Assembly (NCBI GenBank): GCA_921293015.1
Contig: OV121086.1
Coordinates: 47,509,402 to 47,573,401, forward strand
Source of the DNA: Phorcus lineatus
Lineage: Eukaryota > Mollusca > Gastropoda > Trochida > Trochidae
Direction of reading: 5' to 3'
Length of the DNA stretch: 64,000 nucleotides
The position numbers and the translations under genes are program-made. Below the pieces are notes generated by a model. The model was not told where the DNA came from. It did no database searches and saw only the letters and a list, made by a program, of their open reading frames with translations. The number at the start of each line of letters is the position of its first letter. The first letter of the stretch is position 1. Positions 1 to 64,000 of this stretch are shown in pieces.

Positions 1-215
1 ATATGATGTGTTTTTGTTTGCCAATATAAAAATTGGAAAGGTAAAGTAACGTTCAATGTTTTTTCTTTCATCTTTACTACATGAATCGATTACACATAGA
101 AATATATGAGAAAGCCAATACGTAAGTCCAAAAAGGATACCGATCTTCCCTCAGTTTCCTGTATTACAAACTGAAACTGACTATGAAGTGCACAAAAGAA
201 CACCCATGCAGACCG

Positions 216-275
216 GTTCTGTAGCTCAACGGTAGTGCATACTCATCCTCTCGGGTGTTAGGGTTTGCATAACAG
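216..275 (+). repeat. Degenerate tRNA-like (SINE head?) motif
   Basis: The string TAGCTCAACGG fits the polymerase III box A consensus (TRGYNNARNNG). About 40 bases on, a GGTTTGCAT-like stretch is only a poor match to box B. Spacing is right for a tRNA-derived SINE head, but no cloverleaf can be folded confidently. Probably a decayed tRNA-derived repeat; chance is possible. Confidence 0.25.
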
Positions 276-514
276 CCTTCTCACGAATACACTTATTCGA
301 ACATATCATCACTGTGTTATCAGTTACAGTGGACAATTTCAAAGATCCCATTGTATTTATGAAAATTTGTTTATTTTGAGAGCAGGAAGGAAGCCTCTGC
401 ATTGTAGAAACTGTTGATATGTGTAATAGTCAGAAGCAAATAATGCAATATCGACCATTACTGCCAGTGTCTTATAATCAATCATTAGTCTTATATTTGA
501 ATTGCTGGGTAATT

Positions 515-850
515 ATTGTATTCCTCACTCGCTAAAACGATTCTTTTTGCTGGACACAGTCGTGGTACGTGATACGGATTGGACAAGCTTACTTACAGAG
601 CAGACCTTTTAGGTCACTAGTCCTAAGGGCCTCAGAGGTAATAGCTATTGGCAAATACCAATTTCTCTTTCTCAGCATAGACATTCAACTCAATACAAAA
701 GGAGCTTACACAGACATCATCTGTGGGGGAAGTGATCCTTGATCAGAATTTATTGAGAACCCTAAACGGACTCTGACTTAGTCGGGGATCAATGTCTGAA
801 GTGCCTTCTTAGACTGAAAGGAAATCTCTATTACGATTAGTTTCATAATG
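515..850. repeat. Old dispersed repeat, copy A
   Basis: Aligns by eye with 9230-9540 over about 300 bases in the same orientation. Shared islands include 'ctggacacag', a 'cctttttaggtca'-like stretch, 'caatacaa..gagc', 'gatc.gaatt' and 'aaaccgactctgact'. Divergence is high, with many small gaps. No terminal repeats or coding capacity are visible, so the class is unknown. Confidence 0.5.
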
Positions 851-1645
851 GACAATTTCATTCAATTTACTGAACCATGTCTAAAATTCGAAGAAATCTC
901 AAAATCTCGTCCCTGTAGGCAAAATACCTAAAAATTGTCTTAGAACCAAATATGGAGATCGTCCTTAAACTCTCATTGTATCTGCATCATGATTCTAGAA
1001 CTAGGACATTTAAACTAATCAGGCAACAATCGTTAACGATAACAGTGGAAATGATTAAGTGACAAGACACATAATAAACTTAATTAACACGTGGATCGAT
1101 TCATAAGATCTCTTACTTGAGATTTTAGGATCTTGCTTTATGTTCATGATGTAATCGCAACATGAATGGTATAGAATTAAGTATTGTAGATGAACTGAGG
1201 AGATTTAGCTTAAATGACATGAAGATTTCCCAAATGAATACAGACATCAACAGTAAACCATAGACTTTAAAAAAACATCTACTAGATACAAACTGTCAAT
1301 TACAGATAGCATGAATGAAGCATTATATACGTGTTCTTTTCCATTAAATATTTATAATGAAAGTTCAATTCAATTGCAACAAAATGTTTATTAATGTCAA
1401 TATATGAAACTTTTCAAATTTATGTTATTTTATTTAGTTGAACATTGCATTTATGCAATTCCTTTGGACAATACTGGAATATAAGATGCATCGAAAATAT
1501 AAATCTCCACTATCAGTACCGATGGAAAAAAATTATGTAACAATTAAAGTAACTATTTTATAAATTTCACCAAAGTACATTTCAGTATCAATACAAAGAC
1601 AATTCCTTTAAATGCGAAATATTGAATTCGTAGAAGCTATCAGGT

Positions 1646-1966
1646 TTACCATTTTTTTTCAAGGGACTGGTCAAAAACTAATTGATCATTTATTTCGAAA
1701 TTTATCTCTAAGTTAACTTGACTAATATTTTTCTTAAAAGCGGGCGCATAATGCTTCACAAAACATTTCATAATTTCTTTAATACGGGCAATATATTTTG
1801 GATCTCTTAAAAGGGAGTAATTGAACTTCCCATATGTATTTTTGTGGTCATCTTGATCTGAGTATTTCACTTTAATGTCAATAAGACAATGATCCGATCT
1901 GTATCCAACATCTATAGAGTGAGTTGATGTTAAAAGCGTTTTGAACAATAATTCAGTATTAGACAC
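1646..1966 (-). mobile_element. LINE relic: endonuclease C-terminus (Tx1/L1-like)
   Basis: The minus-strand frame encodes 106 residues with a GYRSDHCLIDI motif. This matches the SDH box that closes the APE-type endonuclease of L1/Tx1-clade non-LTR retrotransposons. It is followed by KFNYSLLRDPKYIARIK, corresponding to the 'KFN-SLL-D--Y---I' segment that leads into the reverse transcriptase in those elements. The rest of the endonuclease and the whole reverse transcriptase are absent beside it. With the ORF1-like relic at 3000-3760 on the same strand it probably marks one broken, old insertion. The family assignment rests on motif recognition only. Confidence 0.65.
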
Positions 1967-1969
1967 ATG

Positions 1970-2999
1970 GATGACAAGATTCCAAAAGAGAGTGGACAGA
2001 CCAGGGAGAAAGGGACCGAAAGGATGAGAGGAACGACGGCCAGGAAGGCATAGTGATAAAAAGACGGCCGGTTTTAAAACGACTCAAATTTGATATTGAT
2101 TCTTCCTGTCGACATGGTCAGCTTGGGTCCCCAATCAGGAGCTGAAAGCTCCAGCTGGCATAGCTCTTGGGGTTCTTGGAGCACTCAAATCACCACACAA
2201 CTACGATGTCAAGGTCTCATCATGTCAATCATTTGGTTCCTAGCAGTAGGGTTGTTTTATGTTTTCATACTTTTAAGTATCCAAACACTGTTAACGACAA
2301 AGATTAAAGTTCCCATCAAAAACAAGGTTTTCTGAATGGCAGATGAAAACTAGCTGTGATTTCACAGAAGGACACCTTCAATCCTTCTTTATGGCGTTGA
2401 TGCTACCCGACAGGCAACAGCAGAACTCAATTTATAAGTAAACAATCAACAGGAAGTTAAGCCATCCGTCATATTATTCCACTGTGTCATGTGATTAAGT
2501 TATGTGGCAAGTAAAGAGAAAAGGAGCGAATTGACTTTAGGCTGTTCAACATACACATACAAAATCCTAAATAATCAACAAATCTGCTCGCAAATCGAGT
2601 ATATAATGATCACGCCAGCTTTATTTTTCAATGTCATATGAATGTACAGCGCTGGCTGAGTAAGATACGTGATAGGACTAGAATTAACTCCCTGTGATGA
2701 CGCCAAGAACGATGGAGACAGCTATATCGTATCCAAACAAGCCAAAATGAAAATCAAATTAGAACATAAAATCAAATCACTCAAACCAGCATTCTTGAGA
2801 GTCGGTGGTGAAAATTCCAAAGCAAAACCATCTCTTATCTTTGTGTTGAAAAATACATGCAGTGCCCACACCACAATATTTTTAAGTAATAAAGTTTTTA
2901 GAACGAGTTCATATTTTCAGTTCTTCGTCTTAATCAAATGTTTCCATCCATATGTCGGACTCTGTCGATAAATATTGCAGGATCACAGACCTGCCTCTT
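1970..2999. other. Unassigned stretch inside LINE relic
   Basis: No gene is supported. One plus-strand frame (about 2125-2240) reads like eroded coding sequence (ELKAPAGIALGVLGALKSPHN), but I cannot assign it. It may be a separate repeat inserted between the two LINE pieces. Confidence 0.35.
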
Positions 3000-3760
3000 T
3001 CTGCTACGCGATATTGAATATACTGATTTATCTGGCATAGGTTGAAGGCCTTGGAGAGTATTTTACCTTGTAGTTATTTGAGGGGGGCGGCAGATCAGAC
3101 CTGATTACCATCTTTTTGTGTATAAACTTGGGAATGTCTTTTCGTGCGGAATCCAATACAGGGTTAATCTCTAGTATTGCCACAAATTTGAGGAACACTG
3201 GAACTGGCGCGTTCTGACTCGGTGTTTAGTTTACGCATTCCATTCCCTGTCAAGTTACAGTGTTTCAATAAGAAGGCTTCTGCACTACGCGAGTAGGTCC
3301 ATTCTTTCATCAAGGATGCCATAAATAAGATGTCTTCTATGGAAGTACATCTGCACCCTAAGCAAATTGTCCCCGAGGAGTTGTAATTTTGCAGTAAGTG
3401 ATTCCTCTCCCTTGGAATGTGAGTTAACTTGTCGTTGAAATTCCAGGGATTTTTCAATGTCACCCAGGCGTTTGGTTAGTTCTGTGACGTGTTTAGTAAC
3501 CGAACCAATCTACGATTTTGGAACATATATCTATTGCATGGTCTTTCAGTGCGTCCGACAGGAAGCGTCTAGTTATTGCTAGTTCGCCATTTCAGCGGGC
3601 TACGTATCCATGGTCAAATATGTTGATATGTTTTGGGATTCCGAGTCCTGGACATCTCCAGCCCTCTTCTGTGCAGCCGATCTCTCTATAGATGCCATAG
3701 ATTACGATGATGTTGGGTGATATTTCGTAGAGCGACGCTAGAAAGGGTTTTGTTTCTCTC
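3000..3760 (-). mobile_element. LINE relic: ORF1-like coiled coil
   Basis: Minus-strand frames between about 3485 and 3300 read LTKRLGDIEKSLEFQRQVNS and then LLGDNLLRVQMYFHRRHLIY followed by GILDE. A heptad-rich helix leading to a 'Q-Y-xRR-xL---GI-E' pattern is typical of L1/Tx1-type ORF1 proteins. Upstream (about 3700-3490) another frame continues with similar coding texture, so the relic has frameshifts and stops. It lies on the 5' side of the endonuclease fragment at 1646-1966, as expected if both belong to one element. Confidence 0.5.
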
Positions 3761-4786
3761 ATGAATGACTTGTGTTATTCATTTTAACAACCTACCCGTC
3801 TTACTTTTAAACTAAGCAAAGACCAGGTAATACATTATGTGTGTGGAGCACAACTGTGTAGAGTTGAATATGTTGGCCTTGTTCGATAAAACAATACAGA
3901 AACGAACCAATATGCTACCTCTTAGTACAAATCCTCCCGGGTTCTGAGCAAACACTAGTAATTTCTGAAATGTGCCGAAGAATATGTTTCGGATAAACAT
4001 TTGCTATGTTGATACTGTTATTATTTTACGACCGTTAACCACCTTCTCTCTGTCACATCTTTCAGGCTATCACAGCATTTTAGATTTTCGCGGTTCACAT
4101 CTTAACCAAACTATAAAAATGTCTCATCAAACGATTAACTTACATGTGGTATTCAAAGATACGATGCGCACTAAAGATTGAGACGTAAAGAACACAGCAC
4201 ACACCCCTGCTATACCAACATAATGATAAAAGTAAATTTCTTATGTTGATTTTCATTAAAATAGTAACATCAGCGAGAGGACGTTTCATGATAGCCATGA
4301 GTGATACGCCGACAGGAATAATTTCTGCTGGTCTAATGTAGGAAATTAAATTTGTAACCTACAAAAATAATATCATCTTCAACATTTAAAAGATACTGTC
4401 AGTGCCTTTAATTAACTACGTTTCGTGGATTTAAGTGCATAAATCTATAGAAAGGTTTTTCTTGAACAATGGTTGGGAAGCGGTTTTGCTTAAATATAGA
4501 GGTTTGAATTCATAATGATATAGATTCAGTTATCTGTATTCGGGATTGACGTCCTTCTACAAAATATTGACATTGATGTTAATAACAACCTCTAATAGTT
4601 AAACTTCTGCAAGTTTTAGTTTATATATGAACTTCATATCAAATACTGGTCATTCACAGCCCGAGGGAAACCAACGATTGAATAGTTTAAACGTCCCTAC
4701 AAATATAAATCTAAGTAGTATCCAGGATTGAACACGAAGATTCACTTTCTACAAATTACATAAAACAGAGTTCCATGTTTACGGAC

Positions 4787-5290
4787 TTTTTCTTTGTAAA
4801 CGATTTCCAATGGCAGCGCTCTGAAATATATTTCTGTGCTTGTAAAACATATCGGACACTTAATTGGTTTAGCTGAAACTATCATTTAGCATTCAAGATT
4901 TAGTTTGCCTTACAGAGAACATAGTGAGTGCACATTTACAGAATTATGTGCCACGTGTTTTCATTGCAAATGAATTTCATTTATAGCACTGGATTAATAT
5001 AGTTCTTTGTTTGTAGAGATATAACAGACACTTAAATCTATTTGTTCACTCGCAACTTCAAGATTACTTCTATTGTACCTGGAATAGAACAAAATCGCTG
5101 TACTTTGACACACCGCATGTAACAAAATACTAGTGTGTAATGCTGTTTTCTTTGCAAATGACTTCAGCTTCCAGGACTGTGTAAATACACTTCGGTTACT
5201 GTAGAACTAATGTAAGTTAATTTTACATAACAAAATCTTATTTGTTCTTAATAACATGTCCATAAATATCATGCTTTGTTTGCACATGGG
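4787..5290. repeat. Diverged tandem repeat, ~180-bp unit, ~3 copies
   Basis: Three spaced blocks begin with related strings ('tttctttgtaaacgatttc', 'tttcattgcaaatgaattt', 'tttctttgcaaatgacttc' at about 4787, 4960 and 5146). Each continues with a related order of islands, including 'cagacacttaa'-like and 'gaacata.tgagtgcaca'-like stretches. The period is about 173-186 bp. Identity between units is low, so the array is old. Confidence 0.45.
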
Positions 5291-6040
5291 GAGAAATTGT
5301 CCATGGCTGTAGAGTTAACGTTATGCATTATAATGTATTTCCTAACTTTTCTTCGTTTTCTAATTTTTATGGAAATATATGCGTGACACTGTCGAGAAAA
5401 CATGACAAGTTTGAATGCACAAAATGTATTTGTTTCAAGCTATGCCAAATCTTTGCATGGTATCTTCACTACTGTGACACGAGATGTTTTTTTACAATTT
5501 TGCATGTTTTAAAATATTATCCTCATATCATAATTTATAATTTCATCAATAGAAACAGAATCAATATCAAATTTACAAATAAGGGTTTCCATCTCACAAA
5601 GATATATCTCATATATTTCAGTCTCAGTCTTCAGTCCAATTGGTTTTGGAGTTATCGAAAATGTGATTTAAGATTTAATATTGGAGGTATCGAAAATGTG
5701 AAAAGTTTACGGCCTATATTGTCTGTTGGTTTAACATTGGGATTTTTCGATATTTAAATTGTTCTATCATTTTCATTAGGTCAGTTAGGAAAGTAAACGA
5801 CCTTCTAGGTATTTTGAGTTAGAAACTGGGACTTTTCAGTATGAAACATGTCTCTCCTTTTAATTAGTCAGTTGGGAATGGCATCACGAACAAATAAACA
5901 GTAATTCATACAAGTTTCATACATCCCAACAAACGTTGAACCTGCAATGGTAGAAAATCTGATTTCAAAAGGATATACATAATAAATTATATTCTTTGCG
6001 AGAGTGAAAGTATTCTTTTTATCAAAATGCAGAACGTTTA

Positions 6041-6046
<6 letters not shown>

Positions 6047-6091
<45 letters not shown>

Positions 6092-6106
6092 TTATTTATT
6101 TATTTA
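6047..6106. repeat. (TA)n then (TTTA)n microsatellite
   Basis: About 20 TA dinucleotides run directly into five TTTA units. A simple repeat with no other function visible. Confidence 0.95.
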
Positions 6107-6899
6107 AAATCATGCTTTTCTTGTGATTTTCAAGTTTAAATGTTCCTAAAAAATTTTAACTTGCGAAACTGTCATATTCCATAAACTAAAAGACCAATTA
6201 CAATGCTTAACTTTAAATAATGCAAGGCGCATGAAATTATGTGTTTGTCAGCTGATTCATAGATGTATATGTGAATTCGTTAACATAAAGAAACATTTAG
6301 AAGTCTTTATAGAGAATGGAATTACTTAATAAATATTTCTTTTCGTTATTTACATGATAAAACAGTATGGACATCAACAAAATTGGGGTTGTCTTTTCTG
6401 ATGGTCCGCTTCTCATACTGATATATCCAAATTAGGAAAATTATCAACATGGTGTGTGGTTATTTGGGCATTCCAATTGTTCCTCGTGTATTCTATGATT
6501 TCGTAATGATTGCAAACGTTTTTATACAAAAACAACGGGGAAAAAGAAATTTGAAACCCTTTAGAGAATACCTTTCAGAAAATTTATATTCCCAAAAGAA
6601 ACTGTCCATGAATATTAAATGTAGCCCTACTATAATGTTTCTCTCGATCACAGATGATTTTTTCATTGGTATTTCATAATCTTTACTCGGCCAATATGTG
6701 AATATCTGTGTAAAATAGAAGGTACGAAGGTACAATCATTCGAAACATAGATATTCATTCCAAGTGAGAGCTTTGTAGATACTTAAAACAGAGCCGATGG
6801 CAAGCCCCAAACATCCACTAAAGAAGACCCTGCTGGCGTAGAATCCCCTGCCGATTTGAATTAAAGAACACCATACATCTTTACAAAGGAAAGACTCAA

Positions 6900-7330
6900 A
6901 AATCAGCCATATCGGACAACGACCAAGCCAACCCAAGCTACAAAATCCTTTGGAAAGACATCAAAGTCCTGGAAACCAAACACTCAGTCTACAAAAAAAA
7001 TTTTTAAAAATTAAATATATCAAAATTTATCGTTTTAATCCTTCAATAAATGGAGATCAAAGCTATTGTCTACCATCAGCTTATCACCATCTGATTAGAA
7101 CCAATCAACAGTAACTCACCTTCTCCATCTGGCTTCCTCTTAGCGATTTGCGTTATTACTGTATCAACATAATTATCTTTCAGCACTTCAACATACTCAA
7201 ATGTACAAACTTATACTCATTTATGAATATATTTCCTCTTAATTCATGTCCCATATCACATGCTTCATATCGGTTTTAGTATCTACACCGAAACGTCGCA
7301 ATCCTGCCATAAAGAAGTTGTAAATCCATA
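6900..7330 (+). mobile_element. Penelope-like element, 3' end relic
   Basis: The plus strand encodes KILWKDIKVLETKHSVYKK at about 6942-6998, then in another frame RFNPSINGDQSYCLPSAYHH at about 7030-7090. Together they match the C-terminal GIY-YIG end of Penelope-like elements: 'W---KVLE----Y-R--KEA', then 'NP-IN-D-GY-LP--Y--L'. Downstream at 7287-7299 comes ACCGAAACGTCGC and soon AAAGAAGTTGTAA, the usual 3'-UTR signature of these elements. The CGAAAC part is the 3' core of their hammerhead-type ribozyme motif; the CTGATGA half is not preserved. The reverse transcriptase is missing. Broken and old. Confidence 0.6.
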
Positions 7331-9000
7331 GAACATGTTCTCTATTCAGCTCTCCAACTTCTAAATCCCTCTCAAAGAAGTACTTCAATCAGGTTTTAGG
7401 CAAACTGGAGTTCTGTTCTGAAAAATGTAGATATGATAAAAAAATTAAAATTCTATGGATGGTCAACTTTTTTAATGAATGTGGCATTTCGGTTTAAATC
7501 CACAGCTATCTAGAATGTGGTTGGCAGATAATCACCGTTTTCTATTACAGACATCACATTAAAACCCATATTGAACCCAAGTGATATTACTGAAATGTAT
7601 ACAGTCTGTATTCTGTCAATATTGTATTCGGGAACAATGTCTAAGTTAAACAAAACTTCTCAAGTTCCCTTTAAACGAATCTATTTTCACAATACAATTC
7701 GTTCACAATTCATACTGATAGAAATTATGTCATCGAATTACCGATGATCGTATTTCTTTTAGTTTTCCGGACATTTTGGAAATGGTTCTTAATTCATTGA
7801 TTCATATAAGTGCAGTTTGACTAAGTTATTTCATCTAAAGAGATAACAAAAACAAGGAGAGGGTCCTGTTCGTGTGTTTATATTATGTCTAGAATAATCA
7901 TACATTTCTGAGAATGTTACTTTAATAAACCAACAATCAGGTCCAAATTTTTAAAAACTACAAAACAATATCATGACAAAAAGGGGCACCAATGAAACAA
8001 AGTTATACATCCGTTAACTGCAAACAATCTACTTTTATCATGAGCAGACTTCAAGCTATTACCACACTTTTCACTACAAAAGTACAAAAGTGACCACACA
8101 AGGCCATTCATGTGATATTATCTAAATAAAAGTTATAGTTGTCTCGATATTCATTAGTATCAGTTAATTAAGTATAAACGAGTATTATTTCTAGTCCATC
8201 CATTGTATTAGAAAAGTATATATCCTACAATTTCAATCATATATCTTGTTTTATGTATGCATTTTCAAAAATTCAATAAAATTCTTTGAAAGTTAAAGAT
8301 CTTAACAGATCTGAGAAAAGAGTTATTGATTTTTTAGACACAAGTGTACGAATTCAACTTTCATGTAATGACTACACGGAAGAAAGAGATCAGCTTGAGA
8401 ATGCAAACGATCCATTTGATATGTGTATTGTCAGTGTATCCAAGGGACTGGAGCTTTTAGTAATTTAAACATGATGTGCTCTGTTAGCACTGAACACGAC
8501 AGAGTTAAGGATATTTACCTTCCTGATAGTTAAAGAACACATCCATCACTTTAAACAAATGAAATCACTCAAAGTGTGTTTAGATATTACAGGGAAGATG
8601 TATTGTGTCTTATATTGTGCACACAAGAACATGCAAGCAGCGGTTTGCCCAGGTCTGAAACTCCAGTGTACAGTTCTTCGAATCTTATGGTTCGACCCTT
8701 TCATCAACGCCTTCATTTGTAGTTTCTACACTTCGTTATTAATCTGTATGTCTTTTATGCTAAATTAACACTGAAAGATTTTATTGTATTTGTATGTTTT
8801 ACCGAGGCTGTCATTCTTATTATGTTTCAAAGTTTTGTTTAAAACTTAAATAGCAGTAACGAAAGTTTATTACATATATGATTAATATGTTTCTTCCTAA
8901 CAACACAGGTAGAACAATGCAATCATTGACACTGCATAGTGCACCCATGCATGTAGAGTTGATGTGAAGTGTAAAATGAGTATTCAATGTTTTTTATCTG

Positions 9001-9140
9001 AACTTTTATTTTTATTTATCAATAAATATGTATATAAGTCTAGAATGGCGAATACAATCCTTCAGAATTATCTTAACTTATATTTTTATTTATCAATTAA
9101 CGATTTGTATGTAAGTCAAGAATGGCGAATACAATCCTTC
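9001..9140. repeat. Local tandem duplication (~75-bp unit, two copies)
   Basis: Two adjacent units share 'atttttatttatcaat' and end in the identical 'agaatggcgaatacaatcc' followed by ttca. They are at about 9001-9064 and 9075-9141, with few differences, so the duplication is fairly recent. Each unit carries a short AT-rich block and no coding signal. Confidence 0.8.
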
Positions 9141-9229
9141 ATGAGTATCGTTCTTAATTTGTTAGAAATTGAGACCACTTTCATTCGCATAGCTCCTATT
9201 TGAGTAGTTTCTTCATCACCGTTCACAAC

Positions 9230-9540
9230 TGCGTGAGTCTCTCCTTTTCTGGACACAGATAATTGTTACCATGACAACAGGGTTAAGCACTCTCATAGTA
9301 ACAAAGGAAACCTTTTTAGGGTCAGTTCTCAAACGTTCCTCAATGGTAACTTTGGATAGCAAACACTAATCTTCTAAGGCACCACAGATCAATACAAGCA
9401 GAGCGCAAAGACATTCTCTCCGGGTAAAGGGATCTTTGATCTGAATTGTATTTCTTACGAACAGTAAAACCGACTCTGACTAAATCAAGAATCCTGCATG
9501 TGCCTGAAAGACATTATCTATTATCACAATGTTCTATCAC
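9230..9540. repeat. Old dispersed repeat, copy B
   Basis: Same family and orientation as 515-850, sharing 'ctggacacag', 'accgactctgact' and intervening islands in the same order. Class unknown. Confidence 0.5.
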
Positions 9541-10896
9541 ATTCTAGTTTCTGCGAGCACAAGTACAGACCTTTAAGAGTACATCCTGCCGCTTCAACGT
9601 ATTGCTATCCGTGAAGCTTCTTAAATATCCTAGTGCCTTGAATAATTCGATATAAACCTAGTAATTTAAAGATTTTGCCTCCAAAAATATTATCAGTATA
9701 GCTTCAGGCTTCTTGTTTATAACGACATGTTCTGCATTGCAATGAATTTCCAGCTGTGAGTGATACGAGACATGTGCCTTGATAGATAGGATACAGTAGA
9801 ATACCAGGGTATAAAAGGAGCTTTGTGGATACAAATACACTGGTGTAGCAGGTTGAGATTAAATATATCCAAAAATATTTCCAATTTAGTAAAAGGAAAG
9901 CACACAATGTATTGATTGATATCGTGCGTTTGTGTATTAGCTTTCCAAACTATTTGGATCACTGCGTCGATTTTTTAGAAGCATTATCTTATCAGCCTAA
10001 GACTATCAGACAGTTTTGGTATATAAATCCAAAATATTAACTCACTCTTTCTTTACCAAATTCTGATTCAATTAAGCTTTTTAAGTTGAATTACAGATAT
10101 AGAGTACAAGTTTATGCGTAAATAACTGCATGCTCTCGTTCAGTGTGTGGCAGATGTGGCTTTGTGGTTATAATACAGGGAGACAATGCAAAATTGTACT
10201 CAAAATTTGATAATCACACACTTCTAATGTTAGGCAGCTTAAAATGAGAAAATGAGACTTACATAATGTTTATATCAATCGTCAATATACCAAACATTCC
10301 TTCAGATTTATGAGGTCAAATAAAGTAACTAAATGGACAAGTTTCTATATCGTTCATAAACATGGTAAATATTGAAGCTCAAATTCTAAGTTATATTATT
10401 TCTTTTTAATAACTTGCTTTTGATTTTATTCCAGGGAAATAAGACATATTCATGCCTTGTTACGAGATGACGCATCTCCACGTTTACACTCTTACTCACC
10501 CAAGTATAATTAACAAAACACAAATTAGTTTGCAAGCTTGAAAGTTAAACGACAAGGTTTTGAAAAAGAATAAGTCATCAAAAAAAGATGTTTTTAATCA
10601 GTAAGGCTAGTATACAATATTAGTTCAATACTTCGGGTTATTGTTTTTGGAAAAGGTTGTAGCTTCGAATGACATATGACGTGCACTCAAATAATGTAAT
10701 CATTATTCAAGTGGACGACGCCCACATCCCATCACGCAACATCATTGTAGATTTAGATGGGCAATAAAAACTACCCTGGTGTGTGTATTGATTTCCAATA
10801 AAGCATGGTTAATGAAGAAACGAAAGCCACGTTTCATTCACAGGAATTGGCTTTGCTTAGAGGCGACTTTGTATAAGACTTATGAAGTGTAATAAT

Positions 10897-11380
10897 AAAA
10901 AGCCACTCCGTGATTTTCATAGCATATTTTTTACCATTGATACGAACCTAAATGTCTCATGTGGTGATATAAAATCAGAACATCTTAACGTTTCATGTCC
11001 AAAAGGCATATATATACATATATGACAATTACTAGTACTGGTTTTCCAAAAAAAAAATCTAAAAACAGCCTTATAAATGCACAGAGGTGTAGATATCACG
11101 CCCAATATATATGGATACTAGTTATATAACCTAACAAACACTATCAACTCCTAACTGCCCTCCTGGCTGTTTTAGATAAATCTCCAAAATGACTATTTGA
11201 CGCGCGCCACTGTGCGGTTTTCGATCATAATTGCGACGTTCTACCTTCATATTGTCACCCTACAAAAACCAATAAGCTTTAAAATGTGTCTTTTTGGTAA
11301 CAGTCGATACTTAGCGATCAAATGACACCATTTATTAAGGTTAGCACATATGACTAAAAATACTCTCGGAGTGGCTCTTT
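10897..11380. mobile_element. Non-autonomous DNA transposon with short TIRs
   Basis: The ends are near-perfect inverted repeats: AAAAAGCCACTCCG at 10897-10910 and the complement of AAAGAGCCACTCCG at 11367-11380 (13 of 14 match). The 484-bp interior has no coding capacity. Its right half (from about 11195, 'gcgcgccactgtgcggttttcgatca') is related to repeats at 18415-18590 and 53200-53412, whose right ends carry a similar 'gtgccccttt' terminus. Target-site duplication is unclear (perhaps AAT). Confidence 0.55.
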
Positions 11381-11384
11381 AATG

Positions 11385-14300
11385 CTGTAAGAAAAGCTAC
11401 TTTTTCTCAATGACAAAACTTCTTGTCCTAGGCACATTCTGCTGGCTTTAGTATTGCTATTCGTTTGAAGTCTGCAAATCAAGGTTTGGAATATAATCTA
11501 TCTTAACTATATCTAGCTTTGTATCTGGACAAATTCTGACAGCTTTTAGACTTTTTAAGTCGATGTTAGTGAACTTTTATAGAGTTCAGTCCTTTTCCCC
11601 AAGATTTGATTTGCCATATCTTAAGTGCGGGGGAAATATGTTTATAATGCCTTGCTTAGAAACAACCTGGTATACCGCATTTCTTTCAAGATAAGTCTCT
11701 CTGATTGTGGCTTTAAATGCACAATAATGTCTAGCATTACATTTATAGCAATCGAATAAGAAGCATGGGTCTTTTTAGCTAACTCTTTTATTTTTTATAA
11801 TTGCCAATATTATCGGATATAAATAAATGAGGAAAATGCATTATTTTGCAGGTCAAATGATACATTATATATGCTGCCAATAAGGTCCTAATCCTAGGTG
11901 ACACCTGTTCGTGGTCATGTTTGAATGTCTTTAATCAATCCGTCTGGAATTCTGATAAAGGTAAAGAAAACCTTTGTCAACTTCCTAAGTAAGCTTGTAA
12001 TGTTCGACCTGTGTGTACACACTAAATTGTCTCCGCATCAATATTGACAAAGATCGTGACAGGCAATTCTCGATGATTGAATTCCCAATCCAATGTTTGT
12101 CTTGACTTCACAGAATTGAATTAAAGTTTCTATTGGAACATATTCACGTGTTCAACAGTGTTTGACACAGAAAAATGTCTCAACTGCAGGAGTTTTGTTT
12201 ATGATATTACAATGATGTAAAACCTGAACGATAATAGTTAAGAAAATATTACCTTTTGATGTAAAATCATTACATATTGCCATCACTGAATATTTAGTTG
12301 GAGAACTTTTGTTTCGTAAAGATTTTCAGTAATGCAGAGTAAATATTTAAGGATTCAAATTATGCTGCACATGAGATTTGCCAACATAGTTGAAAACTGA
12401 TGTAATAACTCAAATTGATTTCTCTTTCTAAAAGAGTAAACAACTGCCTTTTCCGTATTAAGGGTTAAGCACTTGGCCACCATGATAAATGCTAGACAAA
12501 TATCTGTATGCTACATGGGCGTTTGCAAATATCATAAGCACATCATATGCTATCTGGACACATATTAAGAGAATTGTTGCAAGGGGTTTATCTCAATGAA
12601 CTCATCTCTGTGACAGCCGCGCTAATGTGGTATTAGACCACTGTTTTTCTTTGGTCTTGTCACAGACCCCCCATTAAATCTGTTTATAAAAACAGGTTGC
12701 CAATGGAACTGCTGGAACAATGGCGAATCTTCTTAGGTCATGCGCTGCCTAATTTTGTCATTTTTCAAAGTCTGCTCGCATATTTCTGGTGTTCCGAATG
12801 GCGGTTTGAGGTATTATTGTCATGGCGAACTAAGACTTTTCTTTCAGATGAGGTGAATTTATATGGATTTTTCGCAATTTTCTACTCCTCTGATTTATCA
12901 CAAGGTGAAAACACAAGTCTTACGCTTCAGCTCAAGATTTTGTGGGAATTTCATCTAATAACCATCTGTTTTGTCAGAATAATAATTCACAACAATATTA
13001 TCCTTTCACCACATCTTCCAATGATTTATGACGGACGCGCTTGTCTTTCTCTCAAATATCATTCCCTGTAGAAAAATCTAACAAACGAGAAGATTTCCAT
13101 TGATCTCTTACTTCTAAGGTTCATTTTGGAGACAACGTGTCTCGATACATCTCTGAAACCCTACGCGTATGCGTGTATCAAACATCTCGTTTTTGAAAGT
13201 TGATTTCCAATATAGATTTACATTAGATTCAAGGTAGTTTATTTACAAGTTACATCCTGAGGAAAATAAATGTTACCATGTGACACGATTTTGAAAAGGC
13301 TATATAATATTGATTTATCAATATATGTGAAAGGATTTTAGTTACTTTTCTGAGATCCTATGTGAAAGATGAGCAAATAGATGTGATGTACTACTGGAGG
13401 ATGACCTGCATCATATTCGGAGTTTCGAGGTTTTATAAGTCTCCAATAATGAGTTTAGTTCCGTACAATAATACAAAACGTAGCAAGGAACCATTACACC
13501 TCACTGTATATTTCTGTTGAATTTCTGGATGTCTAGAACCGTTAACGTTGAACTTTCCACAAGAGGGAAACTTCATTATTTATGGGCAACTTGCAAGACA
13601 AGGAATGCATGGCCTTTGTTAGACCCGAGATTTTCCTCCAGAAACGTAATACATTGGTTAAAAAAGCTATCTGAAATTATTTTCTTGCCTAACCTAATTA
13701 AGACTAAAAGAGCTTATTTCCTAGATTGTTGCAAATGTATGTGACAGAAAATCGATGAGTCGCAGTCTTAAAAACCAGTAATGCAGTTGTTATTTTCATT
13801 GATTTTAATTTCTTACTAGAATATGTCCTAGTCATGGTCCTTATCATATATACATAGGTATGGATTTTGAATACTTAATTAAATTAAGTTGTAGTTGGAT
13901 TAATATTTTCAGGAATTCATAGTGGTACATTTTTTTAAGTTTCTTGTAGCGAAAATTTAATTCCATAGAAATATACTTTCTCATGAAGTTGGAAGTTTTG
14001 AAAGCAAGATATAATTTTCACATTGTCGGACACAGACTCAAACCGTTTATCAAATAGAAAAGTGTGACAATAAACAATATTTGATTCCACCATTCCAATA
14101 TGTATTATTTAATCATGACATTAATTTTGCTTTGATGTTTGTCAAAATACTATATGCTACATATGTCACTTCAAAACAACTTGCTGTTCTTTAGCATGTT
14201 CATTTGTGTTCAAACAAGGTTATCATGCTCAGGGACTTCCGCTGAGACCGGCAGGCTCCTCTCTTATCGACCCCGAGGATTCCAAATTATATTTCTTCTC

Positions 14301-17300
14301 GATGAATATGTATGCTGCAACATTTTAAAGCAAAATATATTTTTATTTTCACTGAACAAGTCTCCATAATATGAATATGCTACAGAAATGTATCTTCATT
14401 ACAGTTCGAGAGTCATGACTTCTCTAACCCAACCTTATAAACGTGAACTATATTTATTAATTGATGATTTCAAATGTTAAAAAATCATAGAGCTAAAAAT
14501 TGATTAAATCATTATATGCAAATACATATTTGAAATAAAGTTTATTTTTTGGGTGATTATCTATGTGTTTTGATATCAGCATCAATGAATAATCTCTTGG
14601 AAATAATTGAACTTTCGGGAAATATGCCATGCCGGCATCATTTCACCAGGTGAAGGAATAAAATTTATACCCCAAAAGATCGTATATTTTCATAATAAAG
14701 AAGTTGTTATTTCGGAATATTGCTTATTACATGTGCTCACAACTTCTTCATCCCCTTCAATGACAGACAGTATACGTTATAGTATCCATAGGATTTATCA
14801 GGTAAATCAAACATAATTCTTAGTAGAATTCCTCATAGTTTGATTCTTATAATAGACCTTGTGTCATGTTCATATCATGACTCATTGTTGAATGTTTATT
14901 CTAATGAATCACGTAGGCCGAGTTGATAAGTTCACTAATCCTACACACATATTTCGTGATGTTCGTTAATATTCCTTCTGATTACTGCATCTCACGCACA
15001 TTTGTCATCTTTAATATAATTAGCTCTTAAAAATGTTTCTGTACGAACTAGTATTTTGTCATATCTCGGATATATAATTCTTGTAATGAAAAGTCGTTTT
15101 TATTACATTCACCTAAACACGCTAATGTCATTGACAAATCAAAAAGTGGTTGCTGCTTTTTGGTATTATATAACTGGTTTACACGTATTTCATAGATTAA
15201 CAAGATGCCCTTTTATGCTACATGCCATAACACGTCTGTCCGTGTATCGTGAGATAAGGTAATGTTTTTATCACAATTTCCAAACTATTATAAGGATATC
15301 GATTTTCCTGTTTCGTGAGATGGAACAACACATCCGTTTATGATACATCCATTTCGTTGAATCACGAAACCCCGATTGTCATTTGCATGCACTATTTACA
15401 GCTTTTTTTATCATCCATTTTTAAAAAGGTTATCATTGGGAAGTATGTTCAGATGTTTTGAACATAGGGAATATTTACAAATTTATGTTCAAATTATCCA
15501 ATATTTCCTCCAATCATCGTTGCTAAAATCAACAAAAACAAAGTTTCTAAATTCTTAATTTACTCTTGCGTTTCTTTTTTTGAAGAGTGTATTTATGAAG
15601 GTGACAAGCAAGACCAGTTCCAGAGGCTATAAGACCTTCTACTGGTAGCGATTCCTGTGGCGCTGCAAACAACTTTCGCTCACCGTTCAGTTATCCTTTT
15701 TATGAAACAGAAAATCGATAATTATTAATCAGTGGAGCGTAAGTTTTGGATATAAATTGCAAAAACTCAACAACATGTCTAGAAAGAGTAGGTGAGAGTA
15801 TGAACTGGGTCCGAGTCTTGAGATCACATTTCTTGTAACATCTCAATAAAGTGACATTTATTGGAAGATTGAATTGAAGAATCATGTCATATGAATGACA
15901 GAAACTCTATAAATACTAATAATTCGGAATTACTCTATTAGACAGCCTTGAATGATGCTAACAGTGAAGACAGAAAATGATATATTTTTATCTTTAACGG
16001 ATCCATAAGAGGAAAATTGCCGAAATTAAGATAGAGTCATGGTACATTTGACAATGTCATAGCTCAATAAATAAAAAATGCTTTGCTTGTGTCAAAACTC
16101 CCAATTTGTTAATTAACCTAATTGAACATACTATTAATGGATAATATCGTATAGCTTCAATTGGTTATTGTGAATACCTAGAATAAACGTACGATATTCC
16201 ATAGCTACCACCGTTGCCAGTTCGAAGTTAATAGGTATAGAGTCAGAGAGTAAGACAGAAATATAAATAACTTCCCGTATCTGTCATATTCTGAGACTAG
16301 TTAACAGGATCACTGGGCGAAGGTTCAATTATTCAAGAGTTTGATTGGTCAGAAGTAATAGAGTTGTCAGCTCACTACATCACCTCATCCGAACCATCAG
16401 CGCAGATGAGCTGGTGAGAGGTAAGTACAATAAGCTCACCATTTATTATATAACAGGTCTCGTCTATCATGTGGAGGGTTCCTGTTTCCTTAAGGCAACG
16501 ATATAAGCTACCTTCATTTGGAAATAATGTTTTCTTTATAAAAAATATTACGAATCGCACCTTAGTTTTCAGTACAACATTTAGCGTCGTTGAACTTAAA
16601 CCCAGCATGGCATCCGAACCTTCAGTAAATGATTTACATATCTTACTCATTTACCTATAATGTGAGGGTTAATTCATACATCTTCTCACACAGCCAGCGT
16701 ACCGTATCCGCTTATGTTGTTGCCTCTTTTCATCAAATAAACCTAGGTTTAAATCCTACCTTGGTCTCGGCAGTTTTATACAGAAAGGTTCTTTAAACTT
16801 GTATGAATAAAACAGCTCTATTGCATATGAGAATAGTAAATAAATCATGGCTTTAAACACGTGCTTATATATAATATGAATAGAAAAAAACAATAGACGA
16901 CCTATGTAAATGCCTCCTGGAATGGAAGGATTCCTCGTAGTACCCTTGCTTGTACTATGATCGGTCTATCACTTCTTTAAGTTTATGACACCACGTGTTA
17001 GTCACAGCTAGTGAGGTTAATCGAAATGTCCAGCCTTGTCTTCTTGTCGTTTTGAAACGCTCATTTTAAGACGAAATCTAAAAACAACCTTTGTGTTCTT
17101 TTCGTTTGTATTCGGGCGTGTTGACAGTAAAGATTTCGGTGAGTGATAATAATGTAACGTTTAATCTAACGGGTTAAATTATCGGTTTTATTGCTTTTTG
17201 AACTATGTCTTCATTTTCTCCATGTTTTATTGAAAGTGTACCTTTTTAAAAACAGAAGTTTATATACTGATTTCTATTATTAATGCTCTCCAGAGCAAAA

Positions 17301-18410
17301 TAACAAATAAATAGAACATTTAGTCATTTAAACAGCACAACAAGTGGCAAACCTAGAACTAAGGTACTTCAGCCATTATGTGAACGTAATTCTTAATTTA
17401 ATCACTTAAAATTAGTTTTATGGGAGTGTATGATTTAAGAACCATTGCCTAATGAAATAAAGATCTAATCGATGAACAACCCTAACAATCTTACACTTAA
17501 TGACATTCCTATTACCAAGATTCCCTGAAATAGAACTCAATAACAGAAGCACTAAGAGCTTTTCAACAGGTCACTTTGCCTCGGTATATTGTCACGGTCG
17601 TCCTGACCCAGTAAAGATGTTGGTGTGATTGTTATTTAAAAATATCATACAGGCAAAAGTGTAAAATTAAATATCTAAAAATAATTCTTTGCGTGAATCC
17701 AGTAAAACTTCAACAAAGGGGAACTGACATCAGCCGGCATTGTAAAATAAAAATTGTTTGCAAGTTAAACATTAATTGTGTAACATTGTTTCACTGTTGC
17801 ATGATTCCAAACGTGTTTGTTTTGATTATAAAAGCTAGCTTAGCCTCAGTTCCCCGTCCTTTCCATGTATTTCTTGACTGCTTTGAGATGTTTCTGGAAA
17901 TGGAAAATCTCGAAGCGTTGTTACCTACATATAATAGCCGGCTGAGGAAACCTACACACATTGAGCTACCTGGTTTTCAAAATTTAACTGCGATATTTCA
18001 GCTGCGCCAATGTTCGTCTGTTAACTTTGGATTCACCAGCCAGATTCATCAAAACTTTCTCGTCTTTCTTATAAGATTTCATGAAACTCATCAAATTGAA
18101 TAATCTAAAAATAGAATAATGTCAACATAGAAAGGATGCAATTTCAAGTGATGCCATGATTCTCTATTGCCTAGGTCAAAAGACCATAGGTACTTAGTGA
18201 AGCTCAAATCGCCTCCCTAAATTTGCATCTTTATCTCTAAAATGCAAAAATTACGATATTGTCCTTTTTTTTAAATGAAAATTTGGAATCGGCCATACAA
18301 ATTATTAAAGTGAAATGCTGGGTCCAATTAACCTGTATATAAGTTAAATGACCTACTAACCAATACAAAACATATTTTTTTGTATTTGTGTCTGCTGTAA
18401 ATAAGTTTCA
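11385..18410. other. Non-genic stretch, 7 kb
   Basis: I see no gene I can support. The longer frames (12697-13071 plus, 17693-18103 plus, 16375-16650 minus) lack recognisable domains, have no convincing splice signals at their edges and are rich in residues coded by AT-rich codons. No strong inverted or tandem repeat was noticed here. Confidence 0.5.
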
Positions 18411-18414
18411 AAAA

Positions 18415-18590
18415 TTACGTTTGAGTTATTGGCGCGCGCTATTGTCCGGTTTTCGATCACAAATTACGACTGAAACCTGTTTACTGTCACTATACTGAAC
18501 TAACAAGCATGGGGATAATAACACCATTTATATTTTGACATATTTGACTCCTACAACATACTATGTGCCCCTTTCAGAAAATTCAACCAT
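18415..18590. repeat. Dispersed repeat, right-end copy
   Basis: Carries 'ggttttcgatcacaaatta', 'acctgttt.ctgtcac', 'aacaccattta' and 'gacatatttgact', then 'acaacatactatgtgcccct'. These occur in the same order in 53200-53412 and, more weakly, in 10897-11380. Probably the same non-autonomous DNA transposon family. Confidence 0.6.
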
Positions 18591-18862
18591 TTCCTTCAGC
18601 AATTTACCAGATATGTCTAAATCAATAGATGAAAATTATTGTTATTGATCGTTTATTTTATTCTGTGATTTCGTAACGAGGTCTCGTGATATTTATGACT
18701 ATCACCAACATTCTTTTTAACCCAGTAGACGTTCGATTGTAAAAGGCCTAACGCAATTGAGCTTGAATCTAACCAAATTATCTTGACATGACTAGACAGT
18801 AATGAAAAAATGTATTATCGTCAAACCATCATGATTTAAGTTGAAAAGATACAATACATCAC

Positions 18863-18975
18863 CAGGGGCTCCTTTAACAAATCACTAAGGTGATCTAAGG
18901 TAATCTTACTGCAATGTTAAAAACTAAGAGTTAAGGTTAACCTCAGTAAAGGTTTCTTTGTGAAAGGAGGCCCTG
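18863..18975 (-). mobile_element. MITE, family M1, copy 1
   Basis: A 113-bp element beginning 'caggggctcctttaacaaat' and ending 'tttgtgaaaggaggccctg', so its ends are about 20-bp inverted repeats. Its reverse complement aligns along its full length with 21056-21177, including 'ggttaaccttaact' and 'taacattgca' in the centre. It has no coding capacity. Confidence 0.8.
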
Positions 18976-18999
18976 ATATGAATTTTATATCTTTTGTAT

Positions 19000-21050
19000 A
19001 CAATCAAGTAATCTAGAATTTATTGAGACTGCAAAATCGTCAAACTTTATGCATTTAGTCTAAAAATTTAAGGGCCTTACAAGAGTTCTAAGAAATTAGT
19101 TTCCTATCAGTTCTTTAATGACAAACGTAATTACATATAGACTTTCTTCATATAGTAGTTTAATAATTATTTTTTACAAGATATGAAGTTAGAGAATATT
19201 CCTGTTTGGCATTGAGTCCAATATGTGTTTTACAAAGGTCCCTTTTTAAAGCCTTTGTTTGTAATTCTTTCAATGAAGGAAAAACACTAGAAGAATGAAA
19301 GACACTTTGAACATGAAATAATAATTTCATGTCTGGTGAAAATTAATTGCATAACATAAACCTTTTACCATACTTTAGAGTATATACCCTAATTGTTCAA
19401 TGTTACCGTTAATTTCAATTAATCTATTATGACAGATAGAGCAGCTCTTTATCTCTTGCATAATATTTATGTAGATTATATATTGGAATAGTAATTTATT
19501 ATAAACTTGATTTTTAAAATAATTTAAATGCACGAGTTTTTATTCTTAGTGAACCCCTTTCTAGATTTGGGCCTAGTGTACTTCAATGTTTAAACCATTT
19601 CAATACTACTTCAGCCGCTCTCCATTTTCTCTTATAAGAGTGAAAAATATTACTCTCTTTTTAAGCCATTTCAATATCGCCGAGAAACAAAAAGATATAC
19701 ATTTTTTCACGAGTTGCCCAGATATTATTGAACTATTACAAAAACCGAAATTGTGCTAATACGTCAGTCATTAAAAGTTTATAAAGTAAACTTTGAAAAA
19801 CGTTGATGAGTCTTGTAAACTGCAAGACCTCGAACGTAGTGTAAGGATTACATACATCGGTTATGAACAGTTGCAAGAAAAAGATAAAAATAAGTGACAA
19901 AAAAGTTACTTAAGAGCATAGGCATTCACTTTAGCTTTCTATCGCTACAATGAATTGCTAATATTCCTTCAAAACCTGACCTGAACCAGGACTGAAAATA
20001 TCAAGACGACCGCTGTCAGCTGAGAGATAAAAAAAAATCTATGATCAGCTGTGCCCAAAACAGAAACAAATTATGGACAGTTGAAAACGGCTAACCTAGT
20101 AATATGGGCTGCTTTTGAACTTACCTTAATTCTGAACTGATAACAAAGGATGAAATATAATTTATTGAAGCAATCTTGTAAATTAACCTATTTGATAACG
20201 TAATATTGGGATCGTTATTGGTTTAACAAAAAAGACTGCCGTTTTCTCGTTGTAAGCAAAATTAAAAAATATCCGGTATCGTAGTTCATGCGGATTTATG
20301 CAACATTGAAACGCATACTGCCGGTCTTTTAAACTCAACTGTGTAACCTGAATATGTACATATTTGCTAAATAACTTACCACATAGATTACCAGAGTGCG
20401 TATCGTCAGTAATATCTATAGATATGCAGTATATGTGCATTCGTTGTGTTTACGAAATATTGGTGTGCGCTATAGTGCCATTATATAACAACCATTTGCA
20501 GGGTTCATTAAACGCCAGTAGATACATCATCATTTGCTTGGTTATTTGATTTTCTTTTGTCAGAAACAAAACATGTCTTTGCTCTCATAACAACTTTACG
20601 GTTGAATTTAGAATTGACTAAATTCCTTCTTCTTTCCATTCTTCATCAATCACATACATGTATCAACTTCAGAACCAAAAATACTTCAAAATATAGCTAA
20701 TGTGGATATTTTACAAACACTTCAATTAATTGAATCATGGCCTTTGCATTTGCTGTGATGACTATCATTCTGTGACGAGAGAGTAAACAATATCTTAAGA
20801 AAGATGTCGTATATATTGTGCGAAATTTGTTATAAAACTTTGAAAGGTATAAATAATGACGAACCTTATGAAGATAACATGGCACAGGTATGATTAAAGC
20901 TTTCATCACTTTTTTAAAGTAATCGCTGAAGTAGCCCCAATGATAGAGGAATGTATTTTTATGTGTTCAATGAAAAATTTATAATTATTTGTGAAAAGCA
21001 TTTGAAATACATTTGTTTGATTCAGTTTGAGCTCAGCTAATCAGAAAATA
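19000..21050. other. Non-genic stretch
   Basis: No gene, RNA gene or strong repeat seen. Frames of 60-85 residues at 20183-20909 have no recognisable features. Confidence 0.5.
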
Positions 21051-21055
21051 ATGAT

Positions 21056-21177
21056 CAGGGCCTGCTTTCACAAAGCTACCTTAACTAAGGTTAACCTTAA
21101 CTCCCATACTTTAACATTGCACTAAGGTTACCTTAAGGACTTAAGATCACCTTAGGGCTTTGTGAAAGGAGGCCCTG
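21056..21177 (+). mobile_element. MITE, family M1, copy 2
   Basis: A 122-bp element with terminal inverted repeats ('cagggcctgctttcacaaag' at the left; complement of 'cagggcctcctttcacaaag' at the right). It matches 18863-18975 in the opposite orientation and has about 9 extra bases in the right half. Its better-preserved ends suggest it is nearer the family consensus. Confidence 0.8.
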
Positions 21178-21179
21178 TT

Positions 21180-22265
21180 CTCAAGTCAAAGAAGCGCTAT
21201 TAAAATCCCACCATGTAACGATGTCGCAATCAGGCTACCTAGTTCGTCTTACGTTTCAATTCTCTGGGATAAGGATGTACATAAAACCTTACGTACAGTA
21301 ATGTATGAAAATAGTGCAGATATAATTCCTGGCAAATGCTACCGGAGATGTTTAAGATAATGTTTTGTCACATAAACAAATGTCCATTTTTGTGTTAGAT
21401 ATGGTCCGAAAATGTTTCCATAAGTTTGGCACAAGTAAAACGAAGGCACTTCCAACTATTGGAGGTAGCTACCCACTGCCATATTTCTGTTAACTAGGTG
21501 TAAAACGTATACAATTCATTCTAAAACCTGTTTATATTACTTTCAAGTAAAACATAAATGTGTTTATTTTCCTTGTTCAGTGTTTTGAAACAAAATATTG
21601 GCAACCTTTGAATAACTTGGACATTAGTTGAAAACTATCGAAGGGTAACTTCATGTCTATTGGAGACAATGCACGTTTAAGATGGAAATAATGAAACAAC
21701 TTAGTTTTAACTATAACGTAACGGGTTTTGTTTTGTTGAAATTATTCGAAAACGAATATTAATGTATCCTTTAATTTATATTCTGTTCAGTCAATAGGGG
21801 AAAAAATACAGGGGTATGCTTTATATTACCAATATCAAAATTTTTAACAAATATTATATTATATAAAAAAAATTGTAATGTAATAATCATGTCTAACGAT
21901 AAGCATGAAACAACTATAGAAGGAATAAGTGCTTTTATAAATTAAATTTTTTGTTAAAAAGAATTCATCAAAAAGAGATGTATTTGCATACATACATACG
22001 TAGGTGATGTTCGTAGCACTATAGATCTACTTACTATAATGTAGGTATTTGTTTATTTCTATACACTATAGTGTGATATTTTCTGATCTAGTTATGCATT
22101 GATTCCCGCACAGAATTGATTGACTCAATGGGCATGTTAGACAGAAGCTTAGTGTCAGAATGTGAAAAAATTACTTTCCAAAGCTTCAGTAATTCGATAA
22201 TCTTAGTTGATCTATGAAGTTGCTCTGTTTACCCAAAACCATTTTACAATGTAAAATGTGCTATT
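21180..22265. other. Non-genic stretch
   Basis: AT-rich; nothing supported. Confidence 0.5.
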
Positions 22266-22270
22266 ATAAA

Positions 22271-22352
22271 CATTCATCACGAGAGTTTTATGGTGAGGGA
22301 TTCTAAAGGTGCTCCTTTAGAATTCCTCACCATAGATTTCTCGTGGTGTATG
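22271..22352. repeat. Long near-perfect hairpin
   Basis: The 39-base arms 22271-22309 and 22314-22352 are inverted copies ('ttctaaagg' / 'cctttagaa', 'atggtgaggg' / 'cctcaccat', 'catcacgaga' / 'tctcgtggtg') around a 4-base loop with only a few mismatches. It could be the end of a foldback transposon whose other parts continue to about 22810 around the SINE insertion. Confidence 0.8.
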
Positions 22353-22408
22353 TTTTTAAAAATCTAAAATTTTGTACAAAATAAGAAGTTTGAATGATAA
22401 ATCAGCGT

Positions 22409-22729
22409 GAGGTGAGGTGAGGTGAGTTGGTGTATAACGCCGCTTTCAAGATTATTTCACTTATATCGCGGCTGCTAGTATTATTGCAGGGAGAAAGCCC
22501 GCAACACTATTGTGGCTATGCATTGTGGTGAAACCTGCGAGCATCGGCTGGAACTAGCGAACCATGGGTGGTACTGCGCTGAATTTCAGTGTAGCATTGC
22601 ACCCAAACCTGACTGCGTGTAGAACAGTTCTCTACTGCAGACAAAGTTGCCGAGCCCCTGGCGGGATTCGAACCACGGACCTCCTGATCCGAAGCCGAAC
22701 GCGCTAACCACTGCGCTATCCCGCCCCCA
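22409..22729 (-). mobile_element. tRNA-derived SINE, full length with perfect TSDs
   Basis: On the minus strand a tRNA-like head opens with perfect box A (TAGCGCAGTGG, 22718-22708) and perfect box B (GGTTCGAATCC, 22674-22664). It is followed by about 200 bp of body and a tail whose complement reads 'gaggtgaggtgaggtgag' on the plus strand. An 11-bp target-site duplication, TAAATCAGCGT, flanks it at 22398-22408 and 22730-22740 without mismatch, so insertion is comparatively recent. Apparent reading frames across it (22516-22798) are fortuitous. Related partial copies occur at 29094-29312 and 33528-33774. Confidence 0.93.
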
Positions 22730-22770
22730 TAAATCAGCGTAAACCGAGATATTCGCGCATACAGCAGCAA

Positions 22771-22797
22771 TGACGTCATAATCCGTATACGACGTCA
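22771..22797. promoter_or_regulatory. CRE-like palindromes
   Basis: A perfect TGACGTCA (22771-22778) and a one-base variant CGACGTCA (22790-22797) lie 11 bases apart. TGACGTCA is the CREB/ATF consensus. Since this piece may belong to a foldback element, regulatory use is uncertain. Confidence 0.35.
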
Positions 22798-22929
22798 TAG
22801 TGGTTTACTGTTGGAAGTCGGTTTCAATTTTAAATTTGCTCGTTAGCAACTTTCATACTTCATGAGCCAATTTAACGTTAAAACAGCTTATTTGTATACC
22901 TTTCAAATATAACAAGGAAGCTCTTCTCC

Positions 22930-23130
22930 TTAACGTTGCCTACTCGTGTTACGATTACCAGCACAATAGCTGCTCAAGTGGCGACCTTTCACCCCGGTTG
23001 CTATGTACGCGTTGCTAAGCATTTCAACCGCTTGCTCGCGCTTCACAAGTGACGGACTTGGTTGTTTATACCTTTATTGCTTACGAACAGCTTTTGTCAC
23101 TCGCCATTCATCGCAATGTCCGAAGAAGGT
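22930..23130 (+). promoter_or_regulatory. GC-richer promoter-like patch with possible short first exon
   Basis: Sequence here is noticeably richer in GC and CpG than its surroundings ('gtacgcgttgctaagc', 'cgcttgctcgcgcttc'). At 23116 an ATG reads M-S-E-E-G before a weak donor (GAAG|GTTGGT). It might be a promoter and first exon, but I found no downstream exon in matching phase; it does not join in frame to the death-domain exon at 26364. It could equally be part of a repeat. Confidence 0.2.
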
Positions 23131-25495
23131 TGGTACATTGGCTATATAAGTATAATATTGGGTTAACTGTAATGATTTAATACCATGCATGTTGCTTGAA
23201 ATATTGATAGTACCTTGTTCACACAACTGTAATAAAGATCAAAGGTGCCTCACTCAGGTGACAGGTTGATCGTGCGTGTGTCCTAGGTAAAGTGAAAGGT
23301 AGTTTATAACGCTCCCTCGGCGTTCGAGATCCCCCTCAGCGTGTGAGATTTCCCTCTCATGTTGCTAGGTTCCATTTAGCTAAAAGCTCCAGCAAAGTCG
23401 ATTGGTTGTATAAATTCGAAGGGGGTAATCGATATTCGATATTTATTGCTTATTGATTTATCACCTGAGCCAATCTGGTCGCATGGATATCATTTGCAGT
23501 CAATATTGGCATTATTCAATTTCATACTTTACTAATAACATTTGACAGATGAATGATAAACTATATAAATCAGAAAAATTAAATCCATAAATTGTGAAAT
23601 TATATAAAGGGATATCTGTAGTGTGTGACATTTATTAACTTATCAATCATCAGAAATATTTTTTGAAAAGATATTCGAACTAATAAGAAATGTATATCTT
23701 TAGACAAGAAACATTAATGCTTTTTTAATAATTCCATATCATAATTTACAAAGAAGTTAATTATCAATATTAATATCTTTCAATCAAGAAATCTGTTTAC
23801 AAGATAAACGGCCCATCGGCCTATATGAATAATAAAAGTAAAAGTACCACCTGTTCCCTTTTGATCTATTTGAGGCTTGAGGTAATGAACATATCTGCAT
23901 AGCACATTGTATTTGATGGTCGGCATCTATTGAATGGTTTACTGCAAATTTGGCATAACTAAATTCATTTCATATAGCAATCGTTGTTATCTTTTCTGCT
24001 TTTTAATTTAATTGGGACTCTGTGCTTAAAGAAAAAATTGAGGAGCAAATATTTCTCTTAGTAGCATTCAGGTCCAGGATATAGAATTAATTCTGATTTA
24101 TGCAGAAATAAACAAAACCTGAGATCTAAACATGGTCCATGCTCTTACACAGAGTCTCAAAGAATAAAAAATATCATTATATGGACTGAAGGCAAAATGG
24201 TATTTTGCTTGACCTTCTAAATCTGTTGTTAGATTCAGCTGGGATGAAACAATGACTTTGATTCTGTGTATTGAGTGTTAATTGAAAAGAGATAAAAATC
24301 AAACACATGGCACTAGATTGATTCTTCAAACTGTGATCCTGTTTCCATTTATTTTGATTTCACGATTAACTCCCATGAATCTTGAGTTCTGAAATTTTAA
24401 TCAGATTGGAGTTGTAAAATGGGTTAGGAAACATAACAAAAGGATATAATAACATGTTTACATTACTAAAAATGAAAACGATACACGTCCCTTCATTTTA
24501 CTTTTCCTGATTACCCCCCTTGATAAGTTTATTCTAAGACCTGGCACCCAATCAATAAAAGTAAGAACAATTGTTAAGTGGAACCTACTAAATCACCACC
24601 CCACGGAAGTGTTATGGACATATTTGTGGAAACCTCATAGTGGATGATTTATACTCTTAAATGTTTTGTGACAATAGGCAACAATAGATGTGAAATGTCG
24701 TATCCGGAGAGCTGTTGAAAGCCCTTCAACTGTGAAAAGAAATTGATATCAGCCGAGCTATGAATCAATACAAATTAATATTGCTGCTGACAGTACAGCA
24801 CGCCTTTTCATAGCCTTGAATAGACTTCCAGTAGAGGAACATTTTAGACTTCTTTAACCCCCTAACTGCTAAATGTAGCATTGGATTGTTGAAATTGCAG
24901 GCAAACGCAGTGTTTGCTATTGAAACTTGATTATTCTCACTTGTTATATGAAGTTTGATTGTTCTTGATTGAAGATTTACTCCCCTTAAAATTGAAATAT
25001 TGCTCAAGAAATAACTCACTCACTCTTCAAAGATTTACTTGAAAGCAGCAAGTAGCATATTGGAATGGGAAAAATAATTTTTATGTTCACAGAATTTTCT
25101 TTTAAGAAAAAACAAAAGGTTCATAAAGTAGTAGGGCTTACATGTGTTGAATTTTATGTTTGTTTATTGAAATGAAACTTCCAAAGGGTTTTTAGCAAGC
25201 ATGGGAATTTACCAAAGAATGAAACAGAACTGACCTGCTTCCCTGGTCCCATGTCAAATCTCTTGGATCAAACTTTAAGGGATACGATATAATAATACTA
25301 ATAGAAGTAACTAGAGTGAAAGGGCTTTCTAAATTGGATTTCTTGGCTGAATGCAAAATCTTCATGGAAGATGACCATGAGAAGCAAGAAATATAAGCCT
25401 TGCTATTCCACAAGTAAATAATGTGGACACTTTACTCATAGCGCTACCTACATCATTACCTTGAAGGAAATGCATATCTAAAGCAGCTACTTAGC
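23131..25495. other. Non-genic stretch
   Basis: AT-rich with no supported exon, RNA gene or repeat. Confidence 0.45.
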
Positions 25496-25499
25496 GCTA

Positions 25500-25690
25500 A
25501 GCATGACCATGTAGGTCATACCAGGTACCCATTTTAACAGCTGTGTGGTCAAGGTGCAAAGTGGATAAAGTGCCATGGCAGGGACACTACACAGTATGAG
25601 ACCTAGGTCAAAAGGTATCTTCACCAGGATTCGAGCCCAATCCATTGGCATGAGATGCCAGCATACTAACCACTACACCAATTCTACTAA
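25500..25690 (-). mobile_element. Second tRNA-derived SINE family (Glu/Asp-like head)
   Basis: On the minus strand box A TGGTGTAGTGG (25680-25670) is a perfect match. GGCTCGAATCC (25637-25627) matches box B except for one base, at normal tRNA spacing. The head resembles tRNA-Glu/Asp ('tggtgtagtggttagtat') and is unlike the Arg-type head of the SINE at 22409. The body runs to about 25500; tail and target duplication are unclear. Confidence 0.6.
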
Positions 25691-26363
25691 ACTAACTGAC
25701 TGTTATAATAAAGTGGAGATGACATTTTTCTTAAATTGGAGGGCATTTGTAAAACCCATCTTGAAGAAGCGACAAGTTACTTAACTAGTTGAGATATCAT
25801 TAGGACTAATTCCACGGGAGCCTAAACAAACAGGGATAAGGTTAATACATCTAGCAAAGTAATGAACATTGGATGCTACCCCTCCTTTTTTGTTACAAAA
25901 TGTCTAGTATATGCATGTTATAAATCAAATCAGCAGACAATGGGTTAAAATGAAAGTATAGCTGATATGAGTAATAGAAGTAGCAGTCACAGACACTGTC
26001 TCCTCATTGCTGTGTGGTATCTGCATGTCTCGAAGTTACAGCGGTAAAGGGTTAATAGACTGAAGGAAGTAACAGGTATTGGCTTGGGTGAATTGATTGT
26101 GAAGGCCTCAATGATTATTGACGATTAGACATGCTTCAGTTTTTCAATAGTGTTGCAAATGATACTTTAAGAAGAGTGCAGCTCATTAGCTTTGTGGAAT
26201 ATTTTCTGAAGTGACAGTGCGTGAGTATGTGGTTGGAGAGGAGATATTTTTATCTTCAAACGTGTCTTTAACTCTCAAATAAGTGGTTTGGAAGTTCTGC
26301 CACTGCATACAGACATACCTTTTGTGTTGGATTTGTCTGTTGAGTTGGATATCTGCTGCTGTC

Positions 26364-26397
26364 ATGACGACTAGACCTGGAAAACGCTCTGTTAGAT
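26364..26397 (+). CDS. Death-domain-like protein, coding exon 1
   Basis: The exon starts at an ATG and reads M-T-T-R-P-G-K-R-S-V-R plus one base before a good donor (AGAT|GTAAGA), leaving phase 1. Joined to 27703 it continues F-T-T-S-P-S-R-K-E in frame without a stop. The frame is open upstream as well (to about 26283), but only through a GTG, so this ATG is preferred. The basic, Ser/Thr-rich start looks like a flexible tail before the domain. A non-coding upstream exon is possible. Confidence 0.6.
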
Positions 26398-26680
26398 GTA
26401 AGAGTCATAACAATTTCTTAATTACAATTATTGATATATTTGATACTTATACAACTGAATATGTAAAGGATGTTAGATCTATCGTTGCGTACTTACTTAC
26501 CTGTGTTATTATACTTTTACAGGCTGCGTATTCAGTATCTTCAAGGGTTTAGTATATGTTGTTGTTGTTGTTTCTTCTTTTTCTTGTTAGTGTTGTTATA
26601 ATGCTGTGGAAGTTCTGTACATTATGTACAAAGGCGCCAGACTTTGAATGTACAATATCATGCAAGTATATATATACATA

Positions 26681-26864
26681 TAGCTAAATAACATAAACAA
26701 GGTATGACAGTCGTGTCTGCAAGGGGACTCAGGAAATGACTATACTGGTTTCTTGGCTCGATTACCCTGTGTAAACTTCTTAGACAGATCCCAGTTCCCA
26801 CATCTGGTCCCCTTGCAGATCTGTCTCTGTTGTACCTTGTTTATATGTATATGTTATTTAGCTA
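26681..26864. mobile_element. Foldback MITE in the death-domain gene intron
   Basis: The left arm starts TAGCTAAATAAC and ends in TCTGCAAGGGGAC (26681-26728). The right arm (26807-26864) is its inverted copy with a 10-base insertion. The 78-bp centre has no coding capacity. It is an imperfect palindromic element inside the intron 26398-27702. Confidence 0.75.
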
Positions 26865-27449
26865 TTAGTGAATACTTACATGTATAATTAGAGTCAGGTG
26901 CCTTTGCATATGTACCAGTTATTTTCATTGTGTTCCTTCTAATATTTACTTATTCTGTTTTAGTTTACATGTAGTTTATGATACACTGAGCTTGTAAAAT
27001 AGTTTTTAGGTGGTTAAAATGGCGACGGAGATGTTTGAAATGGAAATTTAACGTACATTGTAGTAACTGTACATTTGCGATATAAACTGTAACAACGTAA
27101 GATGTATACCTATAGAGTAACACGTGACAGATCTTATTAATCATCACTTCATGTTGATGTTCTGAACGATATTACACTTTGAATGTTGGCTTATTTTCTA
27201 ACAAGTATTACTATTAAACAAATGATAACTGATAATAGGGATATGAAAATGTAAACTGGAATGGATATAATGGAATACCATATAATAACTGTTGTCCTTT
27301 GCAGGGCCTAAGGTATGCGGGTTTAGTTTGAATGTCCTAGTGATTGGATACTATTCAAGATAACGACAGTCAACTATCTTTTCACATATGAACAAGTATA
27401 GGATTTCATAGAGCTAGGAATCCTCAATCATCTAGAGCTTAGTGTTCAG

Positions 27450-27614
27450 GGTGCCGTTCCACTAACCCATCTTAGCCTTACGCCAATGGTAAATCCCTAA
27501 AATCCTAATCTAAGCGTAACTTTACGATCGGCATGCTGTTCCACTAACCCATCTTAGCCAAAGCAATCGTAAAGTTACCATCTAAACCTTTAGATCAGTT
27601 TATGGAACGGCACC
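27450..27614. mobile_element. Small TIR element next to exon 2
   Basis: The ends GGTGCCGTTCCA (27450 on) and TGGAACGGCACC (to 27614) are perfect 12-base inverted repeats. The string 'gttccactaacccatcttag' occurs twice inside (about 27456 and 27539), pointing to an internal duplication. It ends about 90 bp before the exon 2 acceptor. Confidence 0.7.
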
Positions 27615-27702
27615 TAGGTGCTTGTCACCTTGGTAACTTGAGCATCAGGAATTTACTCCAAGCAGTGTGTTTAAAATGCTAATTACTCTTAACTGTTTAC
27701 AG

Positions 27703-28079
27703 TCACCACAAGCCCGTCCAGGAAGGAGGTGGAGGTTCTTACAGACTCCAGCTTGGTCACCCTGGCCCGCTTTATTGCCCAGGAGAAGTTCAACGGTCTC
27801 GTCCTTCCCATGATGCTGAACATCCCCACCACCACCATCATCAACTTCATCTACAGCATATCCGACGAGGGATGTGGTGGTGACAATGAGAAGCAGCGCA
27901 CAGCAGTGGCAGAGAAGTGTCTTCTGTATTGGAAGGAGATGACAGCAGACGTAAAAACAAAAGATAGAATCAAATACATGGAGCGTGCGTTGAGGGACAT
28001 GGGCAAGGTTGATATTGCTGATACCTTTGTGGAACGACACTCAAATAACCAGGAACTCACACAGGATGCTTTTGCATAG
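27703..28079 (+). CDS. Death-domain-like protein, coding exon 2 (whole domain)
   Basis: After acceptor TTTACAG|TCACC the frame runs 125 codons to TAG, giving a 136-residue protein with exon 1. From about residue 22 (VLTDSSLVTLARFI) to 125 it has the layout of a death domain. There is an N-terminal helix, a central segment around NIPTTTIINFIYS, a longer-than-usual Gly/acidic loop (SDEGCGGDNEKQ), then LLYWKEM and IKYMERALRDMGKVDIAD. The last segments fit the family's 'L--W' and 'L--AL---G--D-A' signatures. Stand-alone death domains usually act as cytoplasmic adaptors in apoptosis or innate signalling by homotypic contact. No death-effector, CARD or transmembrane part is visible. A one-domain adaptor is inference; a distant DD-superfamily member is possible. 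Confidence 0.72.
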
Positions 28080-28305
28080 TAGAACCTTTGAACCCTGCTA
28101 AGTTTCTTGATTTTAAGGACGTTTCAAAACATACTAAAAAACAAGTCAACATGGACAAACGTTACAATTGGAGTTTAATTACCGGCATGCTATTTGGGTT
28201 AGATCTGTGTTTACATTACTCACTGTTACATGTCGATTTAACAGTTGAATATTCTGAATATATGAACTAGTATTTGTGTAATGATAACAACTCCAGAGTT
28301 TGGCA

Positions 28306-28311
28306 AATAAA
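28306..28311 (+). promoter_or_regulatory. Poly(A) signal of the death-domain gene
   Basis: AATAAA lies 227 bases after the stop. A second AATAAA (about 28549) could serve a longer 3' UTR. Confidence 0.55.
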
Positions 28312-29093
28312 CCATGACATCATGCTCAGTGTTTGTGGATGGAGCAAAGAAGCTTCATTGCTGGTTTTGAGACACCATCAAATTAGTAATGCAACACTGC
28401 TTCAAAGACAGATTGCAAATTAAAAAGAGCAAGATTATAGTACCGGTAACAGCCTTTAGTATTCTGACACTTTCAAATATATATGTAAATATGATTTATA
28501 TATGAGGTCAGCATGAGCATGTTTTCCAAATTGTGGAAAATGCTCCGATAATAAAAGATATATTTTTTCATTTTGATACGCTTTTGTTAAAACTTGTTCT
28601 TAATAAGAATAGATTGTCCCCGAGTAAGCTTACCAAACTGCTACGTCGATTGGCTCCTGCAAACCTGTATGGGGACATCTTTATATTATTTTTTTTATTT
28701 GTTCCCATAGGTTACAGAGTTTGAGCATAATGTATCGACACAGAAATAACGACCATTAAGAGACATTCAAAATGAAAATATCAATCTGAATATACTGATT
28801 GTTGTACATTATTCCTTGAATACTGGTACCAGTATGGGGAAATCTTTCACCATGCTTTAGTCTTGTAATTCCATCTTTCAACTACTACACCCGAGTTGTT
28901 ATTCAGTCAACAATTAGGCAAGTTTGTGTTTAAACTTTTAACCTGGGCATGCACTGAATAAGATTCTTTTTTAACTGAAATGACAGGACACTTAATTCTA
29001 TCATCTTAGGCCAAGATTATTCATTACACTTTGTGAACTGGTTTATCAACAATGGCTCCCAGCGATGATATGAGATGAATATCGGATAGGTGA

Positions 29094-29312
29094 GTTTCAA
29101 GAGTATTTCACTTATATCGCGGCTGCTAGTAATATTGCAGGGAGAAAGCCCGCAACACCATTTTGGATATGCATTGCGGTGAAACCTGCGAGCATCGGCT
29201 AGAACTAGCGAAATTCAGTGTAGCATTGCACCCAAACCTGACTGCGTGTAGAACAGTTTTCTACTGCAGACAAAGTTGCCTAGCCCCTGGCGGGATTCGA
29301 ACCACTGACCTC
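29094..29312 (-). mobile_element. SINE, truncated at the tRNA head
   Basis: Nearly identical to the body of 22409-22729 ('atttcacttatatcgcggct', 'gggagaaagcccgcaacacc') up to and including box B (29302-29292). The sequence stops matching before box A and also lacks the 'gtgaggtgag' tail. About 25 bp of the body is deleted internally. Confidence 0.85.
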
Positions 29313-29757
29313 TTTGAATATTGAATAGTTACCCCTTGGTTGCAAAGGATTGGTACCTGATAGCAAGATTATTTTCGCATCCAAAAATTCTGTATTTCAT
29401 ATTTGTTTTATCCACTGAACAATGATGAAGTCCTTTAATTTTTTGTTACGAATATAGCAAGATGCATCACTTAAACCACTTCTTTCCAAGTCTGTGGTCC
29501 AATCAAATGGCAAAGATAAACGATTAGTTCACAAGAAAATGAACAAAAAATCTTATTTGATAACAGATTTAATACAAAATATTGACTTTGGACTCAATCA
29601 TGTGAAATTATAAATAAGAAGATAAAACTGAATTTAAAGGCAAATTTAATACTGACATGAATGCGATTAAATCATTTTCTATATGATAAAAATGTTGAAA
29701 GTAAAATCATATTGTGAAAAGAAACATGACTCTTCTCATGACAGGGATATGTATGAT

Positions 29758-29872
29758 GAAAAACAATAATCTAGACAACAGCAATAGTGGAATATCTAGT
29801 CCCTATCAATACAAAAAATATTGATAGGTGCTTGATCGTTGACTCGTGCTGTTTTCTAGACTGTTGTTTTCC
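29758..29872. repeat. Palindromic foldback element
   Basis: Arms 29758-29810 and 29819-29872 are imperfect inverted copies. Outer parts are 'caataatctagacaacagca' / 'tgctgttttctagactgttg', and the perfect inner core is 'cctatcaata' / 'tattgatagg'. A small MITE-like hairpin. Confidence 0.7.
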
Positions 29873-30188
29873 ACATTGCATGCCCTTCTATTTGTTCTAA
29901 AGAATAACAAAACAATTTCTGGAGATGAGTCTTTGAAGGTTTTTACTCATGAATAATAATGAATTTACATTCACAGTTACGTTGAATATTTGAATATATT
30001 TGTGAAAGCATGGGGTACCATTTTTTGAAGATAGATATGTATAAATAACAAGGAATTCAGCTGTTCTCAGCTTCCCTCTCAACACATACATTTTGTCTTA
30101 TGTAGTTATTTTGATTTGATTTAACCCATAAACCTTTAAACTTTGCCTTGGACTGTTCTTAAACTTGCTTAAATGGCATTCTTAATTC

Positions 30189-30479
30189 TTTATCATCCAA
30201 AACTGTATTCCACAGGAGATATCGTTTGTGGAAGATCAAGCGATATCTCCTTGGAGGTATCGTTTTTACAGTAGATTTTGAACAATGCCCTGTTACGGTC
30301 AAGTTCATGACATCACAATTGTTTTACATCAAGTAATGACATCACAATGCTATGACATCATAAACATGATGACATCACAGTGCTATTACATCACCGCACT
30401 GAGAGTCTAAGAGTGGTGCAGTGTTCAGAAATATACATTTTTCACTGAATGGAAATGAAAAATGATTTTGGATGATAAA
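30189..30479. mobile_element. TIR element carrying a TGACATCA array
   Basis: Ends are inverted repeats: TTTATCATCCAAAAC at 30189-30203 and its complement around 30464-30479. Within it are a short hairpin (GGAGATATCG / CGATATCTCC) and four exact ATGACATCA motifs between about 30306 and 30377, plus variants. TGACATCA differs by one base from the CRE/ATF site. A related arrangement is at 34118-34440. Confidence 0.55.
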
Positions 30480-30633
30480 TACAATCTCACACTCGTGTCT
30501 TCTGATATCAAATATATCAACACTCGTTGATAAAAGTAAAAATATCCTCGGCAAGGCTCGGATATCTGTAACTTATCAACTCGTGTTGATATATTTGATA
30601 TCAGAAGACACTTGGGTGAGATTCTCTATTTAT
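30474..30633. repeat. 160-bp long palindrome
   Basis: Arms 30474-30533 and 30573-30633 are near-perfect inverted copies ('cttctgatatcaaatatatc' / 'gatatatttgatatcagaag'), and the 39-base centre is itself partly self-complementary. The right arm's edge supplies TTTATT (30629-30634), an AATAAA on the minus strand 271 bases after the T4 stop. Confidence 0.85.
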
Positions 30634-30904
30634 TGGTGAAAGGGCTGACTGGTTGTTTGTGATGAATGAATCAATACTGATAGACCCCTTTCGTCTGAGA
30701 CGATTGAATTGAAAGGCTGGTGGTCCAGAAATGTTTTAAACATATTTTTAAAAATGAAGTCAGTCTTGTTCTTGCCAGAAAGAGCTAACTTACATCTGCC
30801 CATGTCAGCTGGTTTCTAATAAGACAGTTTCCTTGTGCAAGTGACAGAAATTTGTTGTATACGTTTGTATTGTTATGGTATTTCTTTATATCTTTACAAT
30901 AATA

Positions 30905-31926
30905 TCAAGATTTCTTGTGTGTACGCATATGTCGATCAAGACTGAATGAAAATGGAAAGCCTTTACCACACAGTTCGCATCTGAAAGGCTTGAGGCCAGT
31001 ATGAACTCTGGAATGGTATTTCAGGTTGTGGGCAGATACAAATGTCTTATCACAATGTTCGCATTTGAAGTTCTTTTCGCCGGAATGAGACAGAAAGTGT
31101 CTCCTGAGGTTAGTCACACTACTGAGAAACTTGCCACATAGATCGCACATACATGGCTTTTCACCTGTATGTGTTCGCATGTGGTTCTTCAGACTGCAGG
31201 CCTTTCCAAAACATTGCCCACAGAGCTCACACATGTGAGCCTTCTCAGAATTGTTGCTCTCAAGATGAGACAATTTATGTGCTTTAAGCTTAGCTTGCTG
31301 CTTGAAACGCTTCAGACACGTTTCACATTGATGTGGTTTCTTCTTTGAATGGTCTTGTTCATGCTCGTCAAAATCTTCTTTTGAGGGAAAAACCTGCCCA
31401 CATTCTTTGCACCTTAGGGCATCATCTTGAATACAACACTTTGGCGCATGCATTACGAGACTGCCTTGGTGGAGGAAACCCTTACCACATTTGTTGCATC
31501 TAAATGGATAATCCCTTTTGTGAATTTTCATATGACGTTCCAGTAGTATTTCTTCTGAAAAGCTATTTTTACAAAATTCACATTTATAAGATTTCTCCTG
31601 GTGGACGAGTCTGTGTGATGTTAAGTGACCAGGCTGAGCAAAGGTTTTGCCACATTCTGGACATGTGAACGGTTTCTCACCGGAATGAGTGCGCATGTGA
31701 TACCTGAGAGTGCCTGTTTGAGCAAACCTTTTCTTACATATATTACACGAGAATGGTTTTTCACCAGTGTGTGTTCGGAGATGTTCCTTCAACTTTGATG
31801 GCTTGAAAAATCCTTTCCCACAAGTTTTGCAGTAGTGTTTGAATCCCTCGTTCTGTCCCTTTGTGATGGCTCGATGTGATTCTCTAGGTTTTTGTAAACT
31901 AGGCTTCTTTGCATCAGGATCAGAGC
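30905..31926 (-). CDS. Terminal zinc-finger exon T4 (11 fingers)
   Basis: After acceptor ATATTTCAG| the exon supplies the end of a Gly codon, then S-D-P-D-A-K-K, and runs to a stop at 30905. With the leader it gives a 581-residue protein. Eleven C2H2 fingers span about residues 273-577. The first three are joined by THTGEKP and THSGEKP linkers, and fingers 8-11 form a second canonical block. Finger 5 ends in Cys-Cys instead of the last His (C2HC type). Fingers 6-7 sit in a shorter variable middle. The opening S-D-P-D-A-K is shared with T1, its closest relative. It is the most distal exon, requiring a 19-kb intron from the leader. Expected role: sequence-specific DNA binding. Confidence 0.88.
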
Positions 31927-32113
31927 CTGAAATATATGTATAATTATTCAAAATAGTTTGACCACAATATATGAAAAGACAATTTGTTCAGGAATTTATT
32001 TTACATTGTAGTCCTCTTCGCATTAGGATCAGAACTTGATATATATGTATAATTATTCAAAACAGTTTGACAGCAATATATGTAAAGACAATTTGTAAGG
32101 AAATCTATTTTTA
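31904..32113 (-). repeat. Tandem duplication of the T4 acceptor region
   Basis: About 100 bp spanning the first codons and acceptor of T4 (31904-32003) is repeated at about 32013-32113. Shared strings include 'aggatcaga', 'atatatgtataattattcaa' and 'aagacaatttgt'. In the outer copy the acceptor reads ATATCAAG|TTCTGATCC in place of TTTCAG|GCTCTGATCC. The outer copy is followed by an in-frame stop in the intervening sequence or a different context, so its use as an exon is doubtful. Confidence 0.75.
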
Positions 32114-33527
32114 AATTGTATTTTTATTTTTAGTGTTCAAATAATATTTTAGTTGCTCCTTAAGGGCGAGTACCACATCTTGAACTAGTAAGGCATGGAA
32201 AGTATAAGAATGAAGCTAAACTAACATTCATTCTTACGAAATTGTCACATGTTGTAACTCAAAGACTAAATATATACTATGAACAATCAGGGGCTAATAT
32301 TGAAAAGAACAGAGGATTATTACACCAAAGTTGTGATATATGTCTGAAATATTGATATGGTTGCATAGGTTGAGTGTCAAAAAGGCTAGTCTCTACATTG
32401 ACTTTCAAAACAATGCTTCGAGTAAAGGCCTTATAGTGTTTCAATATAGAACCTTACTGAAAATGATCAATTTTGTTGCACTGTTGTTTCAAAATTTGCA
32501 TCATTTTAAACTTCCTACTTACAAAATTTCAATGTAAAAGGGGATTCAATATGCTTCTCGAAACCTTGCTTCGTCTTAGTCTTGCCAGTTGATTGAAAGA
32601 ACCACCTTGCTGGTTACACCTTCTCAGAATCAGTTATGTTATTTGAAATCAAGCTTGTTTCCAATCGAGAATCAGAATCAAGTTAGAAAAGAAGTAGTTT
32701 GATTGATATGAATAATTTTTCAGGGTATCATCCTAATTAGATAAAAGTCTAACGGGGTTGTTTACATAATGATCTATCATATCCCTACGTGTTACTTTGT
32801 TAAATTTGGAATCATAATGTCTACAACAGTACACAATTCTTGTAATGTTTCAGTACAAGTGTTTCTACTGTTGCAGATAATGTGATCCCAAATATAACAA
32901 TCTTACATTTGTTTTCTATCTAAATCACATCTATCTCTAAAAACCCTGGACAAGTCTCTACGAGATGAGATTTATCCAAACTTGTGCTGGTGTGTATAGA
33001 TTCAAACGATAGCATCACTGTAATAGATATGTAATAAGTTCAGGCTTATAGAAGGTAAGATTCCTAAAACTATCCCTCCTCCACTAATGTATTTCACATT
33101 TGTTGATGTTTCTGAAATTATTTACATCTTATCAACCTAATTCCATTAAACGTGTATGTTTAAGAGATTTATTACTATACAGTGCTGTGAAGAACAAAAA
33201 CATGTGATGGCATGGTTGAACCAAATAGCTTATTACAACCTTTGGCAAGTTGTGCCTGGATGCAATCATGGGGTTCAAATGTGTCAATGATACGATCTAC
33301 TTGGATATAAAATTCTATGTCTAAGCCTCCCTTTTGCAAGATAAAGTTACTCATCTATAAGGGTTTCACAAAGTGAATAAAATCAACTTCCAAACTGACA
33401 CTCAAAGATGTGTGGGGTTTGTTCTATAAAGTCTTCATCTATTGCTTTTACTTTGGCAGCAAAACTCAGCTGAAACATGTGACCAGTTACAAAAACAAAC
33501 GATTATACATATCTTGAGAGCTACTGA

Positions 33528-33774
33528 GGTGAGGTGATATGGGTTTAACGACGCTTTAAAGATTATTTCACTTATTTCGCGGCTCTTTGTATTATGGCAG
33601 GGAGAAAGCCTGCAACACCAGTGTGGCTTTGCGGTGAAACCTGCAAGCATTGGCTGGAACTAGCGAACCATGGGTGGTACTGCACTGAAATTCAGCCCGT
33701 GGCGGGATTCGTTCAACGGACCTCTTGATCTGAAGCCGAACGCGCTAACCACTGCGCTATCCCGACCCCCAAAA
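33528..33774 (-). mobile_element. SINE, third copy, internally deleted
   Basis: Same family as 22409-22729, with tail 'gaggtgaggtg' at the left and tRNA head at the right (box A TAGCGCAGTGG intact). Box B is altered and about 60 bp of the body next to the head is missing. Short duplications CTACTGA flank it (33521-33527, 33775-33781). Confidence 0.85.
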
Positions 33775-33830
33775 CTACTGAAGCATATGTTTTAGATACA
33801 GAATGCTGGCTATATCTTCAAATTTGGAAA

Positions 33831-33914
33831 GGGGTGGGGGTGGGGCTCGGGGTTGTTACGCAGAGCCTGTAACCAGCGTTGTCTCTTCTTCCCCCTCTCC
33901 CCTCCCCCTCCCCA
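33831..33914. repeat. G-tract / C-tract pair
   Basis: GGGGTGGGGGTGGGG then CTCGGGG (33831-33852) fits the four-run G-quadruplex rule. About 40 bases on, 33890-33914 is an almost pure pyrimidine run (CCCCCTCTCCCCTCCCCCTC and onward). The two could also pair as a hairpin. Confidence 0.7.
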
Positions 33915-33988
33915 GCAGGTTACCTATTTTTCACCTTTGTCCTTAGAAAACTTGATCTTGGAAGAAAGTAGTGCATCATCGACATTTG

Positions 33989-34029
33989 ACTTACCTGGTT
34001 TATTTTTTTCAAACATAAACCAGGTAAGT
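33989..34029. repeat. 15-bp perfect inverted repeat
   Basis: ACTTACCTGGTTTAT (33989-34003) and ATAAACCAGGTAAGT (34015-34029) are exact complements around an 11-base AT loop. Each arm reads as a consensus splice donor (CAG|GTAAGT) on one strand. Confidence 0.9.
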
Positions 34030-34117
34030 ATTGAAGATGATTATCTTTAAACTTCATACCTCTACACTATAGTTTTAACTTAAACAAACACTTAGATATG
34101 AATTGGTGTATTACATA

Positions 34118-34254
34118 GAGGATATTTGACATTTCTCGTCGAATACCATGGATATCTCATCGAAGTAGAAATTTATATTGAGTGTAAATATATGATTTTC
34201 TATTTCACGAGATGAGATATTCATGGTTTTCAACGAAAAATGTCAAATGTTCTA
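34118..34254. repeat. Foldback repeat
   Basis: Arms 34118-34162 and 34208-34254 are imperfect inverted copies ('gatatttgacatttctcgt' / 'acgaaaaatgtcaaatgttc'; 'gatatctcatc' / 'gatgagatat'). It is followed by two ATGACATCA motifs and a small hairpin (TTTCACTGAGT / ACTCAGTGAAA), reminiscent of the element at 30189-30633. Confidence 0.6.
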
Positions 34255-35652
34255 TTTATTATGTTTCCCAAAACCCCGTAAATGACCCTAACTACATGAA
34301 TGGAGAAGCTAAAACGCTTCGCTGGCGCGGCCGTTGCATGACATCATTCAATTGTTTCATGACATCACAGACAACGTCATATGATTGTTGCATCATTTCA
34401 CTGAGTAGGATACCATTTTTATTTCACTCAGTGAAAATACGAGTTTAATTTTCACCGATAAATGGCATATTTCATCATTCTAAATATAAATAACAATAAA
34501 ATATTATTAATTTACATCACAATAGTAAATGAAAAATCTGGTGAAGCAATGCTTTTTCAGGGTGTATACCCAAAACATCCATACAAAAACAGAGGGAGGA
34601 GAGCAAATACCTTCATTGCTGGTTGAAATGAGCTTATTTTTCATTGATATCAATATGATTTAATCAATACTTAATGGCTTTGATAATTCTCAAGCTAAAA
34701 ACTTAATCATTTTGTATACTATAATACTACAACAATTAATATGCCCGGTTTGAATAACAATAGGTGATCCAACCCTTGGCAAAACAGCAACAGATTTTTT
34801 AAAACTTTGTGCAACATGGTAACCAATATCAAAACATATGCATGTAGTATAAAGATTTAATTACTTATTGTGAACTACAAATGACACTGTTAATGCTGTT
34901 TAAAAAAACCCTTCCTTTAGTAAGTTTGCAACAGTTCTTCTGAAACTGATACACATTTCCTTACAGTTTTTACATAAATATAGAAAACAAATTTAAAGAT
35001 ATGTTTTTTTTTGCATTGTGCTCATAAAACAGACATTGATGGGGAGAAAAAACAGATGAACATAAAAAATATAACCTTAAAAAAAAACCCTGTTAACATA
35101 TTAAATACATTGTAGTTGCAATGAAAATATTATTTGTTTGACTTGCATGTTAGCACGTATCAGCAATTTCTTGAAAGAAAACCTTAAAACAAAGGCACAA
35201 CATTAAATTTAGTTAAAGACAATTATTTAAAGTGTCGCAAATGAAAAATAAGTTCTTGTTTTGTTGTAAATTTGGAAAATTCAAGAGGCATCAATAGGCT
35301 GCAACTGGAATGAATAAAGATAGCTATTTCAAGGCTAAGTGGTAATAAAATGAATCAAATGCCTGATTATTTCCATGTGCAACTTCAATGAACTATGTTT
35401 GCAGTTTTATGATAAGAAAGGATATTAGTGACTCATTGCCAGAGATTCTCGGTGAATTGATTAAATATTCAACCAAAAGATATCCTTAAAAAAAAGCAGA
35501 CATGAGCTCGTATTTAAAGCATGTCCAAGAATAATTATAATTGCCAGATATAAAAAGTGGCCTACAACATTTTCAGCACTATTAGAGCTCCCAAAAAAAT
35601 TGGACTAGAACACATGGTAATGCAGATGCAATGCTAAGATACCATTTCGAGA

Positions 35653-38486
35653 TCAATTATGAGTGGTCATGTGTCGTTTTAGATTTGATAATAATTTACA
35701 TTCCCTTCCACATATTTTGCATATGAATGATTTAGAACGATTGTGAACTAGAAGATGACACTGAAGATTGTGGGAACTTACAAATGACTTATTACATTGT
35801 TCACATTTATAATTCTTAATGCCATAATGAGTCAAACGATGAATTTTGAGGCCAGTTCCAGTGGCGAAAAAGCGTCCACACAGATCGCACATATATGGTT
35901 TCTCCCCTGTATGTACTCGCATATGGGTCTTCAAACTAGACCTATTACCAAAGATTTTGCCACAGAGTTCACACATATGTATGTTTTTGGCATTGCTCTC
36001 TTCAAGATTTGATTCTGCCATGGGATAATGATTTTTCTCCCTGAACCCTTCAGCTTCAACCATTTGATTCCCTGAATTGAAAACATCAGATTTTTCAATA
36101 TTGGTACTTTTAAACTCTGCCATCTCACTCCTAGATCCCTCGAGATCAGGATTTAATTCAGTGTTGACTACAGGATTAGGATTTCCTGTCACATCAGGAT
36201 CAGATCTTATTTTCATCCTTCCTGGAATGTGTGGTTTTCCTTTTTTGTGACCTTGGAGATAACTCAGTTTATGCGCCAAAAGCCTTCCTGGACGCTGGAA
36301 CCGTCTGCGACATATTTCACATTTATGTGGTTTCTTCTTTGAATGTTCTTCTCCATGATTGTCCAGTTCTTCTATGGTGGAACAAACCTTCCCACAGTCA
36401 TAACAGTCAAAACCTTGCTCAATGAAATCTTCCTGCACATGGCCTCCAGAATCAGGCTTATCCTTCTTGGATATATCAAGATTTGTTTTTTCCTTAATTG
36501 ATGCTTCAAGATGTTTGTTGTCTGTCATGGAGTCTTCAAGGTCTCGTTTTTCTGAAATGAATCCTTTTTCTTTCACAGAGATTTCAAGATCATATCCTTT
36601 ATCCATGGCTCCTTCAGAATTAGAGTTTTGGGTACCACACTCTTCATTTGTTAACTTATGAGTCTGAAGCATTTCTGGTGCTCTGAACTTTTCCAAACAG
36701 GCTTCACATTGATGTTCCCAGCCTTCAAGAACAGATGATCCTATTGTCATGCTTCCATGACAAGACTCATCTATGTTGATGCTTTCAACACTTGAGGCTT
36801 TTACTGTGCTCTTTTTAAGTTCAGGACTTTCTATTATTGATCCTTCGACATCAGGATCTTCCTTCCTGCTGCTTCCAACATCAAATTCATCCCTGTCTTC
36901 AAGGTCAGAAGATTCTTTCATGGAATCTTCATGATCAGGCTCCTCTTTCATGTTACTTGTAAGGTCAGAATTTTCTTTTCTGCTGCTTTCAAAGCCACAT
37001 TTACCAACATAGGACTCAAGAGCATGGTTTTCTAATTTGCTGCCTTCAACATGTCTATTTTCTGAATTGCAACCATCATTAGTTAACTTATGTTTCCTTA
37101 ATAATCGTTCTCTCTTGAAAATCTTCTGACAGACTCCACATTGATAATGATAGCCATCGAGGTCAGGTTCTTCACTGCTGCAGGCTGCAACATCAGGGTT
37201 TGCAGTTGTTGAAGATTGAAGCTCAACTTTCACTTTCAACATGCCTGGTTGATGAGGCTTTCCTTTATTGTGACCATCAACATAACTTGATATATGAGCT
37301 TGCAGCCTAACAGGACGAAAAAATCTCTTTAGACAAATATCACATTTATGTGGCTTTTTCAAAGAATGTTCTTCTCCATGAATATTCAGTTCATCAATTG
37401 AAGAAAAAATCTTCCCACAGTTTTTACAAGGAACACACTCTTTCACATAGTACCTGTTTGCTCCTCTTTCTTTAGAATCAGATGTTCCTTTTTTGGAACC
37501 TTTCAGGTTAGATGTTTCCTTCATGGAAACTTCAAGATCCATTTTTTCGTTAAGGTAACCTTCATGGGTTGCCCTGTGAACCCTAAGCAACCCTGGTCTC
37601 CTGAACAACTTATGACAGACTTCACACTGATGATACTTTACCTTATCATGTATTTTTTTGTGAACATAAAGAATGGCAATTGAAGGAAAAACCTTCCCAC
37701 ATTTTTTACACATGAGTTCATTTTCTTCCCGACAGTATCTTCTGACATGCTTAATAAGACTTCTCATATGTTTAAACAATTTTCCACAGTTGCTGCATCT
37801 CAGACTTTCAATCAATGTTCTTGAATCAGGATTAGGAACCATGCACCTTTCGTTAAATTTTAATCTATGTGCCTTAAGGCTTGACGGTCTACTGAAATGC
37901 CTCAGACAAATCTTGCATTGATGTGTCTTTGCATGCTCTTGCCTGTGTATGAAAAGTTCTTCTTCCGTTGAAAAAATACTACCACATTTAGGACACTTAT
38001 AACCATGCAATTGGACACAGTACTTTTTTAGGTGTTTCAAAAGATTTTTTTGACATCGAAAATTCTTTCGACAATGTTTACATTCAGTTGGGTTTTCTAT
38101 GGTGGTCTTGTTATGAGAGTTCAAATGTCGTTCCAGTATTTCTTCCTTGGAAAAAGTTTTTGTACAGAGGGTACATTTATATTTCTTTCTGTGAAGAAGG
38201 CTGTGTGAGGTCAAGTGACCTGGTTGAGAAAAAGCTTTGCCACATTCAAGACATTTGAAGGGTTTCTCGCCAGAGTGAATACGTTTATGATAGGTAAGGC
38301 TGCCTCCATGTGAAAATGCTTTTTTACATATGCTGCACTTATATGGTTTTTCCCCAGTGTGAGATCGTCGATGTTTTATTAACTGTGACTTTAGAAGAAA
38401 TCCTTTGTTGCAAGTTTTGCAGTAATGACTGGATTCCATTTTCTTTCCTTTCTGGATGGTTCCTATTGAATCCCTCTTTGGTTTGG
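35653..38486 (-). CDS. Terminal zinc-finger exon T3 (about 20 fingers)
   Basis: Acceptor TTTTTTTCAG|CCAAACC completes an Ala codon, and the frame runs to a stop at 35653. With the leader it makes 1185 residues, the longest isoform. An N-terminal block of four canonical fingers (TGEKP/SGEKP linkers) and a C-terminal block of four match the outer blocks of T1, T2 and T4. Between lie about twelve irregular fingers. Several end in Cys for the last ligand (for example KHLKKYC, KHVRRYC) or have long His-His/Cys spacing (SYVDGH, SYLQGH, TNDGC). Two long linkers carry degenerate 11-13 residue acidic repeats around S-M-K-E-S-S-D-L-E-D. A nuclear DNA-binding protein is expected. Confidence 0.88.
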
Positions 38487-38489
38487 CTG

Positions 38490-40940
38490 AAAAAAACATG
38501 TAGAAGGTTTACTAACTTAATAATTGCAATAATTGTTGTAAACATTGGAATTGCAAGATTAGTTGATATTTTTGCACTATTTTAATGGTCCAATTGTCCA
38601 ATCACATTAACCTTGCAACTCTCCTCCATCAGTTTTGGTGCCATTACAAAAGTTATAAAAACAATTCTTCATTTTCTCAACAAAACATTTACTTTTTTTT
38701 ATAATTTAAACATCATCAGTCATAACCTGTACAAAAATGCTGCTTCTCAATCATAAGCTTTGAGATGCCTTTGCAGATGTAAACGGGTCCAAGACTGGAA
38801 CACATGGTTGAAAATGATGACCCCCTCATGGATATTTAAGGTTAATTATCATACAAGTGTGTATTGGGATCGTAAATATCCTGCATAAAGAATAAATATA
38901 TTTTGTTGTCAACCCTTGCAAACTTAATACAGTGTTTATTTCTAATGCTTGATATTCAACGTCCAAAACATATTTAACTAGCATGATAACCTCTTTTTCA
39001 TAAAATGTAATATTGCAATTATCATCAGGCAACATGCTTGACATTACTATTATAATAACTGAATTTGTTTTTTAATGCACACATTGATATTCATGCAAAT
39101 GAACAGTGTAATGATTATGAACTTTGCATGATTTTAAACTTATCAATTTAAAAAAATTAGCATTAACATACTATGATTTTCAAATAAAACATTTCAAACT
39201 ACCAACCTTTTGCCTTTGTAAAATCAAGTGGACGAGCCCATGTTATATTAGGGGCTAGAGTTGTTTCCCTTGAACTCATTTGCAAATGAAAGCTTTTGTA
39301 AAACCAACAAATATTAATGGGAGCTAAGCTAAAAGGTTGCCTGTTGATATTCAAATTTTAAAAACAAACAAATGTAACATATGGAACACTGAAGATGGAT
39401 AAATTGTGTGAACATGTCATGTCAAAATTCCTTGTGTGACTGTGACTAAAATTATTTGGTCTGTTTCAATCAGCATGCAATTGAAGTGTTTTTGGTCTGC
39501 TTTACTATTAACATTGTAGATCGTACAACACATTCAGTTTAATTTGTTATATCAATGTTTATGGATTTAATCATTTATTTTTTGATAAAGCAAAAAGTTA
39601 CTAACCATGCTTAAAATGTTAATGTGTGTGACGCCATCGTAATTTTCAATAGAAGTTCCACCCTTGACTCTCAACATTTGCATCTTTAGCTGTATACGAC
39701 CCCAATGGATACAGAAAATATCTGTTGACTTTAGGCTGCAACACTATACATTGTTTGAATAATTCTTCAACTAGTTTGGTAAGATGATTTTAAGATTACC
39801 ATTACATTCGTGAGTGTCTTACATACAAGATAGGGCCTTAAATTTTTTCCTTTTTTTGAAACCTATCTAAACTTTCCAAACAAATTTCCATTCCATTATC
39901 AAGATTAATAACATCCATCTGCCAATAGAAACTGGAAGCTGGGAAAATAGACCACACTGTGAAAGAACTTGAACACTTTGTCAATCCACATCTGTTGCTG
40001 ATGAATTTCATTACATATTTTAATGAAAAAGTCCTTGTAATGCAAGTGAAATATACATCCAATATGTAAATATTCTTCACTGTATCCAAGGCTGCAAAAT
40101 CTGGATAACTTATCCTTTAAAAATGACTTAAGCAAATCAGCTTTTTTTTTCAATTTTTTTATCAAAATTAGAATCTCTAAACAAAAAAATATAATTAATC
40201 AAAAACAGACAGCTTGTATTGTATCAAATTTTGAACTTATTATTATATATATCATTTATTAAAAATTCATATTTGTGATTAATTATTGTATACAATGATT
40301 GTTGTATATGCTCTTGTACCACCTTTTTGGTTATATGAGAATAAATGATGGAGTACTTAAAAGAATTACAATGTTGATATATTGCACCTAAAACTTACTA
40401 CCATTGAACATTTTCTCAGCTGCATATTGTCTGAATGCAATAATCTAATTTCTTGATCCCAAGATTAAGACAAAAAACAAATTTTTAACCAACCTCCACT
40501 TGGCCAGTAAATCTGTTTTACACATGCCAAAGATTAAAGACAAGATGATGCTATAAATTTAAGTTTTAATTGTTTTCAAACCATCAAAGTATTCAAAAGT
40601 AACACAATCCAACAATAATACATCTAACATAAATTGTTAAGCAGAAAATTCTTTACTTACACATTTAAAAGTGGCGTATTACTTGCTTTCTTTCGAAAAT
40701 AAAAAAAAATTTGAACTGACATAGTAAACAAGTTCTTACTTTCAATAACATGTTCTGATTGGAAAAAGGTCTCATACATCAAAAAGTACATGTATAGCTA
40801 AAAGGATCAAATTACAATCTGATAATCAAAGAGGGTAGATGAACACAAGGGACAATGACAGCAGGGTATTATGGGCGCGATTATGCTCTCTTAAGCATCA
40901 GCTGATCTTCACACAAGAACTGTCCCGTCCTTTTCATACT
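38490..40940. other. Spacer between T2 and T3
   Basis: AT-rich, with no leader-like exon, RNA gene or mobile element seen. Frames at 39838-40165 (minus) look like chance. Confidence 0.5.
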
Positions 40941-40944
40941 GCCA

Positions 40945-41340
40945 TTCATCTTGACAAACGGATCTGTCCTTTAAAACAAAATGGTACCTTTGGTACTGAC
41001 ATTTACAGAGGACACACCTATCACTTTGGTACTGACATTTACAGAGGACACACCTATCACTTGTACTTGTACTGGTACTGACATTTATGATGAGAAACAT
41101 AAACCTAGAAACAAATTAGCTCCTTTGGTAGTGTCAAATAGGAAAAGATAAAGATCTGTCCTTATAATAGTGATGGTTACGAATGACACACAGTTCTGCC
41201 CTATTGATTGGTAATTATGGAAAAGCAACAGATTTATCCTTTTCATAATGTAATTTCAATGGGAAACAGATTGAATCCTAGAGACAATTAAGTTCCTTCG
41301 ATATTGTCATTTACATAGAGAAACAAATCTGCCACATTAA
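40945..41340. repeat. Degenerate tandem array with a perfect 36-bp duplication
   Basis: A 36-base unit beginning CTTTGGTACTGACATTTAC is repeated exactly at 40988-41023 and 41024-41059. Around it, decayed relatives of the theme 'cctttggta.tgacatttaca.agaaaca..tctgtcc' recur to 41335. The array begins just past the T2 stop and would be its 3' UTR or flank. Confidence 0.75.
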
Positions 41341-41383
41341 TATTGTTAAAATGGATGATAAATGGACGAGCTTTTCCTATGAA

Positions 41384-42678
41384 TCAGGATATGGAAGGGT
41401 TGCTGGGAGGAAAGACAATATGTCCAGTTCTCATATGTACATTCATGTGACGATCAAAGGTACTCGAGGCCAAGGTCCTACTACAAATTTTGCATGTAAA
41501 TGTTTTAGGGCGATTATGTGTTTGGAAATGAATCTGTAGTTTACGGATATTGAGAAATGATTTGTCACACTGGTTACATTTAAAGTTCTTGATGCCAGCA
41601 TGAGACAAACAATGTTCTTTAAGAACAGAAGAACTTGTGAAACACTTTCCACATAAATCGCACATGTATGGCTTCTCCCCTGTATGAGTCAACATGTGTT
41701 TCTTCAAGCTGTATGCATTGCACAAGACTTTATCACAGAGCTCACACACTTTGGACTTTGCCTCTGTATCACTTTTAGGTTTTTCACTGATTGAACTTTG
41801 GACATCAAGTGTTATCATGCAGTCTTCAAGATTGAGTCCTTCACTTGGAAGCCCCCCGCTGTCAAGGAAAGACTTTTCAAAAGTTGTATAAACTTCAACA
41901 TCCTGTTGTACAATTGAATTATCTTGCACAAAGCATGTTTTTGTATGCCGCCTAAAAGTGTATCGCGTTGCAAATTTCTTTCCACACTTTCCACACATGA
42001 CTTGCTTTTCATTTTTCTGGACTTCTTGTTTAGGTTTTCCATCATCATACCCATGCCTCTTAACCTTATGTTCCTTTAACTTGGACGGATATGCAAATCG
42101 CCTAGGACAGATATGACATTCAAGAAGCTTTTCCTTTGGATGTTCTTTCCTATGTCTCTTAACTTGCTCCTTGTCATGACAAAGCTCTCCACACTTACTG
42201 CACGAGATGGGGTAATTTTTTCTATGGATTTTCATGTGCTGTTCAAGTATAATTTCTTCTGTGAAGTATCTGGTACACTGAGAACATTTGAATTTCTTCA
42301 AATGAACAAGACTGTGAGATGTCAATTGACCAGACTGAGTAAAACATTTCCCGCATTCATGACATTTGAATGGTTTCTCACCGGTATGAATGCGGATGTG
42401 GTACTTTAAATTACTTTCATAAGTAAAGGATTTGTCACAAATGCCACACTTTGATTTTTTTTTCTTTTTACCCTTTTTATCCTTTTTACCCTGTTCATCC
42501 TGGTTATCATCGTCGTGCGAACGTTGATGTTGGAACAAGTCTGATGCTCTTTCAAATCCTATCTCACAAAATTTGCATTTATAATTCAATTCTTTGCCTT
42601 CTTCCTTTCTCTCAGTCTTTTGTGATTCAAGCTTGGATTCAAGTTCATTAGTCTCCACCTTTTCATCTTGCTCTGAGT
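41384..42678 (-). CDS. Terminal zinc-finger exon T2 (11 fingers)
   Basis: Acceptor ATATTTCAG|ACTCAG completes an Asp codon (D-S-E-Q-D-E-K), then the frame is open to a stop at 41384. With the leader it gives 672 residues. Fingers 1-4 correspond to the N-terminal block, but finger 1 is followed by a Lys-rich linker (KKDKKGKKKKKSK) in place of a TGEKP linker. Fingers 5-7 are a short middle, with finger 7 ending in Cys. Fingers 8-11 are the C-terminal block, the last one a residue short. The Lys-rich stretch may serve as a nuclear localisation signal. No canonical AATAAA was seen near the stop. It is the most diverged of the four arrays. Confidence 0.87.
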
Positions 42679-44571
42679 CTGAAATATACGTAGAAGTATT
42701 TGATATTCCAAATATTTCAGTTTGCTCTTTAGGTGCAGAATGCAGCAATGGCAACAATTATGTACATATAAGAAAGTTACTGTTGATAATATTAGATTAC
42801 ACTGAATCCAGAAATTCAAACAAATGGCTGCAACATGTCACAAAAAGTGTTAATTTCAAAGACTTTAATGTCATTAACTTTGGATTTAGAAAAGACTTTG
42901 TGTGCAGCTTTGAACTCAACTTATCTCAACAAGTTTTATATGTACCATGAATGAAGAATGAAATGCTTCTTAGGAGAAAGATTATAACCCCAGGCCCAAC
43001 ATTATCATGTTGCTCAATTACAGATGGAATGTCACTGGAACTACTTCTTACAAATATCTACAAATGAGTATTGAGTTCGAAACATGAAGGCGTAAATCAT
43101 CAACAATACTCTGTTGAAACAGAATCAAGTTTGGTAATCATATTCATTTGAAAATGTTTGCAATCACAGATGTTAAAAAAAAGTGAAAGTTCACCACATA
43201 ATGCACTAACAAGAAATTGAAAAGTAATGATAATTAAAGTGTAAGGTGGCCTTAAAAATGATTCAAAGTTACCAATATCAACTCTTAACATCAAAAACCA
43301 ATATTTAAGACACTGGGATGTCCCTGAATTCGTCCTCTGTCACATCAAGGGATTAGGTCATTTCTGGCAATTTGTAAAGTGTATCTATGAAATCAATGAA
43401 GTGCAAAGGTCACAAATAAATGCTGACACCTCACCCCTATTGAGCAGATAATTGTAAAATATCTCTTTTAAGGAGAAAAGCAAAGTTCTTTTATTGAGAG
43501 ATCACACAATATTAAGGAGTGTAGATGCTTACTCTTTCATTAGGAGGAATTATGAAGGTGTAAACAAAGTCTCTGTAAATGTCATGTATTTTTCACAATA
43601 CACAAGTTCCTGAAATTCTTATGTATGTATATATACTTCTATATGCCTTTCAAAGAGTTACCTAAATGAGACTGGCTTACTTGGTCACCAAGGGCAGTAT
43701 GTTTTGTCCTTAAAAATCCTAAGGAAATTCACTCAAACTGCCGTTTTCTCATTTCCTGCCTTCAACATTTTGGTTTACTTTCCCAAAGCCTGAGGCATCA
43801 TATTTTGTGATTGTGCTGTCAGCAACATTTTTATATGGTTACTCTCTTATTTTCCTCTGTCTGGGTTACTTAAATTTGGCAGTTTTAGTCTTTTTAGTCA
43901 GGTTCTTGCCTTTCTGTTTGGCTATCTTCAGTTTATTTGTTAGGTGAAATATAAGTGATTCAAGCTCAATGAACTACAGCACTATGGTGAAATCTTTTCA
44001 TAAGTGTCAGTTTGAGTGAGAAAACCTTTGGGCGTCCTGGTCTTAATCTCATATAGCTGTGCAACCAATAATCAATCACAACTAAAAGAGTTCTCGGCAG
44101 CGGAACAAGGTTCTCTCCCTTGATAAGATTAAACATAAAGTGTGAAATACTAACCTACGACCACAAGATTAAAATTTAGTAGACAGCACTGTTATGGTTG
44201 AATTATGATCTACCAGTGGTTGATTCATTACACTGCAAGTTGATTTAGAAGTGGATATTTTTAACGTTCAAGTCTAATGTCTTTGGTTATGTTTGAATAA
44301 CTAATGAACACCTTTTGATTATCAAAGAACTAGATTATAAGATAACCTCACTGGAGAATCCAAACTTATTATAGATGACAATGTGAATAATGAGTGTTTA
44401 TGTTGAAATTCTTTTTAAAAAAAAAACGTTTGTTCCTTTTTTCTCAGAACATCAAATGCCACCATCCTTTAAAAAAGACACTTGGGATAAAACATGTTAA
44501 TGTCACCTTGTAGAGCAGAGCAATGGCAAATTGTCTAACCTGCATCATAGTATTTTCATATTGTTAGACTA

Positions 44572-44652
44572 TGTAAATAAAGGAGTGAGTGAGATATTTT
44601 TCAACGCCGCCAGGGCAATATTTCAGCCATTAGCTGCGTGTAAATAAAGGAG
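44572..44652. mobile_element. 53-bp SINE-tail remnant with 14-bp TSDs
   Basis: TGTAAATAAAGGAG occurs exactly at 44572-44585 and 44639-44652. Between them 'tgagtgagatatttttcaac', 'gccgcc', 'gcaatatttcagcca' resembles the 3' end of gastropod SINEs (gtgagtgag...acgccgc...gcaatattccagc). A very short, perhaps 5'-truncated insertion. Confidence 0.75.
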
Positions 44653-45060
44653 CACAACAAGAAATTTGTAAACAGATAGACTCACGGTTTTAATACTCCC
44701 ACAAAAACATGTTTAAAGAATGATAACAAAACACAACATCATTAGCAATCTGTACCTAACATAATGCAAATGTAAAATGTTTGAATAATATATATGTACA
44801 AAGGTCCATGAAATAAAAGGACTTTTGACTTCATTGCAACAAAACACTTCATACATATTTATTAAAATGTAAAACAATATAATCACAACAAAAACACTAT
44901 TTAGTTTAACATCTTGTAATATATTAATCAATCAAAATATCTTCATTAGTTCTTTGTGATTGTCAATCAATTACCAATTACAAAAAAATCTTATATCAAG
45001 AACATGGTTCAAGAGTTTCCATATTAAATGGATATTCAATATTGGCCACACACACATAAA

Positions 45061-45082
45061 TATATATATATATATATATATA
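45061..45082. repeat. (TA)n microsatellite
   Basis: Eleven TA units. Confidence 0.95.
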
Positions 45083-45839
45083 CAATTAATACTTTTGAAA
45101 ATGATTTACATTTACATTTATATGCCATATCAAAAAAAACACAAGTTTCTTTACCTTCTATTATCTATTATCAATAATATCAAATTGATTAGACATTTAA
45201 AAATCCATTAAAAAATATGGGTTTAGGGTATACATACAGCTGGACAAGATAAAGAAAATGGTTAATAACTATCGTGAAATTATCAAATGAATAGATACTC
45301 AATGGTCTTGTCTCAATTTCCTAAATGCATACATAGAGAAGCTGTTGCTTATAAGCAAAATTAACAAGGGTCAAAAAGCAAAAATTATTTCTTTCAAAGT
45401 AGAATTGGAGCTGCACCCTCATATGGTAACTAGCCGGCCAATTACGAATATTATATATATATGTTGTCAAGTTATTGGTTGAAAGCTGTTTTCTTAATAG
45501 AGAAATTGACAATACATTGCGAAACATTATGACAATCATTATTTTGTTGTTAACCTTGACATTTTTTATTGGGAGGCCAAAACAATGATAATTTGTTATA
45601 CTAAACTTTTCCTGGCCACTATCTGTTAAATTGTCCATGAAACTGGCTGTCAGGAAGCAGTAATTGTCCCAAATGACCATCTTGCAACCGACAGTCTCTA
45701 TCAATGATCACAAGATGTCTTAGTGTAGAAATGAAACAGTTTTGATTTGCAGCATTTACACTCTTCAGTTCACCTTATATCAAAACTTGCATCAAAACAT
45801 AATTTTTATCTGTATTTCTTGGTAATCTCCTTACAGAAT

Positions 45840-45845
45840 TTTATT
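45840..45845 (-). promoter_or_regulatory. Poly(A) signal after exon T1
   Basis: AATAAA on the minus strand, 147 bases beyond the T1 stop, would let T1 end its own transcript. This fits alternative 3' exons coupled to alternative polyadenylation. Confidence 0.5.
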
Positions 45846-45991
45846 GCTGTTTCATAATTGTTAATTTTTCATTCATCACATTCTATTTTCAAGAGATATA
45901 TGTTCACTGTTGCATTCCTTGTTCCGTATGAATGTAAATCATGGATGTGACACAATAGGCTGAAGCAAAGCTCAAGAACGCTGTTTCAGCA

Positions 45992-48099
45992 CTATTTATG
46001 TGTGAGCACGTGCTGATCAAGATTAACTGAGTAGGAGAAGCTTCTGCCACAGACATCACATCTAAACTCTTTATGACGATTGTGAACTTGAAGATGGTAC
46101 TGAAGATTGTGTAAAGTTACAAACATTTTATTGCACTGTGCACATTTGAACTTCTTATCCCCAGAATGGGACAGATGATGTCTCTTAAGGTTCGTACTGC
46201 AGGTGAAAAACTTCCCACAAAGGTCGCACATATACGGCTTTTCTCCTGTATGGGTTCGCATGTGATTCTTGAGACGATATTTATTTGTAAAGCACTTTCC
46301 ACAGAGTTCACACATGTGAAGTCTTTCCTTTGTGTTGGCCTCAGGATCAGGTTTATCTTTAAAGACAATTTCTTTCTCTTTCGCTGAATCTTCCTGGTCA
46401 GGATTCTCACTTGTGCTCACTTTAAGATTACGTTGTTCAATCTCTGACTTTTCTTCTGAGGTGTGTGAAAAATGAGTTCTTTTCTTCTGCTTAACTTCAT
46501 GGCTTAATCTATGTGCCATAAGTTTCCCCAGCTGCTTGAAACTCTTGGGACAGATATCACAGTTCAAAGAGTTGTTCTTTGAATCTTCCATGACGTGTTG
46601 GTCAGAATCAGTTTTGTGTTGAAGCTCTGAGTTCTGTTTGCTAATACAGTAGTCAGAAATTTCTTCACAATCAGACTTCTCTTTAGTACAGTTGTCGAGA
46701 TTAGGTTCTATTTTCATGGACACCAATTTTTCCTTCACAGCATCCTCAATGTCAACTTTTGCTTTGATGCTTCTTTTGCCTTTAGGATCAGGCTTTTTCT
46801 TTGCACTTCCTTTAGGCAATGTTTCAATGCTTCCTTGATCATGAATTACTGCTTTTGCGTTTCCTGGAAAATGAGGTTTCCCCTTCTTGTGACCTTCAAG
46901 ATAACTCAACTTATGAGCCACTAGTCTTCCTGGTCGCATGAATCTTCTGAGACATATTTCACATTTATGTGGTTTCTTCTTTGAATGTACTTCTCCATGT
47001 TTGTCAAGATCTTCAAAGGAAGAGCAAAAAACACTACAATCTGGACATTCAAAATGGTGTAACATATGCGTCTCAAGCTTTCCAGGATGAGAGAATATTT
47101 TGTGACAAATTTTACACCGATGCACATTTTGCTTTTCTACTTCTTGCTGTATATCAAGATCTTCTGAAGAACCAACCTTGTCCTTTTCATTATTCTCAAG
47201 GTTCTTCTCATGAGGTTCTTCACACTCAAGGTCATTCACATGCACTTCATAATCTAAACCATCATGTCCACCCTTAACTGTTTGTTCTTTTTTTCTTTTA
47301 CTGCCTCCTTCACAGTATTTCCTGACATGCCTCACAAGACTTCTCCGATGAGCAAAATACATACCACAATCCTCACACCTAAGACTCTCTTTCTTTGTAC
47401 CTTTGAGTGCAAAATTCCCCTTATCACAGTCATTGCGATATCGTAATTTGTGCGCCTCCAGCATTGCAGGCCGGGTGAATTGTTTCAGACAAATATCACA
47501 TTGATGTGGCTTGGTCTCAAAATGTTCCTGTTTGTGTTTGCTAAGATCTTCTTCATCAGAACAGACCTTTCCACATTTCTGACACTTAATACCATGCAGT
47601 TGGACACAGTATTTCCGGACGTGCTTCACAAGATTTTTATGACATCGGAAATCCTTTCTGCAATGATCACATTTTGTAGGATATTCTACTTTAGTGTGAC
47701 TCTTCTTATGTTGCTCAAGGATAATTTCATTTGTAAAGTGCTTTGGGCAAAGATCACATTTAAATTTCTTCATGTGGACAAGTCTGTGTGACGTTAAGTG
47801 ACCAGGCTGGGCAAACTTTTTGCCACATTCAGAGCATGCAAAAGGCTTTTCTCCAGAGTGAATACGCAGGTGGTACCTTAGAGTCCCGCCTTGTGCAAAC
47901 CCTTTTTTACAAATTTTACACCTGAACGGTTTTTCCCCATTGTGAGATCGCTGGTGCTGAACTAACTTTGAGAGTTTGACATATCCTTTCCCACAAGTTT
48001 TGCAGGAGTGTTTGAATCCATTGCCGTCTCTCTCTGACTGTTGTGATTTTCTCCTGGCTTTTTGTGAACTACTCTTCACCTTTGCATCAGGATCAGAAA
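45992..48099 (-). CDS. Terminal zinc-finger exon T1 (about 16 fingers)
   Basis: Acceptor TTATTTCAG|TTTCTG completes a Val codon (V-S-D-P-D-A-K), and the frame ends at 45992. With the leader it gives 943 residues. Fingers 1-4 form the conserved N-terminal block and fingers 13-16 the C-terminal block (HMCELCGKCF..., with THTGEKP). Intermediate fingers include C2HC types ending KHVRKYC (twice) and long-spaced ones (SYLEGH, RYRNDC). A charged Lys/Glu/Ser linker of roughly 100 residues separates fingers 11 and 12, and a further one precedes finger 13. It is the exon nearest the leader (3.0-kb intron) and is closest to T4 in its opening residues. DNA-binding role expected. Confidence 0.88.
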
Positions 48100-49264
48100 C
48101 TGAAATAAATATGCATAGGATTTACTTACTTAAATGTTGCCATTTTTCACTGGCCTTTTCATGTAAGAGGCTATATAAATGTGTTATAACAACATAAATC
48201 CAGGCGGAAACAGCGTTGTATTTTAACATTGTTGGTTTAAACTAATCTTTTCTACTGTTTTTGTTCCTGTTCATATTGGAAACCAATTGAAAATCAACGC
48301 TGAGTAAAGATGAGATAGTGAAGACAGCATGTTATAATCAATTGTTATTGAAGGGTTTTTCAAAATGTTATAACCTTCTTAAAAGAGAGAAGAAAAAAAA
48401 ATAGTTAACTTATGATTAGTAAAAACTAAACATTATTTTGAGTTGGATCATACATTTATTACTTATGCACTTAACACATAAATCTCTTTGAGCCAGAATT
48501 GACATGAAATTAAAAGATGATCTATAAAACAACAACTTAAAAACCAATAAAGAACATGGAAAATTTCAAACTGAATAGCATTTAAGAGGCAGTATCTGTT
48601 AGTTTTTAAGTAAATATGAAAACAAAAATAAATGTTACTAATTGCAAGGCAATCTTTCTATAAAAAAAGCAGTGATGGGTTAAGCTTCACAAATCCATTT
48701 GCCTTACCTAAATGATTAAAAGATCTTTATTGTTTAAAATGGCCACCAGCAGTTTCGGTTTGATATTTAATACTTTCTTCTAAGAGTACGGATAATCAGG
48801 TGTTGAGTAATCAGGCGTCAGACCCTTGAAAGATAATGCATTTGGCATCAACATATATTTACTAGGGAGTATTTGATGTAATAAAATAGTGCTAGTGCCC
48901 TTTAAGGTACTTATCTAACTTTTTAAAATCTTCAAAACCAGCAACTTACATAAGATTAGACACTATAAAAAAAATCTGTAAAAATTAAAACTACTGGTTT
49001 TATAAAGAAAAGCGCCATTGAATCATATAACAACACTATTTTAGTCTTTTTACTGATAACTCCATCAGTTTAAGACATATTCCTTCTCTAACATCTTAAG
49101 AAATGATGGCATAATGTTTATAAAGATCTATTCAGTCTGTTGTATTTGAGACAACAAAAACTTGTCCTTAATGTTTTTTATTCTTTTTATTCAACCCTCC
49201 AGTATTCATTCAAGGAAATATTATCATCCAAAAAAATAATAAATACATATGTGCACATAGCTGT

Positions 49265-49420
49265 TCCCAAGGTCCTTGGTAAATTAACCCACCCTTGTGG
49301 CTTGGTGTCCTTAAGATTTTGACAGGTAGATTACCTTTTCCATTGTAAGGGGTCCAATCTCTTCAGAATTGGCAAGAATGACCCTCTGACCTATTTACCT
49401 AGGAACAATGCTGCTGTGCA
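49265..49420 (-). repeat. Dispersed repeat, family R2, copy 1
   Basis: Its reverse complement aligns with 63095-63235: 'gggtcat.ttgccaattctga', 'caatgg.aa', 'ggacaccaagcca' and 'gggtggg.aattt' in the same order. No coding capacity; class unknown. Confidence 0.6.
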
Positions 49421-50299
49421 GGACTGCCTATCTTATGAGTATAAATATGTACAGAAGCTACAGAACAAACTTATCATGCTCTACATTATGAAGTGTCCAA
49501 TATCTAACCCTGCAGTCACTTGTTAACTTTGAAAGCCACTGTGCAAAATGAAGAATGTGACAGTTAAGCATCCTTAGCTCTTTCTATGTCATGATGAACA
49601 TCTTTGAAAATGCAAAGATGTTTAATTTGCAACATTGGTGTACAGTCATATTTTAGGACTGTCATGTGAACAAACATTTGCAATAACAAGTCAGCCCTGT
49701 ATTTGAAGTTCTAAAGCACAATGATGAAAATCATACACCAGACTCATGAATAATTGCAAACAATCAGCACATAGCTCAGCTTCCCACTACATTTTTGAGT
49801 CAAAGATTATTTCATTAGTTACCATTGGAGTAAAAATAAGGGACATAAAGCATAGTTGTCATGTACCTTTAATTCATACCTAAATAACATCAAATGAGAA
49901 CTCACACACATTGCTTATGAATATCGATCCTGTTTCTTTACCTAATTTTACCTAATGACCAGAGACCAAACAATGTGATACATATCTAAAATCACCAATT
50001 TTAAAATAAATGTTAAAACTATTGTGTATATATTTAGGCATATGTCAAAACCAAATCTAAAACTGTATCAAACTCCAAACCATTGAAATGAAGGAAACTT
50101 GCTGGCTGCTTATCCCATCTTACCATCAATTAGGACATAATACTGAAGTCAGTTTAATTCCTTGTTTGATTGGATGTTTTAGTTCTACCCTCAGAGTAGT
50201 TTTAGAACTACCCTCAAAGTAGTGCATAGTAACTGTTTTGTAACAATACTAGACCAGTTATTGGGAAATATGTAGTAGAAAGGGGAAAATAGTCATTTT

Positions 50300-50372
50300 G
50301 AAAAAAAAAGAATTTCGAAAAAAAGTGGGGGGGCTAACCCCCCCAAGCCCCCCCTGTTCCTACGCCCCTGTA
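50300..50372 (-). repeat. Transposon-end fragment (CAGGGGCGTAG terminus)
   Basis: The minus strand starts CAGGGGCGTAGGAACAGGGG and has the self-complementary GGGGGG-CTTGG/TTAGCC-CCCCC run. Such termini are common in animal hAT-like and other short DNA transposons. Only one end is visible. Confidence 0.5.
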
Positions 50373-51061
50373 TAATATCAAAGACACAACTTCTGCAGGT
50401 GGGTAATAGACATGCAATATTTCAGTAAATCCACTGTCCAAGGAATAAAAGTTTCAAAATATTCACTGTATCAAGATTTGAACTCATTCTTTTTACAGCT
50501 TCCCTCTTTGAACTTGTTTCAATGGGGAAAAAATATATAATTTTCAGTTCTGATATCGCAAAAAAACTGCCTCTAATAAGATTTAACTCATTTTCATACA
50601 AACAAAAAATATACAATTTTTAGAAATCCGAAAATATCAGAAGACACTATTTCAGAATATGGTTAATATATACATATAATGAATGGAATGGAAATGAAAG
50701 ATAACGGACAAACAGGGTTATATCCAATAGTTGCTGACTTTCTAAGACATTTCCAAAACAAGGCACCGACTATTTCCATTTCAGGATCAACACAGGTAAA
50801 CCCTGCTCATCGAGTCATAGTATGTCTTCTGTCTTCATTTCAGAATCTCAAGGAGGGAAATTAGCCCAGAAATAAAACAAACACACGACATAAAGCGAGG
50901 GTAATTTTACTTTGGTCTATTACAAATACATAACAGATGTATACCTTTCAGAATAAAAATCTGCAAAGGTCATTTTGGAAGATCATGTGCTAATTTCCCT
51001 AAGCCTTTTCTTAAACTAAACACTAAACATGTATAACAATGAGAAAGGAAGTATGAATTAC

Positions 51062-51566
51062 CTGCATCAAGTCGAGGCTTCTCAAGCAGATGTGTGATCA
51101 CTGGGTTGTTCAATGTGTAGATCTCTGAGTTGGACTCTGGCGACTCAGGAGGGTATGAAACATTGTCCACAAAATTCTCATATGTCAACTCGGTGAAATT
51201 ATTCAACAGGCTTCTTTGTTCAGTCTCTGTTGACCCATCCCCTCTGTTCTGAACACTCCCATGATATTGGTGATCTATTTGGGAGATGACCATCGGACTC
51301 TCATACTGTTCACTTTGTGGCATAGAGACCACAACTTCTGACACGTATCTCGGAGCGGAGAGGTCTTCTTCCACATAACTTGCAGCTATGGCACTCTCGC
51401 TGACAGGATACGCCCTGCTTTCAGCCACCTGCACATACTGGGTGTCCTGCAGCTGTTGACTGGTGCTGAGACTTGTGCTGGCTTGCTGGTTGGGCTGCTC
51501 TTCTTTGTTCAGCAGTTGAGATGAGATAGTTCCAAGGCTTGACCAGGCACTTGATATTGTGTCACC
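51062..51566 (-). CDS. Leader exon 3 (acidic Ser/Gln-rich linker)
   Basis: Acceptor TACATCAG|GGTGAC opens in phase 0 with G-D-T-I-S-S-A-W. Donor GATGCAG|GTAATT closes 505 bp later in phase 1. The 168 residues are rich in Ser, Gln, Glu and Val, with no domain I recognise. They resemble in composition and position the longer linker exon (56948-58001) of the divergent gene, which also ends in phase 1. Such regions commonly act as flexible or activating segments; that function is inference. This donor is the branching point to T1-T4. Confidence 0.8.
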
Positions 51567-51743
51567 CTGATGTACAAAAATAAAATTATTGGGAACATTA
51601 AACACTAAAAAACAACTTACATAGTGAAAAAACGTTTTTGGCCACAGGACTATTCTGAAATATTACTGAAAATATTATTCCACGTGTTAAATTGAATTAC
51701 ATCAAGTATTTGTGTTCTATTAAAAGATATCAAAATTCATTAC

Positions 51744-51911
51744 CTGCAATCTGACGTGAGAAGTTGCATTAACGTGAGGAGAGATCAGTTGTTGGTAGTC
51801 AGGTTTCTCGAGTTGAGACTCTGCCAAGGCCAACTCTTCCAGGAGAGATGCAGAGACAATACCGCAGCGACATCCCCTCAGAACACTTCCAACACGTTGT
51901 ATGAACTTATC
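51744..51911 (-). CDS. Leader exon 2 (shared N-terminal module)
   Basis: Between TTATTGCAG| and |GTAATG, 56 codons in phase 0/0 start DKFIQRVGSVLRGCRCGIVS. It aligns with exon 2 of the divergent plus-strand gene (DDFIMSCGIPLRLCHCGTVS): F-I, G, LR-x-C-x-CG-x-VS, and later L, L, E, Y and L are conserved (16 of 47 positions). Predicted mostly helical, with two conserved cysteines. I do not recognise it as BTB, KRAB, SCAN or ZAD. It may mediate dimerisation or partner binding, which is inference. Confidence 0.82.
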
Positions 51912-52616
51912 CTGCAATAAGAGATAGAGTCAATATTGGACCTTTGCATTTTAAAATTTTTTCTTAAGGCTAAAGCATATGTTAATAAAATATTCCCATC
52001 ATTTGATGATGATGGGGTTGGAGATTTTACAAGTGCTTCCAGCAAAGCTGATTTTGCACTTAGCCACATCATTTTAGAATTCTTGCGTGAAATAAATATG
52101 GTACACTTGAGGTTTATGTAAGTACATTTGTATATCTGTATATTTTGGTTCTGTTTTGAGCCACTTCTTGGTTAACATGAGGCTCTATTGTAAAAATGAA
52201 TTTTTTTAAATTGACGCGATAGTAAATAATTGATCCAAAAAGCAGACATAATATAACCAATTCATTTGGTAAAGATGAAAAACAAGATTTGCGTGCTGCC
52301 TATCAGCCCCTTAACTATTTTTGGCATAATTTCAATTTAGTCGGTTAATTGATTCTATTTTGTATGCTCCTGCATCACAAACAAAGTGTTGATGCATAGA
52401 GCTTTGTCATTTCAAACTGAGAGGTCATGGGCAGACTGATCTTATGGGAATAGACAATTTTCTCAGAAACATACTGAAACCAAAGGGTATGAATAACACA
52501 ATTTTCTATCCAGCATAGAAAGTAATATTGGCATTGATAATCGAAGTCCAAACATGAATAACAAAGACAAGAAAGGTAACAAAACAAAGATAAACAATGA
52601 TTGAAACTGAACTTAC

Positions 52617-52682
52617 TGTTACACAGAATCTAATGGCCTGATTACTGGCAAAATGATTACCCAAAAACATATAGTATGAATC
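52617..52682 (-). CDS. Possible 22-codon cassette exon
   Basis: A 66-bp open stretch lies between a pyrimidine-rich acceptor (TTTGTATTAG|) and a consensus donor (|GTAAGT). It is in phase 0/0, so it could be included or skipped without changing frame. It would insert D-S-Y-Y-M-F-L-G-N-H-F... between leader exons 1 and 2. The divergent paralogue lacks an equivalent, and direct joining of exons 1 and 2 aligns better, so it is at most a cassette. Confidence 0.35.
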
Positions 52683-53199
52683 CTAATACAAAGAGTGAAC
52701 GATTATTGCATATATATGTCATTATGTAGGACTTAAAACATAAGTGAGGCTGTGGTAAGATTATGACAATTTGACAAAAAGACCACTGTTACTACTTCAG
52801 ACTATTGATATAGGCTGTATTGGAGGACCTATCTTTCACTGCACCTGATAAGACATGATAATTTTCATTTTCCTATGGTTATAGACATTGATGGCAGTGC
52901 AGATATTTAATAAATAGATATTAAATTTGTAGCCTCTGTAGCAGTTTCCTGACCATCTTAATCAAGAAGGATTTTGAATTATCAGCAACATTAAATTCAT
53001 CTCTACCCCCCTTCTTTTTTAACTTTGACTGACACCATCTTACGACAGTGATGAATTGATTGTTTCTGAATAAAAATGAATTTTTTTTAATCAAGACCAT
53101 GTTGGGATATAGGATTTACATTTCATTTGTGCTGATTGTAGTTGGATGATTCATTTTTATTGATTTAGAAGTTATAAGGGCAAAACCCTTCCAAAACAA

Positions 53200-53412
53200 A
53201 ATCGGCATGAAAATGCTACAGCTAAAATAGCCATTAGACGGTGAACTTCCATTTTTAGATCACAAATTAAACCTGTTTTTTGTCCACCTTGGGAACTTAT
53301 GAGCTTTATGGTACTGATTTTCAGAGAAAGCCACCTAACTCCTCGATGAAAAAACACCATTTATAAAGGTTGACATATTTGACTCAAACAACATACTTTG
53401 TGCCCCTTTAAA
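53200..53412. repeat. Dispersed repeat, right-end copy
   Basis: Shares with 18415-18590 'tagatcacaaatta', 'aacctgttttttgtcca', 'aacaccatttata', 'gacatatttgact' and 'acaacatactttgtgcccct'. Located in the leader intron 1. Confidence 0.6.
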
Positions 53413-53422
53413 AATAAAGAAA

Positions 53423-54827
53423 CCTTGCGTACGGTGTTTTCGAGCCCCTAAGACAAACAGCGACAATTGTTATAGAATAAATATCTTTACAGTTAATTCT
53501 TATCCAACCATTATCAACATTTGTTTTTTCTTATTGAATACCTTAATCGATATAATTTACCCTTGTTTATATTGCAAGAAAATCTCCGAACTTCGAAGAG
53601 GTCAATTTGATCGCGAGTTTCGTGACGTCACCTCTTTTCTAGCCCCTCAGATTTTGTGACGTAGTCAACGGATCTTAGGTTTTCAGGGGCCGATTTCAAA
53701 AGTTCAAAATACTTTATCAGTTTCGAAAGCATAAAACAATTTCCAAAAACAGAAAAAATAACCTTTTGTACAAAGCACATGTTAAGTAATGATATGACAA
53801 CAGAATATGAGCTCTTCCGATGCATGATTACTCCATAGACAACCCTCAGCATCTTAATTATTTGTTCTCTTGGCAATTAATTTTAGATAATTATTCTTTT
53901 ATGAGATCATCTAATTATAGATTTTTAACTAAAGAATAATTATTTGCATTTACTTAAATGATATGTAGTTTGATTCCAAAAAAAATTCTTATGTTTATAA
54001 TTTCCTATCAACGCGCACCTGCGTAAAAATCCTTTCAGTTGTGCACTTCACTCGTTACAATTGATGAACAAAGTCGATAAAATGTGTAATCAGACAAACC
54101 TTTTGATAAAATTCAACATATACACAATGTACATCGTACATCGGAGTAATCATTAATAATTAAATACCATTAACTATTCAATAGTCCTCTATCTGTTGCT
54201 GTGCCACTTGTCTTGATGTCCGTGATGCGAGAGATCTGAGTTGTAGACCCTTAGTTATACGTATGAAAATGAAATCTTATAGTTCAAATAATTCTTCATT
54301 TTTTTCCCATTTTGGTGACAACAAAGGTATTTTGATTTAAATAAGTGATGATATCTGACTTCAGCATATGCATTGATCAACGACCCGACGTTCTTTGTTG
54401 GCCTTCCAAACCGAGTAGAAATAGACCAATCGCTAATGAGACGACCCCAACTGTTGATCGGCGGGCGAGTTTAACATAAGATGTCACATGATGCCAGTCA
54501 TGTATTTTTGACAGGAAGTTCATGTTCATCAACAAAAATAAGATCAAACTGTTCGCTAACGTATGGTTTGAAATGTTGGTAGCTTTTAAACATGACTATA
54601 ACCGGTTATTAGTTGAATTCAATGTATCTTTAAACGGAATAATATTTAATGGTTTAATGTCCGAAATTACAGACTTATATGAAGAAAAAAACTATTTCCG
54701 ATGATTTTGGACCCTTCCTTTAATATATCGTTACATAGTTATTTTCTAACTGATACTTTGAGAGAAATCCATGCCCGACTTTTAGGGGCTCGAAAAGACG
54801 TGACGCTCGAAAACAGGTAGCGTGGGG
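53423..54827. mobile_element. Probable non-autonomous DNA transposon in leader intron 1
   Basis: The left end 'ccttgcgtacggtgttttcg' plus 'agcccctaa' is inverted at the right end ('ttaggggctcgaaaa', then 'gctcgaaaacaggtagcg'). An internal CCCCTCAGA/TTTTGTGACG block repeats the theme. The 1.4-kb interior has no substantial coding frame. Boundaries and target duplications are uncertain. Confidence 0.4.
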
Positions 54828-54962
54828 AAAGTTTAACTCAGTACTATGCTAATTACATCTCAGATCTACAGTACCGTGGCCGAAATAGATAGGATATTCG
54901 ACCGCAGGACATTGGGTTATTCACAGAAACACTTAATACTTCGATATAAATTATCTTGTTAC

Positions 54963-55013
54963 CTTCTCAAAACATTTGCTCACGAGCTTCTCTATCTTTT
55001 CTTCCATTTCCAT
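54963..55013 (-). CDS. Leader exon 1 (start of the four-way locus)
   Basis: ATG opens MEMEEKIEKLVSKCFEK and the donor AAG|GTAACA follows in phase 0. The divergent gene's exon 1 (METVAQLQIVTEFLLRNCQE, then K) likewise ends C-x-E-K|GTAAC in phase 0, which is why this tiny exon is chosen. The context CCATGG is strong. No other ATG-bearing exon in matching phase was found nearby. Confidence 0.75.
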
Positions 55014-55735
55014 GGCAGATGTAGGCGTTTCTATTTATATAGTCATTTTCTTCGTCTCCAAAAACTTGAAAAAGGTCAAAAACAAAACACTTGATACGTT
55101 CCTTATTTGTGCAAGAAGGGAGAGAACGTACAACACATACTTTAACAAACGTTATTCGATATCGAAACCATAGTGTAAAATCAATTTAGCGAAACGCTTA
55201 CTAAACTGTTCTAATTACTACATATTATCCTCAAACAATTGTGAAAACCGCAATTTTTTTAGATTTGCTAACCGGAAGTAGATTAAATTTAGCAGGAACG
55301 CAGTATCCTAAATTAAATAGAAAACCCGAGAAAATCTCACTAAACACATTACATGACATTTTATGACTTTGAGCATTAATTTTGTGCATTAAACACAATT
55401 TATTGATAATGTTGAAAATAATTTGATTATCTGCGTAGGTGGTTTTAAGTTCATACAACTATTTCCGGTTTTGCATTTTGTGAAATAGCAGAACTCCGGC
55501 TTTACTCATTTATTGCTTGCTACGTATACGTCATTTAATACGATTGATGCCCATTAATATTTACCATGTCAGGTAAAAATTAACAATATTTGCAATTATA
55601 ATATTGCATAATATTGTCATTAAATTGTAACTCAAATATGAGTTATGATAAGTTGTTTATTACAACTTTCGGAGTCACATTTTCTCAATTTCATTGCAGG
55701 TGATCGGGTATGAATAGTGTCTCTCGTTTCTGAAA
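55014..55735. promoter_or_regulatory. Divergent promoter with ETS-like sites and plus-gene 5' UTR
   Basis: The 722 bp between the two start codons must hold promoters for both genes. ACCGGAAGTA at 55271-55280 is a full ETS-type site, and AACCGGAAAT (55461-55470, minus strand) is a weaker one; ETS sites are typical of bidirectional TATA-less promoters. On the plus side a 5'-UTR intron is likely: donor CAG|GTAAAA at 55572/55573 and acceptor TTTCATTGCAG| before 55700. Splicing creates an upstream reading frame of six codons (M-S-G-D-R-V, stop). Confidence 0.5.
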
Positions 55736-55798
55736 ATGGAAACTGTAGCACAATTACAGATTGTTACGGAGTTTCTTTTAAGAAACTGCCAAGAAAAG
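55736..55798 (+). CDS. Plus-strand zinc-finger gene, exon 1
   Basis: ATG begins METVAQLQIVTEFLLRNCQE plus K, then donor AAG|GTAACC in phase 0. It is homologous in length and ending to leader exon 1 of the divergent locus. An in-frame stop lies just upstream (TGA at 55711), supporting this start. Together five exons encode 964 residues. Confidence 0.8.
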
Positions 55799-56374
55799 GT
55801 AACCTATAACCTTTTTCACCTATTTTACGGGGGAAAACTAATATTTAAAATCTGAGGAGTTGGAAAAATTCCTGAAAATGTTATGTTTACAGTCCCATTT
55901 CTCAAACGTAAGGCAAGCCAATAATGAGAAAAGGATATTCTTAATATGTCACTTAAATAACAGTTAAAGCAGGTACTTCAGATAATCTAAACTTCTGTTC
56001 ATGTGGGATAAAAGAAGTTATAGAGTCTGAATCCTTAAGCATCTTCACAACGTAACGGCTGAAACAAAAAGAATTCCAGCTCTTCCCGCTCGGAAAATGG
56101 ATAGAGTTTATTTCTATTTGTTTCCACGGTGTCATTTTTAGTAACTAAGAAGATCTTAATCATTGGGAAACTGCAACACATTAGATTTATCTGGGCTTTA
56201 TATTCTAGAAGGCAATAAAGGAAGACATCTTTTTATGCTTGACTGAGAATTTGTTGACTTATTTTCTACTTAAAATTAAATTGGAACATTTATAATTATA
56301 TTCAAATGATAAATATGATATCTACTGACTTTATATCATGATATTATTTTATTAATAATATTATTTTGTTTTAG

Positions 56375-56515
56375 GATGACTTTATTATGTCCTGTGGCAT
56401 ACCACTACGTCTTTGTCATTGTGGTACAGTGTCATCAAAGCTGATTGATGATTTGACGTATCTTGAAAACAAGATCAATAACAAGACATACAAGAGTCTC
56501 TTTACAAAGACATTG
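56375..56515 (+). CDS. Plus-strand zinc-finger gene, exon 2 (shared module)
   Basis: Between TGTTTTAG| and |GTGAGT, 47 codons in phase 0/0 (residues 22-68) begin DDFIMSCGIPLRLCHCGTVS. This is the counterpart of leader exon 2 at 51744-51911, nine residues shorter at its C-terminal end. Conserved residues are F-I, G, LR-x-C-x-CG-x-VS, L, L, E, Y and L. Unknown fold; likely the protein-interaction end of the factor by analogy with other leader domains. Confidence 0.85.
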
Positions 56516-56947
56516 GTGAGTAGTTATGTACTACAAATCTTTTGGGATATTGAATAACATCATATGAATGATATCTTAATATCATTTAATGTTAGGTTCC
56601 TTGTCAGGATTTTTTTTATCTATGAAAATCTACATAAGTTAATGCTTTCTCAGCCCAAAATATGTTAAAATATTCAAGTAAAAAAATCAAAACATTGTAA
56701 TTATGGCATTATCTTTATGCCATTATCTTTATGCCACAACTGATAATAGAAATAAAGGAACTCATATTTGCTTTAAGTACCGGTATACTAAAAAACTTTA
56801 CTGATATTAGTGAAAACATTTTATTAAGCTTAAAATTATCTTAAAACCAAAAGTAATTAGATATTGCATTTATTGGCACGACATTATTACATAGTTTAAA
56901 CAAAATCTTGAACAAAATTTATACAAATTGTATTGTTCAAATTTCAG

Positions 56948-58001
56948 AATTTTCAAGAATTTCAACTAACTGCCACTAACGCTAACAGCATAAATCTTTC
57001 AAACTCAACTGATTTAAACACATCTGAATCTGAAGTTTCGAGCCAAACTATTGAAAATATTCAACAAGATACACAGTACACACTTGACTGCACAGCTCTT
57101 GATACTGGTGGTTCTGACAACATTACTGTTTTGGATGAAGACTCAACAATACAGACAATATCTCTCCCACCTTACCCAGGATCTTCAACAATGTTGATAA
57201 CTGAAGTTCCTATAGTATCTGAACATCCGCTTGAAGCTACAGAAGCTATTTCAACTTCAGAACCTTCTGTGGCAGGTGGAGACACTATGGTTATGAGTAC
57301 AGGGCCCTCTTCTGACCGAACCAATTCTCCTGTTCAAGATTGTGAACATATAGCAGAGGAAAGTCCACTTGAGAGAAGTATGTCTGAGGTGGTTTTACAA
57401 ACTTCTGCTGTTGAATCAAAATCTTCTGATAATGGAATTCAATCAGCCATTGTGGTCTTAGAAGCACCTCAAATGCATGAGGATTCTGTTACTTCTACTT
57501 CCATTACTGCTTCAGATTCCTCTGAACAGATGGTTGATGTATCTGGTGTTAAAGCAGCAGAACATTGCACTTCAGAAATGGAAACTGAATCTGTAGAACA
57601 TAAACACTCAGCAGAATATGTTCAAGCGTTAGAAATTCCGACGATGACTCAGAAAGTTGGAGATGAAGAGACAATATTTGCAGCCACAGCGTGTACATTA
57701 TCAGAGCAGGTGACCTCAGACCTCTCAGACTCACAAGATGTTCCTCAAAAATATTCTGTACTCACGGAAGCTGTTTCTGATTTGATCAACTCAGATATGA
57801 ACTCATTGACTTCTCTCAATGACTTGAACACAGTGGCAATAGTCGCTGGAGAAAATGGACCTGTTTTTGTTTATGAGCAGCTTTGTGATGATGGGCAAAT
57901 AATTGTTGTAACTTCAGAGGAAGCCAATGAAAATGAGAATGGATCTAATGAGATTACTGTCCTTGCTGAAACAGCCAGTATACAACAGCCTATATCATCA
58001 G
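56948..58001 (+). CDS. Plus-strand zinc-finger gene, exon 3 (acidic Ser/Thr linker)
   Basis: Acceptor AAATTTCAG|AATTTT, donor ATCATCAG|GTAACA; 351 codons plus one base (residues 69-419, phase 1 exit). The stretch is rich in Ser, Thr, Glu, Asp and Val and low in basic residues, with repeated S-E/T-S-E patches. A hydrophobic patch near the end (DLNTVAIVAGENGPVFVYEQ) recalls acidic transactivation segments. No known domain. Position and exit phase match leader exon 3 of the divergent locus, which is half as long. Confidence 0.85.
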
Positions 58002-58012
58002 GTAACATTTGA

Positions 58013-58387
58013 TATACCGTATTCGACGTGATAAGCGCCCAGGGCGCTTAAAAAATTGGTAAAAGGGGGCGCTAATTAAAACGATAAAAATTGTCCTTAA
58101 GTTTAGTCTTGAAAGAGTTTTCTTACGATACACATGTCTTTGAAATATGGTTTTGTAACTTTTATCATTTTGATGGTGGCTGGGGGTCTTGAAATACCCT
58201 GTATTCTTCACTTTAGTGGAAGTAAAAGACTTATTGCAAGACTGAAAAACCTTCTTCAATGAATCAGCATGCAAGGTAAGCGATGTTGAGAGGTGGGCGC
58301 TAAATCAGGACGCATATTGTTCAGTAAAAAACGTGGTGGGTGGGCGCTTATAGGGGAGTGAGCGGTTATTAAGTCGAATACGGTATA
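58013..58387. mobile_element. MITE with TATACCGTATTCGAC termini, 11 bp after a donor
   Basis: The left end TATACCGTATTCGAC (58013) is perfectly inverted at the right end (GTCGAATACGGTATA, to 58387). Inside the termini come 'aagcgccca'-type repeats on both sides ('ataagcgcccagggcgctta', 'gggcgcttataggg'). The 375-bp element lacks coding capacity and sits in intron 3 with its left edge 11 bases past the end of exon 3. A TA target site would fit a Tc1/mariner-like or similar family. Confidence 0.85.
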
Positions 58388-58896
58388 GAGAATATTATAG
58401 AGGTGGTTTCATAATGCATCAGGTGTTCCTAAATATCAAGACTTACAGTTTGGAGGTGTTTCAGGATGTTATTTGCAAATATCTGTATCATAAAGATTTT
58501 TTTCATCATATTTCATATATATATCATAATTATAGTTACAGGTTCCAGTCAAATATTAATATGAAATTTTCACTTCATAATGGGCTGATTAAATTAATCC
58601 AAGAGTAAATTATGCATGCACATTTTTGTATTTGATGAAATTGAGGTTTTTGTTTGTAGTACCCAGAGTTATTGATGATTAATTTGACATGTAGAGTTGA
58701 CTCCCTTGAGCTGATTTTCCAATTAATTTTTAATTTTTTTTATTAATTACTACAAAGATAAATGCAAGACAATTGTTCTGTTTGTTTAAGAGCATGATAT
58801 TCTTCAAGTAAGTTGTTACTATAATTGATAAAAATACAAGAATATTTATCCATTTTGATTAGAAATGTTTTTTAAAAGCCCTTTGTTTTTCAATAG

Positions 58897-60018
58897 AAGC
58901 TGATGTTTCTGAAAGTCTAGAAGGAAGAGACATAACAGAATTCACAACAGAAGAGGAACCATATGATCTCATGCAAAGGATGGAGGTGGATCGAGTGCAG
59001 GACAAGTCAACGATGGACAGAATGTTTGTGTGCCGTCTGTGTAACAAAGCGTACAGGAGACACGCAGGCCTCAAGGAACATATGATCATCCATGACAAGG
59101 CCAGACGAGAAAAATACAAATGCACGATATGTGGGAAGGGTTTCTCTAAACCTTCACTGCTGAAGAGTCACATGGAACATCATAATCGGCTGAAACCTTT
59201 TCAGTGTGAAGTGTGCCATAAACGTTTTGCACAAAAAAGCTGTCAAACTCGACATATGAAGATTCACACGAAGGAGAAACCGTATGCCTGTAGTGTATGT
59301 GACAAGAGATTCAACCAGTTCGGCCATGCTCAGAAGCATATGAACATGCATGCTGACAATAGACACAAATGTAGTCTTTGTCCAAGAACTTTTCCAACTT
59401 TTGAAAAGTTAAAGAAACATCTTGCTCTCCATGAAAAGCTGAAAAGGACTGAATCAAACATTGAATGTGATAAACCAGTCTTCACGAAACATCTTCCACG
59501 AAAAGAGTTAAAATATTCTTGTAAGTATTGCCCCGAGAGATTTGCGAAGGAGTCTGAATTGTGGGCTCATGATGAGAGTCATGCTGAGGACAGACCGTTC
59601 CAATGTGAGATATGTGGATATAGATGTCTCCAGTTGAAAAATCTTAAGTATCATAAAAAATCTCATAAGGAGAGTGCCAACCATGTATGTGATATATGCG
59701 GCCAAAGGTTTCGTTCTGCATTCTGGTTGACAAATCACATCCTAGAACATAAAGGGGAGAAATCTTTCATGTGTGAAGACTGTGGGGAGGTTTTCACACT
59801 CCAATGTATGTTGACACGACATCGTGTTAGACGTCATGGCGTTAAACCAATCCGGAAGTGTAAGTCTTGTGGACTCATTTGCCCATCCTTAAAAGCATTG
59901 AGACACCATCGCGCAAAGGCCCATAGAGACATGAGACTGAAATACGGATGCAAGAAGTGCCCTGAACGATTCTCAGCTGTACAGCTACTAGTTCAGCATC
60001 TTAAATCTCATGTCGAAG
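58897..60018 (+). CDS. Plus-strand zinc-finger gene, exon 4 (11 fingers)
   Basis: Acceptor TTTTTCAATAG|AAGCTG joins in phase 1 (E-A-D-V-S-E-S), and donor GTCGAAG|GTATAG exits in phase 1 (residues 420-794). Eleven C2H2 fingers run from about residue 463 to 790: five, a short linker, then six more. All keep Cys2His2 ligands, unlike the mixed fingers of T1-T4, but few have TGEKP linkers (KTKEKP once). Finger 10 has Cys in place of the usual aromatic. Reading on past the donor gives nine more codons and a stop at 60050, so intron retention would yield a protein lacking the last four fingers. Confidence 0.9.
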
Positions 60019-60348
60019 GTATAGCTACTTATTTTCATCCATTACCTTGAAGATTTCTTCAACATTTAAATTTTTTTTTCACCAAACAAATGCAAATTTA
60101 TGTGTCTATATCATTGAAAACTGAGCAAAGTTAAAGGTTTTTAATAATAATCTGCCTTTTCCTTTAAAGAAATATTACCAGTATTTATTATGTATAACTG
60201 TTATTATTAACAATGCATTCAGTGAAAATAGAATCAGTATTTCCTCAAAAGCATAGCAGATTTACCAGCTACATTAGTTCAGTTTTGAAATAATTACAAT
60301 GCAAAAGTAATTGTAATTGGCCAAGTAATTAACAAAAGCATATTCTAA

Positions 60349-60800
60349 ATCATTCTCTCCCTACAGAAGTAGCTCCGTCATAAATTCCTATAAACCTCTG
60401 TCTTAATTCGAAGGTTTCTTTTGCACTAAAAGAAGAACTCTGAATGGATGCAAAGCGACGCCGTTTCAAAAGATATCATTCAAATCACCTCCGTTACTTG
60501 CGGAAGCTTTACAAAAGCTAAACTTTATTTGAATTTGCACCTTGCACTTTGAGTCGTCTTTACAGACAATACACCTCATTTTGCGACTGCATCAATGCAC
60601 AGGCCTATATGACAACAAATATGTTATTCATGCATTCCGCAGCATTCGGTGTTTTCATTTGCTGAAATATTGCCGGGTAGTTTAAGTTGCAATACATCTC
60701 CGGTAGGGGAAACTGCTTGATGCCCGAGAAACCTTTGAATTAAGACAGAGGTTGTAAAAGATTTTATGACGGAGCTACCTCTGTTTGGAGGGAATGATTC
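60349..60800. mobile_element. Foldback element in intron 4 (first)
   Basis: Long imperfect terminal inverted repeats: 'aatcattctctcc', then 'gtagctccgtcataaa' and 'aacctctgtcttaattc' at the left (60349-60415). Their complements occur in reverse order at the right (60728-60800). The 310-bp centre lacks coding capacity. Confidence 0.8.
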
Positions 60801-60907
60801 TTAATTTTAAACTGATAAATGTTCACAACAAATCGATTTTCAGCCTATTGCTGTGGGTCTTTCATGGTTAAAATGGTTTTGATAATGACCAAATCATATA
60901 AATGAGA

Positions 60908-61291
60908 TTTATTTAATAGTTTTTGCCAAATATCATCTGCTTCATCAGCGTAAATGAATCCGCTGATCGAGCTCCTTCCATATACCCCAATCTCTTTCGA
61001 GCCAAATCCCTCGTTCAGCTGGCGCGGCCTGATATTTCGTGGCTGTGCTCACCTGTTATTGTTTAAGCCAATGAAATGTCGTCATACAGGGAGCTTGAAG
61101 CTACTCCTTTGAACTTAACGGAATTTTCCATCCGGGTTGTGCCGCTGTTGCCAGATGCAAGTCGTCTCATTGGCTGGTTAGATAGCTAGCAATACGAGGC
61201 TTTTGGCCTAAAGGATATCAGGGTTTATGGAAGGAGCTTGATCGGCGGATTCAATTACACTGATGTAGCAGGTTGGCCAAATATTATTTAT
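60908..61291. mobile_element. Foldback element in intron 4 (second)
   Basis: Left 'ccaaatatcatctgcttcat' and 'gaatccgctgatcgagctcc' then 'ttccata' are inverted at the right ('tatggaaggagcttgatcgg', 'cggattc', 'ctgatgtagcaggttggcca'). About 80-bp arms around a 220-bp centre. It lies about 110 bp from the first foldback element and is a different family. Confidence 0.8.
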
Positions 61292-61510
61292 AGCCTATGG
61301 TTTGGATGGAGAAAGTGATATTTCAAGTTATTGGTTGGATAAAGATGAAATTTATCAAAAACAATTAAATAGTCTGTTTATGAAGAAAGAAAATTGGTTC
61401 CTGAACTAGAGAGATTTCTAAAACATTGTTCAAATAGATTAAGATGTTGTAACAATTTTCAGTATAATGTCATTTCAGGCATGTCATTGATTTCTGTATT
61501 TCTTTAACAG

Positions 61511-62025
61511 ATGACACAAAAACTGATGTGGAGAAGGAGAAGGATGACACATTGGAAGAATCGAACGAAGAGAAGGCAGAAGATTCCAAACAGCAACCTT
61601 CCACAGAAAAAACTGTTAAAAGAAGAACCCCATGTCCAATATGCAGAAAACAACTCCATCCTGGTAGCATAAACAAACATGTTCAGGCCCATGGGGGAGC
61701 CAGACTATCGAAAACAGTTACAAAAACTGGCCAGCCAAGGACTCCATGCTCTGTTTGTGACCAGCTCATTTCGGAAACATCTATGTACACCCACATGAGG
61801 TTACACAAAAGGAAAGGGGAGGTTAAGGAGGAACCTCGTAAAGATGATGGCAAACTCAGGGAGCCATGTGAAGTCTGCGGGAAGATGTGTATTCCACATA
61901 GTCTCCCTAAACACAGGCTTTTGCATCTGTCGGAGCCACCCTTCAGCTGTGATGTTTGTGGCAAAAGATTTACTCAGAAATCCAATGTCACTCGGCATAA
62001 AAAGGCACGGCATCCTGAGAAGTAG
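61511..62025 (+). CDS. Plus-strand zinc-finger gene, exon 5 (last 4 fingers)
   Basis: Acceptor TTCTTTAACAG|ATGACAC completes an Asp codon in phase 1. A Glu/Lys/Ser-rich stretch then leads to three short fingers of one subtype (TPCPICRKQL, TPCSVCDQLI, EPCEVCGKMC, each with Pro before the first Cys and a 10-residue Cys-His gap or close to it). A canonical finger (FSCDVCGKRFTQKSNVTRH) and A-R-H-P-E-K-stop follow. Residues 794-964. The three short fingers look like an internal duplication, and their basic spacers may bind DNA or act as a nuclear signal. Confidence 0.85.
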
Positions 62026-62333
62026 CTGTATTTGAAAGAAGTGAACAGTAACCAGACTTGAATTGAGACAATAATAGGAACTCAGGTTTTGAAGATTACA
62101 TATACTGGTAATGGCTGGTCACTGGTACCTTACAAAATTATGTGATAAATGTGCTCAATGAAATTTCTTATTGTCATGGAAATGTTTTTTCCTTATAAAT
62201 GCGGGCATCTTGGGAGGTTAATCAATGCTTTGATAAAGTTGGTCTCTTGAAAGTGCAATATTGGATTTTGATGAAGTAAAACCATTTCAACCTTTTGAAA
62301 ATGGTCTGACAAAATCTTTGTTTCTGTTTTGTT

Positions 62334-62339
62334 AATAAA
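62334..62339 (+). promoter_or_regulatory. Poly(A) signal of the plus-strand zinc-finger gene
   Basis: AATAAA 309 bases after the stop, with a T/G-rich stretch just downstream (GTCTGAAGGATTTTTGTGTT). Confidence 0.65.
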
Positions 62340-62453
62340 ATGTCTGAAGGATTTTTGTGTTTAAAATTATACCTTCTTTAAACTCAGCAATAGTAAGTAG
62401 ACCACATACTGTCCTCAAAGGAAGATAACATTCGACTATTGACTATAAGCGAG

Positions 62454-62538
62454 GTTGATCCAATGATTTATCGATATTCATCAAGATGAAGCTTTGGTGA
62501 ATATTATGTGTCCTAGGTCGCTAAACCATTGGATCAAC
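62454..62538. repeat. Small inverted repeat
   Basis: GTTGATCCAATGATTTA (62454-62470) is inverted at 62522-62538 (TAAACCATTGGATCAAC) with one mismatch. The 51-bp centre also tends to pair. MITE-like. Confidence 0.7.
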
Positions 62539-62539
62539 A

Positions 62540-64000
62540 GAGTCTGAAGTCTGAAATATTGTATTTTTATATTTAAAATGACTGAAATTATTGTTATTCT
62601 GTCAAATATAAGAGGTGTAACTCCAATTCAGCACAGTCACAGACACAAACAATTCCTATCATTTTATTCATGGTATTATATGCAAAGTAGAGTAGAGTTA
62701 ATGGTTGGGATTTCCAAAAGCTTATTCTATCCACCAAAAGTGTTCAGATTGGTTTGTGATTCACACAGGTTGACATTGCCTGGTGCCAATGCTGTAATTT
62801 AATCAAGTAGACATGATAAATGTAGTAGACAAAATTACCTCAAGTCAAACACTTAAGTCTTAACACTTCAGTTGTAAAGTTAATGAAACAATATTCTGAG
62901 CAGACACTCTATTGGAATCTGAATAAGGAAGCATATGAAACTGATTGACAATTTGCTTCAGATGTCCTATCATGGAATGACCTGTATTTCACTTGCTAAA
63001 CATTGAAAGTTGACTGTACCAAGACAGCAGCCAATCCTATTAGTAAACCCCAGGTCCTTATGAGAAGAAAAGTTTCAGGATTGGGTAGTTTGAGGAGAGG
63101 TTGTTCCCAGGGGGTCATGTTGGCCAATTCTGATCAGATGCAATGGTATAAGTATCCTTCTTCTCTTAATTTTAAGAAACACTAAGCCAAAAAGGTGGGC
63201 AAATTTCCCTAGAACCCCGTCTTAGTAGGAACAACACTGGAAAAACAACATGCATGCTTTGGTCATTTGCTTAAAAAATAATTCCTTGCCCACAGAGGTA
63301 GTTCAAGCTGTTTTTACTCAAAAATTTAGTAGCCTAATTAGATGCAATAAAAGTTTGTAAACAGCGATTCAGTTTCAAAGTAATTATTAATAGCCTCAAT
63401 CATTCTATATGAGTTTTGGTAAAATTAGAATTTATTCAACTGTGCACTAGTCTTCTTGACAGAACATGGTAACATAATATGGGGACATAATAAAGGCCTC
63501 AGTGACAACAGTCAAGCCTTCAATCAAGAGGTGTTTTCTAGGCTGAAACTTGGCAGATAGTTTTGCAAATTTTTTACCCTCTATAGGAATCTTACTATCC
63601 TTGGAGAGTGCTTGTATTAAAACTTGGGTTAGCTTAGCTCCAGTACCTGCTGTATAACCTCTTCCCCCATATCATTGTGTATGTAAATGGCAACATTAGG
63701 GTATCAAAATGAACAAGTAATTACCCTTATTTGAGTTGATGTAGATGGAAGAATACTCAAATTGACTGAGAAATCACCATAAACTCCCTGAAAACACTTG
63801 GAAATACGATGAAAAATCCCTTTTAAATAGTGCTATTGGCTTACCCGGCTTCATACAATGGATAACATAAGGAGAAACAGGGACACCAAAAATAGAATTA
63901 ATAAATCTTATAAAAAAGGGTTTGTAAACAAGAACTATTCTTATCAGAGCTTTGCATCATAAAAACAACAGATTTAGGGTCTGGCCAAAAGGGACAGGGG
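62540..64000. other. 3' flank, non-genic
   Basis: No gene supported. It contains dispersed repeat R2 copy 2 (63095-63235); otherwise nothing seen. Confidence 0.5.
63095..63235 (+). repeat. Dispersed repeat, family R2, copy 2
   Basis: Matches the reverse complement of 49265-49420 over its length; see that entry. The open frame 63003-63185 across it is fortuitous. Confidence 0.6.

Follow-up and report, generated by a model that had tools for sequence, protein, structure and literature searches.

A putative locus of one leader and four alternative zinc-finger terminal exons, without a BTB domain, in the gastropod Phorcus lineatus

Introduction

In Drosophila, the lola locus has a common N-terminal region that is spliced to many C-terminal exons, most of them with zinc fingers, as described in excerpts of two reports (PMC1947980, PMC11426971); in mod(mdg4), common 5' exons are joined to variable 3' exons, according to an excerpt of a third (PMC4667647). 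The lola leader is a BTB leader and serves about 20 isoforms produced by cis- and trans-splicing. That of mod(mdg4) is likewise a BTB leader, while its endings are mostly of the FLYWCH type and some are encoded on the opposite strand. The locus described here, which we call gene A, lies in a window of 64,000 nucleotides of the Phorcus lineatus genome (contig OV121086.1, positions 47,509,402 to 47,573,401), and all coordinates below refer to this window. It resembles lola in that alternative C-terminal zinc-finger exons, all in one phase, follow a single common N-terminal region, as judged from genomic anatomy. Unlike in lola, no BTB domain is found, and there are four endings (designated T1 to T4), with approximately 9–18 fingers per array, all on the strand of the leader, which makes trans-splicing unnecessary. 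The differences from mod(mdg4) are that the endings are C2H2 arrays on one strand and that FLYWCH is absent among the Pfam families listed for T1–T4.

Two other arrangements are relevant. In tandem clusters of full zinc-finger genes of the KRAB and ZAD types, each array has its own leader. Such clusters share with our locus an N-terminal domain of a repeated kind and, in a late exon, a zinc-finger array, and gene A together with its neighbour, gene B, forms such a pair; here, however, only one leader is detectable for four arrays. In the UGT1 and protocadherin clusters, it is the first exons that vary and the last exons that are common. They are similar in that tandemly duplicated alternative exons are joined to one constant part, but they are the mirror image of the present locus, in which the constant part precedes the variable one. 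Among the literature matches listed, none dealt with this locus or with a non-BTB leader combined with alternative zinc-finger terminal exons, which, as several search terms were narrow, is weak evidence of absence; the main text of PMC12513265, in its excerpted form, does not mention exons or splicing.

Results

The leader of gene A

The leader of gene A consists of three predicted exons on the minus strand, with cumulative phases of 0, 0 and 1 and a total of 724 nt, or 241 residues. Exon 1 (54963..55013, 51 nt) has 17 codons, the start codon included, and ends in phase 0 after CFEK; it was matched by a profile of the leaders of genes A and B at E 1.2e-5. Exon 2 (51744..51911, 168 nt) has 56 codons with the conserved leader core, including a C-x-CG motif, ends in phase 0, and gave a coding signal in a codon-usage scan even when left out of training. 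Exon 3 (51062..51566, 505 nt) is rich in Ser/Thr, acidic and Gln/Asn residues and terminates at a phase-1 donor at 51062. Scored with a generic, untrained weight matrix, the acceptor of exon 2 ranked second among the 1480 AGs of the locus and the donor of exon 3 ninth among its 1367 GTs.

The first-pass annotation had described the leader as devoid of a BTB domain, and this was borne out by a Pfam scan of the 241 residues, which returned no family at E ≤ 1. With exons 1 and 2 alone, the sole match was ARMET_C (E 0.062), below the cut-off of that family. A PDB search with the gene A leader gave nothing at E ≤ 10, and a two-row profile of both leaders gave seven matches, the best at E 0.86. AlphaFold2, run on the two-row alignment, yielded a mean pLDDT of 51.7, a quality insufficient for fold searching. 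Pattern scans gave 36 matches in bacterial and archaeal genomes and 109 in viral contigs, none of them confirmed, and are uninformative on animals.

A divergent neighbour with a paralogous leader

Gene B is located on the plus strand, divergent from gene A, with the two start codons 722 bp apart. Its exons are likewise predicted: exon 1 (55736..55798) carries the start codon and ends in phase 0 after CQEK, exon 2 (56375..56515) is a paralogue of exon 2 of gene A, and exon 3 (56948..58001) is Ser/Thr- and acid-rich with a phase-1 donor. A zinc-finger exon with phase 1 at both ends follows (58897..60018; if its donor is unused, the frame continues as far as a stop at 60050), and the last exon (61511..62025) has a phase-1 acceptor, degenerate fingers and a stop. 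Gene B may itself use two zinc-finger exons as alternatives, and may share a promoter with gene A.

The two leaders are homologous. Among 2862 six-frame segments, exons 1–2 of gene A matched exon 2 of gene B by phmmer at E 2.5e-6; the alignment score of 106 was reached by none of 2000 shuffles (maximum 46), the exons for this test having been chosen after the first match. Both leaders have the same phases (0, 0, 1) and intron 1 at the same site, between EK and D. The earlier view of the gene A leader as an isolated invention is not supported, given this homologue with matching exon phases; the diverged copy, on the opposite strand, lies just outside the interval considered at that time. The two third exons have no detectable similarity beyond composition (817 of 1000 shuffles reach their score). 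We based the leader comparison on phmmer, which found both second exons, and on shuffled alignments, because tblastn depended on its settings: with the word size set to 2 and composition correction switched off, it found exon 2 of gene B at E 1.9e-5 and missed exon 2 of gene A itself, so that the control failed, whereas default settings found exon 2 of gene A and not that of gene B.

Four paralogous terminal exons

Four predicted zinc-finger exons lie downstream of the leader on the minus strand, each consisting of an acceptor, a zinc-finger array and a stop: T1 (45992..48099, acceptor 48099), T2 (41384..42678, acceptor 42678), T3 (35653..38486, acceptor 38486) and T4 (30905..31926, acceptor 31926). 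All four acceptors end in TTTCAG and are in phase with the donor at 51062. That the four joins are in frame, as stated in the first-pass annotation, was confirmed: all four joined frames are multiples of three with one stop, at the end, and measure 2832 nt (943 aa), 2019 nt (672 aa), 3558 nt (1185 aa) and 1746 nt (581 aa) for T1 to T4, respectively. In each array, the acceptor outscores every other AG that lies after the preceding in-frame stop and ahead of the first finger; locus-wide, the four are ordinary, ranking 172, 101, 35 and 133 (same order) among the 1480 AGs. Pfam recognised 13, 9, 18 and 11 zf-C2H2 stretches in T1 to T4 (E values from 4e-38 to 6.1e-63), with tandem fingers of the form C-x2-4-C-x12-H-x3-5-H.

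T1, T2 and T4 have no Met ahead of the first finger (their first Met is at residues 110, 149 and 78, respectively), and the open frame upstream of their acceptors is also devoid of Met, so that an upstream coding exon is needed. T3 is the only ending with an in-frame Met (residue 17) ahead of its first finger, and could therefore be made without the leader. AATAAA occurs 5, 3, 6 and 2 times in the 2.9–3.7 kb after the four stops, against approximately 1.27 per kb by chance; with no excess over chance, separate 3' ends of the four endings are not supported by this signal.

T1–T4 are paralogues with 44–60% identity over aligned codons, and their identity to the gene B array is lower (30–34%). 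The argument that four acceptors would share the needed phase by chance about once in 81 consequently fails, since the phase was inherited through exon duplication. A five-protein tree (T1–T4 and the gene B array), drawn to order the duplications, resolved neither of its two inner branches and placed the gene B array on a long branch.

Spacers between the endings

The claim that no other leader copy is present in the spacers was upheld: phmmer with exons 1–2 of gene A against the 2862 six-frame segments found nothing in the spacers at E ≤ 5, and at E ≤ 1 recovered gene A's own exons and exon 2 of gene B only, while simulated copies of exon 2 at 60, 50, 40 and 35% identity were recovered in 100 of 100 cases each. 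Given the identities above, leader copies as old as the duplications of the endings should be easier to find than the gene B leader, and this harder target was detected. A codon-usage scan (50-codon windows, minus strand, 28000–55400) gave eight segments above the 99.9th percentile of the background. Three of these are the leader exons and four are the T exons; the eighth (41082-40912), in the T2–T3 spacer, coincides with a perfect 36-bp tandem repeat. With 30-codon windows, a further unassigned segment (33919-33830) exceeded the 99.9th percentile and stayed below the background maximum. The only candidate first exon, from an ATG to a phase-1 donor (41084-41018), is situated in the same repeat.

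These results bear on the possibility that T1 ends the leader gene and that all or some of T2, T3 and T4 are separate genes, with promoters and short, non-homologous first exons of their own in the 3-kb spacers. In other animals, zinc-finger paralogues often occur as complete genes in tandem; T3 carries an in-frame Met of its own, with the above candidate upstream of it, and sequence alone leaves room for short first exons. The codon scan is blind to first exons as short as the 51 nt of gene A's; the ATG-to-donor search (at least 51 nt, donor score at least 7) would miss exon 1 of gene A (donor 6.66, phase 0) and is blind to 5' parts built of several exons. We nevertheless regard separate genes as unlikely: T2 and T4 have no Met ahead of the first finger, the spacers hold no leader homologue, the sole candidate exon falls within a tandem repeat and is matched by one chance candidate in the antisense control, and T2–T4 would each need an unrelated exon ending in phase 1.

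Internal donors and integrity of the arrays

Thirteen internal donors with scores of at least 6 are present in the T exons, eight of them in phase 1, including strong ones in T1, T2 and T4, and parts of the arrays could also be chained through them. If such donors were used, some products would mix the fingers of more than one T exon. The strongest score (10.36) occurs in both T2 and T4, and the zinc-finger exon of gene B, with phase 1 at both ends, can pass in frame to a second finger exon. However, the strongest donor, CCG/gtgaga, falls in the codons of the TGEKP finger linker and is explained by coding constraint on this linker, and every T frame continues past these sites to a stop of its own, its fingers remaining conserved throughout. 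We consider chaining of the arrays, whether complete or partial, very unlikely.

Pairwise differences among T1–T4 amount to 51–61% at four-fold sites (30–103 sites per pair) and 23–38% at second codon positions, and despite the former no internal stop is found. In neutral simulations of T1 and T4, none of 100 frames was still free of stops at 0.1, 0.2 or 0.5 changes per site, and at 0.05 changes per site 0 of 100 (T1) and 3 of 100 (T4) were. Faster change at DNA-contacting residues, which would point to diverged targets, was not significant: mean pairwise identity was 0.40 at 32 contact positions and 0.45 at 88 other non-structural ones (permutation P 0.23; T2 has no eighth finger and was left out of the comparison there). 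The T4 acceptor region is tandemly duplicated (31906..32120, minus strand; period 109 bp, 2.0 copies), with 84% identity over 112 positions by self-blastn; the outer copy has lost the matching AG and its frame runs into stops. Although this dead duplicate adjoining T4 indicates that pieces of the locus do decay, and the last finger of T2 is degenerate, it is extremely improbable that T1 alone is used and T2–T4 are duplication remnants, as these retain intact frames of 431, 944 and 340 codons, respectively, with silent sites near saturation.

Discussion

The locus is probably best explained by duplicated alternative terminal zinc-finger exons attached to one leader. One minus-strand transcription unit would start near 55.0 kb, and exons 1–3 would encode the common N-terminal part of 241 residues, with exons 1–2 forming a short conserved leader domain and the low-complexity Ser/Thr/acid-rich stretch of exon 3 possibly acting in regulation or recruitment. 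From its phase-1 donor, exon 3 would be spliced to one of the four acceptors and the transcript would end after the chosen exon; the splicing itself, the mutual exclusion of the endings and the function of the leader are what we infer from the anatomy. Four factors would result, 943, 672, 1185 and 581 residues long, that share their N-terminal part and differ in their zinc-finger arrays. Duplication of the terminal exon alone would have produced the endings, and the three-exon leader would predate this duplication, since a homologous leader with matching phases is present in the head-to-head neighbour, gene B.

The original proposal of a combinatorial design with an unrelated leader is thus retained in part: the DNA anatomy, the intact duplicated endings with no leader copies found between them and the lack of a match to BTB or any other Pfam family in the leader speak for it, while the isolation of the leader and the chance argument are not supported. 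The locus appears to be lola-like in its working, yet would not be a relative of lola or mod(mdg4), because Pfam finds no BTB domain. Opinion is evenly balanced on a wider reading, in which this lineage has a zinc-finger family defined by a leader domain that Pfam does not describe. One member of the family would have become a combinatorial locus by terminal-exon duplication, lola-like without BTB and beside a head-to-head sister gene, yielding four factors that have an interaction part in common and whose DNA targets differ but are related.

Should transcripts confirm the model, several DNA-binding proteins would be built on one leader in an animal that does not follow the BTB scheme of lola and mod(mdg4); the design would then be independent of the BTB domain and could arise by simple duplication of a terminal exon. 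Gene B, whose leader is the same and whose end is simpler, pictures the likely starting state, so that the steps of the change may be dated by comparing related species.

A proposed common leader with four alternative endings

Gene A, on the minus strand (30905-55013), is predicted to start with three leader exons at 55013-54963, 51911-51744 and 51566-51062 (cumulative phases 0, 0 and 1), which together make a single open leader of 724 nt. On the same strand follow four zinc-finger terminal exons, T1 (45992-48099), T2 (41384-42678), T3 (35653-38486) and T4 (30905-31926), whose acceptors at 48099, 42678, 38486 and 31926 all end in TTTCAG. The four joins proposed in the first-pass annotation were borne out as reading frames: joined to the leader, T1 to T4 give predicted proteins of 943, 672, 1185 and 581 residues, respectively, each in frame and with one stop. 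With a generic splice-site weight matrix taken from general knowledge, the leader donor was strong (rank 9 of 1367) and the acceptor was the top-scoring AG in all four open stretches that precede the first finger; locus-wide, the same matrix placed the four acceptors at ordinary ranks (172, 101, 35 and 133 of 1480).

Paralogy and age of the endings

The four endings are 44–60% identical in pairwise comparison of aligned codons and are laid out alike, with four fingers at the N-terminal end, a middle part that varies and a block of fingers at the C-terminal end; in both T1 and T4, SDPDAK directly follows the junction. T1 to T4 are paralogues, whose phase was inherited together with the acceptor, and the earlier estimate of a chance of once in 81 for their common phase therefore fails. 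The copies are old, yet intact: they differ at 51–61% of four-fold sites and 23–38% of second codon positions with no stop in any of them. When T1 and T4 were left to change neutrally in simulations, no frame out of 100 was still open at 0.1 or more changes per site (0/100 and 3/100, respectively, at 0.05). In tblastn searches with T1 to T4 no match was found in the window below position 30893, so the series stops there at T4. The tree of the endings gave no resolution of its inner branching. Change at DNA-contact residues was not significantly faster than at the others across the four endings (P 0.23) and the contact set of finger 3 is QGHS in T1, T3 and T4 and QGQS in T2; the sites bound by the four arrays are thus probably related to one another.

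The T4 acceptor region carries a 109-bp tandem duplication (31906-32120), the outer copy of which has a recognisable exon start, no longer has the AG at the corresponding position and runs into stops. Between T3 and T4, a repeat (33555-33760) is 83% identical over 118 positions to another at 29095-29212; the copy near 33760 starts like a tRNA-derived short element, though a search of the window with ARAGORN gave no tRNA. By the appearance of its short repeats the animal may be a mollusc, perhaps an abalone. An open frame at 22516-22794 (-), containing GGIAQWLARSASDQEVRGSNPARG, looks less like a gene than like a tRNA-derived repeat in translation. Further open frames lie at 27693-28079 (+; 128 aa), where the coding signal is clear, which we take by eye to resemble a helical death-fold type domain and which has no Pfam or PDB match at E ≤ 1, and at 1646-2083 (-), which by eye resembles part of a retroelement endonuclease and has no Pfam match at E ≤ 1.

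One leader or separate first exons

A phmmer search of the window, taken as 2862 six-frame segments, with exons 1-2 of gene A as query recovered exon 2 of gene A (E 2.7e-34), exon 2 of the neighbouring gene B (2.5e-6) and exon 1 of gene A (4.1e-6); beyond these three, nothing was better than E 1.5, and the two weak matches at E ≤ 5 fall outside the spacers between the terminal exons. Simulated exon-2 copies (substitutions only, without gaps) at 60, 50, 40 and 35% identity were recovered by phmmer in 100 of 100 cases at each level, and by default blastp in 98–100 of 100. At this level of detection, the claim that no leader copy is visible in the spacers is confirmed. Likewise, a two-row profile built from the leaders of both genes found no leader there, its best spacer match having an E of 0.53 (40890-40810, 14 residues aligned).

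The main rival is that individual endings have separate first exons. Codon usage was trained on T1, T3, exon 3 of both genes and the finger exon of gene B; as background served 5–20 kb of the window, which was assumed, not shown, to be non-coding. In 50-codon windows it marked eight minus-strand segments, corresponding to the three leader exons, to T1, T2, T3 and T4, and to a further stretch at 41082-40912; in 30-codon windows exon 1 was missed and an extra segment appeared at 33919-33830. A perfect tandem repeat of 36 bp (40988-41062; 2.1 copies) falls in the segment at 41082-40912; its unit, twelve codons long, holds a frame open and gives a false coding signal. The sole candidate running from an ATG to a phase-1 donor in the four introns (41084-41018) lies at the same repeat, and the antisense control also gave one candidate. 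Poly(A) signals after the stops were at chance level, and internal phase-1 donors occur in T1, T2 and T4; both results count against the common-leader model or are neutral to it. In these three endings no methionine precedes the first finger (first at residues 110, 149 and 78, respectively); T3 has one ahead of it, at residue 17. Separate first exons stay the main rival because the codon-usage and ATG-to-donor searches would miss an exon resembling exon 1 of gene A. The case for one leader rests on the absence of a methionine before the first finger in T1, T2 and T4, the old, intact frames and the lack of a detectable leader in the spacers.

Gene B and the probable ancestral plan

Gene B, a zinc-finger gene lying head-to-head with gene A on the plus strand (55736-62025), is the main addition here and speaks against the earlier view of the leader as an isolated invention. 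Its exons 1 to 3 (55736-55798, 56375-56515 and 56948-58001) have cumulative phases of 0, 0 and 1, identical to those of gene A; intron 1 lies in both between K and D of EKD, and exons 1-2 align with a score of 106 against a maximum of 46 over 2000 shuffles. Exon 3 showed no similarity between A and B past composition, its score being reached by 817 of 1000 shuffles. The zinc-finger exon (exon 4, 58897-60018, phase 1 at both ends) is followed by a last exon (exon 5, 61511-62025), and the leader stays in frame with exon 4 to a read-through stop, with exons 4 and 5, or with exon 5, so that the finger exon could be terminal, joined onward or skipped (58897-62025). As the start codons of the two genes are divergent and 722 bp apart (55014-55735), a putative shared two-way promoter is possible. 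Since gene B combines the same leader plan with a finger exon, a leader of three exons and, after it, a zinc-finger exon in phase 1 were probably the ancestral plan, and the fourfold terminal exon is thus probably the novelty of gene A.

Comparison with lola and mod(mdg4)

In the literature, lola is described as a BTB-containing common region spliced, in cis and in trans, to unique C-terminal exons, most of them zinc-finger (PMC1947980), and mod(mdg4) as having at least 30 isoforms, mostly FLYWCH (PMC11426971; PMC4667647); the Tramtrack-type BTB group, including both, is Arthropoda-specific according to the title of PMC11426971. Whereas the common region of lola carries BTB, the leader of gene A gave no match to Pfam families at E ≤ 1 or to PDB chains at E ≤ 10, and its structure model was too poor for use; the Pfam scan of the gene B leader, 419 residues long, covered its first 179. 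Of the lola/mod(mdg4)-like design proposed at first, the common leader with alternative endings and without BTB is borne out as genomic anatomy, the chance argument fails and the isolation of the leader is not supported. Gene A would thus work like lola, yet it lies outside that family.
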